DNA from: Pseudomethylobacillus aquaticus
Lineage (GTDB): Bacteria > Pseudomonadota > Gammaproteobacteria > Burkholderiales > Methylophilaceae
Direction: 5' to 3'
Assembly (NCBI RefSeq): GCF_003730115.1
Contig: NZ_RJVP01000004.1
Span: forward strand, 62,001-126,000
Length of the DNA: 64,000 nucleotides
Shown: one piece after another, positions 1 to 64,000 of the stretch
Layout of the letters: every line of letters starts with the position of its first letter
Numbering within the stretch: the first letter of the stretch is position 1
Made by a program: the position numbers and the translations under genes
The notes under the pieces: model-generated
What the model was told of the DNA's origin: nothing
The model's input: the letters and a program-made list of their open reading frames with translations, nothing else
Databases searched by the model: none

Positions 1-1249
1 GTGCGGACTCCTCCAGCCAGGGCAGATAGATCGCCCGCACTGCAGCCGTCACCGCATCAACGTCCGCCACTTTGTCTACGCACGCCAGCGCCAACAGAAT
101 CGCATCGTCGGCGCGCCAGCCCTGCGTGGCATAACCGGCCTGCAAGTCCGCAACTGAGCCGGCCGCCAACGCCGTCTTGGTCACTTCCGCAACCAATGCT
201 AGGTGCTTGGCGGCCAGCGCCAGCGGCGATTCACCCAACTCAGCCCACACCAGCTCACGGCGCGGCGAATGGGTCTTCTCCAATTCCAGCACCCGCTTCC
301 TCGCATCGTGCGCCGGCATATGGCTGAAGGCGAGCAAGTCACGCTGGAGCGCTTGTTCCTGTTCCTCGTTCCATTGTGGCCAGCCACCAGCAGACTCAGT
401 CGTGACGAAGAGATCAAAAATCGGAGGCTTGCACTGGCGGATTCGACTCGGGATGTTGGGGTAACGCTTTGGCGCTTCGCTGTAGCGTTCCCACACCGAA
501 TGCCAAGGCCCCTCGCGTGTCGCCAGCTTGCTGGCACCCGCCAGAACGCCGTCGGCCTGGGGGTTGAACGCCAGCTGTGACTTGCAGACCTCGACAAAGG
601 CCTTCCACTCGTTGGCGCCGCGCGTGGTCTGGAACGCGTCGCCCAGGTCCAGCCACTGCAGCAGGTCGCGCACCGGGTCGCCGCCAGTCAGCAGGGTGTT
701 GAAGTAGTCTTTGTCCAGCCGCTTGCCCTTCAACAGCTCCAGTTCTTCATCCAGAAGCCGGTACAGAGCCAGTTGCATGGCGTTCTTGGCGTCGTTGTCC
801 TGGGCCACGTCCAGACCCATGCCGCCTTGGTCGGACTTCAGGAAGGCCATGATGGTCCAGTCCTTGGCGTTCGCCTGCGACCAGATCACGCCCCGATACT
901 GCAGCTCGGCCAAGGGCTTCAAGAGGTCCGGGCAATCTTCGATCGCCCGCAGATCCTGGCGGCTCACGCCAGGAAGGTAGAACACCGGCACGCGGTCGGC
1001 TGGCAAAGTGACATCGGGCGCCTTGCCCGCAATCACGCAGCGCAGCCAGATGGCCGGTCCCGTACGGCTCTCGGGCGCGTAGTCGCCCAGCACCAACAGT
1101 TCCGCCAGCTCGCTCTGCAGGCGAGGGATCACTGCCTCCCACTGGCGGTCCTTGTCGGGCCACAAGATGCACGATGGCGCAACTTGGACTTCAGGGTTGA
1201 AGATCGCCGAGTCGCGCAGGGTCTTGACCAGATGTTCGATCACGCGCAT
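1..1249 (-). CDS. pglZ: BREX-1 phosphatase-like protein PglZ, type B (partial, N-terminal 416 residues)
   Basis: This is the N-terminal part of PglZ, the alkaline-phosphatase-superfamily protein of BREX phage defence; the rest lies beyond the left edge. I translated the minus strand from ATG at 1249 and found an open frame to base 1. The opening carries the PglZ type B pattern: a VQVAPSCILWPDKDRQWE block near residues 22-39, then GDYAPESRTGPAIWLRCVI near 55-73. The start overlaps the stop of the upstream DUF262 gene by 10 bases, so the two are translationally coupled. The metal-binding phosphatase core normally lies further downstream and cannot be judged here. PglZ is needed for BREX host methylation and defence in studied type 1 systems, although its biochemical reaction is not settled. 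The identification is strong from the sequence pattern and the operon context. Confidence 0.88.
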   Translation of the reverse strand, partial: MRVIEHLVKTLRDSAIFNPEVQVAPSCILWPDKDRQWEAVIPRLQSELAELLVLGDYAPESRTGPAIWLRCVIAGKAPDVTLPADRVPVFYLPGVSRQDLRAIEDCPDLLKPLAELQYRGVIWSQANAKDWTIMAFLKSDQGGMGLDVAQDNDAKNAMQLALYRLLDEELELLKGKRLDKDYFNTLLTGGDPVRDLLQWLDLGDAFQTTRGANEWKAFVEVCKSQLAFNPQADGVLAGASKLATREGPWHSVWERYSEAPKRYPNIPSRIRQCKPPIFDLFVTTESAGGWPQWNEEQEQALQRDLLAFSHMPAHDARKRVLELEKTHSPRRELVWAELGESPLALAAKHLALVAEVTKTALAAGSVADLQAGYATQGWRADDAILLALACVDKVADVDAVTAAVRAIYLPWLEESA

Positions 1250-3072
1250 TGCTGGCCCTCCGTCATGGCGAAGAGCCCCATCACCTGATCCACCAGCGTC
1301 GTGGTCCGCACATCGATCTGCTCGATGCTCCATGCCTCGGCCGTCGCCAATTCGGCGTTCAGCTTGAGCCCGTTCTTGTAGCCGACCTCACGGCCCTTGC
1401 TGTCGGTGCGGTCGCGCTTATCCTTGAAGCTCTTGTTGCCCAGCGCGCTGTTGAAGCCGGAAATCGTCAGGTTGCCCAGCTTGTGGACATGCGTTTCCTG
1501 AATGGCTTTCGCCTTCTTCTCGTCTCCGCCCGCGATCATCTTCACCCACGACGCGGGGATGTTGTCGCCCTGTGGGAAGATGTGTTCGATGGTCCACACG
1601 AACAGCTTGCCTTCGTACTTCCACAGATCGACCCAGGTCTCCTTGGTCATGCTCTGCTCGGCCAAGGCGCACAGCACGAACCGCGTAACCCCGGCGTTCT
1701 CCTCGTAGATGGCGCCTTCCAGCTTGCTGCGGAAAGTCTCGTCGCTGGCCGATACCGCCAGTAGCTCGTCGCGGATATTGGTTACCACGGCATCGCCTGA
1801 CAGTGCAGCCACCTTGTCGATGATGGCCATGAACAGGCGCGTCAGATCGCGGGTGGGCGGTGTGTCGGTGAGATTGCGTCGAACGAAGAAGCAGACCAGC
1901 AGCCGCGCAATCTCTTCCAGTTGCGCTACGTCGATGCCCAGTGCTTCACGACGCACCAGCAGGTACAGCATCAACAGATACGACGGAGCGCCCTGAATTC
2001 GGTCCAAGTCCTTCAGCGGCTTATCCAGCGGAGCCCAGGCTTCGTCAGTGTTACGCGCCAGCATCAGCGCATACAGCTGGCCTGCGGAGCGAATGGCCTG
2101 CAGATGGTGCTTGGCGTCCTGGTTGATCAGCTTCTCGTAGATCTGGATCAGGTTGGACCTTGTGGCCACTGGGCCCAGGGGGTCCTTCTTCTTGTCCTCG
2201 TCCTTGCGGAACGGAACGTTCAGTGGGTCCTTGAACGCGTTGTAATAGTGCCGGAAGAAGCGCTCCTGGACGCTATAGTCGTCGCCCAGATACCCCAGCA
2301 GCTTGTTCCAAACGTCGAAGTAGTGGTCCACCTTGCCGGGCTCGGTGGTCTCCAGCCGCGCCAGCAGCTTGTTCTTGATCAGGTCGATGGCCGTGAGCGG
2401 CATGCCCCGGTTATTGAGCGACTCGAACAGCGTGTAGGCATCGGCGTGGCTGGCGACCTCGATCTTCACCAGGCATGCCTGGCTCACCTTGTCGAGGAAG
2501 GCCATGATCGACGCCAGGCGATCGTTCTCGCCGTCCACCATCTCTTCGATACGCCCCTGGAAGTAGCGAAAGGCGCGGAACATCTTGCGGTTGCCCGCAT
2601 AGGCTGGCGTATCGAAGGGGCTGATCACGCCCACGTCGGACAAGACGGCACGGTAGTCGTTCTGGTTGTTGTTCTGAATTTGCGGGATGACGCGCAACTG
2701 GTCGTCTCCCTTCTTCAGCACGAGCTTGCGCTTGAGGTTGATCAGCTCCACGCGCTGGTCGTCATCCAAGTCTTTTTCGTGCAGTTTCAGCGACTGGTAT
2801 AACGCAGCGAAGAGCAGCGACAGCGTCGTCAGCCGCTGCTGGCCGTCTACCACTTCCAGCCGCTGCACCGCCAAGGTGTCAGTAGTCTGGTTGATGCAGA
2901 TGATCGAGCCCAGGAAGTACCCGGGGTCGTTCTCTTCGACGTCATCAAACAGCGACTCCCACTGAGCCTTGCTCCAGGTGTACTCACGCTGGTAGCGCGG
3001 AATCGCATAAACCACGCCTGCTTCGATGTCGAAGAGCTGCGAAACTGGATAGTTATTGACCGACTTGATCAC
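1240..3072 (-). CDS. DUF262/DUF1524 (GmrSD/BrxU-like) putative nuclease inserted in the BREX operon
   Basis: The 610-residue protein has the two domains of GmrSD, BrxU and SspE-type restriction factors. The N-terminal DUF262 domain shows IPRYQREYTW near residues 24-33 and VVDGQQRLTTL near 74-84, the nucleotide-binding ParB-like motif. The C-terminal DUF1524 HNH-type domain shows TIEHIFPQ near 496-503 followed by HKLGNLT and a conserved asparagine and phenylalanine. Family members use NTP binding to license cleavage of modified or phosphorothioated phage DNA. The gene sits between pglX and pglZ, with a 4-base ATGA overlap with pglX and a 10-base overlap into pglZ, so it is an integral operon member. 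By analogy with BrxU of Escherichia fergusonii it probably adds a second restriction activity against phages with modified DNA. The substrate is unknown. Confidence 0.85.
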   Translation of the reverse strand: MIKSVNNYPVSQLFDIEAGVVYAIPRYQREYTWSKAQWESLFDDVEENDPGYFLGSIICINQTTDTLAVQRLEVVDGQQRLTTLSLLFAALYQSLKLHEKDLDDDQRVELINLKRKLVLKKGDDQLRVIPQIQNNNQNDYRAVLSDVGVISPFDTPAYAGNRKMFRAFRYFQGRIEEMVDGENDRLASIMAFLDKVSQACLVKIEVASHADAYTLFESLNNRGMPLTAIDLIKNKLLARLETTEPGKVDHYFDVWNKLLGYLGDDYSVQERFFRHYYNAFKDPLNVPFRKDEDKKKDPLGPVATRSNLIQIYEKLINQDAKHHLQAIRSAGQLYALMLARNTDEAWAPLDKPLKDLDRIQGAPSYLLMLYLLVRREALGIDVAQLEEIARLLVCFFVRRNLTDTPPTRDLTRLFMAIIDKVAALSGDAVVTNIRDELLAVSASDETFRSKLEGAIYEENAGVTRFVLCALAEQSMTKETWVDLWKYEGKLFVWTIEHIFPQGDNIPASWVKMIAGGDEKKAKAIQETHVHKLGNLTISGFNSALGNKSFKDKRDRTDSKGREVGYKNGLKLNAELATAEAWSIEQIDVRTTTLVDQVMGLFAMTEGQQCA

Positions 3073-6000
3073 TTGGCCTTCTCCCGCGCCTTCTGTTTTT
3101 CCTCAAGGCTCAAGTGGTGGTCATTGATGCGGTCACCAACCTTGCCGCCGTATTGCAGGCCGAGCTCATACCAAGGCGCAGAGGGCACGTCGCTGCCACG
3201 GTCCTTTTCCCAATGCAGACTCTTTGGCTTGTCTCGCAGAACACCGGCACCTTTTTTTCCGACATCCGGAACAGAGAGGAAGGGGCGGATGTTGAGGCGC
3301 ACACCATCGTTGAGATCGGGGTCCCAGCCAATGGGCTGCTGCTCGATGGGCTTCCAGCGCACAAAGATGTCGTAGGGCGCCTCACCGGCCAGGATTAACT
3401 CCAGGCGCTTCTTCAGTGCCTCAGCCGCCGCCAACTTTTCCTGAGCTCCGTCGACGCCGCTCCCAGCATCGCGCTTCTGGCGGCTGATCCAATCACCCAG
3501 GTAGGTGTAGATCAGGGCTTCAAGCGTCTTATAGTCAAGCTTGTGGTAGTTGACCAAGGCGGCAAAGCCATCGCGCAGGCCGTCCCAGATGTGCCACACA
3601 AACGGGCGATTGCCAAACAGTGCGCAGTGCTGGGTGAAGAACTTGTCGCGCAGCCAGGTTTCGAGCGACTTGCCGGCGTGGTCGGCGGCAGTCAGCAGCT
3701 GTGCCAGCACGTCGTTGCTCCAGTCAGTGCCGTAGGCATCGGCCAGCAGATTCAGTAGTCGATCACTTGCTGATGCTTCGTGACCTACTGGCGGAATGCA
3801 GACGATGCCGTCCTTATCTGCATGACTCGTAAGTGATTTGCTGCCAGCAATCCACGTACGCGCCTCATCTGACAACTCCATCTTTGCATCAATTTCAGAT
3901 GGCCATTGATAACCGAGCAATCGGGCAACAGCCACTTGCAGTGGATCGGTTGCTGACTTCGGGTGACCGTGAAAAATCCACTGCGTCGGATTGTTCGAAT
4001 AAGGCTTTGGCGCCCCGCTCCTAAATTGATCTCTCGCAATGGATTGCCAATGCTTCAGGTCAAATGGGATCTTCTCAAAAGAGCCATTAGTTGGCTTTAA
4101 GGATGCATCGATCTTGCGAACTTCCTTGGAGAGTTCGCCAGAAAGTCCGTATGCAAGCAGAGGAAGAAAATGATCCTCATTGATCGGCACGATTGCGGTC
4201 ATATTGCTATCAAACTTCTCGCCTAAGTAGATGGCACTCGGCAGAGATGCCATCTGACTTACAGCCAGCCCTTTGATGCCCCAGGCTCTATTGCCTTGCC
4301 GCCTAGCGAGACCTTGACCGTCGTCACCCCAGAAGATCACACCTTCAAGGCCACCGAATTGTTCAGAATTTGGCACAGTGCTCTGATAGTAGGTCCAGTC
4401 CGGCTTTAGCTTAGCCATTTCCCAGAAGAGCCTGCTTACGCGCCCGTCATCCCCAGATTTAATTCCTTGTACAGATTTGGCGAACTTGCCTAGCAATGTT
4501 CCAGCCGCCAGCGTCTGAAGTGACACGCGAGTATCTGGATTCTTTAATTGCTCAGTCTGCGATACGCGCTGAACTTCCTGGGTTTGCACTCGCAGAGACT
4601 TTTCTTCTGAACTCCTAAATGAGCTAACGTCAATGCCGCATATTTGATTTGATGCGATATTCGCCGCGCCCCCATCCTTGGAAGGGTTGCTTACGATCAG
4701 CATCTGGACATTGAAGTCCCACATTGGCGTCTGGAAAGCTTTTGGCCCCAGGAGAGCAATGAATCCCCAAACCTTTTCAGTGAGCAACCCCTTTCGCATT
4801 TCCTCATAGGAGGTCTTGAATAGCCAATCTTGTGGCAGGACGAGACAGGATGTTCCCCCATCGGTGCACAGCTCCAGGCATCTGAGCAGAAATACGGTCT
4901 CAATCGCGGTTCGTGCTTCTGGGTAATTCTTGATGAAATACTCGTTGATTGCCGGGTCGAGATCATTGCTACTTCTGTAGGGAACGTTTGTAGCTACGAG
5001 GTGATATTTGGCGCTCAATAACCGAGCTGATTCCAGAAGGCCTTGTGCGCCAAGAGCCAACTCCCAACGTTCGTGAAGGTCACTGGTCGAGCCGGTCGGT
5101 CGTTCGGTCGCCAACGCTCTATCCAACAGCGAAGTGAGAGTCTCATGGCTTGAGGTCGCCAAGTCGTTCTTCAGACTGCGCGAGGGATCAAGCAAACTAC
5201 CCAGCAGTGGCGCCCGGGCGAAGCTCGCGTGGAGCTGTCGCAACTCCTGCCTGACGTACTCCGCATTGGGTGCTTCATCTGGCACCAGCGCCTCCCAGTC
5301 CTGCGCCTTTGCCGCGACCTTAAGGCCGCAACAAGCGATCTTGGGCGGCGGAATCTCCCGCACTCCAAGCGGCTTGCCGGATGCATCCGGATAGCGCCAG
5401 GCTTCCAGTGCCACCGCGAACACGGCGATCTCCACACAGCGCGGGTCCAGTTCCAAGCCATGGATGTTCTCGGCCAGCACGCGATTGACCGCCTCCTTGG
5501 CGCTAAGGTCCTCCGCCGCCATGCGCATCGGCACCAGCATCAGGAAGGCGGCCACGAGGAAGTGACCCGAACCACAGCACGGGTCGAGCAGCTTGAAGTC
5601 GGCCAGCGAGTCGGGCCAGCCCTCGAACTTGCCTGCGGCCGGGGTGCCGTCTTCCAGGGTGCGGAAGTAGTCGAGGTTCACCGGACATGGCTTGCCAGGG
5701 TGGCGGGTGGCCCACCAAGCGCCGAGCGAGTTGTGCAGCAAGAAGGACACCATGTATGGCTCGGTGAAGAGCTGGGTGACGGCGGGTAACTCGTCGGCGC
5801 CGATCTTCACTTCCGACTTGTTGATGCGCTCCTTATTGTCGGCCTGCCAGAACTGGTACACCCAGCCCAGGCTGTCGCTGGCCTTGAATAAAGCATCGGG
5901 CAGGTCCTTGAGCAAACGCTCCAGCTCGCTTTGGTGCTCGGGCGCAAAGGTCAACTCGAACACCGGCGAGCCGGGCTTGAACACCTGCGGCAGCATGCGG

Positions 6001-6425
6001 GCGGCCAGCTTGCCGGCCAGCTCCCAGCCGCTCTTGGCGCCTTCGTCCGGAGCCAGCTCATCGCACTCTTCGATGGTGACGGCCACGCCGTCGTACATCA
6101 GCAGGTTGTTGTCTGCGAGGAAGCGCGCAAACAGCATGCGGTGCCAGTGCTGGTAGGCTACTTCTTGTACCAGGTGCCGCAGCTCTTGCTTGCCATAAGT
6201 CGGGTTGGTGCTCTTCGAGTCGCGGGCGTCACCAAGCTGCTTACCGTGGGTGCGCAGGCGGTTGCGCAACGCCTTCTCGTCATCGCTTAGAAACGTTTCC
6301 GGCTTGTCGTGGCCGACGCCCAGTTGGTCCACCGCCGCGTGCGCAGCAGCTTCAGCGACCGTGCGGGCTGCTTTAACCGTTTTTTCCAGCGCGCTGCGCA
6401 GGTCTTTATCCAGAGCTTGCATCAT
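3069..6425 (-). CDS. pglX: BREX-1 adenine-specific DNA methyltransferase PglX
   Basis: This is the 1118-residue adenine N6 methyltransferase of BREX, which marks host DNA at an asymmetric site so that unmarked phage DNA is attacked. SAM-binding motif I is DPCCGSGHF at residues 281-289. Catalytic motif IV reads NVPY at 480-483 instead of the textbook NPPY; the asparagine and tyrosine that matter for base flipping are kept. A long C-terminal region beyond about 700 carries target recognition, as in other PglX proteins. Length agrees with the usual 1100-1200 residues. The start follows the brxC stop by 13 bases, with a GAGG-like ribosome site. The middle part (about 4000-5000) looks lower in GC than its flanks, which fits the frequent exchange of specificity segments in this family; that is a visual impression, not a computed value. 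Confidence 0.93.
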   Translation of the reverse strand: MMQALDKDLRSALEKTVKAARTVAEAAAHAAVDQLGVGHDKPETFLSDDEKALRNRLRTHGKQLGDARDSKSTNPTYGKQELRHLVQEVAYQHWHRMLFARFLADNNLLMYDGVAVTIEECDELAPDEGAKSGWELAGKLAARMLPQVFKPGSPVFELTFAPEHQSELERLLKDLPDALFKASDSLGWVYQFWQADNKERINKSEVKIGADELPAVTQLFTEPYMVSFLLHNSLGAWWATRHPGKPCPVNLDYFRTLEDGTPAAGKFEGWPDSLADFKLLDPCCGSGHFLVAAFLMLVPMRMAAEDLSAKEAVNRVLAENIHGLELDPRCVEIAVFAVALEAWRYPDASGKPLGVREIPPPKIACCGLKVAAKAQDWEALVPDEAPNAEYVRQELRQLHASFARAPLLGSLLDPSRSLKNDLATSSHETLTSLLDRALATERPTGSTSDLHERWELALGAQGLLESARLLSAKYHLVATNVPYRSSNDLDPAINEYFIKNYPEARTAIETVFLLRCLELCTDGGTSCLVLPQDWLFKTSYEEMRKGLLTEKVWGFIALLGPKAFQTPMWDFNVQMLIVSNPSKDGGAANIASNQICGIDVSSFRSSEEKSLRVQTQEVQRVSQTEQLKNPDTRVSLQTLAAGTLLGKFAKSVQGIKSGDDGRVSRLFWEMAKLKPDWTYYQSTVPNSEQFGGLEGVIFWGDDGQGLARRQGNRAWGIKGLAVSQMASLPSAIYLGEKFDSNMTAIVPINEDHFLPLLAYGLSGELSKEVRKIDASLKPTNGSFEKIPFDLKHWQSIARDQFRSGAPKPYSNNPTQWIFHGHPKSATDPLQVAVARLLGYQWPSEIDAKMELSDEARTWIAGSKSLTSHADKDGIVCIPPVGHEASASDRLLNLLADAYGTDWSNDVLAQLLTAADHAGKSLETWLRDKFFTQHCALFGNRPFVWHIWDGLRDGFAALVNYHKLDYKTLEALIYTYLGDWISRQKRDAGSGVDGAQEKLAAAEALKKRLELILAGEAPYDIFVRWKPIEQQPIGWDPDLNDGVRLNIRPFLSVPDVGKKGAGVLRDKPKSLHWEKDRGSDVPSAPWYELGLQYGGKVGDRINDHHLSLEEKQKAREKAK

Positions 6426-6438
6426 GCGTATTCAGACC

Positions 6439-9400
6439 TCAATGAAGAACGACCGGGCCGTTTTTCAGGGCCTGCGCTATGGTTTGTCGGGCATCGTTCA
6501 GCCAGGCGTCGATCTCCGCCTCTGACTTGATGGTGCGGCTGGGCAGCTTGACGAACTGCGCCTTGGGCTCCATCAGCTCGGCGGCTGCCACTAGCACGGC
6601 GTCGAAGCGCGAATCGATGGCGGCGACACGGTCGGCGAACGACGACAGCGACAGTCGATCCACCGTGGCCAGCACTTCGTCGGTGTTGGCCACCTGCACC
6701 TTGGGGGCGTCGGTGAGAGTGAGCTTCTGGGCTGCCAACAGGCTGTTGCGCTGCTCAGGCTCCAGCTGCTTCCAGTTGGTGTCGGCGTCCAGGCGCGCCA
6801 TGCCGTTCTTGTGGCGAGTCTGGTATTCGCCGTGCAGGCGATTCAACTCATTGCGCAGTAGCTGGGTGAGGCTGGCCACCAGCGGCGTGACGGGATCGGG
6901 TTCTTCCAGCAACTGACGTTGCTGCTCGATGTGCGTGACTTGCGCCACCAATACGTCTGCGCCCGACAACCCATTAGCGTGGGCGAGCAGGCGCTTGAGG
7001 GTATTCCAGGCGGGCAGGCGTTTCTCGATGCGCTCGGCCAGATCCGTCCAAGCATCAATCGCGTCGCTGAGTTCGTCGCGCTGGTTGTAGAGGGCCAACA
7101 GCTGCTCGTTGCCGGCGGTGAGGCGGATTTCTTCCAGCGCCTTCGTTTCAGGGCGTACCGGACGCGGGGCCTCGCCCCCGGCGCGGTTGGCCAGTTCTTG
7201 TGCGCTGACCAAAAACTGCGGCACGTAGGCCAGCTCTTCGCCTTGCTTAGCGCTGAGACCAACCTTCTGTAGCACCTTACGAATCTGGATGCGCTGAGCT
7301 GCCGAAACGGTGGCCGATTCGACCTTAAACATGGTCTTGCCGATGATCTTGCGTTCCAGGTCTTTCGGGTCGATGGTCTGACCCTTTTCGTCCTGGGCGC
7401 GGATCAGACCGGCCACCAGCAGCACCTGCAAGCCACCGTCGACGGCGTCGCCCGGCCAGCCGTAGGTGGCACCTTCGAAGTTCTTGCGAATATCGATGCC
7501 TTTCTTGCCGCCGGCAATGAAAGCCAGGATGGCTTTGCACACCGGGTTCTTGGCGGGCTCACCGTCATCGCCCACGCTCTTTAGGGCGTCTGGCGCGCCG
7601 TTTTGGGCTTTCTTCAAAACGTTTTCCCAACCAGCATGGTCGGCAATATGGAATTGCGGGTAGAGGCGTTGCAGCGCGTTGGTAGCGGCTTCCAGCGTCA
7701 TGTTCTGCAGGTCGGTACCCAGGATTTCGTTGCCGCCGCCTTGGAACACACGGGCGCCGGAGAAAGCCTCTTGCAGCAGTTCGCGAATCTTGCCTTCAGC
7801 GGTTTGCTTCGTGGTCTCCATCGCCGAGCGGGCCTCGGTGCCCTCGGCGGTGTTAGGCACGCCGCGTTTGTCCAGCGTGGCGCTGGCGGCCTTGAAGTCG
7901 ATCAGGTAGTGGCGTAGGTCATCGGCCGAGCGCTTGGGGATGAACACGAACACGGTGGGCGACTGGTTGCCCGCCTGACGTGCGTCGGCACGCACCGAAT
8001 TCTCGTCAATGCTCCAGCCGTCACGCACCCAAACGCAAACCTTCTCGTTGGCGTCGGCAGGCAACTGCGCATCGAACACTGGGAAGATGTCGCGCGTGAC
8101 TTTGGACGTGCCCTGGGTCAGCGAGAGTTTGCGTACCATCTCGCCGAACTTCTTGCGGATGCGATCGTCGCGCTCTGCATCCACCCGGTGGGCTTCGTTG
8201 GCCAGGCTGTTGCGCTGGCTAAGGAATTCGTCGTTCCAGGCGGCGCTTTCCTCGGTCTGGATGCGGTACTCGTCACCCACCTTCATCAGCAGCTCGCACT
8301 TGTCGAGCAGCCCGGGGAGCTTGCTGCGCAGCGCGCTGGAGCCTTGGGTGAGATCTTCCACTAGCAGATCGGCCAGCGTGTCGACCGTGGCGCGGATACC
8401 GATCTCGTTGTTACTACTGGCCAGCTTGTTGATGAGGAAGACCAGGCCGCAGGACCGTGCCATCAGGCGCTGGTCATCGGTTCCCTTGGACCAGACCATG
8501 GTCTTCTCATGAACCTTGCGCGGCAGGATGCGGGACTGCAGCAGCTTGTCGGCTGCGTCGAAGTAGAGGTAGTCCGCTGGCACAACGCTTCCGACCGGCG
8601 CCTCCACATTGGTCTGAATGACCTTGTGAATCATCGAGAGCTGATTACGCAGCTGGCTGTCGGTGCCGGTTTGGTCCAGCACGCGCAAGGTGTTTTCCCA
8701 GAAACGACGGCGCACCGGCAGGATTGGGTAATCCTGCGGGAAGAACTGGATGTCGTCGGGGCGGTGGCCGATGGTGGTGCCGGCCAGGTGACGTGAAATC
8801 TCGCCCAGGTTGGTTTGCATGACCTTTTCGACCGGCGCCTTGGCCTCGGGCTTCTTGGCCAGAATGACCTGACGGATAACGGCATCGACGTCGGCGTCGG
8901 ACAGCTCAACGCGCACGGTGAAACGGCCTTCGAGCTTCTTGAGGTTGGATGTGCCGGTGACTGCGGTTTGACCGGTGCCGATGAAGAGCATCTTGGCGCC
9001 GATGTTCTTGCAGCAAGCCTCGACCACCTCCTGCACGTCGATAGAGCGTTGGCTGTCCTCGCCGATGTACTGCTGTACCTCGTCGAGTACCACCAGGGTG
9101 AGGGGGAACTTGCCGTCGCGGGTTAGCGCCTGGCGAATAGCTTTGAGCATGTCACCGCTGGAGACGTCCTGCACATAGGGGTAAAGGTTGTTCAAGGTCT
9201 CGACGCAGGATGCTGGCGACGTGAACAGGTTAGGCTTTGCCTTGACCAGGGCTTCGTGCAGCCCCTCGGCCACGTAAAAGTTGTCGAGTTCTTCGTTCCA
9301 GTCGAAGCCGCTCTTTTCAACATGGCTGCGAACGGCTTCGTAGATGCCTTCATGCTGAAGCCACATGACAAAGCGCGCCACCGGGTACTGCTCGGGCAGG

Positions 9401-9891
9401 CCAACAGACTTGAAGAGGATGCCAAGTAGAGCCATGCGGACGGACTTGTCGCGCGAGCTGGAGCCCAAGGTGCCAGACGCCGCGTGCAGCCCACCGTGTC
9501 GCTTGGCCTGGGTGCTGAGTTCTTTCAGGTAGTCGCTGACGCCCTGAGGCAGGTTGGCAATACCGCGCGCGGTGGCACCATCGTCAAACTGGCTATCCAC
9601 CCAAAGGGACCGCAGCATCTTGACCAAATGCGATTTACCTGAGCCATAGAAGCCGCTGACCCACACGGCTGGCTGCTCGGCCTGTTCGATGTTCTTCAGG
9701 TAGACGTCAAGGATGTGCTCCAGACCCTTTTCGTACTGGCCATCGCAGACGAAGGTCTCGAGCTCGTACCGCAGTACGGACAGCGCCTGGTTGGTCTTTT
9801 CGTCGTTGACGCTGGCAACGCCCTCGTTGACCAATTTGCGGGTCGACGGGTCCTTTTGGTAGATGTCGCGATTTAGCATGGCTGTTGTCAT
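6439..9891 (-). CDS. brxC: BREX-1 ATPase BrxC
   Basis: BrxC is the large ATPase of the BREX complex (DUF499/P-loop type). It is 1150 residues long, close to the usual 1200. Walker A is GFYGSGKSH at residues 80-88 and Walker B is VVLDE at 267-271, followed by QQYIG. The long C-terminal half is helical and rich in charged residues, with likely coiled-coil stretches. The start codon follows AAGGG at a suitable distance. The gene lies 15 bases after brxB and 13 bases before pglX, in the fixed order seen in type 1 systems. It is probably the motor or switch that couples recognition of foreign DNA to the PglX/PglZ machinery; the exact reaction is unknown for the family. Confidence 0.93.
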   Translation of the reverse strand: MTTAMLNRDIYQKDPSTRKLVNEGVASVNDEKTNQALSVLRYELETFVCDGQYEKGLEHILDVYLKNIEQAEQPAVWVSGFYGSGKSHLVKMLRSLWVDSQFDDGATARGIANLPQGVSDYLKELSTQAKRHGGLHAASGTLGSSSRDKSVRMALLGILFKSVGLPEQYPVARFVMWLQHEGIYEAVRSHVEKSGFDWNEELDNFYVAEGLHEALVKAKPNLFTSPASCVETLNNLYPYVQDVSSGDMLKAIRQALTRDGKFPLTLVVLDEVQQYIGEDSQRSIDVQEVVEACCKNIGAKMLFIGTGQTAVTGTSNLKKLEGRFTVRVELSDADVDAVIRQVILAKKPEAKAPVEKVMQTNLGEISRHLAGTTIGHRPDDIQFFPQDYPILPVRRRFWENTLRVLDQTGTDSQLRNQLSMIHKVIQTNVEAPVGSVVPADYLYFDAADKLLQSRILPRKVHEKTMVWSKGTDDQRLMARSCGLVFLINKLASSNNEIGIRATVDTLADLLVEDLTQGSSALRSKLPGLLDKCELLMKVGDEYRIQTEESAAWNDEFLSQRNSLANEAHRVDAERDDRIRKKFGEMVRKLSLTQGTSKVTRDIFPVFDAQLPADANEKVCVWVRDGWSIDENSVRADARQAGNQSPTVFVFIPKRSADDLRHYLIDFKAASATLDKRGVPNTAEGTEARSAMETTKQTAEGKIRELLQEAFSGARVFQGGGNEILGTDLQNMTLEAATNALQRLYPQFHIADHAGWENVLKKAQNGAPDALKSVGDDGEPAKNPVCKAILAFIAGGKKGIDIRKNFEGATYGWPGDAVDGGLQVLLVAGLIRAQDEKGQTIDPKDLERKIIGKTMFKVESATVSAAQRIQIRKVLQKVGLSAKQGEELAYVPQFLVSAQELANRAGGEAPRPVRPETKALEEIRLTAGNEQLLALYNQRDELSDAIDAWTDLAERIEKRLPAWNTLKRLLAHANGLSGADVLVAQVTHIEQQRQLLEEPDPVTPLVASLTQLLRNELNRLHGEYQTRHKNGMARLDADTNWKQLEPEQRNSLLAAQKLTLTDAPKVQVANTDEVLATVDRLSLSSFADRVAAIDSRFDAVLVAAAELMEPKAQFVKLPSRTIKSEAEIDAWLNDARQTIAQALKNGPVVLH

Positions 9892-9906
9892 GAATTGGTC
9901 CCTTAA

Positions 9907-10458
9907 TCAGAATTCTTTGTCGGCGGTAATCGGCACGGCGAGGTAGTTCCAGCCGTCGTACCCATCCAGCAAGCGGTAGTTGTTGTCTTCGTAGCTGCCG
10001 GGAAAAAACACCAGCAAGCGGCCCTTTACCTTGGGGGCGAGCTTGTCCACAACTTCCTTGACCTTCAGGAAACCGAACAGTGAACCGACACCCTGCAGCG
10101 CCACGACGAAGTCGTCGCTGACATTTTTGTCTTGTAAGAAGGCATCGAACTCGGCCTCGATGTAGCCGAGGTACTTGGGCAACAGCGTCGACAGAAGATT
10201 GGGCTTTTGGAAATAGCTCTTGGCGTAGCGCTGGGACGCAAGCCAGTTCGGGAAGGAGTCGGTCAGGTCGAACACAACCCAGTCATGGCCCGCCGCGCGA
10301 GTCGCGATCTCAAACTCATCGACCTTGGCACGCAAGCGCAGCTCTTCCGTTTCGTGGTACACGCAGAAAATCACCCGCTGGGCGGCGGCGGCGTCATCGC
10401 GCCATGGCACAGCCACATACTTGCTGTAAGACTGGGTCAATCGCTTAATTCTGCTCAC
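9907..10458 (-). CDS. brxB: BREX-1 protein BrxB (DUF1788)
   Basis: This 183-residue cytoplasmic protein belongs to the BrxB/DUF1788 family, which normally has about 200 residues. Recognisable family stretches are the opening SRIKRLTQSY, a central motif around DWVVFDLTD and the C-terminal GRLLVFFPG followed by YRLLDGYDGWNYLAVPI. No enzymatic residues are apparent. The start lies inside the last 14 bases of brxA, so brxA and brxB are translationally coupled. BrxB is required for BREX activity in the systems that have been tested genetically, but its molecular role is unknown. Position between brxA and brxC makes the assignment secure. Confidence 0.92.
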   Translation of the reverse strand: MSRIKRLTQSYSKYVAVPWRDDAAAAQRVIFCVYHETEELRLRAKVDEFEIATRAAGHDWVVFDLTDSFPNWLASQRYAKSYFQKPNLLSTLLPKYLGYIEAEFDAFLQDKNVSDDFVVALQGVGSLFGFLKVKEVVDKLAPKVKGRLLVFFPGSYEDNNYRLLDGYDGWNYLAVPITADKEF

Positions 10459-11245
10459 GGAGCCACTCCATTTCCTGCGCAGTGATCAAGTTCGGGAAAA
10501 GCACTTCGACCACCTGGCCGACGCGCTTGAGTGAGATCCAGCCCCGGCGTGATGCGTCCTCGGCCAACTCGATCGTTTTTTCAAATGAACAGTCGAGCAT
10601 TCGAGTGAAGTCACTCTTGAGCAGCGACTCGCCGCGCAGACCGCTGACGTAGCCTAGAAGCAGCGCCAACGAGACCGAGCCTGGCGTCGCCACAGCACGG
10701 GCCCGCACTTTGCGAACGCGGCCAGCCAGGTGACCCGCCTGAGTCCAGGACGAATTGATGTTCTGTGCTGTGGACTTGAGCGTGGCCTTGCTGAAGCGCC
10801 CCGGCTCTTGCGCATCGATGAACTCTTCCATCGCCTCACGGGTGACGGTGGCTCCTTCCTGGAAGCCCAAGACAAAGGAAGCCGTGGCCCGAAGCAGGGG
10901 GTCACGCGAGTAGGCGCACAGCGCTGCCAATAACGGCTGTCCATCCACATCGCGTTGCCAGAAGAAACGCAGGGCACGGAACACCAACAAGCTCGGATCG
11001 AGCGCGTAGAGGTCAGCCAGGTGCCGGAAGGTCAGCGTCCGCGTTTTGCCCGAGCGCTTGCCCAGGCAATTGGCAGTCTGGATGGCCTCCAGGTAGTCGG
11101 CCCTGGCCGCGTCGGCTACGTCCACAAAAGACAGCAGGGCGCGCAGCTCGGCGAGCATCATTGTCCGGGCGGTATGGACGCCGCCGCGCTCATAACTGAA
11201 CCCGAGTCGCTCCAGCTTTTTGTTGTGTTTGTTCTCTTCGTTCAC
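10445..11245 (-). CDS. brxA: BREX-1 protein BrxA (DUF1819)
   Basis: This 266-residue protein of the BrxA/DUF1819 family is the first structural gene of the operon. It opens with a charged stretch, then shows typical helical segments, including LSFVDVADAARADYLEAI and a C-terminal winged-helix-like part with RRGWISLKRVGQVVEVLFP. BrxA homologues fold like NusB-type helical DNA-binding proteins and bind DNA weakly; a DNA-binding role here is inferred from that. It is somewhat longer than the roughly 200 residues of the Escherichia/Salmonella version, mainly by an N-terminal extension. It starts 20 bases after brxR and overlaps brxB by 14 bases. Confidence 0.88.
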   Translation of the reverse strand: MNEENKHNKKLERLGFSYERGGVHTARTMMLAELRALLSFVDVADAARADYLEAIQTANCLGKRSGKTRTLTFRHLADLYALDPSLLVFRALRFFWQRDVDGQPLLAALCAYSRDPLLRATASFVLGFQEGATVTREAMEEFIDAQEPGRFSKATLKSTAQNINSSWTQAGHLAGRVRKVRARAVATPGSVSLALLLGYVSGLRGESLLKSDFTRMLDCSFEKTIELAEDASRRGWISLKRVGQVVEVLFPNLITAQEMEWLREQN

Positions 11246-11265
11246 GTTGAAGTCAGTCCTGTTAT

Positions 11266-12180
11266 TCAGTCGGCATCAGCTTCGATCCGTTGTTGATCAG
11301 GGGAGCGGTAACCCGGCGCCAAAACAGCATTGCGCACACCGTAAATGGCAAGGTGGTCTTTCAACCAAAGTCGGTACTCATGGCCGCGCAGACTGTGATC
11401 TGGGGAACAGTCCACACTCCACTTGCGCAAGATGTATCCAGCGGTGGCAGCGCGCAGCTTCATCCGTAGCACGCCGTCGCGCATGTCGTAATCCATTTCG
11501 GTGATCTCCGGCCGGGGCTGGTCTGGGTGCGGCACCAACTCCAGTTCGACGATCCGAGTCCACTGAATGTCTTGGTCGCTCATCTCATGGGCTGCAACTG
11601 GCAGCCCCTTTAGCACGACAGGGTTCTTGATCCGGGTGATGACGAAATCCCGGAACTCCTGGGACTTCCGGTCGAAGGCGCGGACATGCCAGCGCAGGCC
11701 GTTGTCGATCAATGCGAACGGAACAATCTCTCTCTCGGACTTGCCACTTGAGATCGAGTAATAGTCGACAGCGAGAGCGCATTCCTGGTGGATCGCTCGA
11801 GTCACACTCGCCAACACATCCATATCTGGGTGCGTAAGTCGTGAGGGGCTTTCGCTGGCCACCCACGCCTTGAGTCGCACCGGCTCGCCGTCACCAAAGC
11901 CTTGTGTCAGCCACGACATCACCCGCTCGGGGGGATAGTCGAACACGGGCCGGAAGTCTGGCCCCAAGACGTAGGCCTTGCCTTTGGGGTCATAGTCGAT
12001 ATTGCCCGGAGACAACTCCTTATAGAGCGCCAAATCCCGGGTTGCCGCTGCGGACTGGATGCCAAACCGCGCAACCAAGTCCTGCCGACGGATATCCCCC
12101 ACGAAGCGCACACGCAGCTCAATGAACGCGAGCCGGTCGCGCTGAGGCTGGGTTAGTTCTGCAAGTTGGTCTTTGGGCAT
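11266..12180 (-). CDS. brxR: BREX transcriptional regulator BrxR (WYL domain)
   Basis: This 304-residue regulator has an N-terminal winged helix-turn-helix (about residues 10-75), a WYL domain (about 125-195, with the ligand-pocket signature RWHVRAF at 163-169) and a C-terminal WCX-type extension. BrxR proteins stand at the head of many BREX operons, bind an inverted repeat in their own promoter as dimers and repress it; the WYL pocket is thought to sense a nucleotide-like ligand. It is the first gene of the leftward BREX operon and faces the Wadjet operon across a short shared gap. An in-frame TAG lies five codons upstream of the ATG and there is no other ATG between, so the start is fixed even though the ribosome site is poorly placed. 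Confidence 0.9.
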   Translation of the reverse strand: MPKDQLAELTQPQRDRLAFIELRVRFVGDIRRQDLVARFGIQSAAATRDLALYKELSPGNIDYDPKGKAYVLGPDFRPVFDYPPERVMSWLTQGFGDGEPVRLKAWVASESPSRLTHPDMDVLASVTRAIHQECALAVDYYSISSGKSEREIVPFALIDNGLRWHVRAFDRKSQEFRDFVITRIKNPVVLKGLPVAAHEMSDQDIQWTRIVELELVPHPDQPRPEITEMDYDMRDGVLRMKLRAATAGYILRKWSVDCSPDHSLRGHEYRLWLKDHLAIYGVRNAVLAPGYRSPDQQRIEADAD

Positions 12181-12210
12181 TCCTGAGTGCTCTATCGGGT
12201 TAACGAATGC

Positions 12211-12240
12211 TTGTGCGGGTTATTGCGTGAAGTATATAAG
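12211..12240 (+). promoter_or_regulatory. Predicted sigma70 promoter of the Wadjet operon
   Basis: On the plus strand TTGTGC (-35, 12211-12216) precedes a TATATAAG box (12233-12240), giving spacers of 16 or 18 depending on the register. Transcription would start near 12246, leaving a leader of about 90 bases that contains the inverted repeat. The -10 box is shared, on the other strand, with the brxR promoter. The -35 match is moderate. Confidence 0.45.
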
Positions 12241-12259
12241 CTGCTCTAGAATGTGGCAA
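12231..12259 (-). promoter_or_regulatory. Predicted sigma70 promoter of brxR/BREX operon
   Basis: On the minus strand TTGCCA (-35, 12254-12259) and TATACT (-10, 12231-12236) are separated by 17 bases. This predicts a start near 12224, about 44 bases before the brxR ATG. The -35 hexamer overlaps the left arm of the inverted repeat at 12257-12266, and the -10 box overlaps the -10 of the opposing jetA promoter. Read by eye only. Confidence 0.55.
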
Positions 12260-12293
12260 TGCAATGTTTTTGATTCTTGTATGCGTTGCATTG
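12257..12293. promoter_or_regulatory. Inverted repeat, candidate BrxR operator
   Basis: The arms CAATGCAATG (12257-12266) and CGTTGCATTG (12284-12293) are inverted with nine of ten positions matching, separated by 17 bases. The left arm overlaps the brxR -35 box, and the whole repeat lies just downstream of the predicted jetA start point. Known BrxR proteins bind such imperfect palindromes in their own promoters, so this is the best operator candidate. Control of Wadjet through the same site is an inference. Confidence 0.5.
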
Positions 12294-12337
12294 TGATGAC
12301 CACATGACGGGCGATGCCCGCACTTTGGAGCATGGGA

Positions 12338-13798
12338 GTGAAAGCAGACAAAGCCATCGCGACCTACCGGCGCATGCGGGCGCAGCCGCTATGGCGTCTG
12401 CTTGCCTCGACTACCGGGCCTACCGTCATTGGCCTGCTTCAGTCCCATCTGTATGAGGGCGAGCGAAGCCTCCCTGCCTCCATTTTTCACGAACGCATCG
12501 CAAGGGATCTGGAAGAGCTGCGCGCCCAAGGCGAAGACTTTCCCCAAACGGCACAGGCGTATGTCGCCAGCTGGCTCGCCGACGGGTACCTGGAGCGACG
12601 CTTCCCGGCTGGCGCTTCCGAAGAGGAATATGAACTCTCCACGGCAGCCGTCGAAGCCATTCGGTTTGTCTCTGGCCTGGCGCAACCGCATTCCGCCGCG
12701 ACCGAAAGTCGTCTGACGCTCGTCATCGAGGCCTTGGCCCGACTTGCCGAGGACACCGACACCGACAAGTTCCGCCGCATCGACCAGCTGATGGCCGAGC
12801 AAGCCCGTATAGATAAAGAGATTGACGCCATCCAGAAGGGGCAGATGCGCGTGCTGCCCCATACAACGGCGCTCGAGCGAACGCGGGAGATCATCACGCT
12901 GGCCGACGATCTGGCCGGTGATTTCCGCCGTGTCCGCGATCAGTTCGACCAGCTCAATCGAGATCTCCGTGAACGCATCATGGACAACGATGGCAATCGT
13001 GGAGATGTGCTGGATTCGCTGTTCGCCGGAATCGACCTGATTTCAGAGAGCGACGCCGGAAGGACTTTCTCCGCTTTCTGGCGATTGCTTACGGACCCGG
13101 AGCAGGCGGCCACGCTTGATCAGGCGCTTGATAGCGTGATGTCGCGGGAATTCGTGGGGCAGCTCGAAGCCAAGGAGCGACGATTCCTTCTGCGGCTGAC
13201 GCGCACCCTTCTTGAGCAGGGCGGCATGGTTCACGAGGTGCTCCAGACCTTCGCGCGCAGTCTGAAGCACTTCGTCCAGAGTCGTGAATACCTCGAGCAA
13301 CGCCGACTCAATCACCTGCTGAAAGACGCTCAGCGCGCAGCACTGAGCCTGAAGGATGAAGTCAGGGCCACTGACGCCCTCCAGTACACGCTGGAACTCA
13401 CGAGCAGTCGGTTGCGCTCCTTGTCTCAATGGGTGCTGCACGACCCATCCCTGCAAGCATTGCCTGGGCAGATGGCAGAAGGAGACGCGCCGCCCATCGA
13501 TCTTGAGTCTGTGAGCGAACTGGTCGCACAGTCGGAAATCGACTTCCGAACCCTGAAGGCCAACGTGCTGGTAGTCCTGGATCAACGCTCCCAGGCATCG
13601 ATTGCCGACGTGCTGGAGCAGTTCCCTGCTGCACAGGGGCTGGGCAGCGTCGTCGGCCTGCTGGCGTTGGGCAGTCGGCATGGGTTCAAGGCCGACCACA
13701 GTGAAACCGTAGGCTGGGTTGGAGGCGACGACGAGCGTCGTAGCGCCCGAATTCCAAAGATCTTCTTTTTGAGGGAGCGGGCCAATGAACTGGTCTGA
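12338..13798 (+). CDS. jetA: Wadjet protein JetA (DUF3375, MukF-like kleisin)
   Basis: JetA is the kleisin subunit of Wadjet, an SMC complex that recognises and cleaves small closed-circular plasmids. The product is about 486 residues, matching DUF3375 proteins, with an N-terminal winged-helix region (WRLL then LLQSHLYEGERSLP) and a long helical centre (LEDLRAQG-type helices, coiled coil around residues 150-220). I prefer the GTG at 12338 because GGAG at 12327-12330 lies seven bases upstream and the family normally has fewer than 20 residues before the WRLL motif. ATG codons at 12314 and 12332 are alternatives. The gene overlaps jetB by 14 bases and is first in the canonical jetABCD order. 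Confidence 0.9.
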   Translation: MKADKAIATYRRMRAQPLWRLLASTTGPTVIGLLQSHLYEGERSLPASIFHERIARDLEELRAQGEDFPQTAQAYVASWLADGYLERRFPAGASEEEYELSTAAVEAIRFVSGLAQPHSAATESRLTLVIEALARLAEDTDTDKFRRIDQLMAEQARIDKEIDAIQKGQMRVLPHTTALERTREIITLADDLAGDFRRVRDQFDQLNRDLRERIMDNDGNRGDVLDSLFAGIDLISESDAGRTFSAFWRLLTDPEQAATLDQALDSVMSREFVGQLEAKERRFLLRLTRTLLEQGGMVHEVLQTFARSLKHFVQSREYLEQRRLNHLLKDAQRAALSLKDEVRATDALQYTLELTSSRLRSLSQWVLHDPSLQALPGQMAEGDAPPIDLESVSELVAQSEIDFRTLKANVLVVLDQRSQASIADVLEQFPAAQGLGSVVGLLALGSRHGFKADHSETVGWVGGDDERRSARIPKIFFLRERANELV

Positions 13799-14492
13799 GA
13801 ACGACGAAGCGGCAATGCCAGCCGAGGCACAAGCACCCGATGCTGCTCCAGCACCCGCCAACACCCTGTTCCTGGGCGACAGCGGCGAGTTGCCACTGGA
13901 TACCCGGCGCGCCCTGGTGCAGCTGCTGGCAGGGCCATCGCTCGACGGACGTCGGCATCCAAAACTCTGGCCGATCTTGGTACGAGACGAAGCGGTGATC
14001 CGTCGGCGTCTTGCCGAGCTGTTTCTCGAACTGGTTATCGACCGAGACGTACAAGTGGCGTTCACGCGCCAGGCAGATACCGGCGATCTTGAGGTGCCTC
14101 TCCTGTTGCGCCGCGCCCAGCTGACGTTCATTGACTCCATTCTGCTGCTACACCTTCGCCAGCGATTGACCCAGGCGGACTCGCAGGGCGACCGTGCCGT
14201 GGTGTCGACAGACGAGATCACGGAGTTTCTCTCCCTCTATGAGCGCGCCGCCAACACCGACCGTGCAGGGTTCGTGAAACGGGTTCACGCCTCCATTGAG
14301 AAGATCAAGAAGCACAGCATCCTGCAGAAAATTCGCTCGAGCGAGGATCGCTTCGAGATTTCGCCGACGCTGAAACTCCTGTTCTCGGCAGAGGAAATAC
14401 AAGCACTGACGCAGCTGTATCAGCGCATGGCGGCCGGAGAGGCGCCAGCGCAGCTGGTTCAGACTGATGCTGATGAGGAGGCCGACCAATGA
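13785..14492 (+). CDS. jetB: Wadjet protein JetB (DUF4194, MukE-like)
   Basis: JetB is the KITE-type winged-helix subunit that bridges JetA and the JetC heads. The product has 235 residues, the usual size of DUF4194 proteins. After a low-complexity acidic and alanine-rich start of about 30 residues come LPLDTRRALVQLLAGP and HPKLWPILVRDE, followed by winged-helix segments (LLRRAQLTFIDSILLLHLR; STDEITEFLSLYERA) and a C-terminal IRSSEDRFEISPTLKLLFSA stretch that is typical of the family. It starts inside jetA (14-base overlap) and ends on an ATGA overlap with jetC, so the three are translated as a coupled set. Confidence 0.9.
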   Translation: MNWSENDEAAMPAEAQAPDAAPAPANTLFLGDSGELPLDTRRALVQLLAGPSLDGRRHPKLWPILVRDEAVIRRRLAELFLELVIDRDVQVAFTRQADTGDLEVPLLLRRAQLTFIDSILLLHLRQRLTQADSQGDRAVVSTDEITEFLSLYERAANTDRAGFVKRVHASIEKIKKHSILQKIRSSEDRFEISPTLKLLFSAEEIQALTQLYQRMAAGEAPAQLVQTDADEEADQ

Positions 14493-17400
14493 TCTCGGAA
14501 CCCCAAACCGCCTCCTTGTTTGCCCGCGAGCAGTTCCGAATGACTCGCCTGCAGGTTTACAACTGGGGTACTTTCTCCGGCCTGCACGACGTGCCGATCA
14601 GCGAACGAGGCTTTCTGTTTGTGGGTCGATCCGGCGCTGGGAAGTCGACGCTGCTCGATGCATTTTCGGCGTTGCTGACACCACCTCGATGGATCGATTT
14701 CAACGCGGCTGCGCGCGAGGCGGACCGCAGTGGCCGTGACCGCAACCTCGTCACCTACATACGTGGCGCGTGGGCTGAACAGAAGGATGGGGAGTCGGGA
14801 GAGATCGCAACCCGCTACCTGCGCGCGGGGACGACCTGGTCTGCCTTGGCGCTGACCTACCAAAATGCGTTGGGTCAGTCTGTGGTGCTGGTTCAGGTGT
14901 TCTGGCTGCGGGGCAATGCGAACGGCAGCGCCGACGTCAAACGCCACTACCTTGTCATGGAACGGGCCTTTGACCTGCGCGAACTGGAGGACTTCGGCCA
15001 ATCCAACTTCGACATCCGAAAGCTCAAACAGTCTTTCCCCGAGGCGTTTGCCCGCGACGAATTTCGTCCCTATTGCGAACGGTTTTGTCGTCTGCTCGGC
15101 ATCGAGAGCGAAATGGCGCTGCGTTTGCTGCACAAAACCCAGTCGGCCAAAAACCTCGGCGACCTCAATACCTTCCTGCGCGACTTCATGCTCGACAAGC
15201 CCGAGACCTTCGAGGTGGCGGATCGCTTGGTCAGTGAATTTGGCGAACTCAATGCGGCCCACCAGGCGGTCGTCACGGCTCGCGAGCAGGTTCAAACGCT
15301 CGCGCCAGCGCGGGAGCAATATCAGCGCAGGGATTCGTTGATGCTGCAGCGCAATGGCTTGGATGAGCTTCGGCTTGGCGTTGATGGCTATCGGGAAACC
15401 CGACGCATTGAGCTCCTCAAGGAGCACGTGGCATCCCTAGAGGTGCAAGCCAATGGCTCAGAGGGTGAAGTGGGGCGGCGTCAAAGCACCCTGGATAACC
15501 ACGCCGCAATCTTGCGCGATCTGGAGCGTCAGCACCGTGAGGCAGGCGGTGATCAGATCGAGCAATGGGAGGCCGAGAAATCAGGGCTGGAAGGCCAGCG
15601 CACAGATCGTCTGCGCAAACGCGGTCAGGCCGAAGATGCATGCAAGAAGCTGGAGTGGAGTCTCCCGGATTCGCCTCAAGCCTTCGCAGAACTTTTGGGC
15701 AACGCGCGGCAGGAAGTCGAAAACTGGGAGCAGCGCAGCAACGCGAACCGCGAAGAACAGTTCCGCCTGGCCGGTGAAAAAAGGGACGCTGAGGCAGCAT
15801 TTTCGCAAGCACTGAAGGAGGTACAGGCACTTCAGCGCCAGCCATCGAACATTCCAGCCGACATGCTGGAAATGCGCCGAAACATTGCCGCTGCCATCGG
15901 GATCTCTGAGTCCGCGCTGCCATTCGTTGGGGAACTCATCGAGGTGAAGCCCGACGAGGCTGAATGGCAGGGGGCCATAGAGCGCGTATTGCACGGGTTT
16001 GCGCTCTCGCTCCTGGTAGACGAACGCCAGTATTCGGCATTGGCCAATCACATCAACACCACCCATCTTGGGCAGCGCTTGGTGTATTACCGGACTGGCC
16101 GCCCGGAGACCTGGCAGGCCAAGCCCATCGGGGCCAATTCGCTCGTCCTCAAGCTGAACGTCAAGGAGGGGACGTATGCCGATTGGCTCCAGGCCGAGCT
16201 GCGGCAACGCTTTGATTACGCGTGCGTCGATTCCATTCAGTCGTTCAGGAGTGCTGATCGCGCCATTACCCGTGAGGGTCAGGTCAAGCACAGCAAAACC
16301 CGGCATGAGAAAGACGACCGCAGAAGTGTCGGCGACCGACGAAACTGGGTGCTCGGATTCGATAACCGCGAGAAGCTCGGACTCTTTCAAGCTCAGGCGC
16401 AGGAGCTGGGTGCCACCATTTCGCGCCTCGGCGGGGAGATCGACAAGCTCTCCGACCAGGACAAGAATCGTGCGGCCCGAGCGATGCAGTGCCAGACTCT
16501 GGTGAATCTCCAGTGGCAGGAAATAGATGTGATCCCATTGCTGGATCGCATCTCCACCATCGAGCGGCAGATCCGCGAAGCGCGCGAGGGGAACACCACC
16601 CTGCTGCAAATCAGTGAGCAGATCGAGAAGCAGAAGAAGCTCGTCGACGATGCTGACAAGGATCTTCGCCAGGCAACGCGTGCGCACGACTCGATTGTTG
16701 ACCAGATCAAGACCAGCACCCATAAACTGGAATCCCTCTTGCAGGACGCGTCTATCGTTCCATTGACGCCCCATCAGGTTTCGGGTCTCGACGAGCGCTT
16801 CGCCAAGCAGTCAGATGCAGTCCGACTCGACAACCTCGACAAGGTGACAACGTCTGTAGAACGCGCACTCAATGCGGAGGTCGAAGAGGTCAACCGTGGG
16901 ATTGGTGCATGCGAGAAGGAAGTAGAAGCGCGCTTTGCCGACTTCAAACGGCAATGGCCGATGGACGCGGGCGACATGGACACGAGCCTTGCCAGCGCTC
17001 CAGACTTCTTCGCCAAACTGGTTCGACTGGAGACGGATGGGCTGCCCGCCTATGAGCAGCGATTCTTTGAATTGCTGCAGAACCAAAGCCACCAGAATCT
17101 GGCGGCGCTTTCCACCTACCTGAACGATGCGCGTAAGGCGATCCTGGAACGGATGGATCTGGTCAACGACAGTCTTGGTCAGGTGCCCTTCAACCAGAGC
17201 GCCAATCAACGTACCTATCTCCACATCGACGCCAGTGACCGGCAGCTTGTCGACGTCAAGGAATTCAAGCAGGAGATCCAGCAGGCACTGAGCCATGCAT
17301 GGACGGAGGATCGCGAGTTTGCCGAGGCGCGGTTCCTGGCCTTGCGACGACTTGTTGATCGACTCGCCAGTCAGGACCCCGAGCAAAAGCGCTGGCGTGA

Positions 17401-17863
17401 GACTGTGCTCGATGTTCGACAGCATGTTGAGTTCATCGGACGGGAAATCGATGAAAGCGGTGTCGAAATCGAGATCTATCGCAGCGGAGCAGGCAAGTCC
17501 GGCGGCCAACGGCAGAAGCTGGCCACCACGTGCTTGGCCGCAGCCCTGCGATATCAACTGGGCGGGAACGACCACGGCGTGCCGATGTATGCGCCTGTCG
17601 TGCTGGATGAAGCTTTCGACAAGGCAGATAACGAGTTCACCGCTTTGGCGATGAATATCTTTACCAATTTCGGATTCCAGATGGTGGTCGCTACACCGCT
17701 GAAGTCGGTCATGACCCTTGAGCCATTCATCGGTGGCGCCTGCTTCGTGGATATCAGCGATCGGCGCGTGTCAGGCGTCCTGCTGATTGAGTACGACGGT
17801 GATCGTCAGCGGCTGAAACTGCCAGAGCATGCACGAGAGGAGGCTAGCGTTGAAGCTTCCTGA
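14489..17863 (+). CDS. jetC: Wadjet SMC-like ATPase JetC (MukB-like)
   Basis: JetC is the 1124-residue SMC motor of Wadjet, which extrudes DNA loops and presents plasmid DNA to JetD. Walker A is GRSGAGKST at residues 46-54. The ABC signature region SGAGKSGGQRQKLA lies near 995-1010, and Walker B VVLDEAFDKAD starts near 1037. Between them lie two long charged coiled-coil arms with a hinge around residues 480-600. The length matches type I JetC proteins. The start is the ATG of an ATGA overlap with jetB. Head motifs are all intact, so the ATPase should be functional. Confidence 0.95.
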   Translation: MISEPQTASLFAREQFRMTRLQVYNWGTFSGLHDVPISERGFLFVGRSGAGKSTLLDAFSALLTPPRWIDFNAAAREADRSGRDRNLVTYIRGAWAEQKDGESGEIATRYLRAGTTWSALALTYQNALGQSVVLVQVFWLRGNANGSADVKRHYLVMERAFDLRELEDFGQSNFDIRKLKQSFPEAFARDEFRPYCERFCRLLGIESEMALRLLHKTQSAKNLGDLNTFLRDFMLDKPETFEVADRLVSEFGELNAAHQAVVTAREQVQTLAPAREQYQRRDSLMLQRNGLDELRLGVDGYRETRRIELLKEHVASLEVQANGSEGEVGRRQSTLDNHAAILRDLERQHREAGGDQIEQWEAEKSGLEGQRTDRLRKRGQAEDACKKLEWSLPDSPQAFAELLGNARQEVENWEQRSNANREEQFRLAGEKRDAEAAFSQALKEVQALQRQPSNIPADMLEMRRNIAAAIGISESALPFVGELIEVKPDEAEWQGAIERVLHGFALSLLVDERQYSALANHINTTHLGQRLVYYRTGRPETWQAKPIGANSLVLKLNVKEGTYADWLQAELRQRFDYACVDSIQSFRSADRAITREGQVKHSKTRHEKDDRRSVGDRRNWVLGFDNREKLGLFQAQAQELGATISRLGGEIDKLSDQDKNRAARAMQCQTLVNLQWQEIDVIPLLDRISTIERQIREAREGNTTLLQISEQIEKQKKLVDDADKDLRQATRAHDSIVDQIKTSTHKLESLLQDASIVPLTPHQVSGLDERFAKQSDAVRLDNLDKVTTSVERALNAEVEEVNRGIGACEKEVEARFADFKRQWPMDAGDMDTSLASAPDFFAKLVRLETDGLPAYEQRFFELLQNQSHQNLAALSTYLNDARKAILERMDLVNDSLGQVPFNQSANQRTYLHIDASDRQLVDVKEFKQEIQQALSHAWTEDREFAEARFLALRRLVDRLASQDPEQKRWRETVLDVRQHVEFIGREIDESGVEIEIYRSGAGKSGGQRQKLATTCLAAALRYQLGGNDHGVPMYAPVVLDEAFDKADNEFTALAMNIFTNFGFQMVVATPLKSVMTLEPFIGGACFVDISDRRVSGVLLIEYDGDRQRLKLPEHAREEASVEAS

Positions 17864-19013
17864 AGATGTTCGGCAGTTTCTTGCCCGTCGCTTTCAAAGC
17901 AAGCACCGCGAGTGGTTGATTGGTGATGCGGGCGAGGATCAATGGCCGCTGGAAGTTCCGCTCGGCATACCGACGGAACAGGCTGCGCTAAGGCAGGTCG
18001 ACGGCGTTCGTGCTTGGGTGAGCGCATGGCAAGGTTGGCAAGGAGTCGGCTCCTTGTCCTGGTGTGAGCGCAGGTGGAAAGCGCTTGGCGTTCAGCGACT
18101 ACCGGAGAAGCTAGCGTTGGGCGGCCCAGAGGATGTTGCCATGTGGATTGGTGATTCCGCGCGATGGGAGCGTGCTCAATCTCGCTACCGGACACTCACC
18201 GCTCGCTGGCCGGTACTGGCGCAGCCGTTGCCAAGGTACTTTGATGTCCTGGCGGACTACGGCGATGCCGATTTTCGTCGGCTTGCAGAGATGCTGGACT
18301 GGATAGCGAACCATCCACAATCCGACCTCTACCCCCGCCAGCTGCCGGTGTCCGGGCTGGATAGCAAATGGCTCGATGGGCGCAAAGGACTGCTGACGGA
18401 TCTGGTGGCCGCAATACAAGAGGATTCATCCAGCGACCTGGATTTCTACCAGCGCTGCGGACTGAAAGCACCTCCACTCCTTGTGCGAATGCGGGTACTG
18501 GATCAGGCGTTGCGAGCCAGGGTCGGTGGCGTGGGTGACATCACTGCACCAGTGGAAGACCTGGCGGGTCTCAATTTACCGGTCTCACATGTGTTTATTG
18601 TCGAGAACCTTCAAACGGGACTGGCAATGTCCGACATGCCGGGCGCTGTCGTGTTCATGCGTCTTGGCTATAACGTCGACGTGTTGGCCCGTTTCCCTTG
18701 GCTTGCCCGCGCAAAGTGCATCTATTGGGGTGATTTGGACACCCATGGATTTGCCATCCTGCATCGCGCCCGTACATACATTCCAGCGTTGCAGTCCGTG
18801 CTCATGGACGAAGACACCTTGCTGCAACACAAGACGCTGTGGGTGGATGAATCGGCGCAGCATCCGGCAACGGAACTGACACTCCTGACAGAGCAAGAGC
18901 AGCAACTCTATCGGGATCTCAAGCAGCAGCGCTGGGGGCAAAACGTTCGTTTGGAGCAGGAGCGGATCGACTGGGCTACCGCATGGAGCGTGTTGCAGCG
19001 GGCATTGGCCTAA
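17850..19013 (+). CDS. jetD: Wadjet nuclease JetD (DUF3322/DUF2220, Toprim)
   Basis: JetD is the topoisomerase VI-like nuclease that cuts plasmid DNA in the Wadjet complex. The N-terminal half is DUF3322 (KLPEDVRQFLARRF at the start, WLIGDAGEDQWP soon after). The C-terminal half is the DUF2220 Toprim domain with the catalytic glutamate in VENLQT near residue 252 and the acidic metal site YWGDLDTHGF near 292-301. I place the start at TTG 17850 because AGAGGAGG at 17836-17843 lies six bases upstream. An in-frame ATG at 17829 would add seven residues but lacks a site. The start lies 14 bases inside the end of jetC. The product has 387 residues and all key residues are intact. Confidence 0.92.
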   Translation: MKLPEDVRQFLARRFQSKHREWLIGDAGEDQWPLEVPLGIPTEQAALRQVDGVRAWVSAWQGWQGVGSLSWCERRWKALGVQRLPEKLALGGPEDVAMWIGDSARWERAQSRYRTLTARWPVLAQPLPRYFDVLADYGDADFRRLAEMLDWIANHPQSDLYPRQLPVSGLDSKWLDGRKGLLTDLVAAIQEDSSSDLDFYQRCGLKAPPLLVRMRVLDQALRARVGGVGDITAPVEDLAGLNLPVSHVFIVENLQTGLAMSDMPGAVVFMRLGYNVDVLARFPWLARAKCIYWGDLDTHGFAILHRARTYIPALQSVLMDEDTLLQHKTLWVDESAQHPATELTLLTEQEQQLYRDLKQQRWGQNVRLEQERIDWATAWSVLQRALA

Positions 19014-19055
19014 AGCCACTGGCCCGCAATGGTTGTATGCCGATGGCAAACCTGA

Positions 19056-19565
19056 TCAACGCAGCGCGTTCAGTACTTTTTCGGCTTCCGGCCAGGGCAG
19101 CCGTCGCTTGCCAGACTTCATTCGGTCAAGTGCCTTGAAGGCGTCGTCGACTGACAGCAGCTGGTTCTCGATCATGGCGCACAGCAGCCCGATGGTGCCC
19201 ATGACATTGACCTGCTCCTTGTTGGCAACAATCCGCAAATTGGCGTCGCCGGTCAGCAAGGTACAGGTCTCCTGCTTCGCAAGCGCCAGTGCCAAGTAGT
19301 CGTTGTGACTGGGCTTGGGACCGTTTTTCGCGGGAAGCAGATGGTTGTGCTGGCCTGGCAACTGCTCGGCATACGCCACGAAATCGCCGTTGACCTCCAT
19401 GACCTGCAAGCCCAGGTCTTCAAGGCCAGGGCTGCCCGGTTCAATTTCTTCGTAGTACAGCAGATCAGGGATGCCGAACTGCATCGGAAGCTGGAAGAGC
19501 GTCTCCATCAACGCTCCCGCTTCCATATCGATCAAGATGTTCGCATCACTGATGAGCAACCGCAT
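19056..19565 (-). CDS. PIN-domain nuclease (DUF3368-like), putative toxin
   Basis: This 169-residue protein has a PIN ribonuclease fold. The acidic metal ligands are visible as SDANILID (Asp7) at the start, SHNDYLALALA in the centre and LLTGDANLR towards the end. A helical C-terminal tail rich in lysine and arginine follows. Its start lies 20 bases inside the end of the upstream XRE/ImmA-IrrE gene. PIN proteins paired with XRE-COG2856 proteins have been predicted as toxin-antitoxin or stress modules, and the coupling here fits that, with the PIN protein as the effector. Target RNA unknown. It converges on jetD with a 42-base gap. Confidence 0.8.
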   Translation of the reverse strand: MRLLISDANILIDMEAGALMETLFQLPMQFGIPDLLYYEEIEPGSPGLEDLGLQVMEVNGDFVAYAEQLPGQHNHLLPAKNGPKPSHNDYLALALAKQETCTLLTGDANLRIVANKEQVNVMGTIGLLCAMIENQLLSVDDAFKALDRMKSGKRRLPWPEAEKVLNALR

Positions 19566-20625
19566 CCGATGACTCCAGCTGGCGTTCTTTGTGGAAGCGC
19601 ATCATCGGGATGCCCAGCATTTCCGCCGCCTTGCCTTCGGAAATGTATTGCTCGGCCAAGGCGCGGTACACCAATTGATCAAACAGTCGGGGATGCTCTT
19701 GCGGCAGTGGCTGGCCAGGCTCGGTCTTGCGCCAGCCCTTGGCCGAAAACCGCTTGAACATGGAGAGATGAGCCGCCTCGGTGATCACGCCACACTGTTT
19801 GGCGCGCTGCAGCCATCCGGTCATCGACAGACCGAACTCGTGCTTGAGCACATACAGCTCTTGCCATTCCAGCGCATGGCGTTGTGCCCCAAGCAACTGC
19901 AACACCGCGACACGCGGAGCCAGGAAGGCACCGGCGAACCGGTCGCAGGCTTTCTCCTCGTTGATGCCGTCAGCCAGTCGCCCTTCGAGCAGCAGGTGCC
20001 CCAGCTCATGCGCCAGCGTGAACCGCTGCCGATCACCAGGCCAGCGTTTGGAAACAGCCACGACCGGATACTCCCGGTCATCTTCGGTTCGTGCCTTGGC
20101 CGTCAAGCCAGAGAAGCCTGGGTTCTCTTCATCGACCACGATGACCAGCAAGCCAAGGCCTTCGAGGGTGTCGGTGAGGTCAGCAATCGGATTCAGCCCC
20201 AACTGCCAAGCGTTGCGGACCGAATCCGAGAACGCATCGATCTCATCCAGCGAGGTGATGTGCTCGGGCAGATTCGCGGGCGGTGCAAAAGCCGGGAACG
20301 GCAGTTCGGGAAATGCGCCGAGCAACTCCACGCGCTTCTCCACCAACTCGACGACCTTGATCTTCAGCGCATCCTGCGCCGTCTTGCCAAAGGTCGAGAG
20401 CTTGCGGAACTCGGGCTGTAGCAGTTCAACCGTATGCGTGCGAAAGAAGTATTCGGTCCGAATGCCGCAGGCGCGGGCCAGCTTGAGCAGCTGAGTCGAC
20501 GACGGCGTCAGCAGACCCTTCTCGTACTTCTGGATGGCGGTGTGAGAAACACCCACCTGTTCGCCCAACGCACCAAGGGTCAGACCTGCCGCCAATCGTG
20601 CTTGACGAATGCGATCTGCAATCAT
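19546..20625 (-). CDS. XRE-family regulator with ImmA/IrrE metallopeptidase domain
   Basis: This 359-residue protein joins an N-terminal XRE helix-turn-helix (about residues 5-60, with VGVSHTAIQKYEKG as the recognition helix) to an ImmA/IrrE zinc peptidase domain whose active-site helix reads HELGH (in FTLAHELGHLLLEG). The C-terminal part, with RLFDQLVYRALAEQYISEGKAAEMLG, is typical of the COG2856 family. Such proteins repress their own operon and can cleave a partner regulator, as ImmA and IrrE do. The downstream PIN gene overlaps it by 20 bases, so it is the likely antitoxin and regulator of that pair. The start is well supported: AAGGAGG lies just upstream of the ATG at 20625. Confidence 0.88.
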   Translation of the reverse strand: MIADRIRQARLAAGLTLGALGEQVGVSHTAIQKYEKGLLTPSSTQLLKLARACGIRTEYFFRTHTVELLQPEFRKLSTFGKTAQDALKIKVVELVEKRVELLGAFPELPFPAFAPPANLPEHITSLDEIDAFSDSVRNAWQLGLNPIADLTDTLEGLGLLVIVVDEENPGFSGLTAKARTEDDREYPVVAVSKRWPGDRQRFTLAHELGHLLLEGRLADGINEEKACDRFAGAFLAPRVAVLQLLGAQRHALEWQELYVLKHEFGLSMTGWLQRAKQCGVITEAAHLSMFKRFSAKGWRKTEPGQPLPQEHPRLFDQLVYRALAEQYISEGKAAEMLGIPMMRFHKERQLESSDAVAHQ

Positions 20626-20642
20626 GACGCCTCCTTGGGTTG

Positions 20643-20680
20643 GGTTTAAAACAACCTTAATCCTACCAAATTTTTAAACC
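20643..20680. promoter_or_regulatory. AT-rich inverted repeat, candidate XRE operator
   Basis: GGTTTAAAA (20643-20651) and TTTTAAACC (20672-20680) form perfect nine-base inverted arms 20 bases apart, immediately upstream of the ribosome site of the XRE/ImmA-IrrE gene. The position suggests autoregulation by its helix-turn-helix domain. No protein-binding evidence is available. Confidence 0.4.
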
Positions 20681-20714
20681 AAAGAGAAGCCCGCCCGTCT
20701 CGGCGGCCGTGGCG

Positions 20715-21344
20715 TCAATCGTGGGCGACTGCTTCCATGTAGGGGCGCATCACGGTGGCGACGCGGCAATCCTGAGCGTAGCGCCACAGGTCGTCTGCGG
20801 ACGCCTTACGCGTCCTCCATGCGTCTTTCAAGGCCTCCAGCGCCACATCCAGACCGATCTTGTTGCGATGCTTGAAGCAATCGACCACGGTCTTGGCCGG
20901 GCTGTAGATCCGCACCTTCACCCCGTTGCATAAGTGTTCTTCGACGCCTGCCAGATGAGCGCTACCGGCCATCTGAACCATCCGGATCGGCGGATAGTCG
21001 ATCCGGGGTGAGTGGCTGCCGCGTGGCATGGCGATCCATATTTGACGCGGTAGTTGGGTGGTCAGCCCGTGAAACTGGAGTGCGGTGAGCAGGCAGAACA
21101 CGGCTTGTGGCACCCTGGTGGCGACAAGGGCAAGACTCTCAAATTCCGTCACCCGTGCGCCTGGCAGACGGTAAAGACCACGCCCGACCCGTTCCAGCAG
21201 TCCTGCTGCAGTCATGCGCGTCAGGATGACCCGGGGCGAGCTGATGGCGTCCAGATCGCTGGCACGTAGCAGCCCTCTCCGGCTGGCCAGATCAAGGATG
21301 CGCTGGGTGTGGGTCTCGGAGAGCATTGATGGAGTGTGTTCCAT
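20715..21344 (-). CDS. AbiEi-type antitoxin/transcriptional regulator (no AbiEii partner seen)
   Basis: This 209-residue protein matches the AbiEi family, the antitoxin and autorepressor of type IV toxin-antitoxin and abortive infection systems. An N-terminal winged helix (residues about 12-65) has the family's DLASRRGLLRASDLDA and GRGLYRLPG motifs. The C-terminal half shows SPAKTVVDCFKHRNKIGLDVALEALKDA, the typical AbiEi end. Normally an AbiEii nucleotidyltransferase follows directly. Here the next gene downstream is the XRE/ImmA-IrrE protein 89 bases away, and no nucleotidyltransferase is present in the window. It may be a solitary regulator or may have been recruited to the neighbouring PIN module. 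The start is supported by GGAG five bases before the ATG. Confidence 0.82.
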   Translation of the reverse strand: MEHTPSMLSETHTQRILDLASRRGLLRASDLDAISSPRVILTRMTAAGLLERVGRGLYRLPGARVTEFESLALVATRVPQAVFCLLTALQFHGLTTQLPRQIWIAMPRGSHSPRIDYPPIRMVQMAGSAHLAGVEEHLCNGVKVRIYSPAKTVVDCFKHRNKIGLDVALEALKDAWRTRKASADDLWRYAQDCRVATVMRPYMEAVAHD

Positions 21345-21417
21345 TTGTTCTCCAATTTCAATTAATCAACGAAATATCGGAACGCATGACAACACACTTC
21401 GCCACGGCCCACCCCAA

Positions 21418-21966
21418 CTACGGGGCATCAGCATTCCCTTTCATCGGGTACCGGCATGGGCGCAGGTGATGCATCTCCCAGAGGAAGAGTTCCTCGATGC
21501 TGAAGCGGATGACGTCACCGTTTGCGATCCGGTAGAACGGAATGCCGAGCCGCAGGCGTTCCTGATTCTGGTGAATCCAGTAACCGGGCAAGCCAGTGAT
21601 GTCGACCACATCTTTGGCGGAGTAAAAAACCCGATCACGGCGTTCAGGCCGCTTCAGCATCATCTGCTCGATGGCATCTTCACGTGCTGTGGGAGATGAT
21701 TCGGACAACGGGCGTCCGGCAGGGGATTTCCAAGTGACCCGAGCCTTGCGCTCGAAGGCTTCAACCTCCATCAGAAGGTAACGGACAGATCTGTTGAGGT
21801 GCCAGGCGGGCGGGCCGATTCCTTCCGAGCGCCACTTTTGCAGCGTCTTGGGTGAGAGATTCCACCTCGAGGACAACTGGTTTTCATCGAGGACCGGATA
21901 CGTGATGACTGGCTCATCCGGGCTGGGCGCAACGCCCTGCTTGTTGGCATCAACCTTGGGCTTCAT
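21418..21966 (-). CDS. Double helix-turn-helix protein, excisionase/AlpA-like
   Basis: This 182-residue protein has two HTH_17/MerR-like DNA-binding segments. The first, LSSRWNLSPKTLQKWRSEG (about residues 31-49), is followed by GPPAWHLNRSVRYLLMEVEAFE. The second, FYSAKDVVDITGLPGYWIHQ (about 114-133), is followed by IPFYRIANGDVIRFSIEELFLW. The first half is clearly related to the 120-residue protein encoded just upstream, so the pair probably arose by duplication. Proteins of this build are common on integrative elements, where they act as excisionase or activator, and next to defence islands. The start overlaps the upstream gene by 17 bases. A function beyond DNA binding is not evident. Confidence 0.7.
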   Translation of the reverse strand: MKPKVDANKQGVAPSPDEPVITYPVLDENQLSSRWNLSPKTLQKWRSEGIGPPAWHLNRSVRYLLMEVEAFERKARVTWKSPAGRPLSESSPTAREDAIEQMMLKRPERRDRVFYSAKDVVDITGLPGYWIHQNQERLRLGIPFYRIANGDVIRFSIEELFLWEMHHLRPCRYPMKGNADAP

Positions 21967-22312
21967 CGCGCGCCTCCGTCAGCGCGGCCTCGGCCGCTTC
22001 AAGACTGCCGTACTGCGCGATGAGTGCGAAGGCCTCGCTCAAGTAGTACCGCTTTGGTTCGGGGGCGGCGGGCGCGGGAGATTCGACAACGAGCTGCGCG
22101 TCGTTCAAGGATGGCAGCGGCACTTCGTTGGACATGCCCTGGCGGATCGCCTGCTCATAGGTGACGATCTCATCGACTGGATAGCGGATGGCCTTTGACA
22201 GCTTGATGTACGGCGGGCCGCGTTCTTCGCTACGCCAGCGCTGCAGGGTCTTGATGCTGACGTTCCACCGACGTGCGAGCTCCGTTTCGGTGAAGGCGGG
22301 TTCGGTTTGCAT
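21950..22312 (-). CDS. Helix-turn-helix protein, excisionase/AlpA-like
   Basis: This 120-residue protein has one HTH_17 domain: TELARRWNVSIKTLQRWRSE (about residues 9-28), then GPPYIKLSKAIRYPVDEI, the pattern of AlpA-type phage regulators and excisionases. A proline- and alanine-rich linker leads to a short C-terminal helical segment (YYLSEAFALIAQYGSLEAAEAALTEA). AAGGA seven bases before the ATG supports the start. It is the first gene of the leftward set on this side of the island, and is coupled to the paralogue downstream by a 17-base overlap. It probably regulates island genes or excision. Confidence 0.7.
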   Translation of the reverse strand: MQTEPAFTETELARRWNVSIKTLQRWRSEERGPPYIKLSKAIRYPVDEIVTYEQAIRQGMSNEVPLPSLNDAQLVVESPAPAAPEPKRYYLSEAFALIAQYGSLEAAEAALTEARDEAQG

Positions 22313-22567
22313 GGCATTTCCTTTCGTCGTTCGTGCCGGGCATTACGGCGACAAACGAGAGGAAAGCCAAGTTGCGGCCCCGAGATTCCCCGGCAGTCGT
22401 GGCAACTGCGAGTGCCAATCGGCCTCTCTGAACTTACAATCATGGGCATGTGCGGTTGCGCGAAATCCTTCCCCGGAATCGCGCGAGGGTCTCAAGGCTT
22501 CCGACCGGGGCTGAGAGACTGCTGATATGTGGGTTTGGTTTTCTGTTAAACTACACCACCAGGTTCT
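22313..22567. other. Intergenic right boundary of the defence island
   Basis: No gene or RNA is supportable here. The stretch separates the island's helix-turn-helix genes from the chromosomal SDR gene and its terminator. GGTTTTCTGTTAAAC (about 22534-22548) is imperfectly repeated as TGTTTTCTGGTTAAC (about 22600-22614), flanking the terminator, but this is too weak to call an attachment site. No tRNA or tmRNA 3' end can be recognised. Confidence 0.4.
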
Positions 22568-22600
22568 AAAAGGGTTTAGTCTTCGGACTAAACCCTTTTT
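22568..22600. terminator. Strong bidirectional terminator at the island edge
   Basis: A 14-bp perfect stem (22568-22581 with 22586-22599) carries a TTCG tetraloop closed by C-G, followed by a T run on the plus strand and preceded by an A run that serves the minus strand. It lies 29 bases beyond the stop of the leftward SDR gene, so it terminates that gene, and it also blocks transcripts running rightward out of the island. Confidence 0.85.
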
Positions 22601-22628
22601 GTTTTCTGGTTAACTCATATTAGCTGGT

Positions 22629-23327
22629 TTACCAAGGCACCGCTTTTCCATCGTAAGCGAAGAAGCTGCCTGAGTCGTCAGCATGCAAGTTGGCGATGAT
22701 GCCGCGCATGCCGGTGACACTTTGCTCGGGCGTGATCAGTGCGTTCGGGCCACCCATGTCGGTCAGCACCCAGCCCGGGTGCAGTAGCACCGCTTTGATG
22801 CCGTCGTTTGCCAGGTCCAGCGCCAGGCTTTTCACCACCATGTTCACTGCTGTCTTGCTGGAGCGGTACAGATAATTGCCGCCGCTACCGTTATCCGCGA
22901 TGCTGCCCATTTTGCTGGTGATGGTGGCGATGGTTCTGGCCTTGCCACGCAGCAGATGGTGGTGGAACGCCTCGGCCATTTTCAGAGGTGCCATGCTGTT
23001 GATGCGGAATGCATCTGCCCAAGCTGCATAATCGGTGTGGCCGAAGCGGCGGTCATGGGTGTCGGCATAGATGCCAGCGTTGTTGATCAGCACATCCACA
23101 GCCTGTGTGGAAAGTGTGCTGGCAAGCCGGTCTATCTGTGCATGATCGGCCACATCGACTGCGTGCAGTTTAATGAGGTCAGGATGCTGGCCGACCAGTT
23201 CGCTCAGCGCGTGGGCCTGCGCTGGCTGCCGGCAACAGGCGTGGACCAGCCAGCCATCTGCTGTGTATTGCCGTACGAATTCCAGTCCCAGGCCGCGATT
23301 CGCGCCGGTGATCAATACTGTTTGCAT
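22629..23327 (-). CDS. SDR-family oxidoreductase
   Basis: This is a short-chain dehydrogenase/reductase of about 232 residues. The NAD(P)-binding glycine motif is TGANRGLGLEF near the start, NNAG follows near residue 85, and the catalytic pair is YRSSKTAV (tyrosine and lysine four apart). The set resembles the C-factor/CsgA-like branch of the family. I place the start at ATG 23327, which has AGGAG eight bases upstream; an in-frame ATG eight codons earlier at 23351 lacks a site. The substrate cannot be told from sequence. The gene stands alone, divergent from the rhodanese operon, and ends in the strong hairpin at 22568-22600. Confidence 0.85.
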   Translation of the reverse strand: MQTVLITGANRGLGLEFVRQYTADGWLVHACCRQPAQAHALSELVGQHPDLIKLHAVDVADHAQIDRLASTLSTQAVDVLINNAGIYADTHDRRFGHTDYAAWADAFRINSMAPLKMAEAFHHHLLRGKARTIATITSKMGSIADNGSGGNYLYRSSKTAVNMVVKSLALDLANDGIKAVLLHPGWVLTDMGGPNALITPEQSVTGMRGIIANLHADDSGSFFAYDGKAVPW

Positions 23328-23382
23328 GTGTACACTCCTGTTCCAGTCCAAGCCGGTCAGCGCAGCATGTGGGGCTTGGGGT

Positions 23383-23459
23383 TATAATCAAGCGATTAAA
23401 ATACGATAAAAACCTTACTCATGTATGAGCCGTCGATCCGGTGCAGGTTCCGATCGACG
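23383..23459 (+). promoter_or_regulatory. Putative promoter and leader hairpin of the rhodanese-tusA operon
   Basis: A TATAAT box at 23383-23388 could start transcription near 23395. The roughly 100-base leader that follows contains perfect 8-base inverted arms CGTCGATC (23431-23438) and GATCGACG (23452-23459). The -35 region is poor. The hairpin is not followed by a T run, so it is not a simple terminator. Confidence 0.35.
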
Positions 23460-23496
23460 CGCCTAGTCTAGAGTATCAAATGAAGGTAGCAAGTTA

Positions 23497-23820
23497 ATGA
23501 GTGCTTATCAGGAAATCGAAGCCGAGCAGTTGCATCAATTGCTCGCCGTGCAAAAGATCCAGCTGGTGGATGTACGTAATGACGACGAAGTCGCGCGTGG
23601 CATCATCCCCGGCGCGCAGCACATCACGCTCGCCAACATCCCCATGAAACATGAAGCGCTGCTGTCAGAGCATGTGCCGCTGGTGTTCTATTGTCATAGT
23701 GGTATCCGCTCCGCACATGCGGCCAGCTTTCTGGCCAGCAAGGGCCGTGAACAGGTATATAACCTGCGCGGTGGCGTGCTGGCCTGGGGTAAAGCCGGTT
23801 ATGCGTTTGGCAGCAAGTAG
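23497..23820 (+). CDS. Rhodanese-like single-domain protein
   Basis: This 107-residue single rhodanese domain (GlpE/PspE size) transfers sulfane sulfur. The active-site loop is CHSGIRS, with the catalytic cysteine at residue 66; LVDVRNDDEVARGIIPGAQH and LRGGVLAWGKAG are the flanking family motifs. TusA, a sulfur carrier with a CPxP cysteine, begins eight bases downstream, so this protein probably loads or accepts sulfur from TusA. No signal peptide is seen; it acts in the cytoplasm. Confidence 0.9.
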   Translation: MSAYQEIEAEQLHQLLAVQKIQLVDVRNDDEVARGIIPGAQHITLANIPMKHEALLSEHVPLVFYCHSGIRSAHAASFLASKGREQVYNLRGGVLAWGKAGYAFGSK

Positions 23821-23828
23821 GAAACGGT

Positions 23829-24074
23829 ATGGAGTTTGATAAGGAACTGGATGCGCGTGGGCTCAACTGCCCGCTGCCCATCCTGCGCTGCAAGAAGGGG
23901 CTGGCCGAGATCACGGCGGGTCAGGTACTCAAAGTGCTGGCTACCGACCCTGGCTCGGTGAAAGATTTTCAGGCTTTCTGCAAGCAGACCGGCCACGAGA
24001 TGCTGTCCATGCAAGAGAATGAAGCGGTGCCCAAGAAGGAATTCATCTTCCATATCCGCAAGCGTGTTGCGTGA
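23829..24074 (+). CDS. tusA: Sulfur carrier protein, TusA family
   Basis: This 81-residue TusA/SirA-family protein has the hallmark LDARGLNCPLPILR, where Cys14 carries the persulfide. TusA relays sulfur to tRNA thiolation, molybdenum cofactor and other pathways. It is the second gene of a two-gene unit with a rhodanese, a pairing frequent in beta- and gammaproteobacteria with sulfur metabolism. The gene ends 111 bases before the next gene, which may or may not be cotranscribed. Confidence 0.92.
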   Translation: MEFDKELDARGLNCPLPILRCKKGLAEITAGQVLKVLATDPGSVKDFQAFCKQTGHEMLSMQENEAVPKKEFIFHIRKRVA

Positions 24075-24185
24075 GCCATCCGCCCGCCTGTTTGTAAGGT
24101 GGTGCTGCGAGTCGGTGGTCAGGCCGACCATGCTGGCGTGCCATCGAATCCGGTTTGACTGGTTTATCTAGAAGGGTGTGATGCC

Positions 24186-25235
24186 ATGAGCAAAGGCCTG
24201 CGCTTGTCAGAAAAGTGGTTCAACCGTGGCCTGTGGACCATCGCCATCGTGTTCGCCAGCTTCCTGATCGGCCTGGGTGGCACCATCATCGGTGATTTGC
24301 CGCACGTCACGCGTGATTATCGTCTGGACGATTTCATCCAACAGCCTGCTGCCGGGGAGCTGCGTGATGCACTCAAGCAGGCGCAGCAATCACGCACTGA
24401 TCTCAACGAACAAGCCCATCAGGCGCAGATCCGTCTGGATACTGCCAATAATGACTACAACACCGCCTATGCCAGTTTCAATAACTGGTTGGCGACACGC
24501 AGTGCCACCGAACAAGCTTCCCAGGATGAGGCGCTGATCCAGCGCACCCAGGCACTGGATAGCCTCAAGCAGCAGCAACGTCAGCGTCTGGCCGAGGTGG
24601 ATGCGCTGAGCCAGCAGCAGGATCAAGCTGAACAAGCGCAGCAGGCCTTGCAGGACAAGTTGGCGGTGCTGGAGCAGGCTGCACAGAAAAAGCTGGACCA
24701 GCAGTGGCGCCATCAGGAGATCCAGGTATTCCTGTACCGGCTGATGCTGACCTTGCCTTTGCTGATGATCGCCGCCTGGTTGTTCGCCAAAAAGCGCAAA
24801 ACGGCCTATTGGCCGTTTGTCTGGGGCTTCATCCTGTTCGCGCTGTTCGCCTTTTTCGTCGAGCTGGTGCCTTATCTGCCCAGTTACGGCGGCTACGTGC
24901 GCTATCTGGTGGGGATCGTGTTGACCGTGGTGATCGGGCGTCAGGCCATCATCGCCTTGAATGCGTATCTGGAGAAGCAGAAGCTGGCCGAGCAATTGCC
25001 GGATGCGCAGCGCCGCGTGGAGCTGAGTTACGACATCGCCCTGGCACGGCTGGCCAAACAGCTGTGTCCTGGTTGTGAGCGTCAGGTGGATCTGAAAGAC
25101 GCCAGCATCGACTTTTGTCCGCATTGCGGCATTGGCCTGCATGATCATTGCACACAGTGCCAGGCGCGTAAAAGCGCCTTTGCCAAGTTCTGCCACCGCT
25201 GCGGCTGTGCGGCGCCTCAAGCCAGCGCGTCATAA
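24186..25235 (+). CDS. Membrane coiled-coil protein with C-terminal zinc ribbon
   Basis: This 349-residue protein of unknown function has a clear layout. One transmembrane helix lies near residues 15-36, then a long glutamine-rich coiled coil (about 55-175). Two or three transmembrane helices follow (about 185-270). At the C-terminus are zinc-ribbon motifs: CPGCERQVDLKDASIDFCPHCG and, after a second CTQC, CHRCGCA. It is recognised as a zinc-ribbon domain membrane protein common in betaproteobacteria. Neither substrate nor partner is known. The cysteines suggest a cytosolic metal-bound module and the coiled coil an oligomer in the periplasm. It is followed by a hairpin terminator. Confidence 0.7.
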   Translation: MSKGLRLSEKWFNRGLWTIAIVFASFLIGLGGTIIGDLPHVTRDYRLDDFIQQPAAGELRDALKQAQQSRTDLNEQAHQAQIRLDTANNDYNTAYASFNNWLATRSATEQASQDEALIQRTQALDSLKQQQRQRLAEVDALSQQQDQAEQAQQALQDKLAVLEQAAQKKLDQQWRHQEIQVFLYRLMLTLPLLMIAAWLFAKKRKTAYWPFVWGFILFALFAFFVELVPYLPSYGGYVRYLVGIVLTVVIGRQAIIALNAYLEKQKLAEQLPDAQRRVELSYDIALARLAKQLCPGCERQVDLKDASIDFCPHCGIGLHDHCTQCQARKSAFAKFCHRCGCAAPQASAS

Positions 25236-25312
25236 GCACTGACGCCGCTTGACGTTGAACGCAAAATTAACCCGCAGAGTTCATAGTGTGAACGCGCAGA
25301 GTTACTCATAGC

Positions 25313-25346
25313 AAAACGGGGTGCCGCATTGCAGCCCCCCGTTTTT
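25313..25346. terminator. Bidirectional terminator between the zinc-ribbon gene and valS
   Basis: The arms AAAACGGGG (25313-25321) and CCCCGTTTT (25337-25345) are perfect and flanked by A and T runs. It lies between two convergent genes and should terminate both. Confidence 0.8.
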
Positions 25347-25361
25347 GTCAGCAGCGTCCGT

Positions 25362-28238
25362 TTATTTCAGTTTGGCCAGCTGCGCCTGCAACTTTTCCAG
25401 CGTGGTGCTGAACTCGGCCAGGCGCGCCTTCTCCTGTTCCACCACTGCTGCTGGAGCACGTGCGACAAAGCCTTCGTTGCCCAGTTTGGCCTGCGCTTTT
25501 GCGATCTCGCCTTGCAGCCGCACCACTTCCTTGCCCAGGCGTTCCTTCTCTGCGGCCACGTCGATCTCGATCTTGAGCATGAGCTTGAAATCGCCCGCCA
25601 GCGCTACCGGCGCATCGGCTTCCGGCAGGTCAGCCAGGATCTCTACCTCGGCCAGCTTGGCCAGTGCCTTGATGTAAGGCGCATAGTGGCTAAGCTGTGC
25701 TGCATCGCCAGCGGCGATCAGCGGCACGCGTTGTGCGGGGGAAACGCCCATCTCGCCACGCAGGCTGCGGCAGGCATCGACCGCGGCTTTGAGCGTGGCC
25801 ACCCAGGCTTCGGCCTGCGTGTCGATCTTGCCGGGCTGGCTGACCGGGTAGGCTTGCAGCATGATGCTGGGGCCTGGGCTATGGAGGTCGCGGCCACTCA
25901 GCGGGCCTACGGTCTGCCAGATCTCTTCGGTGATGAACGGCATGATGGGATGCGCCAGACGCAGCATGGTCTCCAGCACGCGCAGCAGGGTGCGGCGTGT
26001 GGCACGTTGCTGTGCTGCGCTGCCCTGTTGCAGCTGCACTTTGGCCAGCTCCAGATACCAGTCGCAATACTGGTCCCACACGAATTCGTAGATGGCTTTG
26101 GCGGCCAGGTCGAAGCGGTACTCGCTGAACGCACGTTCCACCTCGGCTTCAGTGCGCTGCAGCTGGCTGACGATCCAGCGGTCGGCCTGCGAGAACTCCA
26201 GATAGCCATCACGGCATTCTTCCAGACCGTTGTCTTGCGGCGAGCCGTCTTCATTCACACAGTTCATCAGCACGAAGCGCGTGGCGTTCCACAGCTTGTT
26301 GCAGAAATTGCGGTAGCCTTCGCAGCGCTGCAGGTCGAACTTGATGTCGCGGCCGGGGCTGGCCAGCGAGGCGAAGGTGAAGCGCAGCGCGTCGGTGCCG
26401 AACGCCGGGATGCCTTCCGGGAATTCCTTGCGCGTGCGCTTTTCGATCTGCTCCGCCTGCTTGGGGTTCATGAGGCCGGTGGTGCGCTTCTTGATCAGCG
26501 CATCCAGCGCGATGCCGTCGATCAGATCGATCGGGTCCAGCACATTGCCCTTGGATTTGCTCATCTTCTGGCCTTCCGCATCGCGGATAAGGCCGTGCAC
26601 ATACACATGCTTGAACGGGATCTTGCCGGTCAGGTGCTTGGTCATCATGACCATGCGCGCCACCCAGAAGAAGATGATGTCGAAGCCGGTGACCAGCACG
26701 GAGGAAGGCAGATACTGTTGCAGCATCTGGTTATGGGCATCCGTGGCCGCGTCGCCGGTCCAGTCCAGCGTGGAGAACGGCCATAACGCCGAGGAGAACC
26801 ATGTGTCCAGTACATCGTTGTCGCGTGTAAGGGCACCGGTATAGCCATCCTTGGCAGCCAACGCCTTCGCTTCAGCCTCGTCGTGCGCCACGTACACCTT
26901 GCCATCCTCGCTATACCAGGCCGGGATCTGGTGACCCCACCACAGTTGACGCGAGATACACCAATCCTGGATGTTATTGAGCCACTGGTTGTAGGTATTG
27001 ACCCAGTTTTCCGGCACGAACTGGATCTCGCCATTAGCAACCACCTCCAGCGCTTTTTCGGTGATGCTCTTGCCATCCGCGCCTGGCTTGCTCATGGCCA
27101 CGAACCACTGGTCGGTGAGCATGGGTTCGATGACCACACCGGTACGGTCGCCACGTGGCACCTTGAGTTTGTGTTTCTCGGTCTTTTCCAGCGCGTCAAT
27201 CGCTTCTAGGTCAGCCACCACCTGCTTGCGTGCCGCGAAACGTTCTATACCCTGATATGGGGCTGGTGCGGCTTCGTTGATGTGTCCGTCCAGCGTCAGG
27301 ATGCTGATCATGGACAGGCCATGGCGATGCCCAACGGCATAGTCGTTGAAATCATGCGCAGGCGTGACCTTGACCACGCCGGTACCGAATTCGCGGTCTA
27401 CATAATCATCCGCGATGACCGGGATGCTACGACTGCACAATGGCAGCTGCACGGATTTGCCTATCAGGTGCTGATAACGCTCATCTTCAGGATGCACCAT
27501 CACGGCCACATCGCCCAGCATGGTTTCCGGGCGGGTAGTGGCCACGGTCAGGTGCGTCAGGCCCTTGACCGTGTCGGCCTCGACCAGCGGGTAATTGATG
27601 TGCCACAGATGGCCGTCTTCTTCCTCCTGCAACACTTCCAGGTCAGAGACCGCCGTGCCCAGCTTCACGTCCCAGTTCACCAGGCGTTTGCCAGGGTAGA
27701 TCAGGCCTTCGTTGTACAGGCGCACGAAACTGTCGGTGACCACCTTGTTGAGGCCGGCGTCCATGGTGAAGCGCTCGCGGCTCCAGTCCGGCGAGGTGCC
27801 CAGACGGCGCATCTGCTGGGTGATGGTGCCGCCGGAGTATTCCTTCCATTCCCAGACTTTCTCCAGGAATTTCTCGCGTCCCAGTTCATGGCGGCTGATG
27901 CCCTGCGCATCAAGCTGGCGTTCCACCACGATCTGCGTGGCGATACCCGCATGGTCGGTACCCGGTTGCCACAAGGTGTTGGCACCGCGCATGCGGTGAT
28001 AGCGCGTCAGCGTGTCCATCAGGGTCTGGTTGAAGCCGTGGCCCATGTGCAGCGTGCCAGTCACATTAGGTGGTGGTAGCAGGATGCAGAAGTTGTCCTG
28101 CTTGCTACTGTCAGCGCCTGCGGCGTAGTAGCCGCGGCTTTCCCAGAACTGGTACCAGCGGCTTTCTATCTCTTTGGGTTCAAAGGATTTTGCCAGTGAC
28201 TGCGCGGCAGGATGAGTGGGGGTGTTTGGTGTCGTCAT
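25362..28238 (-). CDS. valS: Valyl-tRNA synthetase
   Basis: This class I aminoacyl-tRNA synthetase charges tRNA-Val. The 958 residues match bacterial ValS. The HIGH signature appears as HMGH at residues 64-67 after PPPNVTG, and KMSKS lies at about 558-562. The editing CP1 domain sits between them. The anticodon-binding helical domain follows KMSKS, and a C-terminal coiled coil with alternating charges occupies the last 70 residues. The gene stands alone between a terminator and the photolyase operon. All signature residues are intact. Confidence 0.97.
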
Positions 28239-28302
28239 AAGGACGCGATTTTAGCACAGCCACCCGGCCTGTCGGCAGCCTGGGCAGCCAGCGCATCGCG
28301 GG

Positions 28303-29532
28303 TCAGGGCTTGCGATAGTGGCTGTCGCCAAGCAGTTGCGGGCCGACTTTTTGCCAGTAACGCGAGAAGCGTTTCAAGTCGCTGGCACGTAGTTGCACCT
28401 CCGCGATCGGCTCTTCTGCCACCCAGTGCACTGCGAATTTCGCCAGCAAGCGCTGCAGATCGCGGTTCGGTGAGGCTTGCGTGACGATGCCACCTATATC
28501 CAGTGCGCTCAACACGGCGCGTGTATCGCCCACCCACACGCTCACCTGTTCCATCTCGCTCAGACAATCCGCCATGAATTGCAGCCGGTGCAGCGCCCAG
28601 TGTCCATGCAATGCCGGGTCGAAGATGAACACGGCGTGTTCCGCCTCGGCCAGCAGCGGATGCAAGGGGGACAGCATCTCGTCGTGCACCAGCACCGTGG
28701 TCTTGCTGCCAGCAGGTGCGCTCATGCCAGGCAGCGCCTTCACGGCATACTGGCGTGCTGGTGCGTGTGACGGGCCGAACAGACGCTGGTTGAGCGCCTC
28801 GTAACTGGCATCGAACGGGCATTGGGCGGTGCAATCCTGGCAATAGCGGCCAGCGCTATATTTTTCCAGGTTCTCTTTGTTGAAGTAGTAGGGTTTGGCG
28901 CCGAAGGTGGAGGCCACCCATTGCCAGGACAGGCTGTTGGAGGCGATGTCGCCGTCCAGCAGCTGCGCTTCGTACCAGTCCGCTGCCGCCCGCCAGTCCA
29001 CCTTGCGCCAGTGCAGCAGGTAGGCCGCGAACCACATGCGGGCATGGTTATGCACATAGCCGTCGTTGACGAGGTCGCTGATGAAAGCGTCCATGCATGG
29101 CAAGCCGGTCTCGCCCGCCAGCACATCCGCGGGGATTGGCGCGCGGCCCACCGCCACTTTGGGTGACTCCATATCGGAGCGTATGGTGTCGCCCTGCATG
29201 GTCCACACCTGCCGCCAGTAGTCACGCCAGGCGAATTCGAACAACAGTTTCTCGGCGCGTGTGCCGTGCTTGAGTTTGACCGCCTTGATGGCCTCGTTCA
29301 GGGTGATGCAGCCATGGCGCAGGTAAGGGGACAGGCGTGTCACCGCGCCATCCAGGAAATTGCGGCTACGCCCGTAGGCGATACCATCCACGGTGGCCAG
29401 CGTGCTGAGCGCAGCAAGCCGCCCCCCACGCCAGTGGTCTGCCAGGTCCGGGCCGGTGGCGTCCGGAAAGGTCTGGCGTATCAAGGTCAGTCGTTCCTGG
29501 TGGTCATGAGGGAGTGTGAGTGGTGTGGCCAT
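28303..29532 (-). CDS. Cryptochrome/photolyase-like FAD-binding protein, apparently circularly permuted
   Basis: The first 230 of 409 residues are the photolyase FAD-binding helical domain: RGGRLAAL near 36, SRNFLDGAVTRLSPYL near 56-71, EFAWRDYWRQVW near 99-110 and NDGYVHNHARMWFAAYLLHW near 156-175, then NSLSWQWVASTFG. The antenna alpha/beta domain that normally comes first is absent from the N-terminus. Instead, residues about 277-400 look like that domain: TTVLVHDEMLSPLHPLLAEAEH, VFIFDPAL, HRLQFMADCLSEM and SVWVGDTRAVL. A CxxCxxxC cluster (Cys231, 234, 238) joins the two and could bind a metal or iron-sulfur centre. It starts three bases after the stop of a complete photolyase gene. DNA repair or light sensing is inferred; the permutation is my reading. 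Confidence 0.75.
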   Translation of the reverse strand: MATPLTLPHDHQERLTLIRQTFPDATGPDLADHWRGGRLAALSTLATVDGIAYGRSRNFLDGAVTRLSPYLRHGCITLNEAIKAVKLKHGTRAEKLLFEFAWRDYWRQVWTMQGDTIRSDMESPKVAVGRAPIPADVLAGETGLPCMDAFISDLVNDGYVHNHARMWFAAYLLHWRKVDWRAAADWYEAQLLDGDIASNSLSWQWVASTFGAKPYYFNKENLEKYSAGRYCQDCTAQCPFDASYEALNQRLFGPSHAPARQYAVKALPGMSAPAGSKTTVLVHDEMLSPLHPLLAEAEHAVFIFDPALHGHWALHRLQFMADCLSEMEQVSVWVGDTRAVLSALDIGGIVTQASPNRDLQRLLAKFAVHWVAEEPIAEVQLRASDLKRFSRYWQKVGPQLLGDSHYRKP

Positions 29533-29535
29533 GAT

Positions 29536-31143
29536 TCAGAACAGGTCCAGTTGATGATGGTTGGTTTTGCGTCCACGGCGTGCGGCGACCTCTTTGCCTT
29601 GCGCGTCCCGTGCGCTGCCCGGCATGCCTTTGCGCGAGGCATGCTTGTGTACCACCTCGCGCGCTTGCTGGCGTGCTTCCAGTTGCTGGCGTACCGCCAA
29701 AATGCGTGCGCGGGCCTCGCGGGTGGCGGTTTCCACATCCAGCAGCGGGGCCGGGTAGTCGCGGCCGATCACGCAGCCCGTGCGTAATTGCAGCGCCGCT
29801 GGCATATGCCAGGGTTCAAAGATCCAGCTATCCGGCACCTGGCGCAGCGCAGGCAGCCAGTGGCGCACGAACGCGCCGCTGGGGTCCTGGTCATGGGCCT
29901 GCTTGATGGGGTTGTAGATGCGCAAGGCGTTGATGCCCGTGGTACCGGACTGCATCTGTACCTGTGGCCAATGGATGCCCGGTTCGTAGTCGGTGAATTC
30001 GCGTGCCAGATGCAGGCCTGGGATGCGCCAGTGCAGCCAGTACAGGTAAGACGCGCTGCTCATCAGCATGGCGCGCATGCGGAAGTTGATCCAGCCGGTC
30101 TGGCGCAGCATGGCCATGCAGGCATCCACCAGTGGCCAGCCGGTCTCGCCGCGCGTCCAGGCGCGCAGGCGTTGCTGCTGCTCCATGCTGCTGGGTTCGG
30201 CTGCGCGCAGGGTGTCATGAGCACGGTGCAGATTGTGGAATTCCAGCGCTGGTTCCGATTCCAGCTTCTGCATGAAATGACAATGCCAGTGCAGACGGCT
30301 TTCGAATGCGGTCAGCCCGGCAGACAGGCCTCTGGGTGCGGCCGAGTCCTGCAGTTTCAGGGCGATGCGGCGCTGGCGTGTAGCTTGTACCAGTTCGCGC
30401 ATGCTCAGCGTGCCCCAGGCCAGATAAGGGGATAAGCGTGAACAGGCGCTGCTTGCGGTCAGCGGGCTGGACATGCAAGGCCGGTAACGCGCAGCGCGGC
30501 CGTCGAGAAAATCCTCCAGCAGTGCGATGGCAGGCTGACGGCCTCCGGTCTGGCGGCGCGGTTTATCGGTGCCTGCAGCCTGTGGTCGTGGTACGGTGTT
30601 GTGCAGCAGGCTGGCCGGGATCACAGCAGCGCATACCTGCGTGGGCAGCTGGTATTGTGCGGCACGCATGCGCTGCTCCCACAGGCCGTTCCAGCGGTTG
30701 CGGTCAGCCAGGCGGCGCACCACGCCATGCTGAGGGTATTCATTCCAGTGCGTGCCATGCGTGCGACACCAGGTAGCCACCGCTTTGTCCACGCTAAATG
30801 TGGCATCGTTGCCGGTCTCCTCATGGCTCCACAGTCCAGCGATCTGCACATGACGGCGCAACTGCTGCAAGGCATCCACCATGCCGCGCGGCCACACCAG
30901 CAGGGGCAGCCCGAGCTGGGCGAGATCACCGCGCAGTGCATTCAGGCATTCCTCGGCGAACTGCGCATGTTGTTGTGCATAATCCGCGCCAGCCAGCACA
31001 CTGGGTTCCCAGGCGAACAGGGCGAGTACCGGACCGGCACGGCAGGCTTCGGCAAGTGGCGCGTGGTCGTGGATGCGCAGATCACGCTTGAACCAGACGA
31101 TGTGGATGGGGGAGGACATACCCCGCTTTGAGCATGCGTCCAT
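29536..31143 (-). CDS. phr: Deoxyribodipyrimidine photolyase/cryptochrome family protein
   Basis: This 535-residue protein has conventional photolyase order. The N-terminal antenna-binding alpha/beta domain opens with IHIVWFKRDLRIHDHAPL. The C-terminal FAD domain shows SRLSPYLAWGTLSMREL, FESRLHWHCHF, GETGWPLVDACMAML and INFRMRAMLMSSASYLYWLHWR. The NALRIYNPIKQAHDQDP stretch is typical of the COG0415 branch that includes plant-like cryptochromes and CPD photolyases. A lysine- and arginine-rich tail of about 50 residues is added at the end. It would repair UV pyrimidine dimers with blue light, or act as a sensor. The start could also be the ATG eight codons on (31119), which gives the usual family N-terminus. 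First gene of a two-gene operon. Confidence 0.9.
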   Translation of the reverse strand: MDACSKRGMSSPIHIVWFKRDLRIHDHAPLAEACRAGPVLALFAWEPSVLAGADYAQQHAQFAEECLNALRGDLAQLGLPLLVWPRGMVDALQQLRRHVQIAGLWSHEETGNDATFSVDKAVATWCRTHGTHWNEYPQHGVVRRLADRNRWNGLWEQRMRAAQYQLPTQVCAAVIPASLLHNTVPRPQAAGTDKPRRQTGGRQPAIALLEDFLDGRAARYRPCMSSPLTASSACSRLSPYLAWGTLSMRELVQATRQRRIALKLQDSAAPRGLSAGLTAFESRLHWHCHFMQKLESEPALEFHNLHRAHDTLRAAEPSSMEQQQRLRAWTRGETGWPLVDACMAMLRQTGWINFRMRAMLMSSASYLYWLHWRIPGLHLAREFTDYEPGIHWPQVQMQSGTTGINALRIYNPIKQAHDQDPSGAFVRHWLPALRQVPDSWIFEPWHMPAALQLRTGCVIGRDYPAPLLDVETATREARARILAVRQQLEARQQAREVVHKHASRKGMPGSARDAQGKEVAARRGRKTNHHQLDLF

Positions 31144-31241
31144 GCGGCGGTTCCATTTCGAAAAAATCTGCTAGCATGACAGCAGTGAACCGCTTGTTTT
31201 GAATCTGGACCTGAAACGTATTGCAAGCCTGGGAGACTGAA

Positions 31242-31691
31242 TTGGAACCGATCTGGAGCTGGGGGGTGCTGGGCCTGGTGTTGTTGGCGCTTGAAATGGC
31301 CACCGGCACCTTGTACATCCTGTGGTTTGGTATTGCCGCCCTGTGCCTGAGTGGGGCGATGTGGGCCTTGCCCGGTCTGCCTTTGTCTGCCCAGCTGTTC
31401 ATGTTTGCGGCACTGTCCATAGGCTCGCTGGCGATCTGGAAGCTCAATTACAAGAAGTCTGCCGCAGGGGATCTGCGTGTGGGGCAATCGCGTGGGGACG
31501 AGGTAGGCCGTACCGGCATCATCATCGAGGCGGTCAGCCCGCGTCAGGCTGGAAGTATCCAGTTCGCTCAGGGCGTGATGGGGAGCCGTGTATGGGCCGC
31601 CATCGCGGACCAGCCGCTCGCGGTGGGGACGGAAGCCGAGATCGTCGCGGTAGAAGGTAACACCTTGCGCGTGCGCGCGACTGGCCATTGA
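31242..31691 (+). CDS. NfeD-like membrane protein
   Basis: This NfeD-family protein of about 149 residues has two to three transmembrane helices (WSWGVLGLVLLALEMATG; LYILWFGIAALCLSGAMWAL; LFMFAALSIGSLAIW), then a soluble OB-fold domain with RTGIIIEAVSPRQAG, GSRVWAAI and VAVEGNTLRVR. NfeD proteins act with stomatin/SPFH partners in membrane microdomains. I choose TTG 31242 as start, since GGGAG at 31231-31235 lies six bases upstream; another TTG at 31221 is possible. The SPFH gene follows after 38 bases, the classic pairing. Confidence 0.88.
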   Translation: MEPIWSWGVLGLVLLALEMATGTLYILWFGIAALCLSGAMWALPGLPLSAQLFMFAALSIGSLAIWKLNYKKSAAGDLRVGQSRGDEVGRTGIIIEAVSPRQAGSIQFAQGVMGSRVWAAIADQPLAVGTEAEIVAVEGNTLRVRATGH

Positions 31692-31729
31692 ACATGCCTG
31701 CCACAGGCAGCGCTCATTAAGGAACCATC

Positions 31730-32572
31730 ATGACCGAATTCATGTTTGTACTGCTGATCCCCGTGTTCATCCTGATCTGGAAGGGCATACGCATCGTGCC
31801 GCAGGGTGAGGAGTGGGTGGTGGAACGGCTGGGCAAATTCAGCGCCGTGATCACGCCCGGCCTGCACGTGATCAATCCGGTGTTCAGCAAGGTGAGCTAC
31901 AAAGTCACCACCAAGGACATCATCCTGGAGATCCCGCAGCAGGAAGTCATCACCAAGGACAACGCGGTGATCCTGGCCAATGCCGTGGCCTTCATCAAGG
32001 TGACCAATATCGAGCGCGCAGTGTATGGCATCGATAATTTCGCGGAAGCCATGCGCAACATGGTGCAGACCAGCCTGCGTTCCATCATCGGTGGCATGGA
32101 CCTGAATCAGGCGCTGACCTCGCGTGACCGTATCAAGGCCGAGCTGAAAGCCTCCATTGCGGACGAGGCCGCGGACTGGGGCCTGACGGTGAAATCGGTC
32201 GAGATCCAGGACATCAAACCCTCACCCAATATGCAGCAGGCCATGGAGATGCAGGCCTCGGCAGAGCGTGAGCGCGTGGCGCTGGTGACGCGTTCCGAAG
32301 GCGAGAAGCAGGCCATCATCCTGAATGCAGAAGCGCGTCTGGAAGCGGCGCGTAAAGACGCTGAAGCACAGAAAGTAGCCGCTGAAGCTTCGGCGGAATC
32401 CATACGCCTCATCTCCAGCATGGTGCATGAGCATGCCAACTCGGCCACCTTCCTGCTCGGTGACCGCTATATCCAGGCCATGCAAAAGATTTCCGTTTCG
32501 GAAAACAGCAAGATCGTCGTGATGCCAGGCGATATCATCAACGCCGTCAAAGCCTTGACTGGCGGCAAATAA
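31730..32572 (+). CDS. SPFH/stomatin-family membrane protein
   Basis: This 280-residue SPFH (band 7) protein forms oligomeric membrane cages with NfeD partners. An N-terminal hydrophobic anchor (FMFVLLIPVFILIWKGI) is followed by VPQGEEWVVERLGKF, the core band-7 motif. IVEIQD-type segments (VEIQDIKPSPNMQQAM) and a long charged helix (ASAERERVALVTRSEGEKQA) come next, ending in a segment with DIINAVKALTGGK. It resembles the QmcA/paraslipin group. AAGGA upstream of the ATG supports the start. It lies in a three-gene unit with nfeD and a small PLDc_N protein. Confidence 0.92.
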   Translation: MTEFMFVLLIPVFILIWKGIRIVPQGEEWVVERLGKFSAVITPGLHVINPVFSKVSYKVTTKDIILEIPQQEVITKDNAVILANAVAFIKVTNIERAVYGIDNFAEAMRNMVQTSLRSIIGGMDLNQALTSRDRIKAELKASIADEAADWGLTVKSVEIQDIKPSPNMQQAMEMQASAERERVALVTRSEGEKQAIILNAEARLEAARKDAEAQKVAAEASAESIRLISSMVHEHANSATFLLGDRYIQAMQKISVSENSKIVVMPGDIINAVKALTGGK

Positions 32573-32584
32573 CAGGAGAACTGC

Positions 32585-32758
32585 ATGTCCTCATTGCTCG
32601 GTTTACTGATTCTGATCGCCGATATCTACGCGATCATCAAAATCGCTCAAAGCTCGGCGGAAACCTTACCCAAGATCCTGTGGATCCTGGGCGTGATCTT
32701 CTTCCCTGTGCTTGGCCTCATCGTCTGGTATCTGGCTGGCCCTGGCGGCAAGAACTAA
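32585..32758 (+). CDS. Small PLDc_N-domain membrane protein
   Basis: This 57-residue protein has two hydrophobic helices: MSSLLGLLILIADIYAIIKI and ILWILGVIFFPVLGLIVWYLAG, separated by QSSAETLPK. This is the PLDc_N (phospholipase D nuclease N-terminal) architecture, often found alone as a small membrane protein. AGGAG with an eight-base spacer precedes the ATG, and the gene starts 12 bases after the SPFH stop, so it is cotranscribed. Function unknown. Confidence 0.85.
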   Translation: MSSLLGLLILIADIYAIIKIAQSSAETLPKILWILGVIFFPVLGLIVWYLAGPGGKN

Positions 32759-32784
32759 GGGTGCGCTCTTAATTCAGAACGCGC

Positions 32785-34761
32785 TCATTTATCCAGAAAG
32801 CGGTTCAGGTCCTGCATCGTCTGCATGATGATGGGCCTGGACCGTTGCGTTAATGCACGTTGTTGTTGCATGCTGAGTGCGTGGTCATCACTGCCCGTGG
32901 CGTAGTTGCCCGTGGTGCCAGTGACGTTCATCACCATTTTCGCGTTGGCATCCACATAGGCGATGCGATTCCAGTCGGAAACATAGGTGTACTGACGATC
33001 CGCTTTCAGCAGGTTCTGCCCCAGCGCGTAATCCGCAACCGGGTTGTTGACACCCAGCAAAGGCATCAGGGTCGGCACGATGTCCATATGACTGGTCATG
33101 TGCTCATGCGTCTGGCCTTTTTTGCCGGGCAGATACACCAGCAGCGGTGTGCGTATCTGTTCATCGACAAACGTGGAGTTGTGGCCCCAGAAGCCATGTT
33201 CCATGAATTCTTCTCCATGATCGCCAACCACCACGACGATGGTGGTTTCCAGTAAGCCCTTCTGCTCAAGATGCTCGAATACCCGTGCAAACTGGCTATC
33301 CAGGTGGTGCACTGCATTGACATAACGGTTCTTGATCAGGCCCATGTCCGCACGCAGCTCTTTGCGGCTCAGCGTCGCATAATTGATGTCATCGCGGTAG
33401 GGTTTGCGGATGGCGCTTTCAGGCGGGAAGTAATAGCGCGCGTGCGGTGATTCAAAAAACATGAACGAGAAGAACGGACGCTGCGGGTCACGCTGGTCAA
33501 TGAACTCCAGCATGTCGGTCACATTTTGTCTGTCATTCTGCCAGCCCGCCAAACCCGAGTAGCCATTCGCTTTTAGCTGCGAGGCCGGTACCTTGCTGAA
33601 CAATGCGCGATCAAACTCGGGGTAGCTGAAGTCGGCGCTGGTGAAAAGCCGCATCTGATAGTGTTGCTGTTGCAGCACATCCAGCAGCGCGGCACTGCGC
33701 TGATCTTCCTTGAACGGGAACCAGTAATTGCCGGGCAGGCCTGTAAACATGGAAAACACCCCCATGCGTGTACCGTTGCCACCGCTGAAGTGGTGGTTGA
33801 AGCGCTGTGCTTTGCTGGCAAATGTGGAAGTGGCAGGCATGACCTGCGGATTCAGCATGTCAGCGCGCCAGGACTCCGAGGTCAGCCAGACGATGTTGTA
33901 AGCTTGGGCGGACATAGTCAGGCTCAGTGGCTGCTTGGGGTAATGCAGGCGGGAGCCCAGCTTGAGGTTGGGACTGCTGCTCAGCTCGTAGCCCATCTTT
34001 CTAAAGAAACTGCGTGCCGTTACCGGCTGAAAGAACGGCACACTTTCCATCAGCATATTCTGCTGTACACGGTTAAAGGCTTCCTGAGTCGCGTAAGCGC
34101 CATGCACCGTCAGGCTGGCTACGGCAAGGGCCAACAGCACAAACCGCTTTGATGGACGCCAAGTCAGCAGGCGTTTATGGGCTAGGGTATGGCGACATGC
34201 ACTAAGGAATGGAGCGAGTTGAGTTGTCCCATTCAGCCTGTATATAGCCCACCACAACAGCGTATGCATGAGCACAAAGCCTACAGCGATCAGCGCGAAC
34301 CCGATGTTGGAGGCTTCGCTTCCTCCTAGAGAACCAAGGCCGCCCGGGGTTATCAACAGGTTGACGATGAATCCGTTGATGAACATCCCATACAGCGCAT
34401 GGATCTTGGCCTTAGCATGCAGCAGCAGGCTGGTCAGCGTGGTAGCGAGTATTGCGACTGCTGCTGTCAGCGAGGCGCAGGAACGCCTTGAGCAATATCG
34501 TCCCAGCATTGCTGCCAGGCTGATGATCAATGCTGCTGGCAGCATGAAATAGGCGCCATAGCAAAGCCAGGTCATCAGCAACAGGATCAAGCTGCTCATG
34601 CCCTGCGTGGCGGCGGCGGAAAACTGGATTGAATCCCCGATAATGAAAAGGACAAGCAGATAGCTGATAAAGCAGTACTGCTGCAACACCGATGAACGCT
34701 GTGTTGTTGTGTGGATAGACTGCATGCCATGCCCCATGATGAAAACACTCATCATGCGCAA
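32785..34761 (-). CDS. Inner-membrane sulfatase-fold protein, YejM/PbgA-like
   Basis: This 658-residue protein has an N-terminal block of about five transmembrane helices (residues 25-210, DUF3413-like) and a large periplasmic alkaline-phosphatase-superfamily domain (about 270-640). Visible motifs are LTSESWRADM, GGNGTRMGVFSMFTGLPGNYW, ESPHARYYFPPE and GDHGEEFMEHGFWGHNS. This is the layout of YejM/PbgA/LapC, which senses lipopolysaccharide and controls LpxC turnover in enterobacteria; whether that role holds here is unknown. Phosphoethanolamine transferases and LTA synthases share the fold but differ in the N-terminal part. The start is uncertain: several ATG codons lie within the first 13 residues. 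It converges with the SPFH operon. Confidence 0.78.
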   Translation of the reverse strand: MRMMSVFIMGHGMQSIHTTTQRSSVLQQYCFISYLLVLFIIGDSIQFSAAATQGMSSLILLLMTWLCYGAYFMLPAALIISLAAMLGRYCSRRSCASLTAAVAILATTLTSLLLHAKAKIHALYGMFINGFIVNLLITPGGLGSLGGSEASNIGFALIAVGFVLMHTLLWWAIYRLNGTTQLAPFLSACRHTLAHKRLLTWRPSKRFVLLALAVASLTVHGAYATQEAFNRVQQNMLMESVPFFQPVTARSFFRKMGYELSSSPNLKLGSRLHYPKQPLSLTMSAQAYNIVWLTSESWRADMLNPQVMPATSTFASKAQRFNHHFSGGNGTRMGVFSMFTGLPGNYWFPFKEDQRSAALLDVLQQQHYQMRLFTSADFSYPEFDRALFSKVPASQLKANGYSGLAGWQNDRQNVTDMLEFIDQRDPQRPFFSFMFFESPHARYYFPPESAIRKPYRDDINYATLSRKELRADMGLIKNRYVNAVHHLDSQFARVFEHLEQKGLLETTIVVVVGDHGEEFMEHGFWGHNSTFVDEQIRTPLLVYLPGKKGQTHEHMTSHMDIVPTLMPLLGVNNPVADYALGQNLLKADRQYTYVSDWNRIAYVDANAKMVMNVTGTTGNYATGSDDHALSMQQQRALTQRSRPIIMQTMQDLNRFLDK

Positions 34762-34998
34762 TGGCTATGCCAGCCCCGTCCATGGGCGGGGCAAGTTGGT
34801 TTTGTAGCGCTTTAATTAAAAAATAGTGTTTAAATTCAGATTCTTGATGATTTTTTACGGCCTGGTTCGATGCGGCAGGATGCGCCGTGGCATTAGCGCA
34901 AGAATTGCAGGATCCGGCCTGCTGTTTGCGTCGGCCATACCAAAAATGCGTGTTTCAGCCCAATGCGTAAGACCGTAGTGACCTGGTTTTGGACGTGA

Positions 34999-35757
34999 TT
35001 ATGTTGTTTCGCGGCAGGCACACACCGGGCAATCCGCATCCCGATGCAGGCGTATCGTGCGCCAATCCATCTGTAACACATCCAGCAGCAACAAGCGGCC
35101 TTGCAGGCTATCTCCCACGCCCAGCAGCAGTTTCATGGCCTCAGCCGCCTGGGTCGTCCCTATCATGCCCACCAGCGGGGCAAAGACGCCGTTCTCCGCA
35201 CAGCGCATGCCTTCTTCGTTGCCCATGTCCGGAAACAGGCAGTGGTAGCAGGGGCTTTCGGCGTTGCGCATGTCGAATACGCTGACCTGGCCTTCAAAAT
35301 TGATGGCGGCGCCGGAGACCAGCGGTTTGCGCGCCGTGACGCAGGCGCGGTTCAGGGCATAGCGTGTCTTGAAATTATCGCTGCAGTCGATCACCACATC
35401 CGCGGCTGCCACCAGTGTGGCGAGCGCCGCTTCTGGCGAGCGCTCACGGATCACGTTCACTTGTACTTCCGGGTTGATCGCCTGCAAGGTGCCGCGTGCC
35501 GATTCGGCCTTGTTGATGCCCACACTGGCGCTACTGTGCACGATCTGCCGTTGCAGATTGGTGAGGTCCACCACGTCGTCATCACAGATGGTCAGTGTGC
35601 CCACCCCCCCAGCCGCCAGATACAGTGCGACAGGCGAGCCCAGGCCGCCTGCACCCAGGATGAGTGCATGGCTGTTGACCAGTTGCTGCTGGCCTTCATA
35701 GCCGATCTGCGGCAGCAGGATGTGGCGGCTGTAACGCAGTAATTGTTGATCGTTCAT
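34999..35757 (-). CDS. ThiF/MoeB/HesA-family adenylyltransferase
   Basis: This 252-residue E1-like enzyme adenylates the C-terminal glycine of a ubiquitin-like sulfur carrier (ThiS or MoaD). The nucleotide loop is GAGGLGS at residues 35-41, followed by CDDDVVDLTNLQRQI, which holds the ATP-contacting aspartate and arginine. Zinc is held by two cysteine pairs, CYHC (170, 173) and CPVC (243, 246). GMRCAENGVFAPLVGMIG contains the conserved cysteine of the crossover loop. Size fits MoeB (249). ThiF and MoeB cannot be separated on sequence alone, and no thiS or moaD is nearby. It starts three bases after the pilin-like gene and is probably the last gene of the pilus operon. Confidence 0.85.
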   Translation of the reverse strand: MNDQQLLRYSRHILLPQIGYEGQQQLVNSHALILGAGGLGSPVALYLAAGGVGTLTICDDDVVDLTNLQRQIVHSSASVGINKAESARGTLQAINPEVQVNVIRERSPEAALATLVAAADVVIDCSDNFKTRYALNRACVTARKPLVSGAAINFEGQVSVFDMRNAESPCYHCLFPDMGNEEGMRCAENGVFAPLVGMIGTTQAAEAMKLLLGVGDSLQGRLLLLDVLQMDWRTIRLHRDADCPVCACRETT

Positions 35758-35760
35758 GGT

Positions 35761-36495
35761 TCAAGGCAACTGACCAGCGGCCAGCACACGACTCAGGTAA
35801 AGATGAGGGGATAACCATACCAGCAGATCGTCAAACTCACCACCAGGCTGGTCCGGATTATCACTGGCTACACGGTATATATAGACCCTGCCGTCACCAT
35901 CGCTGTTGACTGCTTCGTCGCTATTGCTGGTGCTGCTGTCGGCGACCTTGCTGCCATCGGCGTTCCAGGCGCCGCCCGCCCGTGCACCATGTGAAACCAC
36001 CACCGCCGGGATGTTGTTGCTGTTGCTGAGGTTGACCAGAGTGCCCGACGGGTTGCGGGTGCGCAGGGTGATGTCGCGGTTGGCCAGGCTGCCGATATGG
36101 ATGCGGTTGGCCGCATCGGCATAAGCGGCGGTGACACTGTAGCCCAGGCGATGCTGCCAGCTGTCCAGTCCGGATATGCCTAATGCAGACCAGGGCAGCA
36201 GGCCTATCCGCTTGTTGCAGCCTAGCGTGCCCGGATCACGATCCTCGCTGCCATCCAGGGCGGAAATCGCGGGACAGGGCAGGTGGCCGTGACTGATGGC
36301 ATAACCGATCAGGGCGTCGTGAGCCTCGCTGAGTTGCTGCCGTGTTTGCCGCTGGTGGGCCTGGTCCCGCATCGCGCTAAGCGGTGTGCTCATACTGCCT
36401 AACAACAAACCGACCATGGCCAGCACCATGGCCATTTCCACCAGCGAGAAGCCTTCTTGTACTGCGTGCTGCGGTTTGTGTGTACAAGTGCTCAT
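35761..36495 (-). CDS. Type IV pilin-like protein with prepilin cleavage motif
   Basis: This 244-residue prepilin has a 14-residue leader and the canonical site G/FSLVEMAMVLAMVGLLLG (about residues 15-33), with the glutamate at +5 needed for assembly. The prepilin peptidase would cut after the glycine. The mature domain is about 230 residues, with four cysteines towards the N-terminal half (LPCPAISALDG, GTLGCNKR). Its LPCPA stretch also occurs in the protein encoded just upstream (LPCPDLDDDG), so the two share a fold. It is probably a minor or tip pilin of the MSHA-like apparatus. The start overlaps the upstream stop as TGATG. Confidence 0.82.
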   Translation of the reverse strand: MSTCTHKPQHAVQEGFSLVEMAMVLAMVGLLLGSMSTPLSAMRDQAHQRQTRQQLSEAHDALIGYAISHGHLPCPAISALDGSEDRDPGTLGCNKRIGLLPWSALGISGLDSWQHRLGYSVTAAYADAANRIHIGSLANRDITLRTRNPSGTLVNLSNSNNIPAVVVSHGARAGGAWNADGSKVADSSTSNSDEAVNSDGDGRVYIYRVASDNPDQPGGEFDDLLVWLSPHLYLSRVLAAGQLP

Positions 36496-37841
36496 CAGGG
36501 CAGGCTGCTGACCAGGTCATTGAAGTCACTAGCCGACAAACGTCGGCGCTCGAAGTGCTGATCTGGCAGGGCATTCTCACCTTCCAGATAAGCATCCAGA
36601 GACAGCATGGAAGTACGTGACTGGTTGAGCAGTGCAGGCCCTGCTGCGATCACCACCGCCATCTTGTTGTCTTGCGGCAGCCGCGACGCATTGCTTAAGT
36701 TGAGCAGGCCACCGCTGCCGCTACAGTCGGGACTGGTGGCGCCACAGGCTGGCGCACGTGCGTAATAGATCTGGTTGCGCCAGCCATTCTGCTGGAACCA
36801 GTTGTTGACGCTGCTACCACGCAGCAGTGAGTTGCTATCCCAGGCCGGTGATAGCCCGTGGGCGGCGATGCGCCCCTGGTCCGTGACAGCCAGACACAGA
36901 CCGGCAGCCAGGCTGCCGGTACCTGTGCAACTGCTGTCATTGAAGGCCGCAGCATCGGGCAGGTAGCGCACACCGCCAGTACCCAGGCAGCTTGAAGCCA
37001 CATGATCGCTATTGCCCATGCCGCAGAAGTAATCCAGCAAGGCGCGGGAGACCTCCATGGCGACGCGTTGTTGCATGCGCTGCTGGATCTGCGGCTGGGT
37101 GATGAGCGCCAGCGCATCGTTGAAATGAGAGGACGGTTCGGCCATCACGAAGCCGTCATTGCTGCCGTCCACGAAGCTGGCATTGTCATCGTGGCGATTG
37201 CTGTCCAGGTAGTGGCTGGGGTCGTTGCTGTGCAGGCTGTCACGTTGTTGCTGCAAGCCATCCATACGTTGCAGTGCTGCGCCTGGTGCCAGGATCACTG
37301 CCACCAGCCCTTGAGCAAGGTTCGCGTCATACAAACGGTAACCGTGCTGCTGGTACAGCGTGATGGTGCCTGCCGTATCCGCGTTGAGCGGAAAGGCGCG
37401 TGTGCTGTTCTTGTAGCGATTGGAAACCGCATACCATAGCCGCTCACCGCTGCCATCGCGCAGGTCGTCCAGGCCCAGTGTGCGCCAGGGCAGGCGCCCC
37501 AGCCGTCTGGACTGCTGACTACCAGCCGCATTGCCACAACTGAGTTCGGCGATTCCGTCATCGTCCAGGTCCGGGCAGGGCAGGTCGCCCGGCCGCGGAC
37601 AATTGCCGGTACAACTGCCGGGGCTGAGGTCAACCGCATAGCTGAGCAAAGCCTGCTGTGCCGCTGCGAGCGCGCTGCGTGTCTTGTGCTGCTGGTATAG
37701 CCGCGCCTGCTGTACGCTTTGCGCCAGCAGGCTGCTGCCTGCCAGCAGCGAGGTCAGCATGAGCAGCGCCATCAATACCGCGCCGTTTTGCCGCATGGGG
37801 CTGCTGCAAGCCCACATCACATGATTTGATGTGCTGGTCAT
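36495..37841 (-). CDS. Large pilin-like (PilX/MshQ-type) protein of the pilus operon
   Basis: This 448-residue protein has one N-terminal hydrophobic helix (QNGAVLMALLMLTSLLAGSSLL, about residues 18-39) without a strict prepilin site, as in PilX-like minor pilins. The remaining 400 residues are extracytoplasmic, with seven or more cysteines: CTGNCPRPGDLPCPDLDDDG, FCGMGNSDHVASSCLG and CGATSPDCSGSGG. The LPCPDLDDDGI segment resembles LPCPAISALDG in the next protein. It could be the tip adhesin or a scaffold for the filament. Overlaps of 4 bases upstream and 1 base downstream place it firmly inside the operon. The precise family is not recognised. Confidence 0.65.
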   Translation of the reverse strand: MTSTSNHVMWACSSPMRQNGAVLMALLMLTSLLAGSSLLAQSVQQARLYQQHKTRSALAAAQQALLSYAVDLSPGSCTGNCPRPGDLPCPDLDDDGIAELSCGNAAGSQQSRRLGRLPWRTLGLDDLRDGSGERLWYAVSNRYKNSTRAFPLNADTAGTITLYQQHGYRLYDANLAQGLVAVILAPGAALQRMDGLQQQRDSLHSNDPSHYLDSNRHDDNASFVDGSNDGFVMAEPSSHFNDALALITQPQIQQRMQQRVAMEVSRALLDYFCGMGNSDHVASSCLGTGGVRYLPDAAAFNDSSCTGTGSLAAGLCLAVTDQGRIAAHGLSPAWDSNSLLRGSSVNNWFQQNGWRNQIYYARAPACGATSPDCSGSGGLLNLSNASRLPQDNKMAVVIAAGPALLNQSRTSMLSLDAYLEGENALPDQHFERRRLSASDFNDLVSSLP

Positions 37842-38521
37842 GGCGACGCAGGGGGTACGAGGGCAGCGGGCAGGGGAACGGCGGGGCCACCCACGCTGAG
37901 GCGCAGGCTGTGGGCATGGCCGGGTGGTCGTAGTTCCACGATGGCTTGAAAGCCGGGCTCCGGTTTTTTTGCTGGCTGCCTGTCCACATGCTTGTCCGGA
38001 CGCTGCCAGGAAGCCGGATTATGGGCTTGAACGAACCGCATAGCCCAGCCCTTGCCTGGCTCGACCGGCGTCATGGTCTGGTTGATCCAGAGGGTGGCAG
38101 CGCCTGTGTTTGCCCAGCCTGTGTTTGAACCGTCTAGCTTTGAAGAGTCTAGCTTTGAAGAGTCTAGCTTTGAAGAGTCCAGGCTTGAAAAGCCAGGCTT
38201 TGAAGAGCTTGCGCCGTCAGAGCCTGAACTGATCGCCTGCACATAACCTTGTAAGGTCCAAAGCGGGCTAGACGGTGCCATGTCTACCAGTGAGGGCACA
38301 GCCAGCGCGCGGTCTATCTCCAGAGCACTCGTTTGCGCTGCCTCGCTTGCTGCAGGCTTGCTGCGCTGCAGGTCCAGGCGGACACGCTGCGCACTATCGG
38401 TGAAGAGTCGACCCAGATCGTCACTGCAGGCAGGCGATATCCAGCTCAACATCGTCATGCCAGTGATGCGGACTATCGCGTGCACCAGCATGCCCCAAGG
38501 CGGCGAGGTAGGCTTGTTCAT
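37838..38521 (-). CDS. Exported repeat-bearing protein of the pilus operon (MshK/PilP-like position)
   Basis: This protein has 227 residues from the ATG at 38521, which forms an ATGA overlap with the upstream gene; an in-frame ATG 30 codons earlier would lie inside that gene. A hydrophobic N-terminal segment (MLVHAIVRITGMTMLSWISPAC) looks like a signal sequence. The centre holds a tandem peptide repeat, LDSSK three times plus degenerate copies, coded by a 15-base DNA repeat. The C-terminal part is proline-rich. MshK and PilP occupy this position in related operons and link inner-membrane parts to the secretin. Sequence similarity to either is not obvious to me, so the role is inferred from position. 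Confidence 0.55.
   Translation of the reverse strand: MNKPTSPPWGMLVHAIVRITGMTMLSWISPACSDDLGRLFTDSAQRVRLDLQRSKPAASEAAQTSALEIDRALAVPSLVDMAPSSPLWTLQGYVQAISSGSDGASSSKPGFSSLDSSKLDSSKLDSSKLDGSNTGWANTGAATLWINQTMTPVEPGKGWAMRFVQAHNPASWQRPDKHVDRQPAKKPEPGFQAIVELRPPGHAHSLRLSVGGPAVPLPAALVPPASP
38132..38209. repeat. 15-bp tandem repeat inside the MshK/PilP-position gene
   Basis: Three identical copies of GTCTAGCTTTGAAGA lie at 38132-38176, followed by two degenerate copies to about 38209. On the coding (minus) strand they give the pentapeptide LDSSK. The in-frame period means copy-number change would alter protein length without a frameshift. Confidence 0.85.
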
Positions 38522-39144
38522 GTCGTGGACTTCATTTTCAACAAGGCCCGCCATTCCAGCTCGCAGCTCACCTGCAGGCCTGGTGCGGATGAAGCAGGTG
38601 TCATGCTGCAACTCAAGATGCGCAACCGTGCGCCATGCTGCGACTGCAAAGCCTGCAGCACATTGACCAGATCACCCTCATGCCAAATCTGCATGTGCAG
38701 TGAAAGCAAGCTGGTTTGCAGATGCAACACGTGTTGATCACCACCGTGCTGACTGCCCAAAGGCAGCGCGTGCGGCGTGGGCTTGATGCTGAGGCGGAGT
38801 TGTTCGAGTTGCAGCGCTTGCGCCTGCGCTGCCAGCTGCTGGCTAAGCGCTGAGCTCAGCTGGGTAAGGTCGCTATTGAACCAGCCCTCAGATTGCAATC
38901 GCTGCAGTGCCGCCTGGTCCAGTTGCTGTTGCAGCTGTTGTTGATGTTCGCGCGCTTGTTGAACTGCCAGTGCCTGTTGCTGCTGTTGTTGCGTCTGCAG
39001 GGTATGCACTGCCAGCGCATGCGCGTGACTGGCATAAGCGGCCAGCGCCAGGGCGCTGCATAGCGAGGCTGCACTGATGCTGAGGGATAGCCACAGTGCC
39101 TGCAGGTATTGCCGCATGGTCTGAAAGTCCAGGCTGGTGTTCAT
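38518..39144 (-). CDS. PilO/MshJ-like inner-membrane assembly protein
   Basis: This 208-residue protein has a short cytoplasmic start, one transmembrane helix (ALWLSLSISAASLCSALALAAYASHA, about residues 16-41) and a very glutamine-rich coiled coil (about 48-110). A small periplasmic domain follows, ending in LRILSCSMTPASSAPGLQVSCELEWRALLK. This topology and ferredoxin-like end match PilO/MshJ/GspM alignment proteins. It lies between the PilM/PilN-like gene and the repeat-bearing gene, the usual place. Function is assigned by topology and context, since sequence conservation in this family is weak. Confidence 0.65.
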   Translation of the reverse strand: MNTSLDFQTMRQYLQALWLSLSISAASLCSALALAAYASHAHALAVHTLQTQQQQQQALAVQQAREHQQQLQQQLDQAALQRLQSEGWFNSDLTQLSSALSQQLAAQAQALQLEQLRLSIKPTPHALPLGSQHGGDQHVLHLQTSLLSLHMQIWHEGDLVNVLQALQSQHGARLRILSCSMTPASSAPGLQVSCELEWRALLKMKSTT

Positions 39145-39182
39145 GGCGGAGCGCTAATAAAAGACAGCTTATGCAGGTGAGC

Positions 39183-40754
39183 TCATGTAGGTGAGCCCCC
39201 GGCAAACAGTCTTACACGTAGCTCGAACGAGGACGGCTTGGCGGCCTGCCGGGGCTGGATCAGTATTTCCTTGCCATTGCCGCCTGTGCTGAGCAGTTCG
39301 ATCTGTGTGAACGCCGGGTCAGCGTTGAACCTGTTTAGCAGCGTCTCCAGCTCACTGCTTTGCAGCTGCAAGTGCAAGCGCAATTCGGTCAGCGCTGCCT
39401 GCTCGCCAGCGCCAGTCCCTGAACCTGGCCTTGAAGCAGCCTGTGTATCATGCAATTCGATCAGCTGTGTGCTCCGATCGGGCTGCAGGCTATGCCAATG
39501 CAGTTGCATCAAGCTGACTTGCGGCAAGGCTTCCAGCACCAGGCCCACATGCTGAAGGATCTGAGCTGCGCCAGGCTGCGGCTGATGCAGTGCTTGTTCC
39601 AGTTGCGTCATGGGCGTGGTGTTAGCGGGCGCTGGGCTGGCGTTGGTCGTGCGGCTGTCCAGTGCAGCCAAGCGCGCTGCTGGTCGCTCACTCAGCCGCT
39701 TTGCTTCCAGCAAGGTGGGCGTTGCATAGAGGGTGGCTGTCAACAGGCTGCAGGCCGAGAGCATGCCCAGGCTGCAGCGCCAGCGGTATAAATGCAGTGC
39801 CAGCTGGCGACGGGCCGGGATCAGGTTGGGCAAGCGGCCAAGCTTGCCTGAGCTGCACAGCAGCAAGGGGTAAGCCGCCCATGCGTTTTCCAGAATGTGC
39901 TGGTGCGGGATCAGTTGCGCGGGATCAGCACGTCGCCAGGTCTCCGGGTCGTGATCTGTGGCAGGCAGCGCTGGCCAGTGCAGATACACACTGTCCACCA
40001 GCACCACCGTCAACGGCTTGTCGCTCTGTATCCAGCCCTGCTGTTGCAGATGCTTGCGCAGGCGCTGGGTTTCCTCCACACAACTGGCGAGGCAGGCGGC
40101 TGGGTCTTGCTGACTGGGCAATAGCCGGCAGGCGATGACCTCCCCATGACGGATAAAGGTCTGGCGCAGTTGTTGCGGCAACACTTCGTAACATACGGTC
40201 TGTACGATCGGCAGGCTCAGTCTGGTGAGTAACCGGGTTAGCAGACTGGGGGCCGCGATCAGGTGGGCGAGGCGGTACTGCAGTCGATCTAGCAGATCCA
40301 GACAGGACTGCAGACGGCTGGAGGGGGTCAATGCCATCAGCAGGCCGTTGTGTTCAGCGTTGTTCCCGGTTGGGTCGCCTGCCACCGCCGTATGCTTTGA
40401 ATGCAGGCCCAACTGACTCAACCGTTGTGCGCAACGTAGTTCGGCGTCCGGGTAGGCCAGCGCCAGCCGCCTTTGCAGCAGCTGGGTCAGGGCGCGTCCG
40501 CGGCAAGGGGGTATGGATTCCAGACGCAATTCCAGCGAGCCATCCATGGCGATCAGTGTGAGACGGTCACGGCGATAGCGCTGCAGATAAGCCTGCAGCC
40601 CGGCTGCATCGTCTGCTGCAAACTGCTGGTAATCGCTTGCACGGCCAAATCGGTAGCGGGCCAGGCTGATATGGTGCTGAGCGATGCATAAGCCAATGTG
40701 GCTGACGTTGAGCCCGCTGAAGCTGATCTGGCTGAAGCTGATCTTATTGAACAT
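39183..40754 (-). CDS. PilM/PilN-like (MshI-type) assembly protein
   Basis: This 523-residue protein seems to join the two functions usually split between PilM/MshI and PilN. The N-terminal 300 residues form an actin-like cytoplasmic domain (IGLCIAQHHISLARYRF, RRLALAYPDAELR, VCYEVLPQQLRQTFI). A transmembrane helix lies near residues 335-350 (SLGMLSACSLLTATLYA), followed by a periplasmic region with VSLMQLHWHSLQPD and a C-terminal LELRVRLF-type strand as in PilN. GspL has the same order. It begins nine bases after the GspF-like gene. The first residues contain a short internal repeat (ISFSQISFSGL). Confidence 0.68.
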   Translation of the reverse strand: MFNKISFSQISFSGLNVSHIGLCIAQHHISLARYRFGRASDYQQFAADDAAGLQAYLQRYRRDRLTLIAMDGSLELRLESIPPCRGRALTQLLQRRLALAYPDAELRCAQRLSQLGLHSKHTAVAGDPTGNNAEHNGLLMALTPSSRLQSCLDLLDRLQYRLAHLIAAPSLLTRLLTRLSLPIVQTVCYEVLPQQLRQTFIRHGEVIACRLLPSQQDPAACLASCVEETQRLRKHLQQQGWIQSDKPLTVVLVDSVYLHWPALPATDHDPETWRRADPAQLIPHQHILENAWAAYPLLLCSSGKLGRLPNLIPARRQLALHLYRWRCSLGMLSACSLLTATLYATPTLLEAKRLSERPAARLAALDSRTTNASPAPANTTPMTQLEQALHQPQPGAAQILQHVGLVLEALPQVSLMQLHWHSLQPDRSTQLIELHDTQAASRPGSGTGAGEQAALTELRLHLQLQSSELETLLNRFNADPAFTQIELLSTGGNGKEILIQPRQAAKPSSFELRVRLFAGGSPT

Positions 40755-40763
40755 GGTGGCTGC

Positions 40764-41969
40764 TCAGAGTGGCAGATGCCCGAGGCTGTCATACACCGGG
40801 CTCAGCACGGCGAACATGATGCCTGCCAGCAATAGCCCCAGTATCACCGTGAGTAGCGGTTCCACCAGCCTTAGCAGAGTGTCCACCGCATCATTCACTT
40901 CGCGTTCATAGAAGCGGCTGACGTTCAGCAAGGCGCGGTCCAGTGCCCCGGTCTGTTCGCCCACACGCACCATGCGCACCACCAGCGCGGGCATGCTGCC
41001 CGTGCGCTGGAAACTCTCTGCCAGGCCAGTGCCTGCATGGATATGCTGTTCAATGTGATGTAGTGCCAAAGCAAGTGAGCGGTTACTGACCAGCGCCCTG
41101 CACAGCGCCAGTATCTGCAGCACCGGGATGCCAGCCTGATACATCAGGCTGAAGTTGCGCGCATAGCGTGCCATCTGCATCTTCTTTAACAGCTCGCCGC
41201 ATACTGGCAAGCGTAAGGTCAGGCGGTCCCAGTACAGCGCCGCACCGGGGTGGCGGCGCAACATCACAGGGGTCACGAAGGTCAGCCCGGCCAGCACGCT
41301 CAATATCCAGGGCCAATAGGCACGCATCAGGTCGGCACTGGCGATCAGTATGCGGGTCTGCAATGGCAGCTCCTGTCCCAGGCTGCTGAGGAAGCTGGCC
41401 ATCTGCGGCACCATATAATTCAGCAGGAATATCACCACCGCCAGCACCACAACAAGCACGAAGGCTGGGTAGGCAAGCAAGTGCTTGCCCTGCGAACGCA
41501 GCGCCTGTTCCCAGCTCAGGCTGCTAGCCAGCTGTTGCAGGATCAGCGTCAGCTGGCCGCTATGCTCACCGGCTGCGACCAGGTTGATGAACACCGGTCC
41601 AAAGATGCCCGGATAGGCGTGCATGGCTTGCGATAGCGACTGACCGGACTCGATCTGCTGGATCAGTGCCGCCAGCAACAGCTGCAGGCCGCCAGGCTCA
41701 CAAGCAGCACGGATGTCGTCCAGCGCTTGCAGCATGGGCACGCCAGCGCTGAGCAGTTGTTCGAGCTGGATGCAGAAGGTGAGCAGCTCACGCTGGTTCA
41801 CGCGTATTGTGCTGGAAGCCCGCTTGCGGCTGACGCGAAAGCTCACCAGCTCCAGGCCTTGCTGGTGCAAGCGCAGTGTCAGTTCCCGGTCGTGACTGGC
41901 GTGCAACTGCCCGCGGCAGAGTCGCCCCTCACGGTCGATGGCGCGGTAGTGAAAACTCAGCATCATCAT
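40764..41969 (-). CDS. mshG: Type II secretion/type IV pilus platform protein (MshG/GspF family)
   Basis: This 401-residue polytopic inner-membrane platform protein has two GspF domains. The first is cytoplasmic (about residues 65-190, FCIQLEQLLSAGVPMLQALDDI and GPVFINLVAAGEHSGQL). The second is a repeat of it (about 270-390, FSLMYQAGIPVLQILALCRAL and VRVGEQTGALDRALLNVSRFYE). Transmembrane helices lie near 170-190, 220-240 and 375-395. It docks the assembly ATPase to the pseudopilus. Linked to the ATPase gene by 25 bases. MshG is the likely orthologue, but GspF/PilC naming cannot be excluded. Confidence 0.88.
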   Translation of the reverse strand: MMMLSFHYRAIDREGRLCRGQLHASHDRELTLRLHQQGLELVSFRVSRKRASSTIRVNQRELLTFCIQLEQLLSAGVPMLQALDDIRAACEPGGLQLLLAALIQQIESGQSLSQAMHAYPGIFGPVFINLVAAGEHSGQLTLILQQLASSLSWEQALRSQGKHLLAYPAFVLVVVLAVVIFLLNYMVPQMASFLSSLGQELPLQTRILIASADLMRAYWPWILSVLAGLTFVTPVMLRRHPGAALYWDRLTLRLPVCGELLKKMQMARYARNFSLMYQAGIPVLQILALCRALVSNRSLALALHHIEQHIHAGTGLAESFQRTGSMPALVVRMVRVGEQTGALDRALLNVSRFYEREVNDAVDTLLRLVEPLLTVILGLLLAGIMFAVLSPVYDSLGHLPL

Positions 41970-41994
41970 GCCCTTGTGCTTTGGCGGCTAGTCA

Positions 41995-43695
41995 TCAGCT
42001 CTCGGGCTCCAGGTCGACCACGCGCATCACTTCCTGCAGGCTGCTGACGCCTTGCAGCACCTGTTGTCGGGCTGCACTGGCCAGGGTTTGCAGCCCATCG
42101 GTGCGGGCCTGTTGCTGCAAGGCATGCAAGCTGGCTTGTTGTTCGATCAGGCGGTCCAGTGCAGCGCTGACTTTCAGCACTTCCATGATGGCCAGCCTGC
42201 CGCGATAGCCAGTGTGCTGGCATTGCGTACAACCTACAGCACGGTACAGCAGCACGGGCTCATGCGGCGCGCTTCCCTGAAGTGTCTGTGGCGGCAAGGC
42301 CAGCAGGCGACAAGAGACGGTATCCGCTACATAGGCGCCACGGCAATGCAGACACAACTTCCTGATCAGGCGCTGTGCCACGATGCCGATGAGGTTGCCA
42401 GCCAACAAGGCAGGCCGTAGCCCCAGGTCTTGCAGGCGCGCGAATGCGCCCAGCGCAGAGTTGCTATGCAGCGTGGAATAGACTTGATGGCCGGTCATGG
42501 CGGCACGCAGCGCCATCTGGGCGGTTTCGGCATCGCGCATCTCGCCCACCAGGATCACGTCTGGATCCTGTCGTAACAAAGAGCGTATGCCACTGGAGAA
42601 ATCCAGTTTGGCGGCTTCGCTAAGCGAGGTCTGACGTAGCAGACTGACCGGGTATTCGACCGGATCTTCCAGCGTCATGATGTTGACCGAGATGCTGTTC
42701 TTGAGCGCTAACAGTGAATACAGCGTGCTGGTTTTGCCGCTGCCGGTAGGGCCGGTGAAGATCAGCATGCCTTCGGGTTTTTGCAGCATGGCTTGCAGTT
42801 GTTTCAAGGTGGCTTCGGGCAGGCCCATCGCGGCCAGAGACAGGATGGATTTTTCACGATCCAGCACCCGCAGCACCAGGTTTTCGCCATGGATGGTGGG
42901 GTGGCTGGCCACACGGAAATCGATGTTGCGCCCGCACAGCGTAAGGTGCAAATGACCATCCTGCGCAGCGCGGGTTTCAGCGATATCGAGGCCACTGATG
43001 ACTTTGAGGCGGATCAGCAAGGCTGACCAGTAACGTTTGTGCAGACTGCGCACCTGCTGCAACACGCCGTCGATGCGGTAGCGCAGGCGCAGGTAGGCGG
43101 CTTCCGGTTCAAAGTGGATATCGGAAGCGCCTCGTTTTACCGCATCCAGCAGCAGTGCTTCGACCAGCTGGGCTACTGCTGGCACGGCCTGATCTTGGGA
43201 GTTCCCTTGTTCCATGGCGGCTAACAAAGGTTCCAGGCTCAGCGCGTAGCCGTAATGCTGATCCAGATATCGGCTGATCTGGCTGTGCGCGGCGAACCGG
43301 AGTTCCAGCTGACCGCCAGCAGGTAATTGCGCCTGCAGGCGGTCCAGCGTTGCCAGAGGCGGCATATCGCTGATGGCCAGGCTTAGCCGCGCCTGCGTGG
43401 CCTCATAGCGGATGCCCAGCACATGGTGCTGGCGCGACAAGGCAGGCGTGATCATCGCCAGCGCCTGGGGCTCCGGGCTGGTTTGGTCCAGGTCCACATA
43501 TTCCACATGAAACTGTGCCGCCAGTTGCTGCGTCAGCAGGGCTTCACTGATGAAGCCAAGGCGCAGTAACTGCTCACCGAGGCGCAGGCGGCTGAGCGTC
43601 TGCTCCTGCAGGGCGATCTGCAACTGGTCGGGGCTGAGGTGCCCGGCTTGCAGTAGCTGTTGCCCCAGTGTCAAGGCGGCATCAAAAGGTCGCAT
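41995..43695 (-). CDS. mshE: Pilus assembly/secretion ATPase (MshE/GspE/PilB family)
   Basis: This 566-residue hexameric ATPase powers pilus or pseudopilus assembly. The N-terminal MshEN/GspE-N domain is about 1-150. Walker A is GPTGSGKT at 315-322. The aspartate box and Walker B are seen as MTLEDPVEYP and DPDVILVGEMRDAETA. The histidine box is TGHQVYSTLHSNSALGAF. A tetracysteine zinc motif (CLHC, later CTQC) precedes the C-terminal GYRGRLAIMEVL. MshEN domains of this type bind cyclic di-GMP in MshE; the ligand motif was not checked residue by residue here. The start lies 14 bases inside the secretin gene, giving translational coupling. Confidence 0.92.
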   Translation of the reverse strand: MRPFDAALTLGQQLLQAGHLSPDQLQIALQEQTLSRLRLGEQLLRLGFISEALLTQQLAAQFHVEYVDLDQTSPEPQALAMITPALSRQHHVLGIRYEATQARLSLAISDMPPLATLDRLQAQLPAGGQLELRFAAHSQISRYLDQHYGYALSLEPLLAAMEQGNSQDQAVPAVAQLVEALLLDAVKRGASDIHFEPEAAYLRLRYRIDGVLQQVRSLHKRYWSALLIRLKVISGLDIAETRAAQDGHLHLTLCGRNIDFRVASHPTIHGENLVLRVLDREKSILSLAAMGLPEATLKQLQAMLQKPEGMLIFTGPTGSGKTSTLYSLLALKNSISVNIMTLEDPVEYPVSLLRQTSLSEAAKLDFSSGIRSLLRQDPDVILVGEMRDAETAQMALRAAMTGHQVYSTLHSNSALGAFARLQDLGLRPALLAGNLIGIVAQRLIRKLCLHCRGAYVADTVSCRLLALPPQTLQGSAPHEPVLLYRAVGCTQCQHTGYRGRLAIMEVLKVSAALDRLIEQQASLHALQQQARTDGLQTLASAARQQVLQGVSSLQEVMRVVDLEPES

Positions 43696-45430
43696 GGAGC
43701 AGATCGTCCTCGTCAGTATCGGGGAAGGATGCGGGCTGCTGAGCAGTCAAAGCGGCTGGTGCGGGCTCACTCACCACCACGGGGCGCAGAAAGATCACCA
43801 GTTCCGATTTTTTCTGCAATTCGGCTTTGCCGGTGAACAGTTTTCCCAGCAAGGGCAGGCGGTGCAGGCCCGGCACCTGGTCACGGTTATCACGTTGTTC
43901 GTCCTGCATCAGCCCGCCCAGGATCGCCGTTTCACCGCTGCTCACATGCAACAGCGATTCCATCTCGCGTACCTGAATGATGGGGATGCTGGAGGCGATG
44001 CGGTTGCCGTTCACCACCAGGCTGGGGTTCGGGTCCTGCACATCCCGCACAAAGCGCGAGATGGTGGGGCGTACATTCAGCATCACCTGTTGCGTGCTGC
44101 TGATGTGGGGCGTCACGCTCATCACCACGCCGACCGGCACGGTATGCGGTGTGGTGGTGAACACGGTGTTGAGGTTGGTCTGGGTCTGGCTGGTTTGCGC
44201 CTCAATAGTGAAATACACCAGGTTATCCACCACCTTGAGCACCGCCGTCTGGTTGTTGAGTACCCGTAGCCTGGGGCTGGACAGCACGCGCGTGGTGCCG
44301 AACTGTTGCAACAGGGTGATGGCAGCGCTAAGGTTGGCCAGGATGCCGCTGCCGGTATAGGTGTAGCCAGCGCGGAATTGCGAATTGGGGCTGGGCGCGG
44401 AAGGGTCGGTGATGCCGGGACGCAAGGACTGGCGGATAAACAGGCCGTTATCCTCGCCGCCCTGTGCGATGCGGCTCCAGTCTATGCCGGCCTGAAAGGC
44501 ATCGCGCAGCTCGACCTCCACGATGGATGCCTCGATCATCACCTGGCGTCTGGCGCTTTGCATGATGCGGTCCAGCAGGGCCGCCACTTTTTTGTGCTGC
44601 TTCTCAGTGGCAAGCACACTGAGGATGCCGGTTTCGGTGTTGGCGATCACATTCGTCCTGAGGGTTTTGCTGCCAGTGCTGTCTGCGACAGTTGGGCGCT
44701 GTTCCGCCGGGTTGCTGATGGTTGCTGCGCTTGGTGGCATGCCGGGGATGGCCGGTGCCGGTGCGCTAACAGGCGCTGATATACTGCGTTCAGCGACAAG
44801 TTCGCCCAGCAGCGACTGGACGTTGCGCAGCAGCGATTCCCAGAAATGATGTCTGGAACTGCTGGCCACCTGAGTACGTGAGCCATTGGCATTGCTGCTG
44901 GCAGGCAGGGTGCTGGTTCTGCCCGTGGCGCTGCCTGTGGTCGCGATCTCCGATGCGGCGCCAACTGACAGGCTGGTGTCGCGGCTGAGGTTGAGGTAGT
45001 CCACGGCGTAATGCCGCACCACTGGCCGGTCAGGGCGTATGCTCAGCACGTCCTCATCCAGGCGGTAGCTGATGTCGGATTGATTGGCTAGCCGCTGCAG
45101 GATACGGTGCAGCGGCTGATCCAGTGCATGCAGCGTGGCTTTGCCATCGATAGCCGGATCGATGTCCATATTGAGTTGATTGTCGCGTGCCAGTGCGAAC
45201 AGGATCTCTTTGACCGGCACCTCGTGCACCACCACGCTGAAGTGCTGCTGCATGAAGGCGGGCATAGGCTTGACCGTGTCATGCAGGGTGGTTTCAGCGG
45301 CCGGGCTACTGGCTGTCTCAAGTGCAACCAGCGGTGCCGGGTTGGTGATGGGCTGAGGTGCAGCTGGAGACAGGCAGCTACATAAGCACAAGGCGCTTGT
45401 GACGATGCCAGCTTTGACCAGAACGCGCAT
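43682..45430 (-). CDS. mshL: Outer-membrane secretin (MshL/GspD family)
   Basis: This 582-residue secretin forms the outer-membrane gate. A lipoprotein-type signal with a cysteine-rich box (CLCSC, Cys19) is followed by an N-terminal STN/secretin-N region (about 60-135, VVVHEVPVKEILFALARDNQLNMDI). A low-complexity serine- and alanine-rich linker (about 160-265) and the secretin core follow (about 270-555). The core has VMIEASIVEVELRDAFQAGIDW, VLSSPRLRVLNNQTAVLKV and the C-terminal signature SSGETAILGGLMQDE. It is the first large gene of the operon. The linker is longer than usual in MshL. No ribosome site is visible at its ATG; coupling to a small upstream reading frame is possible. Confidence 0.9.
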   Translation of the reverse strand: MRVLVKAGIVTSALCLCSCLSPAAPQPITNPAPLVALETASSPAAETTLHDTVKPMPAFMQQHFSVVVHEVPVKEILFALARDNQLNMDIDPAIDGKATLHALDQPLHRILQRLANQSDISYRLDEDVLSIRPDRPVVRHYAVDYLNLSRDTSLSVGAASEIATTGSATGRTSTLPASSNANGSRTQVASSSRHHFWESLLRNVQSLLGELVAERSISAPVSAPAPAIPGMPPSAATISNPAEQRPTVADSTGSKTLRTNVIANTETGILSVLATEKQHKKVAALLDRIMQSARRQVMIEASIVEVELRDAFQAGIDWSRIAQGGEDNGLFIRQSLRPGITDPSAPSPNSQFRAGYTYTGSGILANLSAAITLLQQFGTTRVLSSPRLRVLNNQTAVLKVVDNLVYFTIEAQTSQTQTNLNTVFTTTPHTVPVGVVMSVTPHISSTQQVMLNVRPTISRFVRDVQDPNPSLVVNGNRIASSIPIIQVREMESLLHVSSGETAILGGLMQDEQRDNRDQVPGLHRLPLLGKLFTGKAELQKKSELVIFLRPVVVSEPAPAALTAQQPASFPDTDEDDLLHATF

Positions 45431-45773
45431 GGAGGACGGCGCAATTTATGGCTGGTTTAGCAGGCAAACCAGCAGGCAGAGCGCGAGTAGACAAGCAGCG
45501 AGCAGGCCAGTCTGGGCAGGCTCTGCCGGGCGCCTGACGCGATGGCATTTTTACTGTGAGTCATGGTGCTCTCCTTGGCGGTCTTAAGCGCCCGCAACGT
45601 CATCACGGGTTAGAATGGATGCAGGCAGCGCTTCTGTCATGTCGTGCCAGTCTACGTGCATGCTCAAGCAAGCAATATTGCCTGCTCTGGTGCAGCAGCT
45701 CGCCGTGTGGCGGCGCACTGAGCGGTGCCTGGAATAAAGTGATTAACACCTTTCTACTGTAAGTGAGCCCTGA
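45431..45773. other. Divergent intergenic region between the pilus operon and cobT
   Basis: This 343-base gap holds the promoters of the leftward pilus operon and the rightward cob operon. A 35-codon reading frame with a good ribosome site lies on the minus strand at 45457-45564 and is listed separately. I see no cobalamin riboswitch here, so cobTSC are not under the B12 box that controls btuB. No convincing sigma70 promoter could be chosen by eye. Confidence 0.5.
45457..45564 (-). CDS. Small reading frame with strong ribosome site upstream of the secretin gene
   Basis: A 35-residue reading frame starts at ATG 45564, six bases after AAGGAG on the minus strand, and ends 26 bases before the secretin ATG, which itself has no recognisable ribosome site. 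The peptide begins MTHSKNAIASGARQSL and ends in a cysteine- and leucine-containing stretch. It may be a leader peptide coupling translation to mshL, or a small membrane peptide. A different frame of the same DNA encodes a clean hydrophobic helix (LLAACLLALCLLVCLL) but has no start codon, so a sequencing or real frameshift is possible. Low confidence. Confidence 0.3.
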   Translation of the reverse strand: MTHSKNAIASGARQSLPRLACSLLVYSRSACWFAC

Positions 45774-46820
45774 TTGCGTATACCCGATATCCTTCCTTTG
45801 AATCAGACCGGTGAGCTTGCTCAAGCATTAGCGGCCAGTATCGACCACAAAACAAAACCTTTGGGGGCGCTGGGCCAGCTGGAAAAACTGGCCTTGCAGA
45901 TCGGCCTGGTGCAGCAAAGCTGCACGCCCGGATTGCAGCGTCCAGTGATGCTGGTGTTCGCGGCAGACCATGGCATCGCCGAAACCGGGGTGAGCCCGTT
46001 CCCGCAGGCGGTGACGCAGCAGATGGTGCTGAACTTCCTGGCTGGCGGTGCCGCCATCAATGTGTTCGCGCGCCAGGCGGGCATGCAGTTGCGTGTGGTG
46101 GATGCGGGGGTGAACCACGTGTTTGAACCTTGTCCGGCCTTGATCGATGCCAAGGTGGCGATGGGTACCGCCAATTTTCTGCACAGCCCGGCCATGACGG
46201 CTGCGCAATGCGCAACGGCTGTGCAGCGCGGCATGGCATTGGCCAGTGCCGAGATCGAAGCGGGCACTAACATCCTCGCATTTGGCGAGATGGGCATCGC
46301 CAATACCAGCTCGGCGGCCGCGTTGATGAGCGTGCTGTGCGAGCTGCCGGTGCACCAGTGCGCCGGGCGTGGTACTGGTCTGGATGATGTGGGCCTGCAA
46401 CACAAGATCAGCATCATCGAGCAAGCGCTCGCACACCATGCGTTGCCGCGCGATGACGTGAAGCAGGTACTGGCTACGCTGGGCGGTTTTGAGATCGCCA
46501 TGATGGCGGGCGCCATGCTGGCCAGTGCGGAGCGACGCGCGTTGATCATTGTGGATGGGTTTATCGCAAGCTCCGCCTTGCTGGTGGCCGCGCGCCTGCA
46601 GCCTGCCGTGCTGGATTATTGCGTGTTCGCACATTGTTCGGGCGAGGCAGGCCACCGCTTGTTGCTCTCGCAGCTGGGTACACGTCCTTTGCTGGATCTG
46701 GGCTTGCGCCTGGGCGAAGGTACCGGCGCGGCATTGGCTTACCCTCTGGTGCAGGCAGCGGTGAATTTCCTCAACGAGATGGCCTCGTTCGCGTCCGCCC
46801 AAGTGTCGGGGCCAGCCTGA
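45774..46820 (+). CDS. cobT: Nicotinate-nucleotide-dimethylbenzimidazole phosphoribosyltransferase CobT
   Basis: CobT activates the lower-ligand base by making alpha-ribazole phosphate from nicotinate mononucleotide and dimethylbenzimidazole. The 348 residues match the family (about 350). Visible blocks are [15 protein letters not shown] near 26-40, [33 protein letters not shown] and the catalytic glutamate in LGEGTGAAL (Glu315, corresponding to Glu317 of the Salmonella enzyme). The start is TTG 45774; the upstream sequence has only a weak ribosome site. First gene of a cobT-cobS-cobC unit with overlapping stops and starts. Confidence 0.95.
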
Positions 46821-47584
46821 TGTGGCGCGATGAGTGGCGTTATTTTCTGACCGCGCTGATGTTCTTCACGCGGGTGCCGGTGCAGCTTCGCGATTATCGT
46901 GAAACTGATCTCAACCGGTCCACGCGCTATTTCCCCTTGATCGGTGTGCTGGTAGGCGTTGTCGCGGCCGCCGTGTTCTGGCTGGCGGGGAAGCTGGTGC
47001 CCTATGATATCGCCATCCTGCTCAGCATGATTGCCACCATCCTGCTGACCGGTGCCTTCCACGAAGATGGTCTGGCCGACGCCGCTGACGGGCTGGGCGG
47101 CGGCGTGGACAAGGAGCAGGCGCTCACCATCATGCAGGATTCGCGCATCGGCAGTTATGCTGCCATCGTGCTGGTGATGGCCTTGCTGTTGAAGTTTCAC
47201 CTGCTGGCGCTGATCCGCCCCGATGTGTTGATGCTGGCCCTGATCGCAGGGCACAGTCTGAGTCGCTACATGGCGGTGCTGGTGATCGTGACACAGTCCT
47301 ATGTGCGCTCCTCGGGGAAATCCAAGCCATTGGCGACGCGCCTGCAGAGTGGCGATGTCTTGCTGGCTTCCTTGTTCGGCCTATTGCCCGTGATCTGGAT
47401 GGGGCTGCACTTTGGCGAGGGTTTGCTGGCTTATGTGCTGCTGCCGGTGCTGGTGATGTGGGCCTGGTTCAGCTACAAACTGCACCGCCGTCTGGGCGGC
47501 TACACCGGCGACTGTCTGGGCGCGACGCAGCAACTCACGGAACTGGCGTTCTATCTGGGTGTGCTGGCCTGGAGCGTGGCGTGA
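46820..47584 (+). CDS. cobS: Cobalamin-5'-phosphate synthase CobS
   Basis: CobS joins AdoGDP-cobinamide with alpha-ribazole (or its phosphate) to give cobalamin in the inner membrane. The 254-residue protein has six or so transmembrane helices. Family motifs include ALMFFTRVPV, RYFPLIGVLVG, the acidic active-site stretch GAFHEDGLADAADGLGGG (about residues 75-92) and QDSRIGSYAAI. The ATG at 46820 overlaps the cobT stop as TGATG, and the gene ends on a GTGA overlap with cobC. Both junctions indicate coupled translation. Confidence 0.95.
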   Translation: MWRDEWRYFLTALMFFTRVPVQLRDYRETDLNRSTRYFPLIGVLVGVVAAAVFWLAGKLVPYDIAILLSMIATILLTGAFHEDGLADAADGLGGGVDKEQALTIMQDSRIGSYAAIVLVMALLLKFHLLALIRPDVLMLALIAGHSLSRYMAVLVIVTQSYVRSSGKSKPLATRLQSGDVLLASLFGLLPVIWMGLHFGEGLLAYVLLPVLVMWAWFSYKLHRRLGGYTGDCLGATQQLTELAFYLGVLAWSVA

Positions 47585-48147
47585 ACCTTTACTTGCTGCG
47601 ACACACCCAGCCCGATGTGGCGCCCGGCATCTGTTACGGACAGACCGATCTGGGCTTGGCTGCCAGCTTTGATGCCGAGTTGCAGCGTATCCGCGCTGGT
47701 CTCGCAGAGGTCCATGTAGACCACGTGCACAGCAGTCCCTTGCAGCGTTGCCAGCGTCTGGCAGCGGCGCTGGCTGCGGGCAAGGTGCATCAGGACCCGC
47801 GTCTGATGGAGCTGGATTTCGGTGAATGGGAATTACAGCTCTGGGAAACCATTCCACGCGGTCTGGTGGAGGTGTGGACGGAGGATTATGTGCAGCATGC
47901 GCCACCCGGTGGAGAATCCTTCTTTGATTTGCAGCAGCGTGCGATAAGCTTCTTTGACGAAGTGAGCGCTAACAACGAGGATCTGTTGGTGGTCACCCAC
48001 GCTGGCGTGATACGCGCCTTGCTGGCGCATGCCCTCAACATGCAGTTGCTGGATGCCTTCCGTCTGCGTGTGGATTACGGCAGTCTGTCGCAGCTGGAGC
48101 TGCAGGATGGTCGAGTGACCGTGTCCGCGGTCAACCGGCGCTTTTAA
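47581..48147 (+). CDS. cobC: Alpha-ribazole phosphatase CobC (histidine phosphatase)
   Basis: This 188-residue histidine-phosphatase-superfamily enzyme removes phosphate from alpha-ribazole 5'-phosphate. The phosphohistidine loop is LLRHTQPD (Arg7, His8). SSPLQRCQRLAAAL, MELDFGEWE and VVTHAGVIRALLAH complete the active site. The GTG start overlaps the cobS stop by four bases. Its 3' end overlaps the convergent cobU by 17 bases, so the two messages share an antisense end. Cob context makes CobC preferable to a general phosphoglycerate mutase-like phosphatase. Confidence 0.92.
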   Translation: MNLYLLRHTQPDVAPGICYGQTDLGLAASFDAELQRIRAGLAEVHVDHVHSSPLQRCQRLAAALAAGKVHQDPRLMELDFGEWELQLWETIPRGLVEVWTEDYVQHAPPGGESFFDLQQRAISFFDEVSANNEDLLVVTHAGVIRALLAHALNMQLLDAFRLRVDYGSLSQLELQDGRVTVSAVNRRF

Positions 48148-48664
48148 GCGTGAGCGGCAAGCCTGCCGCCATGAACAACACCTGCTCGCAGCGGGCGGCA
48201 ACGGCCTGATTCAAGCGGCCTTGCAGGTCCTGGAACTGGCGGTTGATCGCCCCCAGCGGCACGATGCCCATGCCCACTTCGTTGCTCACCAGGATCAGCT
48301 GCCCCGGCAGTGCCTGCAGTGCGGCCAACAAGGCCGCTTGCTCGGCTTCCCAACTGGAACTGGCAGGCGGCTGGCAATCTGCGCAGATCCACTGCGCCAG
48401 CCACACCGTCAGGCAATCGACGATGATGCAGGCATCGGGGCTGGCATGCTGACGCAGTGTTTCAGCCAGAAAATGCGGCGCTTCCACCAATCGCCACTCG
48501 GCCGGCCGGCGTTGCTGATGCTGCTGGATGCGCGCTGCGAATTCCGCATCGTAGACTTGCGCCGTGGCGATGTAGGTGACGGGCAGGCCGCTGGCATGGG
48601 CCAGCGCTTCGGCATGCGCGCTTTTGCCGGAACGGGCGCCGCCCAGGATCAGGGTGGTGGTCAT
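48131..48664 (-). CDS. cobU: Adenosylcobinamide kinase/guanylyltransferase CobU (CobP)
   Basis: This bifunctional 177-residue enzyme phosphorylates adenosylcobinamide and adds GMP. The P-loop GGARSGKS lies at residues 8-15; IVDCLTVWLAQW and LILVSNEVGMGIVPLGAINRQFQD are typical of the family. I place the start at ATG 48664, so the protein opens directly with the P-loop strand; 15 upstream codons from 48709 would reach into the preceding gene. It is the last gene of the riboswitch-led btuB operon and overlaps cobC tail to tail. Confidence 0.93.
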   Translation of the reverse strand: MTTTLILGGARSGKSAHAEALAHASGLPVTYIATAQVYDAEFAARIQQHQQRRPAEWRLVEAPHFLAETLRQHASPDACIIVDCLTVWLAQWICADCQPPASSSWEAEQAALLAALQALPGQLILVSNEVGMGIVPLGAINRQFQDLQGRLNQAVAARCEQVLFMAAGLPLTLKSAG

Positions 48665-48669
48665 GATGG

Positions 48670-49485
48670 TTAATCCCAGTGTTTGCTGAACAGTTGCCGT
48701 GCCGCCCACTGGCGCACGATGGATTGTAGCTGCGGCAGCCCATGGGTGATCACGGACGGGCCGGGCTGCAGGATATCTGCTGATTTGATCTCGTGGATGG
48801 CGCCGTTACGCACCGCCGGGATGGCCTGCCAGCCTGGCCGCTGCATCAGCTGTTCGGGCTGGAATTTCTTGCCGCACCAGGAGGCGATGATGATGTCGGG
48901 CTGACGACGGATGACCTCATCCGCGTCGGCGATGATGCGGTGTTTGGCCTGCGCTTGTGCTGACAAGTCGGCGAAACAGTCATGGCCACCGGCCAGCGCT
49001 ATCAGCTCTGCCACCCAGCCCACGCCGCTGATCATGGGGCTGTCCCATTCTTCGAAATAAATGCTGGGACGTGCCGCCAACTCGCTGGCACTGTCGTGTG
49101 CTTCGGCCATGGTCTGGTTCAGCTGCGCGATCAGCGCCTGTGCCTGGGCACTGGCATCAACCAGAGCGCCCAGCGTGGCGATCATGCGCAAGATGCCGTC
49201 CAGTGTGCGCTGGTTGAAGGCATGCACTTCAATGCCTGCCTTGATCAGCGTGGCGGCGATGTCAGCCTGCAGGTCGGTGCAGGTCAGCACCAGGTCAGGC
49301 TGCAGTGCCAGCACCTTGGCGATGTTGGCACTGGTGTATGCACTGACGCGTGGTTTCTCGCGTCTGGCGATGGTCGGGCGCGTGGTGTAACCGGAGATAC
49401 CCGCGATGCGATGCTGCTGACCGAGCAGATACAGCACCTCGGTGGTTTCGGTGGTCAGGCAGACGATGCGTTGAGGGCTCAGCAT
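48670..49485 (-). CDS. BtuF-like cobalamin-binding protein without signal peptide
   Basis: This 271-residue protein has the class III periplasmic-binding fold of BtuF/FecB: RIVCLTTETTEVLYLLGQ at the start, RVSAYTSANIAKVLALQPDLVLTC, then FEEWDSPMISGVGWVAELIALAGG and PDIIIASWCGKKF in the second lobe. It begins directly with the first strand: there is no signal peptide, and an in-frame TAG nine codons upstream rules out a longer form. The start has AGGA eight bases upstream. BtuC and BtuD genes are absent from the window. It may bind cobamides in the cytoplasm or serve cobU, which starts five bases downstream. Role inferred. Confidence 0.75.
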   Translation of the reverse strand: MLSPQRIVCLTTETTEVLYLLGQQHRIAGISGYTTRPTIARREKPRVSAYTSANIAKVLALQPDLVLTCTDLQADIAATLIKAGIEVHAFNQRTLDGILRMIATLGALVDASAQAQALIAQLNQTMAEAHDSASELAARPSIYFEEWDSPMISGVGWVAELIALAGGHDCFADLSAQAQAKHRIIADADEVIRRQPDIIIASWCGKKFQPEQLMQRPGWQAIPAVRNGAIHEIKSADILQPGPSVITHGLPQLQSIVRQWAARQLFSKHWD

Positions 49486-49515
49486 GGACTCAGTCCTGTG
49501 ACAGGGCTAAAAAGC

Positions 49516-49548
49516 AAAAAGGCCGCACCAGTTGTACCGGTCGGCCTT
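49516..49548 (-). terminator. Terminator between btuM and the btuF-like gene
   Basis: On the minus strand AAGGCCG and CGGCCTT form the outer stem (49542-49548 with 49519-49525), an inner ACCGGT/ACTGGT stem follows, and TTTTT comes after the stem. It lies 15 bases beyond the btuM stop and about 30 bases before the btuF-like ATG, so it may attenuate the downstream genes rather than fully stop the operon. Confidence 0.7.
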
Positions 49549-49563
49549 CAGCGGCGGGCTCGA

Positions 49564-50169
49564 TCAGTGCGCGCTGGACTTGTTGGCAGCAATCACGCGG
49601 GTGGCGATCATGGGGCTGGCGATCACACCTGCACTGCGCAAGCTGCGCACGACCACCCACTGGGCTGCCAGATACATCATGGTGTAGCCCAGATAAGCAG
49701 GCAGGTATTCCCAGCCATGACGCAGCGCTTCGATCACCCCTTCGTCGGGGAAGCGGCCGGAGTACAGATAATAGCTCTGCGTGGAGATGATGAAAGCAAC
49801 GGCGGTGGTGACCATGCCAGTCACGGCATACGGCAGCAGCGCGTAGGCATCGGCAATGCCAGCCAGCCAGCGACCACCCAGCCACATCACCGCGTAGGTC
49901 GGGATCATGCCCCAGTAGCCCGGCGTCAGGCAGAAAGCGTAGAAGCTGTTGAGCCCGGCAGCGCCAAAGTCGATCATGGCCGCCAGTGCCAGCAGGGCCA
50001 CGAACCAGCGCACGCGTTGCAGATACAAGCCGCCCAGCAGGAACAGGGCCAGGCTGGCATCCGGCAGTGAAACGCTGGTCAGCACATGGCTGCCACGCGT
50101 GACCAGCATCAGGATCACGATGCCGGCGGCGATGCTCAGCGTGGAAAGGGTGGAACGGGCATTATTCAT
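49564..50169 (-). CDS. btuM: Cobalamin importer BtuM (solitary ECF S-component type)
   Basis: This 201-residue membrane protein has about six hydrophobic helices and sits between btuB and a BtuF-like gene. It matches the BtuM family, a small inner-membrane B12 transporter related to ECF S-components and described from Thiobacillus denitrificans. The cysteine that ligates cobalt and drives decyanation in that protein is Cys80, and here residue 80 is also a cysteine, in FYAFCLTPGYWG. His28, Asp67 and Tyr85 are also present at the positions I recall as important there. It would carry B12 across the inner membrane in place of BtuCD. Annotation by memory of the family, supported by context. Confidence 0.85.
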   Translation of the reverse strand: MNNARSTLSTLSIAAGIVILMLVTRGSHVLTSVSLPDASLALFLLGGLYLQRVRWFVALLALAAMIDFGAAGLNSFYAFCLTPGYWGMIPTYAVMWLGGRWLAGIADAYALLPYAVTGMVTTAVAFIISTQSYYLYSGRFPDEGVIEALRHGWEYLPAYLGYTMMYLAAQWVVVRSLRSAGVIASPMIATRVIAANKSSAH

Positions 50170-50268
50170 CTAAGTCTCCAACCGTTGCCTGGCCGGTTTT
50201 CACGGCAGGCAACACGATTCATATTAGGTTTGCATCATATCATTTCGCCCCACGCCAGCACAGCCAGC

Positions 50269-52113
50269 TTAGCGTTGCGCCGGCTGCCAGCGCAGGCTGA
50301 CGAACACATTGGTACCCGCCGTGTTGTAGATGAAACCGCCAGTAGCCGGATTGCCGTCGAAAGACAGCGCATAGTCCTTGTCCAGCACGTTGTTGAGGCG
50401 TGCCAGCACGGTCCAGTCCTGGTTCAGCTTGTAGTCGGCCAGCAGGTTCAGCGTGGCATAACCTGCCAGGCGCTGCGTATTGGCGGCGTCGTTGTAACGC
50501 TCGGAGCTGGCCAGTACTTCGGTGCCCCAGCGCCAGTTACCGACTTGTTGCAAAGCACTGAAGTTGGCATGACGGTTGGCACGGCGTACCAGTAGCTTGT
50601 CGGTGTCTTCATCGCGTGGCGACTGGATATCGATACTGGCGTTGAAGCGCCAGTTGTCCCAGCGCTGTGTGCCCGCCAGCGTCAGGCCCTGGATGCGGGC
50701 TTCGTTCACGTTGAAGATGAACGGGGCGCTGGTGAAGTCGAGTGCGATCAGGTCACGGATGCGGTTCTCGTACACGGTCAGCGAAGCATTGCGGGTGGCG
50801 GTGTCATAACGCAGCGTCGCTTCGATATTACGTGATTGCTCCGGCTTCAGGTTGGGGTTGCTGAAGCCTGGGAAGAACAGGTCATTGAAGCTGGGCGCCT
50901 TGAATGCGGTGCCATAGTTGGCCGTGGCGCGCCATTCCGGGGTGATGCTGTAGCCATAACCCAGGCCGCCGGTCTGATGCGTGTCGTACTGTGAGCTTTT
51001 GTCCACGCGATAGCTGGCTTGCAGGGAGTGACGGTCCAGGTTGAGCAGGTAGCTGGCCAGATAGCCGTCGTTGCTGCGTGTGTCACGGTCGAAGCTGGTG
51101 GTGGAATCCACACGCTCTTCCAGCCTGTCGTACAGCAGCGTGAGGGTGCCCACCGGCAGGCGGATGTCATTCTGCCAGCTGAACTGCTGCTGCTTGGTTT
51201 CGAACAGGCTGCGGCCGAATTCCTGGAAGCTTTCCGACTCATCCATGCCGCTACCCAGCTTGAGGGTGGACAACCAGCGGCTGGTGAATTGATTGCGGCT
51301 GGTGATGGCCACGGTCTGCTGGGTGAGTTTGGTGCGGTCGGAGAAGTTGGTCGCATTGAAGCGGCTGTCGAAGCGTGCGCCGCCTTCGCTGCGGAACAGC
51401 TGGATGCCGACTTCGTGGTTCTCGTTGATGCGGTGCGACAGGTTGCCGCTCAGCGCCAGGTTGTGATAACCGTCGTTGTCGCGGAAGCGCGGGTCGCGCG
51501 TCTTCAATGCCGAGTAGCCGCGCGTGTCATAGCTGGATACATTGAACGCATAGCTGGTGTCGCCTACGCTGCCACTCACGCCCGCGTCTGCGGTCTTGGT
51601 GTCATAGCTGCCATAGCCGGCGCTGGCACGGAACGAGGGGCTGCCACCACCTTTGCGTGTGAAGATCTGGATCACGCCACCGATGGCATCCGCGCCATAC
51701 TGGCTGGAGGCCGGGCCGCGCACGATCTCGATACGGTCGATCTGCGCCAGTGGCAGGTTCTCGAACGCGGTGGTGCCCAGTGTGGCAGAGTTCACGCGTA
51801 TGCCATCGATGAGCACGACCACGTGGTTGGAGTTGGTGCCGCGCATGAATACGCTGCTGATCTTGCCTGGCCCGCCGTTGGAGGAGATCTCGATCCCAGG
51901 CTGGGTTTGCAGCAGTTCGACCAGCGAGGCCGAGCCGGCCAGGTCGATATCGTCACGCGTGATCACGCTGATGTCGCGCAAACTGTCGCTGGCGCGTTCG
52001 TTGATGCGGTTGGCCGTGACCACCACTTCGTCGATCTGTAACTGGGTTTCTGTCGCGTAGGCGTTGATGGAGAACAGCAAGCCTGCGAGGCTTGCCGCGA
52101 TATGAGTATGCAT
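50269..52113 (-). CDS. btuB: TonB-dependent vitamin B12 receptor BtuB
   Basis: This outer-membrane cobalamin receptor has about 614 residues. A signal peptide (HIAASLAGLLFSINAYA) is followed by the TonB box DEVVVTA and the plug domain (about 40-150, with SLVELLQTQPGIEISSNGGPG, VFMRGTNSNHVVVLIDGIRVN and IEIVRGPASSQYGADAIGGVI). A 22-strand barrel ends in SLRWQPAQR. I choose ATG 52113, with AAGGG seven bases upstream; ATG 52119 and a farther one at 52170 are alternatives. It is the first gene after the cobalamin riboswitch, which settles the substrate. Confidence 0.93.
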   Translation of the reverse strand: MHTHIAASLAGLLFSINAYATETQLQIDEVVVTANRINERASDSLRDISVITRDDIDLAGSASLVELLQTQPGIEISSNGGPGKISSVFMRGTNSNHVVVLIDGIRVNSATLGTTAFENLPLAQIDRIEIVRGPASSQYGADAIGGVIQIFTRKGGGSPSFRASAGYGSYDTKTADAGVSGSVGDTSYAFNVSSYDTRGYSALKTRDPRFRDNDGYHNLALSGNLSHRINENHEVGIQLFRSEGGARFDSRFNATNFSDRTKLTQQTVAITSRNQFTSRWLSTLKLGSGMDESESFQEFGRSLFETKQQQFSWQNDIRLPVGTLTLLYDRLEERVDSTTSFDRDTRSNDGYLASYLLNLDRHSLQASYRVDKSSQYDTHQTGGLGYGYSITPEWRATANYGTAFKAPSFNDLFFPGFSNPNLKPEQSRNIEATLRYDTATRNASLTVYENRIRDLIALDFTSAPFIFNVNEARIQGLTLAGTQRWDNWRFNASIDIQSPRDEDTDKLLVRRANRHANFSALQQVGNWRWGTEVLASSERYNDAANTQRLAGYATLNLLADYKLNQDWTVLARLNNVLDKDYALSFDGNPATGGFIYNTAGTNVFVSLRWQPAQR

Positions 52114-52256
52114 GGTCATCCCTTGAGCGCCTGCGACCCCGCAGGCGTAAAGCCAGTAATCTTGGAACACAGGGGATGATCAGCAGCAGGTCGTGGCCAG
52201 GTCTGGTGGCCCAGACTGCACAACGCGTCGCAAAACCGTCACCCCGCGGTATTTCC

Positions 52257-52460
52257 AAACATGAGTGACAGGCCGGTCTCCGGGCTCATGCGTCTTGATG
52301 GACCGCCTTCCCATGGCTTAACCACAGTGGCATGTTGATCCATCCGCACGCACTTACCGTTGCGGGGGCAGCACAGGCATTGCAAGGTGGATAACCCCGT
52401 TGCGCACCTGTTTCCCAGTTTCACCTCGTCGCTGGACAGCGATCTGGCACCTGACAACTT
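52257..52460 (-). ncRNA. Cobalamin riboswitch upstream of btuB
   Basis: Reading the minus strand, the leader shows the conserved cobalamin riboswitch parts in order: a GGTGCC helix, the GAAACTGGGAAACAGGTG segment, AATGCCTGTGCTGCCCCCGC, CAACGGTAA, ATGCCACTG and GGGAAGGC, then the B12 box GAGCCCGGAGACCGGCCTG (about 52267-52289). Binding of adenosylcobalamin would close the structure and lower expression of btuB and the genes behind it. A GCGGGGTGACGG stretch immediately after (about 52235-52247) may take part in the switching helix. A sigma70 promoter lies at its 5' end. Confidence 0.95.
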
Positions 52461-52466
52461 GCATCG

Positions 52467-52495
52467 ATTATAGGTGATGCAGGCAGCCCCGGCAA
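52467..52495 (-). promoter_or_regulatory. Promoter of the riboswitch-btuB transcript
   Basis: TTGCCG (52490-52495) and TATAAT (52467-52472) are spaced 17 bases apart on the minus strand. The predicted start near 52460 coincides with the 5' end of the riboswitch. Confidence 0.7.
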
Positions 52496-52515
52496 TGACG
52501 GTTTCTGGTTAGTGG

Positions 52516-52545
52516 TTGACCACCCAAACTTTTTGCCTCTATAGT
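52516..52545 (+). promoter_or_regulatory. Promoter immediately upstream of zapB
   Basis: TTGACC (52516-52521) and TATAGT (52540-52545) lie 18 bases apart on the plus strand. The -10 box ends only six bases before the zapB ATG at 52552, so the transcript would begin at or next to the start codon. No ribosome site is present. Confidence 0.65.
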
Positions 52546-52551
52546 GCTCGC

Positions 52552-52752
52552 ATGGATAAAGAGCTGCAGGCACTGGAGCTGAAACTTGACGAGCTGATCG
52601 CAGTCAATGCATCGCTACGCCGTGATAATGCGCGTTTGCGTCAGTCGCTGGTGGAGGCGCAGGTGCAGAAGGATCAGCTGGCGACACAGATGCAGGCGGC
52701 AGGCAGCAAGTTGAAAAGCCTGCTGGAGCGTTTGCCGGAGGCGGTGTCATGA
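52552..52752 (+). CDS. zapB: ZapB-like small coiled-coil cell-division protein
   Basis: This 66-residue all-helical protein starts MDKELQALELKLDELIAVN and continues as heptad-like coiled coil (LRRDNARLRQSLVEAQVQKDQLATQM). It matches the small TIGR02449/ZapB-like proteins found before zapA in proteobacteria, which crosslink ZapA at the division ring. It ends in an ATGA overlap with zapA. An in-frame codon 12 positions upstream would extend it into the promoter, so ATG 52552 is preferred. Confidence 0.82.
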   Translation: MDKELQALELKLDELIAVNASLRRDNARLRQSLVEAQVQKDQLATQMQAAGSKLKSLLERLPEAVS

Positions 52753-53054
52753 GCGAAGTCAAAGGTGTCGAAGTCAATATTCTGGGGCGTGCGTTCACCA
52801 TCGCCTGCCCTGAGGATGAGCGAGCAGCCTTGTTGGCAGCGGTGGCTTATCTGGATAAGAAGATGAACGACATCCAGGACAGCGGGCGTGTGGTGGGTAG
52901 TGAGCGCGTGGCGGTGATGGCGGCGCTGAACCTCAGCCATGAAGTATTGACCGCGCGTAATGGCAATTTCGATGTGGGTGATTTCAAACGCTCGGTGTTG
53001 CGCATGAACGACAAGCTGGATGCGGCTCTGGCGCCTCAGGACAAGCTGCTGTAG
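52749..53054 (+). CDS. zapA: Cell division protein ZapA
   Basis: ZapA binds and bundles FtsZ. The 101-residue protein has the family opening VEVNILGRAFTIACPEDERAALLAAVAYLDKKMNDI and a C-terminal helix. The ATG overlaps the zapB stop. 6S RNA follows 82 bases downstream, an arrangement conserved from beta- to gammaproteobacteria. Confidence 0.93.
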   Translation: MSEVKGVEVNILGRAFTIACPEDERAALLAAVAYLDKKMNDIQDSGRVVGSERVAVMAALNLSHEVLTARNGNFDVGDFKRSVLRMNDKLDAALAPQDKLL

Positions 53055-53068
53055 TTCAGCTTGGATCC

Positions 53069-53144
53069 GCATACCGCGTTCTTAGGTATCGCGTTTGCTC
53101 CAGTATCGCGTTTTTTTGAGGTATCGCGTTTTTTGAGGTATCAC
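53069..53144. repeat. Tandem GTATCGCGTT-type repeat in front of 6S RNA
   Basis: Units starting at about 53071, 53086, 53103, 53121 and 53138 share GTATCGCGTTT, with a variable T-rich tail and a period of 15-18 bases. The last, partial unit is the GGTATCAC that opens the 6S RNA itself. The region must also contain the ssrS promoter. Confidence 0.75.
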
Positions 53145-53309
53145 TTGGGCCATATATTCCTTGAACGATTCTATGGCATCGGTTTCTGTCTTTTTAGATG
53201 TGGTGTGATCGCCCTAAGCCTTGAAACAGAGGTCAGGGGCGAACCTGAAGCATGCTGAGATGGTTACCACTTGAACCTTATGGTTCAGGATGCTGGCCTA
53301 GGTGATACC
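53137..53309 (+). ncRNA. ssrS: 6S RNA
   Basis: 6S RNA mimics an open promoter and sequesters sigma70 RNA polymerase. The ends pair: GGTATCACTTGGGCCA (53137-53152) with TGGCCTAGGTGATACC (53294-53309). The 3' half carries the family-typical segments GCCTTGAAACAGAGG and CACTTGAACC with TGGTTCAGGATGCTGGCC, closely like the Escherichia coli 3' half. The length of about 173 and the location after zapA agree with ssrS elsewhere. The exact 5' processing site is not known. Confidence 0.85.
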
Positions 53310-53360
53310 CCAGAGAATGCAGCCCGGCCGCCAGGCCTGGTGTCTGGATGGCCCGGCCGC

Positions 53361-53726
53361 TCAAGCGCCTAACAGGGCGTGATATTTAAGCTCGGCCAGG
53401 CTGGCCACTTCCAATGCGCGTTCATGTGTGGCTTCCAGTACGACGGGCGGCGCCACGCCAGCTTCCACAGCTTCCTGCCAGCGGGCGGCACACAAACACC
53501 AGCGATCCCCGGCACGCAGCCCGGCAAAACCGTATTCAGGTCGTGGTGTGCTGAGGTCATTGCCGCGCAAGCGCGAGAATTCCAGAAACTCTGCGGTGAC
53601 CTGCGCACATACCGTGTGACTGCCGCGATCTTCCGGGCCGGTTTCGCAGCAGCCGTTGCGGGTAAAGCCGGTGAGCGGGTCCAGGCTGCATGTTTGCAGT
53701 GCAGTGCCGAGTACATTGAGTGCCAT
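53361..53726 (-). CDS. DUF2237 family protein
   Basis: This 121-residue protein of the DUF2237 family has the characteristic core NVLGTALQTCSLDPLTGFTRNGCCETG, then GSHTVCAQVTAEFLEFSRLRGNDLSTP and LRAGDRWCLCAARWQEA. The conserved cysteines suggest a metal or redox site, but the function is unknown. I place the start at ATG 53726, preceded by AAGGA, rather than an upstream in-frame ATG. Divergent from the EVE gene across about 110 bases; both are common neighbours in proteobacteria. Confidence 0.88.
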   Translation of the reverse strand: MALNVLGTALQTCSLDPLTGFTRNGCCETGPEDRGSHTVCAQVTAEFLEFSRLRGNDLSTPRPEYGFAGLRAGDRWCLCAARWQEAVEAGVAPPVVLEATHERALEVASLAELKYHALLGA

Positions 53727-53837
53727 GCTGTTCCTTGTGATGAGTGTCGTCTTCCAGATAAGGTTTGATGATACGACAGCTTGGCCCAGGCTGTGCGCAC
53801 GTCGCCTATCAACCACCACAGCGAACAAGGAAAGCAG

Positions 53838-54308
53838 ATGCGTTACTGGTTAATGAAATCGGAACCCGGTGATGTTTCCATCGATGATCTGGCGGCCATG
53901 CCCGGTCAGACCGTGGACTGGTACGGCATACGCAATTACCAGGCACGCAATTTCATGCGCGACCAGATGCAGCTTGGCGATCTGGCGTTCTTCTACCATT
54001 CCAACTGTGACGAGCCTGGCATCGTCGGCATCGTCGAGGTCAGTCATCTTGCCTATCCAGACCGGTTGCAGTTCATCCCCGGGCATAAGTATTTCGACCC
54101 CAAATCCACGCCCGAGAACCCGCGCTGGCTGAACGTGGATGTGAAGCTGGTGCGCAAGACGCGCCTGCTGAGTCTGAAAGCGCTGCGCACCTATCCGGAG
54201 TTGGAAACCATGCGTATCCTGCAACGCGGCAACCGTCTGTCCATCACCCCGGTGGACCCGCGTGAATGGGCTTTCATCACGGCGCTGCTGGATCAGCCTG
54301 CGAGCTGA
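53838..54308 (+). CDS. EVE-domain protein (putative modified-base reader)
   Basis: This 156-residue single EVE/PUA-like domain opens with the signature YWLMKSEPGDVSIDDL, followed by VDWYGIRNYQARNFMRDQMQLGDLAFFYHSNCDEPGIVGIVEV and DPKSTPENPRWLNVDVK. EVE domains bind modified nucleobases or tRNA. I choose ATG 53838 because GAAAGGAAAGC precedes it. The gene ends in front of a strong bidirectional terminator. Confidence 0.92.
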   Translation: MRYWLMKSEPGDVSIDDLAAMPGQTVDWYGIRNYQARNFMRDQMQLGDLAFFYHSNCDEPGIVGIVEVSHLAYPDRLQFIPGHKYFDPKSTPENPRWLNVDVKLVRKTRLLSLKALRTYPELETMRILQRGNRLSITPVDPREWAFITALLDQPAS

Positions 54309-54379
54309 TAGCTTCGCTAGCCGTGTTCAATGCCAGGGCTGGCTGGCCCAGCCTGCAATCGCGGCCCGCCTGCCGTTTA

Positions 54380-54413
54380 AATGAACAACGCCCCGGATGG
54401 GGCGTTGTTCATT
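54380..54413. terminator. Bidirectional terminator after the EVE gene and the beta-propeller gene
   Basis: The arms are a perfect 15-base inverted repeat, 54380-54394 with 54399-54413, GC-rich at the loop end (CGCCCC/GGGGCG) and AT-rich outside, with a four-base loop. It serves two convergent genes. Confidence 0.85.
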
Positions 54414-54447
54414 CCATGCCCTTATCGAGGGCGGTGAGCCATGACGA

Positions 54448-55575
54448 TCAGGACGGCATGTCCAGGCTGCCTACCGATTTCGGATAGGTGATGATGCCCC
54501 ATGGCAGTTGCTTGTCGGCGATGCGCTTGGTCACGCTGTGGCTGGCCACGTCGATGACCAGCACTTCATGCGAGCGGCCGCAGGTCAGCAGTAGCTGCTG
54601 GTCGTCCGGCGTGAAGGTGAAGTGCCAGCAACGGTCACCCGTGGCCACGCTGTTGATCTTGTCATAGGTCTTGGCGTCATACACTTCCAGTGTCTTGGCC
54701 TTGCCTGCCGCCACGTAGATCTTGTCGCCAGCGCGGTTGTAGGCCACGCCGTAAGGGGCTTCGCCAGTGGCGACGGTGCGCACCACGTTGAAGTCCTTAT
54801 CCAGCACCAGCAGGTTGTTGCCATGTTCCAGCGTGGCCACGTAGCCGCTGCCATCCGGTGCGGCCTTGATGCCACGTGGGCGTACGCCCAGATCTTTGGT
54901 CGCGATCGTCTTCAGCAGTTCGCCGGTATTGATGTCATGCACCGTGACCGTGTTGTCGGCTTCGTTGGTGATGATGAGCTTGCTCATGTCGGTAGAGAAC
55001 TCGATGCCCTCGGTTTCCGGCCCACCGACGATCTCGCGCAGTTTCTTGCCCTGCTTGATATCGACGATGGCGATACGTGCTGGCTCGTCTGCCTCGTCGT
55101 CGTCATCTTCTTCTTCATGCACCACTTCGCCTGGCTTGGGTGGTGGGCCGCCCTTGGAGCTGGGCTCGAACGACACATACGCCATTTCGCCTACCACACG
55201 CACGAATTCCGGATTCTTGCCGATCTCGACATGCTGCACCAGCTCACCCGTGGCAGCGTCGATGATGGAGATGTTGCCATGGTCCTTGTTGGCGGTGATC
55301 AGCAGCTTGCCATCCGCTGTGATGCCGATGCCGCGCGGGCCACCAGCCTTGGTGTCGATGTTGCCTGTGGTTTCCAGCGTGGCCAGGTCGATCACACTGA
55401 CGCCACCGTCCTGATTGGAAACATAAGCCTTGCCAGCATCGCTGGCAGGGGCGGCGACATCCGCAGCGGTGGTTTCTGGCGTTTGCTCTTTGTCGCCGCA
55501 GGCGCTCAGCGCGCTGGCCAATGCCAGCAGCAGCAGGCTACTGCGCAAGCGGGTGTTAGGGTGGGATGTGTTCAT
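54448..55575 (-). CDS. YncE-like beta-propeller lipoprotein with acidic insert
   Basis: This 375-residue protein has a lipoprotein signal with the lipobox LSAC (Cys26) and about seven YVTN/NHL-type propeller blades, seen in repeats such as GKAYVSNQDGGVSVIDLATLET, GNISIIDAATGELVQHV, NTVTVHDINTGELLKTI and DKIYVAAGKAKTLEVYDAKTY. Between blades two and three is a strongly acidic insertion, HEEEDDDDEADEP (about residues 152-164), not usual in the family. It is probably anchored in a membrane and faces the periplasm. The ligand is unknown; a link to periplasmic dehydrogenases is possible but not shown. It ends at a strong terminator. Confidence 0.8.
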   Translation of the reverse strand: MNTSHPNTRLRSSLLLLALASALSACGDKEQTPETTAADVAAPASDAGKAYVSNQDGGVSVIDLATLETTGNIDTKAGGPRGIGITADGKLLITANKDHGNISIIDAATGELVQHVEIGKNPEFVRVVGEMAYVSFEPSSKGGPPPKPGEVVHEEEDDDDEADEPARIAIVDIKQGKKLREIVGGPETEGIEFSTDMSKLIITNEADNTVTVHDINTGELLKTIATKDLGVRPRGIKAAPDGSGYVATLEHGNNLLVLDKDFNVVRTVATGEAPYGVAYNRAGDKIYVAAGKAKTLEVYDAKTYDKINSVATGDRCWHFTFTPDDQQLLLTCGRSHEVLVIDVASHSVTKRIADKQLPWGIITYPKSVGSLDMPS

Positions 55576-55953
55576 GTGTTCAGTTCCTCCATGTTCATTA
55601 GAATCGGTCAGGCAGGCTCGTTAAATGCGATGGCCTTCCTTTTTGGTCAAGCAGTCAGCGTATAGGTTCAACTATGCGGTCAAGCGTGGTTAGCCACAAT
55701 GGCTGACACGATAGCATCCACATGCCGGATATAGATAGCAAAAAGCATACTAGTCGGTATATCCCCGCCAAATCAGCCTGCGCTGCCAGGCACGGGGGTA
55801 TCGCAGGCTGATAGCAGCCGCCAATCGGCTGATTACAGCCACAACACCTGAGGTGCTGGGATTGGCCATGCGATCATGCATGTGCCTGACTGCTGAGCCA
55901 GACTTAGCCCGGAAACGAGATTTGTTCACAAGCAGGCTAAGCGAAAGCCAGGC
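55576..55953. other. Non-coding gap with inverted repeats between ilvA and the propeller gene
   Basis: No reading frame is convincing in these 378 bases. They include the 3' trailer of ilvA and the promoter of the lipoprotein gene. Perfect 11-base inverted arms ATCAGCCTGCG (55773-55783) and CGCAGGCTGAT (55803-55813) lie 19 bases apart, followed by a smaller CAGCC/GGCTG stem. Neither is followed by a T run on the minus strand, so a factor-independent terminator is doubtful. Confidence 0.5.
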
Positions 55954-57465
55954 TCAGCCCAGAAACAGCGTGTATGCCGGATTATCCGTCTCGTCCGACC
56001 ACGGGTAGCCCAGCTTGTGCAGGAACGCATCGAAATCCGCCATTTCCTCCGGCGGCACCTGCATGCCGATCAGCACGCGGCCAAAGTCGGCCCCGTGGTT
56101 ACGGTAGTGGAACAGGCTGATGTTCCAGTGATGTTCCATCTGATCCAGAAACTGCATCAGGGCGCCCGGACGTTCCGGGAACTCGAAGCGGTAGACACGC
56201 TCGTGCCGGGTCAGTGCAGAGTGCCCACCTACCAGGTGGCGCACATGCAGCTTGGCCATTTCGTTGTCCGTCAGGTCCACCGCGGGCAGGCCGTGCTGCT
56301 GGAACAGCTGCACCAGCTGTTCGGATTCGGTGCGGTTGCGGATGGCCAGGCCTACGAAGATGTGCGCCGCGCTGGCGTCGGCAAAGCGGTAATTGAATTC
56401 GGTGATGCTGCGGTTGCCCAGCAAGCGGCAAAAGGCTTTGAACGAGCCCGGGGTCTCCGGGATGGTGACGGCCAGTACCGCTTCGCGCAGTTCGCCGATC
56501 TCGGCGCGCTCGGCCACGAAGCGCAGCCGGTCGAAGTTCATATTGGCCCCCGAAGCGATGCCGATCAGGGTCTTGCCCTGCAGGCCATGGCGTTTGACGT
56601 ATTCCTTGATGCCGGCCGTAGCCAGCGCACCGGCTGGCTCCAGGATGGAGCGCGTGTCCTCGAACACATCCTTGATGGCCGCGCAGATGGCGTCGTTATC
56701 CACCACGATCATGTCGTCCACATACTGCTGACACAGCGCGAAGGTGTGCTCGCCCACCTGTTTGACGGCAGCGCCGTCGGCGAACAGACCCACTTGCGAC
56801 AGGGTGACACGGTGGCCCATCTGCAGCGATTGCGTCATGGCGTCGGCATCCTCGGCTTCCACGCCGATGACCTTGATCTCCGGACGCAGGCGTTTCACAT
56901 ACGCGGCGATGCCCGCGATGAGGCCGCCTCCACCCACGCAGCAGAAGATGGCATGGATGGGGTCCGGGTGGTCGCGCAGGATCTCCATGGCGATGGTGCC
57001 CTGACCGGCGATCACGTCCGGATCGTCATACGGGTGCACAAAAGTGAGTCGCTGGGACTGTTCCAGTGCCAGCGCATGCACGTAAGCATCGGAGTAGGAG
57101 TCACCGAACAGCACCACTTCGGCACCACGGCTCCTCACCGCATCCACCTTGATCAGTGGCGTGGTGGTGGGCATCACGATGACGGCACGGCAGGCCAGTT
57201 TCTGTGCTGCCAGCGCCACGCCCTGGGCATGGTTGCCAGCCGAGGCGGCGATCACCCCGCGGGCGCGGGCCCCGGGCGAAAGCTGGACCATCTTGTTGTA
57301 AGCGCCGCGCAGCTTGAAGGAGAACACGGGCTGCATGTCCTCGCGCTTGAGCAGCACGCGGTTGCCCAGGCGCGCCGACAGGTTGGGCTGCAGATCCAGC
57401 GGGGTTTCGCTGGCCACGTCGTATACCCGCGCGGTCAGGATTTTTTCCAGGTAGTCGTTTTTCAT
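55954..57465 (-). CDS. ilvA: Biosynthetic threonine ammonia-lyase IlvA
   Basis: IlvA deaminates threonine to 2-oxobutanoate, the first step to isoleucine. The 503 residues match the long biosynthetic form. The PLP lysine is Lys51 in FSFKLRGAYNKM, the PLP phosphate loop is VGGGGLIAGIAAY, and GASANMNF-type sequence (ASGANMNFDRLRF) closes the catalytic domain. Two C-terminal ACT-like regulatory domains (about 330-410 and 425-503) confer feedback control by isoleucine and valine. The gene is divergent from rpiA. Confidence 0.97.
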   Translation of the reverse strand: MKNDYLEKILTARVYDVASETPLDLQPNLSARLGNRVLLKREDMQPVFSFKLRGAYNKMVQLSPGARARGVIAASAGNHAQGVALAAQKLACRAVIVMPTTTPLIKVDAVRSRGAEVVLFGDSYSDAYVHALALEQSQRLTFVHPYDDPDVIAGQGTIAMEILRDHPDPIHAIFCCVGGGGLIAGIAAYVKRLRPEIKVIGVEAEDADAMTQSLQMGHRVTLSQVGLFADGAAVKQVGEHTFALCQQYVDDMIVVDNDAICAAIKDVFEDTRSILEPAGALATAGIKEYVKRHGLQGKTLIGIASGANMNFDRLRFVAERAEIGELREAVLAVTIPETPGSFKAFCRLLGNRSITEFNYRFADASAAHIFVGLAIRNRTESEQLVQLFQQHGLPAVDLTDNEMAKLHVRHLVGGHSALTRHERVYRFEFPERPGALMQFLDQMEHHWNISLFHYRNHGADFGRVLIGMQVPPEEMADFDAFLHKLGYPWSDETDNPAYTLFLG

Positions 57466-57560
57466 CGGCGGGTTGGGCGTGTATGATTGAATATTGGTTG
57501 TAATTATAAATAAAACACGTCATTAAAAGATTTAATGCGCTTTTTGCGGAGTATTTGATT

Positions 57561-58217
57561 ATGGCAACACAAGACGAACTCAAACAACAGGTGGCTGAAG
57601 CCGCCATCGCGTATGTGAAAGAAGGCATCATCGGCGTGGGCACCGGCTCCACCGCCAACTACTTCATCGACGCACTGGCCAAGGTCAAAGGCAAGATCGA
57701 TGGCGCGGTCGCCAGCTCCGAAGCCACCGCGCAGCGTCTGCGCAGCCATGGTATCCCGGTATTCGATCTGAACAGTGTAGACAGCCTGGAGATCTATGTG
57801 GACGGTGCAGACGAGATCACCGAACACATGCACATGCTGAAAGGCGGCGGCGGTGCGCTGACGCGTGAAAAGATCGTCGCTGCGGTGGCCAAAAAATTCA
57901 TCTGTATCTGTGATCAGACCAAGCTGGTGCCGGTGTTGGGCGCGTTCCCGCTGCCGGTCGAAGTGATCCCCATGGCGCAATCGCAAGTGGCGCGTGCGCT
58001 GGTCAAGCTGGGCGGTATCCCCAAGCTGCGCGACTTCACCACCGACAACGGCAACAAGATCCTGGATGTTACTGGCCTGAAGATCATGGACCCGGTGGCG
58101 CTGGAAGCGCAAATCAATCAACTGGTCGGCGTGGTCACCAATGGCCTGTTCGCGGCACGTCCAGCCGATGTGCTGCTGCTGGCGACCCAGGATGGCGTGA
58201 AGACCTATCAGCGCTGA
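57561..58217 (+). CDS. rpiA: Ribose-5-phosphate isomerase A
   Basis: RpiA interconverts ribose 5-phosphate and ribulose 5-phosphate in the pentose phosphate pathway. The 218 residues include [15 protein letters not shown] (phosphate loop), [28 protein letters not shown] (catalytic aspartates and glutamate) and a [12 protein letters not shown] block. ATG 57561 follows GGAG at a long but workable spacing; a TTG two codons earlier is the alternative. Monocistronic, as a separate Pho-box-led unit follows. Confidence 0.97.
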
Positions 58218-58256
58218 TCGCGCCTGAAGTTTGCCCTGATGGGTGTGCATGACGAT

Positions 58257-58290
58257 TTGTCGTTAAATTGTCATAATGGAACGCTAGGCT
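58257..58290 (+). promoter_or_regulatory. Pho box and -10 region upstream of phoU
   Basis: TTGTCGT (58257-58263) and TTGTCAT (58268-58274) are direct repeats with the exact 11-base period of a PhoB site, separated by TAAA. TAGGCT (58285-58290), 10 bases downstream, stands where the -10 hexamer of a Pho promoter belongs. PhoB control of phoU-ppx under phosphate starvation is predicted. Confidence 0.75.
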
Positions 58291-58344
58291 GTCACGTCCA
58301 ACACACTGGGCGTGACTGCCTCAATTCTCACAAGGAATCGCAAC

Positions 58345-59052
58345 ATGCAATTTGAACACACCTACAAACAATATGATGCCGAGCTCGAATCGGTGCGCGC
58401 CAAAGTGCTGGAGATGGGCGGTCTGGTAGAGCAGCAGATCGTCAACGCGCTGGAGGCCCTGGTCACTACCAACCCCACCATGGCCGATAGCGTCATCAAG
58501 AATGATGTGCGCGTGAACGCGCTGGAAGTGCAGATCGACGAAGATTGTAACCACATCATCGCACGCCGCCAGCCAGCCGCAGGTGACCTGCGCATGATCA
58601 TGATGGTGGTCAAAACCATCACCGATCTGGAACGTATCGGCGACGAAGCCACCAAGATCGCCCGTGTGGCACAGAAGATCTACGAATCGGACCGTATGTT
58701 CGTGCCGCGTTTCACCGAGATCAAGAGCATGATCAGCCTGGTGTGTGAAATGCTGCGTACCTCGCTGGACGCGTTCGCGCGTCTGGACGTGACCAATACC
58801 ACTGATGTCGCCCGCAAGGACGAGCTGGTGGATGATCAGTTCCGTGCTGCCATGCGTCAGCTCATCACCTTCATGCTGGAAGACCCGCGCACCATTTCCA
58901 TGTCGCTGGAAGTACTGTTCGTGGCCAAAGCGGTCGAGCGTATCGGCGACCATGCCAAAAACATCGCCGAGTACGTGATCTATATGGTCAAGGGCAAAGA
59001 TGTGCGCCATACTTCGCTTGAAGTGATGGAACGCGAAACCCAGAAATCCTGA
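58345..59052 (+). CDS. phoU: Phosphate signalling regulator PhoU
   Basis: PhoU dampens PhoR-PhoB signalling and phosphate uptake. The 235-residue protein has two three-helix PhoU repeats, each with a metal-binding motif: TDLERIGDEATKIARV near 88-103 and VERIGDHAKNIAEYVIYMVKG near the C-terminus. AAGGAA upstream of ATG 58345 supports the start. It is first in a unit with ppx, behind a Pho box. No pst transporter genes are adjacent, unlike the enterobacterial arrangement. Confidence 0.96.
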   Translation: MQFEHTYKQYDAELESVRAKVLEMGGLVEQQIVNALEALVTTNPTMADSVIKNDVRVNALEVQIDEDCNHIIARRQPAAGDLRMIMMVVKTITDLERIGDEATKIARVAQKIYESDRMFVPRFTEIKSMISLVCEMLRTSLDAFARLDVTNTTDVARKDELVDDQFRAAMRQLITFMLEDPRTISMSLEVLFVAKAVERIGDHAKNIAEYVIYMVKGKDVRHTSLEVMERETQKS

Positions 59053-59084
59053 CCTCCCCATGATCCACTGCAGCAAGGACTGAA

Positions 59085-60578
59085 TTGTCGAATCAGAATA
59101 ACAGCATTTCGGAAATTGCAGCGGTAGATCTGGGTTCCAACAGTTTCAGGCTGCAGCTGGCGCATGTGGTGGACGGCCAGCTGTTCTTTCATGACTCACT
59201 GCGCGAGGCGGTGCGTCTTGGGGCTGGCCTGGACGCCAACAAATTTCTCAGTAGCGAAGCCCAGCAGCGTGCCATCGATTGCCTGCGCCGCTTTGGCGAG
59301 CGCCTGCGTGGCTTCCCTCCGCAGGCCGTGCGTGCTGTTGCCACCAATACCTTCCGTGTCGCCAAGAACGCCAGCCAGCTGCTGGCCGACGCCGAGGCGG
59401 CATTGGGTTTCCCGATCGAGATCATCGCTGGCCGTGAAGAGGCACGCATGATCTATGTGGGTGTCAGCCATGGCCTGCCCATCGCAGAACACAAGCGACT
59501 GGTCATCGACATCGGCGGCGGCTCCACCGAATTCATCATCGGGCAGGGCATCGCACCGCAGCGCATGGAAAGCCTGTATATGGGCTGCGTGAGTTTCAGC
59601 CTGCGCTTCTTCCCGGATGGCAAGATCACCGAACGTGCGCTGGAGCAGGCCGAGATCGCCGCCGCCAGCGAGATCCAGAACATCCGTCCCCATTTCACTG
59701 CCGCACATTGGCAGGAAGCCGTGGGCTCATCCGGCACGGCACGCGCACTGGGCGAGATCATCCGCCTCAACGGCTGGAGCGAGGGCGAGATCACCCTGGA
59801 CGGCCTTAATCAATTGCGTGCGCAGCTGCTCAAAGCGCGTGACAGCAAAAAGCTGCAACTGGAAGGCTTGAGTACCGACCGTGCAGCAGTGTTGCCGGGC
59901 GGGCTGTGCATCATGAAAGCCGCCTTCGAGGCACTGGGCATCACCCGCATGACTGCCGCGACTGGTGCTTTGCGCGAGGGTGTGCTGTACGAGCTGCTGG
60001 GGCGCATGGAACATCACGACATCCGTGAGCACACGGTGCGCAGTTTCATGCGCCGTTACCATGCCGACCATGCCCAGGCCAAACGCGTGCAGAAGCTGGC
60101 TGAGCAGTTCCTGTCGCACATCAGCGACCAGTTGCGCATGTCACACGACACGGCGCGCCAGTGGCTGCACTGGGCCATCCGGCTGCACGAGATCGGCATC
60201 TCCATTGCGCACAGCGGCTATCACAAGCACTCGGCGTATATCGTGGAGAATGCAGACATGCCCGGCTTTTCACGCATGGAGCAGGAAACCCTGAGCCTGC
60301 TGGTGCGTGCGCAGCGCCGCTCACTGAGCAAGATCACGCTGCCACCTGCGGAACATGATTATCTGACCCTGATCATGGTGATGCGCTTGTCCATCCTGTT
60401 CCAGCGCAACCGGCTGGACGACGCGCCGCCGCAGTTGCATCTGTACCGCGAAGCGCCCGGTCATTACCGCTTGCAGATCCAGGCTGGCTGGCTGGCGCAT
60501 AACCCATTGACGCAGGCCGAACTGAGCAACGAGATCGACTACTGGCAGCTGGTGAATGTCAGCCTCAAGCTGAGCTGA
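59085..60578 (+). CDS. ppx: Exopolyphosphatase (Ppx/GppA family)
   Basis: Ppx hydrolyses polyphosphate from its ends. The 497-residue protein shows the ASKHA phosphate loops AAVDLGSNSFRLQLA (residues 8-22) and VIDIGGGSTEFIIG, EEARMIY, and a C-terminal HD-like helical domain with HWAIRLHEIGISIAHSGYHKHSAYI. GppA-type activity on pppGpp cannot be excluded from sequence. The start is TTG 59085 with AAGGA seven bases upstream. It follows phoU by 32 bases and converges on ppk1 across a strong terminator. Confidence 0.94.
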   Translation: MSNQNNSISEIAAVDLGSNSFRLQLAHVVDGQLFFHDSLREAVRLGAGLDANKFLSSEAQQRAIDCLRRFGERLRGFPPQAVRAVATNTFRVAKNASQLLADAEAALGFPIEIIAGREEARMIYVGVSHGLPIAEHKRLVIDIGGGSTEFIIGQGIAPQRMESLYMGCVSFSLRFFPDGKITERALEQAEIAAASEIQNIRPHFTAAHWQEAVGSSGTARALGEIIRLNGWSEGEITLDGLNQLRAQLLKARDSKKLQLEGLSTDRAAVLPGGLCIMKAAFEALGITRMTAATGALREGVLYELLGRMEHHDIREHTVRSFMRRYHADHAQAKRVQKLAEQFLSHISDQLRMSHDTARQWLHWAIRLHEIGISIAHSGYHKHSAYIVENADMPGFSRMEQETLSLLVRAQRRSLSKITLPPAEHDYLTLIMVMRLSILFQRNRLDDAPPQLHLYREAPGHYRLQIQAGWLAHNPLTQAELSNEIDYWQLVNVSLKLS

Positions 60579-60614
60579 CTCTGACGCAAGGCGAAGCCGG
60601 ATCATGCTTTCGGT

Positions 60615-60654
60615 ACAAATAAAAACGCCCTGCTAGCAGGGCGTTTTTATTTGT
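60615..60654. terminator. Bidirectional terminator between ppx and ppk1
   Basis: A 40-base perfect palindrome with AACGCCCTGCT/AGCAGGGCGTT at its centre and A/T runs outside. It serves both convergent genes. Confidence 0.9.
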
Positions 60655-60670
60655 GGAGTCAGGCTAGCGC

Positions 60671-62773
60671 TTACTCGCGCGGCGTGGGGGCTATCTCCGG
60701 TAGCACGCTCACACCATGTTGCAACATCAGCTGTTCCTGCGCGCTGAAGCCCAGCCCACGCCGTGAGAAACGTGGCTTGAAGCTACCATCGGGCTGCATC
60801 TCCCAGGCGTTCAGATTGTCTTTGAGGTAAGGCAGCAGACCTTCCTGCATCACGCGCTTTTTCACCTTGCCATCCAGCAGCGGGAAGCATACTTCGATGC
60901 GGCGGAAGAAGTTGCGGTACATCCAGTCGGCGCTGGACAGGTAAACATCTTCTGCCCGGTCGTTATAAAAGTAGAAGATGCGCGTGTGTTCGAGGAAGCG
61001 GCCCACGATGGAGCGCACCGTGATGTTGTCAGAAACGCCAGGGATGCCAGGCTTGAGCGCGCACACGCCACGCACCAGCAGGTCGATCTGCACACCTGCG
61101 CTGGAGGCGTCATACAGCGCACGGATCACGTCGGCATCCAGCAGCGAGTTCATCTTGGCGATGATGTGGGCTTTTTTACCCGCCTTGGCGATCTCGGCCT
61201 CATTGTTGATGGCCTTGATCAGGCGCTGGTGCAGCGTGAACGGCGATTGCCACAGATGCTTGAGCTTGCTGGCCTTGCCCAGCCCGGTCAGCTGCGCGAA
61301 CACATCGTTGACGTCGGTGCCGATCTCTTCATGGCAGGTCAGCAGGCCGAAATCGGTGTAGATGCGTGCCGTGCGCGGGTGGTAGTTGCCAGTGGAAAGG
61401 TGCACATAACGGCGCAACTTGTCGTCGTCACGGCGCACCACCATGGCCATCTTGGCGTGGGTCTTGTGGCCCACCACACCGTAGATCACGTGCGCACCGG
61501 CCTGTTCCAGCTTGGCGGCCCAGTTGATGTTGGCCTCTTCATCGAAGCGCGCGAACAGTTCCACCACCACGGTCACTTCCTTGCCACGCTGCGCCGCTTC
61601 GATCAGCGACTGCATCAGCGTGGAATCGGAGCTGGTACGGTAAAAGGTCTGCTTGATGGCCAGCACCTGCGGGTCGGCCGCGGCCTGGCGGATGAATTCC
61701 ACCACCGGCGAGAACGACTGGAACGGGTGATGCAGCAGAATATCCTGCTTGCGGATGGCCTTGAAGATATCCGGCTGCTTGCTCAGTTCTTTAGGCTGGC
61801 TGGATTTGTAAGGTGGGTACTTGAGGTCAGGGCGCTCCACGGAATCCGGGATCTGCATCAAACGCACCAGATTCACCAGGCCGTTCACCTGATACAGATC
61901 CTCGGTACTCAAGCCGAACTGGCCGAGCAAAAAGCTGGACATCTCGGCCGGGCAACTGTCGGCCACTTCCAGGCGTACGCCGTCACCATACTGGCGATGC
62001 GACAGCTCGCCCTGCAGCGCGATGCGCAGGTCTTTGGTGTCTTCATCGTCCAGCGTCAGGTCGCTGTCGCGTGTGACACGGAACTGGTAGCAGCCCTTGA
62101 CCTGCATGCCAGAGAACAGCTCGTCCACATGCGCATGCAAAATGGAAGACAGGAACACAAAGCCGTAGTCGCAACCCGCGATGCTTTGCGGCAGGCGGAT
62201 CACACGCGGCAGTGCGCGCGGCGCCTGCACGATGGCCACGCCGGAATTGCGGCCGAAGGCGTCCTTGCCCTCCAGCTCCACAGCAAAATTCAGACTCTTG
62301 TTGAGCACGCGCGGGAACGGGTGTGCCGGGTCCAGACCGATAGGGGTGAGGATGGGCATCAGCTCGCGGAAGAAATATTCGCGGATCCACTCGCGCTGCG
62401 TGTCGTTCCAGGAGCCACGGCGCAGGAAGCGGATATCGTGTTCGGCCAGCTTGGGCAGCACCTGCTCGTTGAGGATGCTGTACTGCTTTTCTACCAGCGC
62501 ATGCGCTTCCTGGCTGATGCGCGCAAAGGCCTGCTTGGGCAGCAGGCCGTCTGCGCCGGTGTGGCTGGACTGAAAGCGGATCTGTTCCTTGACGCCCGCC
62601 ACGCGCACTTCAAAGAACTCGTCCATATTGCTGCTGAAGATGCACAGGAACTTGAGGCGTTCCAGCAGGGGCACGCGCTCGTCCTCGGCTTGCGCAAGGA
62701 CGCGGCGGTTGAAGGCAAGCAGCCCTAATTCACGATTAACGAAATATTCAGGATTCACTTGAGAGCGCGCCAC
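60671..62773 (-). CDS. ppk1: Polyphosphate kinase 1
   Basis: Ppk1 builds polyphosphate from ATP at the inner membrane. The 700-residue protein has the four usual domains. The N-terminal domain contains the conserved EFFEVRVAGVKEQI. The catalytic C1/C2 domains have YVHLSTGNYHPRTARIYTDFG, where His458 is the predicted phosphohistidine, then LVRGVCALKPG and FYNDRAEDVYLSSADWMYRNFFRRIE. All residues expected for activity are present. Its convergent neighbour is the polyphosphatase ppx. A weak Pho-like site lies upstream. Confidence 0.97.
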   Translation of the reverse strand: MARSQVNPEYFVNRELGLLAFNRRVLAQAEDERVPLLERLKFLCIFSSNMDEFFEVRVAGVKEQIRFQSSHTGADGLLPKQAFARISQEAHALVEKQYSILNEQVLPKLAEHDIRFLRRGSWNDTQREWIREYFFRELMPILTPIGLDPAHPFPRVLNKSLNFAVELEGKDAFGRNSGVAIVQAPRALPRVIRLPQSIAGCDYGFVFLSSILHAHVDELFSGMQVKGCYQFRVTRDSDLTLDDEDTKDLRIALQGELSHRQYGDGVRLEVADSCPAEMSSFLLGQFGLSTEDLYQVNGLVNLVRLMQIPDSVERPDLKYPPYKSSQPKELSKQPDIFKAIRKQDILLHHPFQSFSPVVEFIRQAAADPQVLAIKQTFYRTSSDSTLMQSLIEAAQRGKEVTVVVELFARFDEEANINWAAKLEQAGAHVIYGVVGHKTHAKMAMVVRRDDDKLRRYVHLSTGNYHPRTARIYTDFGLLTCHEEIGTDVNDVFAQLTGLGKASKLKHLWQSPFTLHQRLIKAINNEAEIAKAGKKAHIIAKMNSLLDADVIRALYDASSAGVQIDLLVRGVCALKPGIPGVSDNITVRSIVGRFLEHTRIFYFYNDRAEDVYLSSADWMYRNFFRRIEVCFPLLDGKVKKRVMQEGLLPYLKDNLNAWEMQPDGSFKPRFSRRGLGFSAQEQLMLQHGVSVLPEIAPTPRE

Positions 62774-62802
62774 TTATAAAGCCCTCACTTTATGTCCGAA
62801 TT

Positions 62803-62820
62803 GTGACGTTAATATGAAAA
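62803..62820 (-). promoter_or_regulatory. Degenerate Pho-box-like site upstream of ppk1
   Basis: On the minus strand TTTTCAT (62814-62820) and ACGTCAC (62803-62809) are spaced by ATTA, the 11-base period of a Pho box, about 30 bases upstream of the ppk1 ATG. Each half-site deviates from the consensus, so binding is uncertain. It gains weight from the good Pho box in front of phoU-ppx. Confidence 0.35.
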
Positions 62821-62841
62821 CACCATGGATGGTGAGGCCGT

Positions 62842-63114
62842 TCAGGCTTTGGGCGGCACGTAGCCGGAGGCGGTGTCTGCGCCGTCACCGAAGAAGTAGG
62901 CTTCGGTCTGCTGCGACAGGTATTTGCGCGCTGCCGGGTCGGCCAGGCTCAGGCGGTTCTCGTTGACCAGCATGGTTTGCTGCTTGAGCCAGCCAGCCCA
63001 CGCCTCTTTGGACACATGCTCATAGATGCGCTTGCCCAGCTCGCCGGGATAGGGAGGGAAATCCATGCCATCAGCCTCGCGGCCCAGTTTTACACAGTGT
63101 ACGGTACGTGCCAT
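62842..63114 (-). CDS. yggX: Probable Fe(2+)-trafficking / oxidative damage protection protein YggX
   Basis: This 90-residue protein opens with the strict family sequence [20 protein letters not shown], including Cys7, and continues [21 protein letters not shown] and [12 protein letters not shown]. YggX protects iron-sulfur clusters and may move iron. It lies 68 bases upstream of ppk1 on the same strand and could be cotranscribed. Confidence 0.96.
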
Positions 63115-63348
63115 TGCAGTTCTCTCAAAGGGGTTCGATCAAGCCTCACATGATAGCGCAAGCCCGGCAGGGCGGCGCAATGGATAGCGCAAACCCGATA
63201 AAGCAGCGCATAAGTAAAGCGTATGCCCGGATGGACATCACATGCCACAGTACAAGCTGAAGAGGCGGCATGCCCGCCGCCATCTTTGCGGGGCGGGTAC
63301 GCCTTGCACAGACCGCCCGTTATCAGCCCACGACATCACTAGAAACCC

Positions 63349-63370
63349 TGGCCTGCCGCCGCAGGCCAGG
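63349..63370 (-). terminator. Hairpin after the TonB-dependent receptor
   Basis: CTGGCCTGC (63349-63357) and GCAGGCCAG (63362-63370) form a perfect nine-base stem with a four-base loop, five bases beyond the receptor stop. On the minus strand it is followed by GGTTTCT, so the T run is short. Confidence 0.6.
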
Positions 63371-63374
63371 CCGT

Positions 63375-64000
63375 TTAGAACTCGCCGCGCAGGCCGAACA
63401 CCACCGCACGCCCACCCGACATCGAGATGTCCTTGAGGAAGGATGTGTGTTCGCGGATCTCGTCATCCAGCAGGTTGCGCGCCTTGGCGAAGGCTTCCAG
63501 CGTGAAGCTGGTGGGCAGGCGGTAGGTCAGCGTGGCATCCAGACGCGTATAACCATCGGTGGCCAGCTCGTTGTCTGCCGTGCGGCCCTGATTGAACGCG
63601 CGTAACAGGTCAACACGTGCGCCGAACCGGTTCAAGCTGTAGTCTAAACCGACCCCCACACGCAGCGGTGCGATACGCGGCAGCGCTTCGCCAGTGTCGC
63701 GGTTGGTGGCACGTACATAGTCACCCCGCAAGCGCATGTCCAGCGCACCTGCCTGTTCGTAGATGCGGAACTTGCCTTCCGCTTCCACGCCACGGAACAC
63801 GGCAGGCACCGCCAGGAAGCTGGCTTCCGGCAGGATCTCCTCGCCAGAGCCGTCCGCCACGCCATCGTTGTCCGCATCCACCGGGTTCAGCTCGCCATCC
63901 AGGCCACGGTTATTGCCAGTGTTGGCCAGGCTGATGAAGTTACGGAAACGGGTGTAATAGGTGCCCACGCTGAACGAATTGTTACCGGATTTCCAGCGCA
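63375..64000 (-). CDS. TonB-dependent receptor (partial, C-terminal barrel)
   Basis: Only the last 208 residues are inside the window; the frame stays open to the right edge. The sequence alternates in the manner of beta strands (FSVGTYYTRFRNFISL, RLRGDYVRA, TLTYRLPTSFTLEAFAKARNLLDDEIREHTSF) and ends SGGRAVVFGLRGEF, with the terminal phenylalanine needed for outer-membrane insertion. A ...NPVDADNDGVADGSGEE loop looks calcium-binding. The NLLDDEIREHTSFLKD region is typical of TonB-dependent siderophore or metal receptors. The substrate cannot be told from this part. Confidence 0.85.
   Translation of the reverse strand, partial: RWKSGNNSFSVGTYYTRFRNFISLANTGNNRGLDGELNPVDADNDGVADGSGEEILPEASFLAVPAVFRGVEAEGKFRIYEQAGALDMRLRGDYVRATNRDTGEALPRIAPLRVGVGLDYSLNRFGARVDLLRAFNQGRTADNELATDGYTRLDATLTYRLPTSFTLEAFAKARNLLDDEIREHTSFLKDISMSGGRAVVFGLRGEF

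Follow-up and report, generated by a model that had tools for sequence, protein, structure and literature searches.

Genes and gap of the locus

The window, a stretch of 64,000 nucleotides from the 2.55-Mb genome of Pseudomethylobacillus aquaticus, carries a WYL-domain regulator gene, brxR, at the head of a leftward BREX operon and back to back with a rightward Wadjet operon.

2..1333, minus strand: pglZ, 5' part, truncated at base 2 by the window edge and followed by brxL outside the window
1240..3072, minus strand: GmrSD-family type IV restriction gene, in a BrxU-like position between pglX and pglZ
3069..6425, minus strand: pglX (brxX), methyltransferase (PADLOC/Pfam models)
6439..9891, minus strand: brxC (PADLOC/Pfam models)
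9907..10458, minus strand: brxB (PADLOC/Pfam models)
10445..11245, minus strand: brxA (PADLOC/Pfam models)
11266..12180, minus strand: brxR, WYL-domain regulator, 304 aa (Pfam WYL; solved-structure relatives by sequence)
12181..12337, no strand: gap of 157 bp common to brxR (leftward) and jetA (rightward) (alignment of related loci)
12338..13798, plus strand: jetA, GTG start (PADLOC/Pfam models; alignment of related loci)
13785..14492, plus strand: jetB (PADLOC/Pfam models)
14489..17863, plus strand: jetC (PADLOC/Pfam models)
17829..19013, plus strand: jetD (PADLOC/Pfam models)

PADLOC and Pfam bear out the leftward BREX type I operon headed by a WYL gene, and the complete rightward jetABCD, that a sequence-only reading of the window had proposed. 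The left limit of 1240 given there for the BREX operon is too short: pglZ runs past the left edge of the window and brxL lies just beyond it, and the adjoining stretch (L082) encodes PglZ of 808 aa and then BrxL of 682 aa, so that all six BREX type I core genes (brxA, brxB, brxC, pglX, pglZ and brxL) are present. To the right, jetA, jetB, jetC and jetD form one complete Wadjet type I operon in the usual order, with near full-length model matches. That both operons leave from one 157-bp gap, as had also been proposed, holds given a jetA start at GTG 12338, which is preferred because aligned related loci do not keep the in-frame ATG at 12332. NCBIfam returned no match for BrxR, JetA, BrxA, the GmrSD gene product or a 169-aa protein encoded beyond jetD.

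In a sequence search of solved structures, the window BrxR is a relative of 7qfz and of CapW and BrxR chains over 240-290 residues, 7qfz being the closest; we take 7qfz to be the BrxR of E. fergusonii. By sequence, the window regulator is thus placed in the BrxR/CapW family of WYL regulators, and its gene occupies the CapW-type (divergent) and the BrxR-type (co-directional) positions at once.

The 169-aa gene lies after jetD and convergent to it, together with an RmrA-like HTH/metalloprotease gene and an AbiEi-like gene (19056-21344). The RmrA-like gene is 93-99% identical in eight loci with three different arms (L003, L004, L006, L014, L015, L048, L063 and L127). We would guess that the 169-aa gene encodes a toxin partner of the RmrA-like gene.

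Recurrence of the regulator-Wadjet pair and exchange of both arms

Searching genome contigs with BrxR yielded 141 relatives. The best 80 (82-93% identity) were used, and the window's eleven proteins were searched against these 80 brxR loci with tblastn; six loci that lack brxR in the gene calls were classed by tblastn instead. A complete jetABCD diverges from brxR in 19/80 of these best relatives, in many genera, a fraction that is valid for close relatives only because the 80 were chosen by likeness to the window brxR. The gap measures 155-157 bp in 18 of the 19, the exception being L009, which carries an insertion. One further locus, L055, is labelled Wadjet on a jetA fragment only and stands outside the 19 complete ones. 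JetA, JetB and JetC are 91-99% identical to those of the window in the relatives with Wadjet. JetD falls into two allele classes, 72-74% and 88-98% identical to the window's, and eleven loci (L002, L012, L019, L020, L026, L027, L028, L035, L052, L058 and L113) combine a JetD of 72-74% with JetA-C of 91-98%. Since isolates are among the hosts (Pseudomonas oleovorans DSM 1045, Brachymonas chironomi DSM 19884, Thermomonas beijingensis and Marinospirillum alkaliphilum), the recurrence is not merely a matter of metagenome assembly.

In genome samples, a jetA of such likeness is rare. At a threshold of at least 95% identity it occurs in 1/398 other genomes of the order sample (G494, beside a 93% brxR); the class (369), Pseudomonadales (390; centre G369, picked for its brxR, left out) and phylum (398) samples, which overlap in part, contain no other genome with it. 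Among 44 genomes picked for a non-Wadjet brxR, two carry such a jetA elsewhere, in L113 beside a second brxR across a gap of ~156 bp and in L114 without brxR. Four plasmid records match jetA, all below 60% identity. The expectation that the pairing is commoner than chance is therefore upheld for brxR and Wadjet, in view of 19/80 versus the rarity of jetA in the samples, and not for BREX and Wadjet; likewise the back-to-back layout is not unique to this strain, but among the 20 Wadjet loci with readable cargo BREX-I is found only in the window.

The same layout reappears far from the window. Two loci (L119 and L129) have a jetABCD diverging from a WYL gene, with JetA 55% and 58% and the WYL protein 33% and 34% identical to the window's, respectively; their WYL proteins are 52% identical to each other, and in L129, which was scanned for ZorA and ZorC, both follow the WYL gene. 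Thirteen sampled loci have a jetA at 42-81% identity and 1 kb or more of upstream sequence, and one of them (L124, the same as L129) has a BrxR-like neighbour; two more (L088 and L125) were left out of the 13, their upstream sequence being too short. None of L091-L112 (jetA ~25-33% identity) has a BrxR-like neighbour. Within the class, BrxR-like genes (E up to 1e-25) occur in 49/350 genomes, jetA-like genes (E up to 1e-10) in 36/369, and both in ten (tables compared by eye). Besides the window's genome, the two lie on the same contig within 20 kb in G332 (~2.6 kb, divergent, with a distant jetA) and G026 (~17.6 kb), a proximity that fits general defence-island clustering as well. As a separate observation, BrxR-like genes of 36-38% identity face a divergent open frame of 344-359 aa in 11 sampled loci (L155, L157-L162 and L164-L167).

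The genes read in the brxR direction vary behind the same Wadjet partner. Of 23 Wadjet-labelled loci (the window, 20 relatives including L055, L113 and L127), three end too soon, leaving 20 readable. The cargo is BREX-I in one, the window alone, another BREX lineage in five, four of which share identical gap sequences, and non-BREX in 14: an Hhe/PDC-S37-like protein (four), a type III-like set with an HKD/Snf2 helicase (three, one weak, the label for L035 resting on a 33% match), GmrSD (two), a Lamassu-like ATPase behind a transposase (two, labelled from a partial match), type I restriction (two) and an unassigned pair (one). BREX-III and BREX-I, for their part, also adjoin brxR with other divergent partners or none. 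On these cargo counts BREX-Wadjet is rejected as the conserved pair; what comes back from locus to locus is Wadjet beside the WYL regulator.

The divergent side varies as well. Across 81 loci, the window and the best 80 of the 141 brxR relatives, Wadjet is the divergent partner in 21 (counting the L055 fragment). LysR pairs take this place in 13, the complete ADP-ribosylglycohydrolase protein of 646 aa in eight, a CBASS phospholipase effector with its cyclase in five and a 559-aa gene without model match in five; 29 are unassigned or fragmentary, and in five of these a piece of the ADP-ribosylglycohydrolase gene lies upstream of brxR. Partner and cargo form 27 combinations among 83 loci. A quick brxR tree requires at least 13 changes of the left partner across 54 loci, against a mean of 27.7 and a minimum of 23 in 200 label shuffles. 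For the cargo it requires at least 25 changes across 74 loci, against a shuffled mean of 47.1 and minimum of 41. Both figures are lower than shuffled yet high, which indicates that both arms are partly inherited and repeatedly exchanged.

The exchanged segments have sharp edges. On the brxR side, 76/82 matches begin no later than 11320, which places their edge on or slightly within the 3' end of brxR (stop codon 11266). On the divergent side, 19/31 loci with a named non-Wadjet partner match the window's DNA only as far as 12297-12307 (CBASS 5/5, ADP-ribosylglycohydrolase 7/8, the partner labelled c36 4/5, LysR 3/13), and 10/13 LysR loci lose identity earlier, at 12215-12245. The same brxR with ~123 bp upstream is found joined elsewhere to CBASS, ADP-ribosylglycohydrolase, LysR genes or unknown genes. 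A Wadjet locus (L020) and a CBASS locus (L008), for example, are 90-100% identical from -120 into brxR and ~45% beyond. The CBASS locus L008 and the ADP-ribosylglycohydrolase locus L064 are alike to ~-210, showing that some partners share the leader too.

Several genes of the divergent arm deserve mention in their own right. The 646-aa protein (L025:7964-9904, minus strand) has a C-terminal ADP-ribosylglycohydrolase domain and no PADLOC match, and is a candidate defence gene; with its relatives in L010, L029, L042, L047, L048, L059 and L064 it diverges from brxR in eight loci. Two large proteins of 559 and 560 aa, divergent from brxR in L037 (8134-9813 and 4790-6472, minus strand), have no PADLOC, Pfam or NCBIfam match; the 559-aa gene is also present in L036, L049, L067 and L079, and its product found no solved relative in a sequence search of structures. 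An AAA ATPase and a subtilase with IetS matches lie beyond the divergent LysR gene in L057 (4864-8386, minus strand) and also in L061 and L080, which shows that a candidate defence pair already known can be part of a LysR arm. A serine recombinase gene with two ParB/RepB-like genes (L029:4205-7619) adjoins arms of three types and is present in L041, L048, L063 and L071 and in part in L054 and L024, and was not found in the window; it is possibly a mobility module.

The shared control region

Within the 157-bp gap, three features stand out.

12185..12222, no strand: pair of imperfect direct repeats with a 20-bp distance between them, lying downstream of the brxR -10 and ahead of the start codon
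12231..12259, minus strand: sigma-70-like, promoter-like site of brxR, TTGCCA-17 nt-TATACT
12283..12304, no strand: distal block, conserved and bordering the shared core, a candidate regulatory site on the strength of its conservation

In 54 de-duplicated loci these are also the most conserved parts of the gap, namely the distal block, the brxR -35/-10 (12259-12231), with TATACT among the best conserved columns, and the direct-repeat stretch. The distal block is kept whatever the partner type, and many loci in which no divergent partner is recognised have it too; its role may therefore lie with brxR, with the divergent gene or with both. For jetA, no promoter in the gap reached the threshold of the promoter tool.

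Repeat and motif analysis found no clear operator in the window gap. Its sole inverted repeat, of 8 nt (CAATGCAA/TTGCATTG, arms 21 nt apart), is not kept in the alignment of the Wadjet loci L020, L026 and L058. A three-site TAACC operator serving both promoters was considered and dropped: among 45 de-duplicated loci, 9 have TAACC at the first proximal place and 26 have it at the second, the distal place holds GGTTA in 19 (~2% expected for GGTTA from a mononucleotide shuffle), and a matrix built from the proximal TAACC sites did not single out the distal block. In the distant pairs, the L119 gap contains a perfect 10-bp inverted repeat with a 5-bp spacer; an inverted repeat was looked for in the L129 gap and none was found.

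Two loci separate the halves of the gap. In L009, the gap is split at 12246-12249, between jetA and brxR, by an insertion of 1.5 kb that has inverted ends and a duplicated CTAG; this locus is a natural test of separate control. In L114, a jetABCD operon (JetA 95% identical) keeps the stretch corresponding to 12246-19199 without brxR beside jetA. Given this separation, jetA may have a self-contained promoter.

A probable regulatory hub between exchangeable arms

The explanation that we consider probable is that brxR and ~123 bp upstream of it constitute a regulatory hub with two exchangeable arms, both repressed by BrxR. One arm, BREX-I in the window, would be read in the brxR direction, and the other, Wadjet, would diverge from the same control region. 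The arms would be swapped by recombination, with edges at or just inside the brxR 3' end and often at the distal block upstream, so that a new defence system would land beside a ready control region. A BrxR dimer would bind the gap and keep both directions low until a ligand of the WYL domain releases them. The layout, its recurrence, the conserved gap, the exchange of both arms and the sharp edges are observed directly; binding of BrxR in the window gap, repression of jetA and a common release are what we infer, and joint control of the two arms is plausible from their position, from conservation and from the behaviour of the CapW/BrxR family. Weighing against this explanation are the failure to find an operator in the window gap, the separable halves in L114 and L009, the single BrxR-like neighbour among 13 more distant jetA loci, the presence of the distal block where no divergent partner is recognised, the earlier loss of identity in ten LysR loci and, from the literature, the small effect of the Acinetobacter brxR stop codon on restriction and the dispensability of CapW-dependent induction for anti-phage activity.

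The main alternative is a one-sided regulator, BrxR controlling its own operon only and jetA using an independent promoter, with gap conservation attributed to recent transfer of the whole block and to constraint on the brxR promoter. This would account for the persistence of jetA and its upstream stretch to 12246 without brxR in L114, for brxR promoter columns as conserved as the distal block and for the failure to find an operator overlapping a jetA promoter in the window gap. It sits less well with the distal block, which lies ~40 bp upstream of the brxR -35 and is kept with very different partners, with the operator-like repeat in the Wadjet-WYL gap of L119 and with the related CapW family, in which the divergent genes are the regulated ones (PMC9122588). 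We regard a one-sided regulator as rather unlikely, though worth keeping in view.

Two other explanations dispense with shared control. If the island were a mere defence mosaic, brxR would provide only recombination homology and its neighbours would be hitchhikers of no regulatory meaning. The RmrA/AbiEi-like outer genes, shared at high identity by L048, L063 and Wadjet loci despite their different arms, and the recombinase and two ParB-like genes beside three arm types are in keeping with this, but the constant divergent orientation, the 155-157 bp gap and the retained upstream block are features that homology alone does not need, making a mosaic of this kind very unlikely. BREX and Wadjet as a functional pair selected against phages and plasmids, close to the original idea of an island covering both kinds of invader as a unit, can draw on BREX of some kind in 6/20 readable Wadjet loci, window included. 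That idea gives way before the 14/20 with non-BREX cargo, the restriction of BREX-I plus Wadjet to the window and the occurrence of BREX-III and BREX-I beside brxR with other partners or none, and we hold a selected pair to be extremely unlikely.

Going beyond the hub with two exchangeable arms, we tentatively suggest that the WYL regulator and its two-way control region may be the selected unit, a mobile plug-board that would place two defences under one ligand-responsive repressor; we put this at somewhat under an even chance. If true, a bacterium could replace either defence and keep the existing regulation, the CapW and BrxR types of control would be the two halves of a single device, and Wadjet would be a system under regulation in this lineage. 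A kept regulator with exchangeable arms would be a concrete answer to how newly acquired, possibly toxic defence systems are controlled. A control device for Wadjet would be offered, none having been seen in the literature searched, in so far as its text was accessible, and the left slot points to genes without defence annotation that may be new systems.

The family context comes from excerpts of the cited papers. E. fergusonii BrxR represses its own and the brxA promoter and has a site made of an imperfect 11-bp repeat with a 5-bp spacer (PMC9122601). In Acinetobacter, deletion of brxR is toxic and raises BrxC, and a stop codon in brxR has little effect on restriction (PMC9122589). CapW represses CBASS, capW being consistently upstream and opposite, and CapW-dependent induction is not required for anti-phage activity (PMC9122588). 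BrxR homologues lie near diverse systems, Wadjet being named once in the list excerpted, and 29/347 have systems both upstream and downstream within 50 kb (PMC9122601). A literature search returned no paper combining jetABCD with WYL and none on divergently transcribed WYL and CBASS defense, and a term search of the main text of PMC12839542 found no mention of Wadjet. A fixed divergent Wadjet partner with arm exchange around a shared control region is thus not described in the portions of the literature searched, though supplements may list the pairing.

Of the known systems, the BREX/BrxU island of pEFER (Escherichia fergusonii) resembles the locus in having a WYL regulator ahead of a BREX-I operon with a GmrSD gene (PMC9122601, PMC8565348, both in excerpt). 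It differs in that the window has jetABCD diverging from the same gap, whereas the pEFER regulator is reported, in those excerpts, for downstream genes, and in that brxS and brxT, named in the excerpt of PMC9122601, are not seen at the window locus. Wadjet type I is matched in all four genes and their order, but the window's is paired with a WYL gene, unlike 12/13 more distant sampled Wadjet loci. CapW of CBASS, a sequence relative, is likewise a WYL regulator upstream of and opposite to the repressed defence operon (PMC9122588, in excerpt), and five relatives of the window brxR have CBASS as divergent partner. The window regulator is nevertheless not filed as CapW because its divergent partner is jetABCD, not CBASS, and a second defence operon lies downstream of it. 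In Vibrio SXT elements, too, one WYL gene is kept while adjoining defence genes vary (PMC9122589, in excerpt); there the variable genes are described, in the text excerpted, on one side, whereas the window family varies on both sides around the shared gap.
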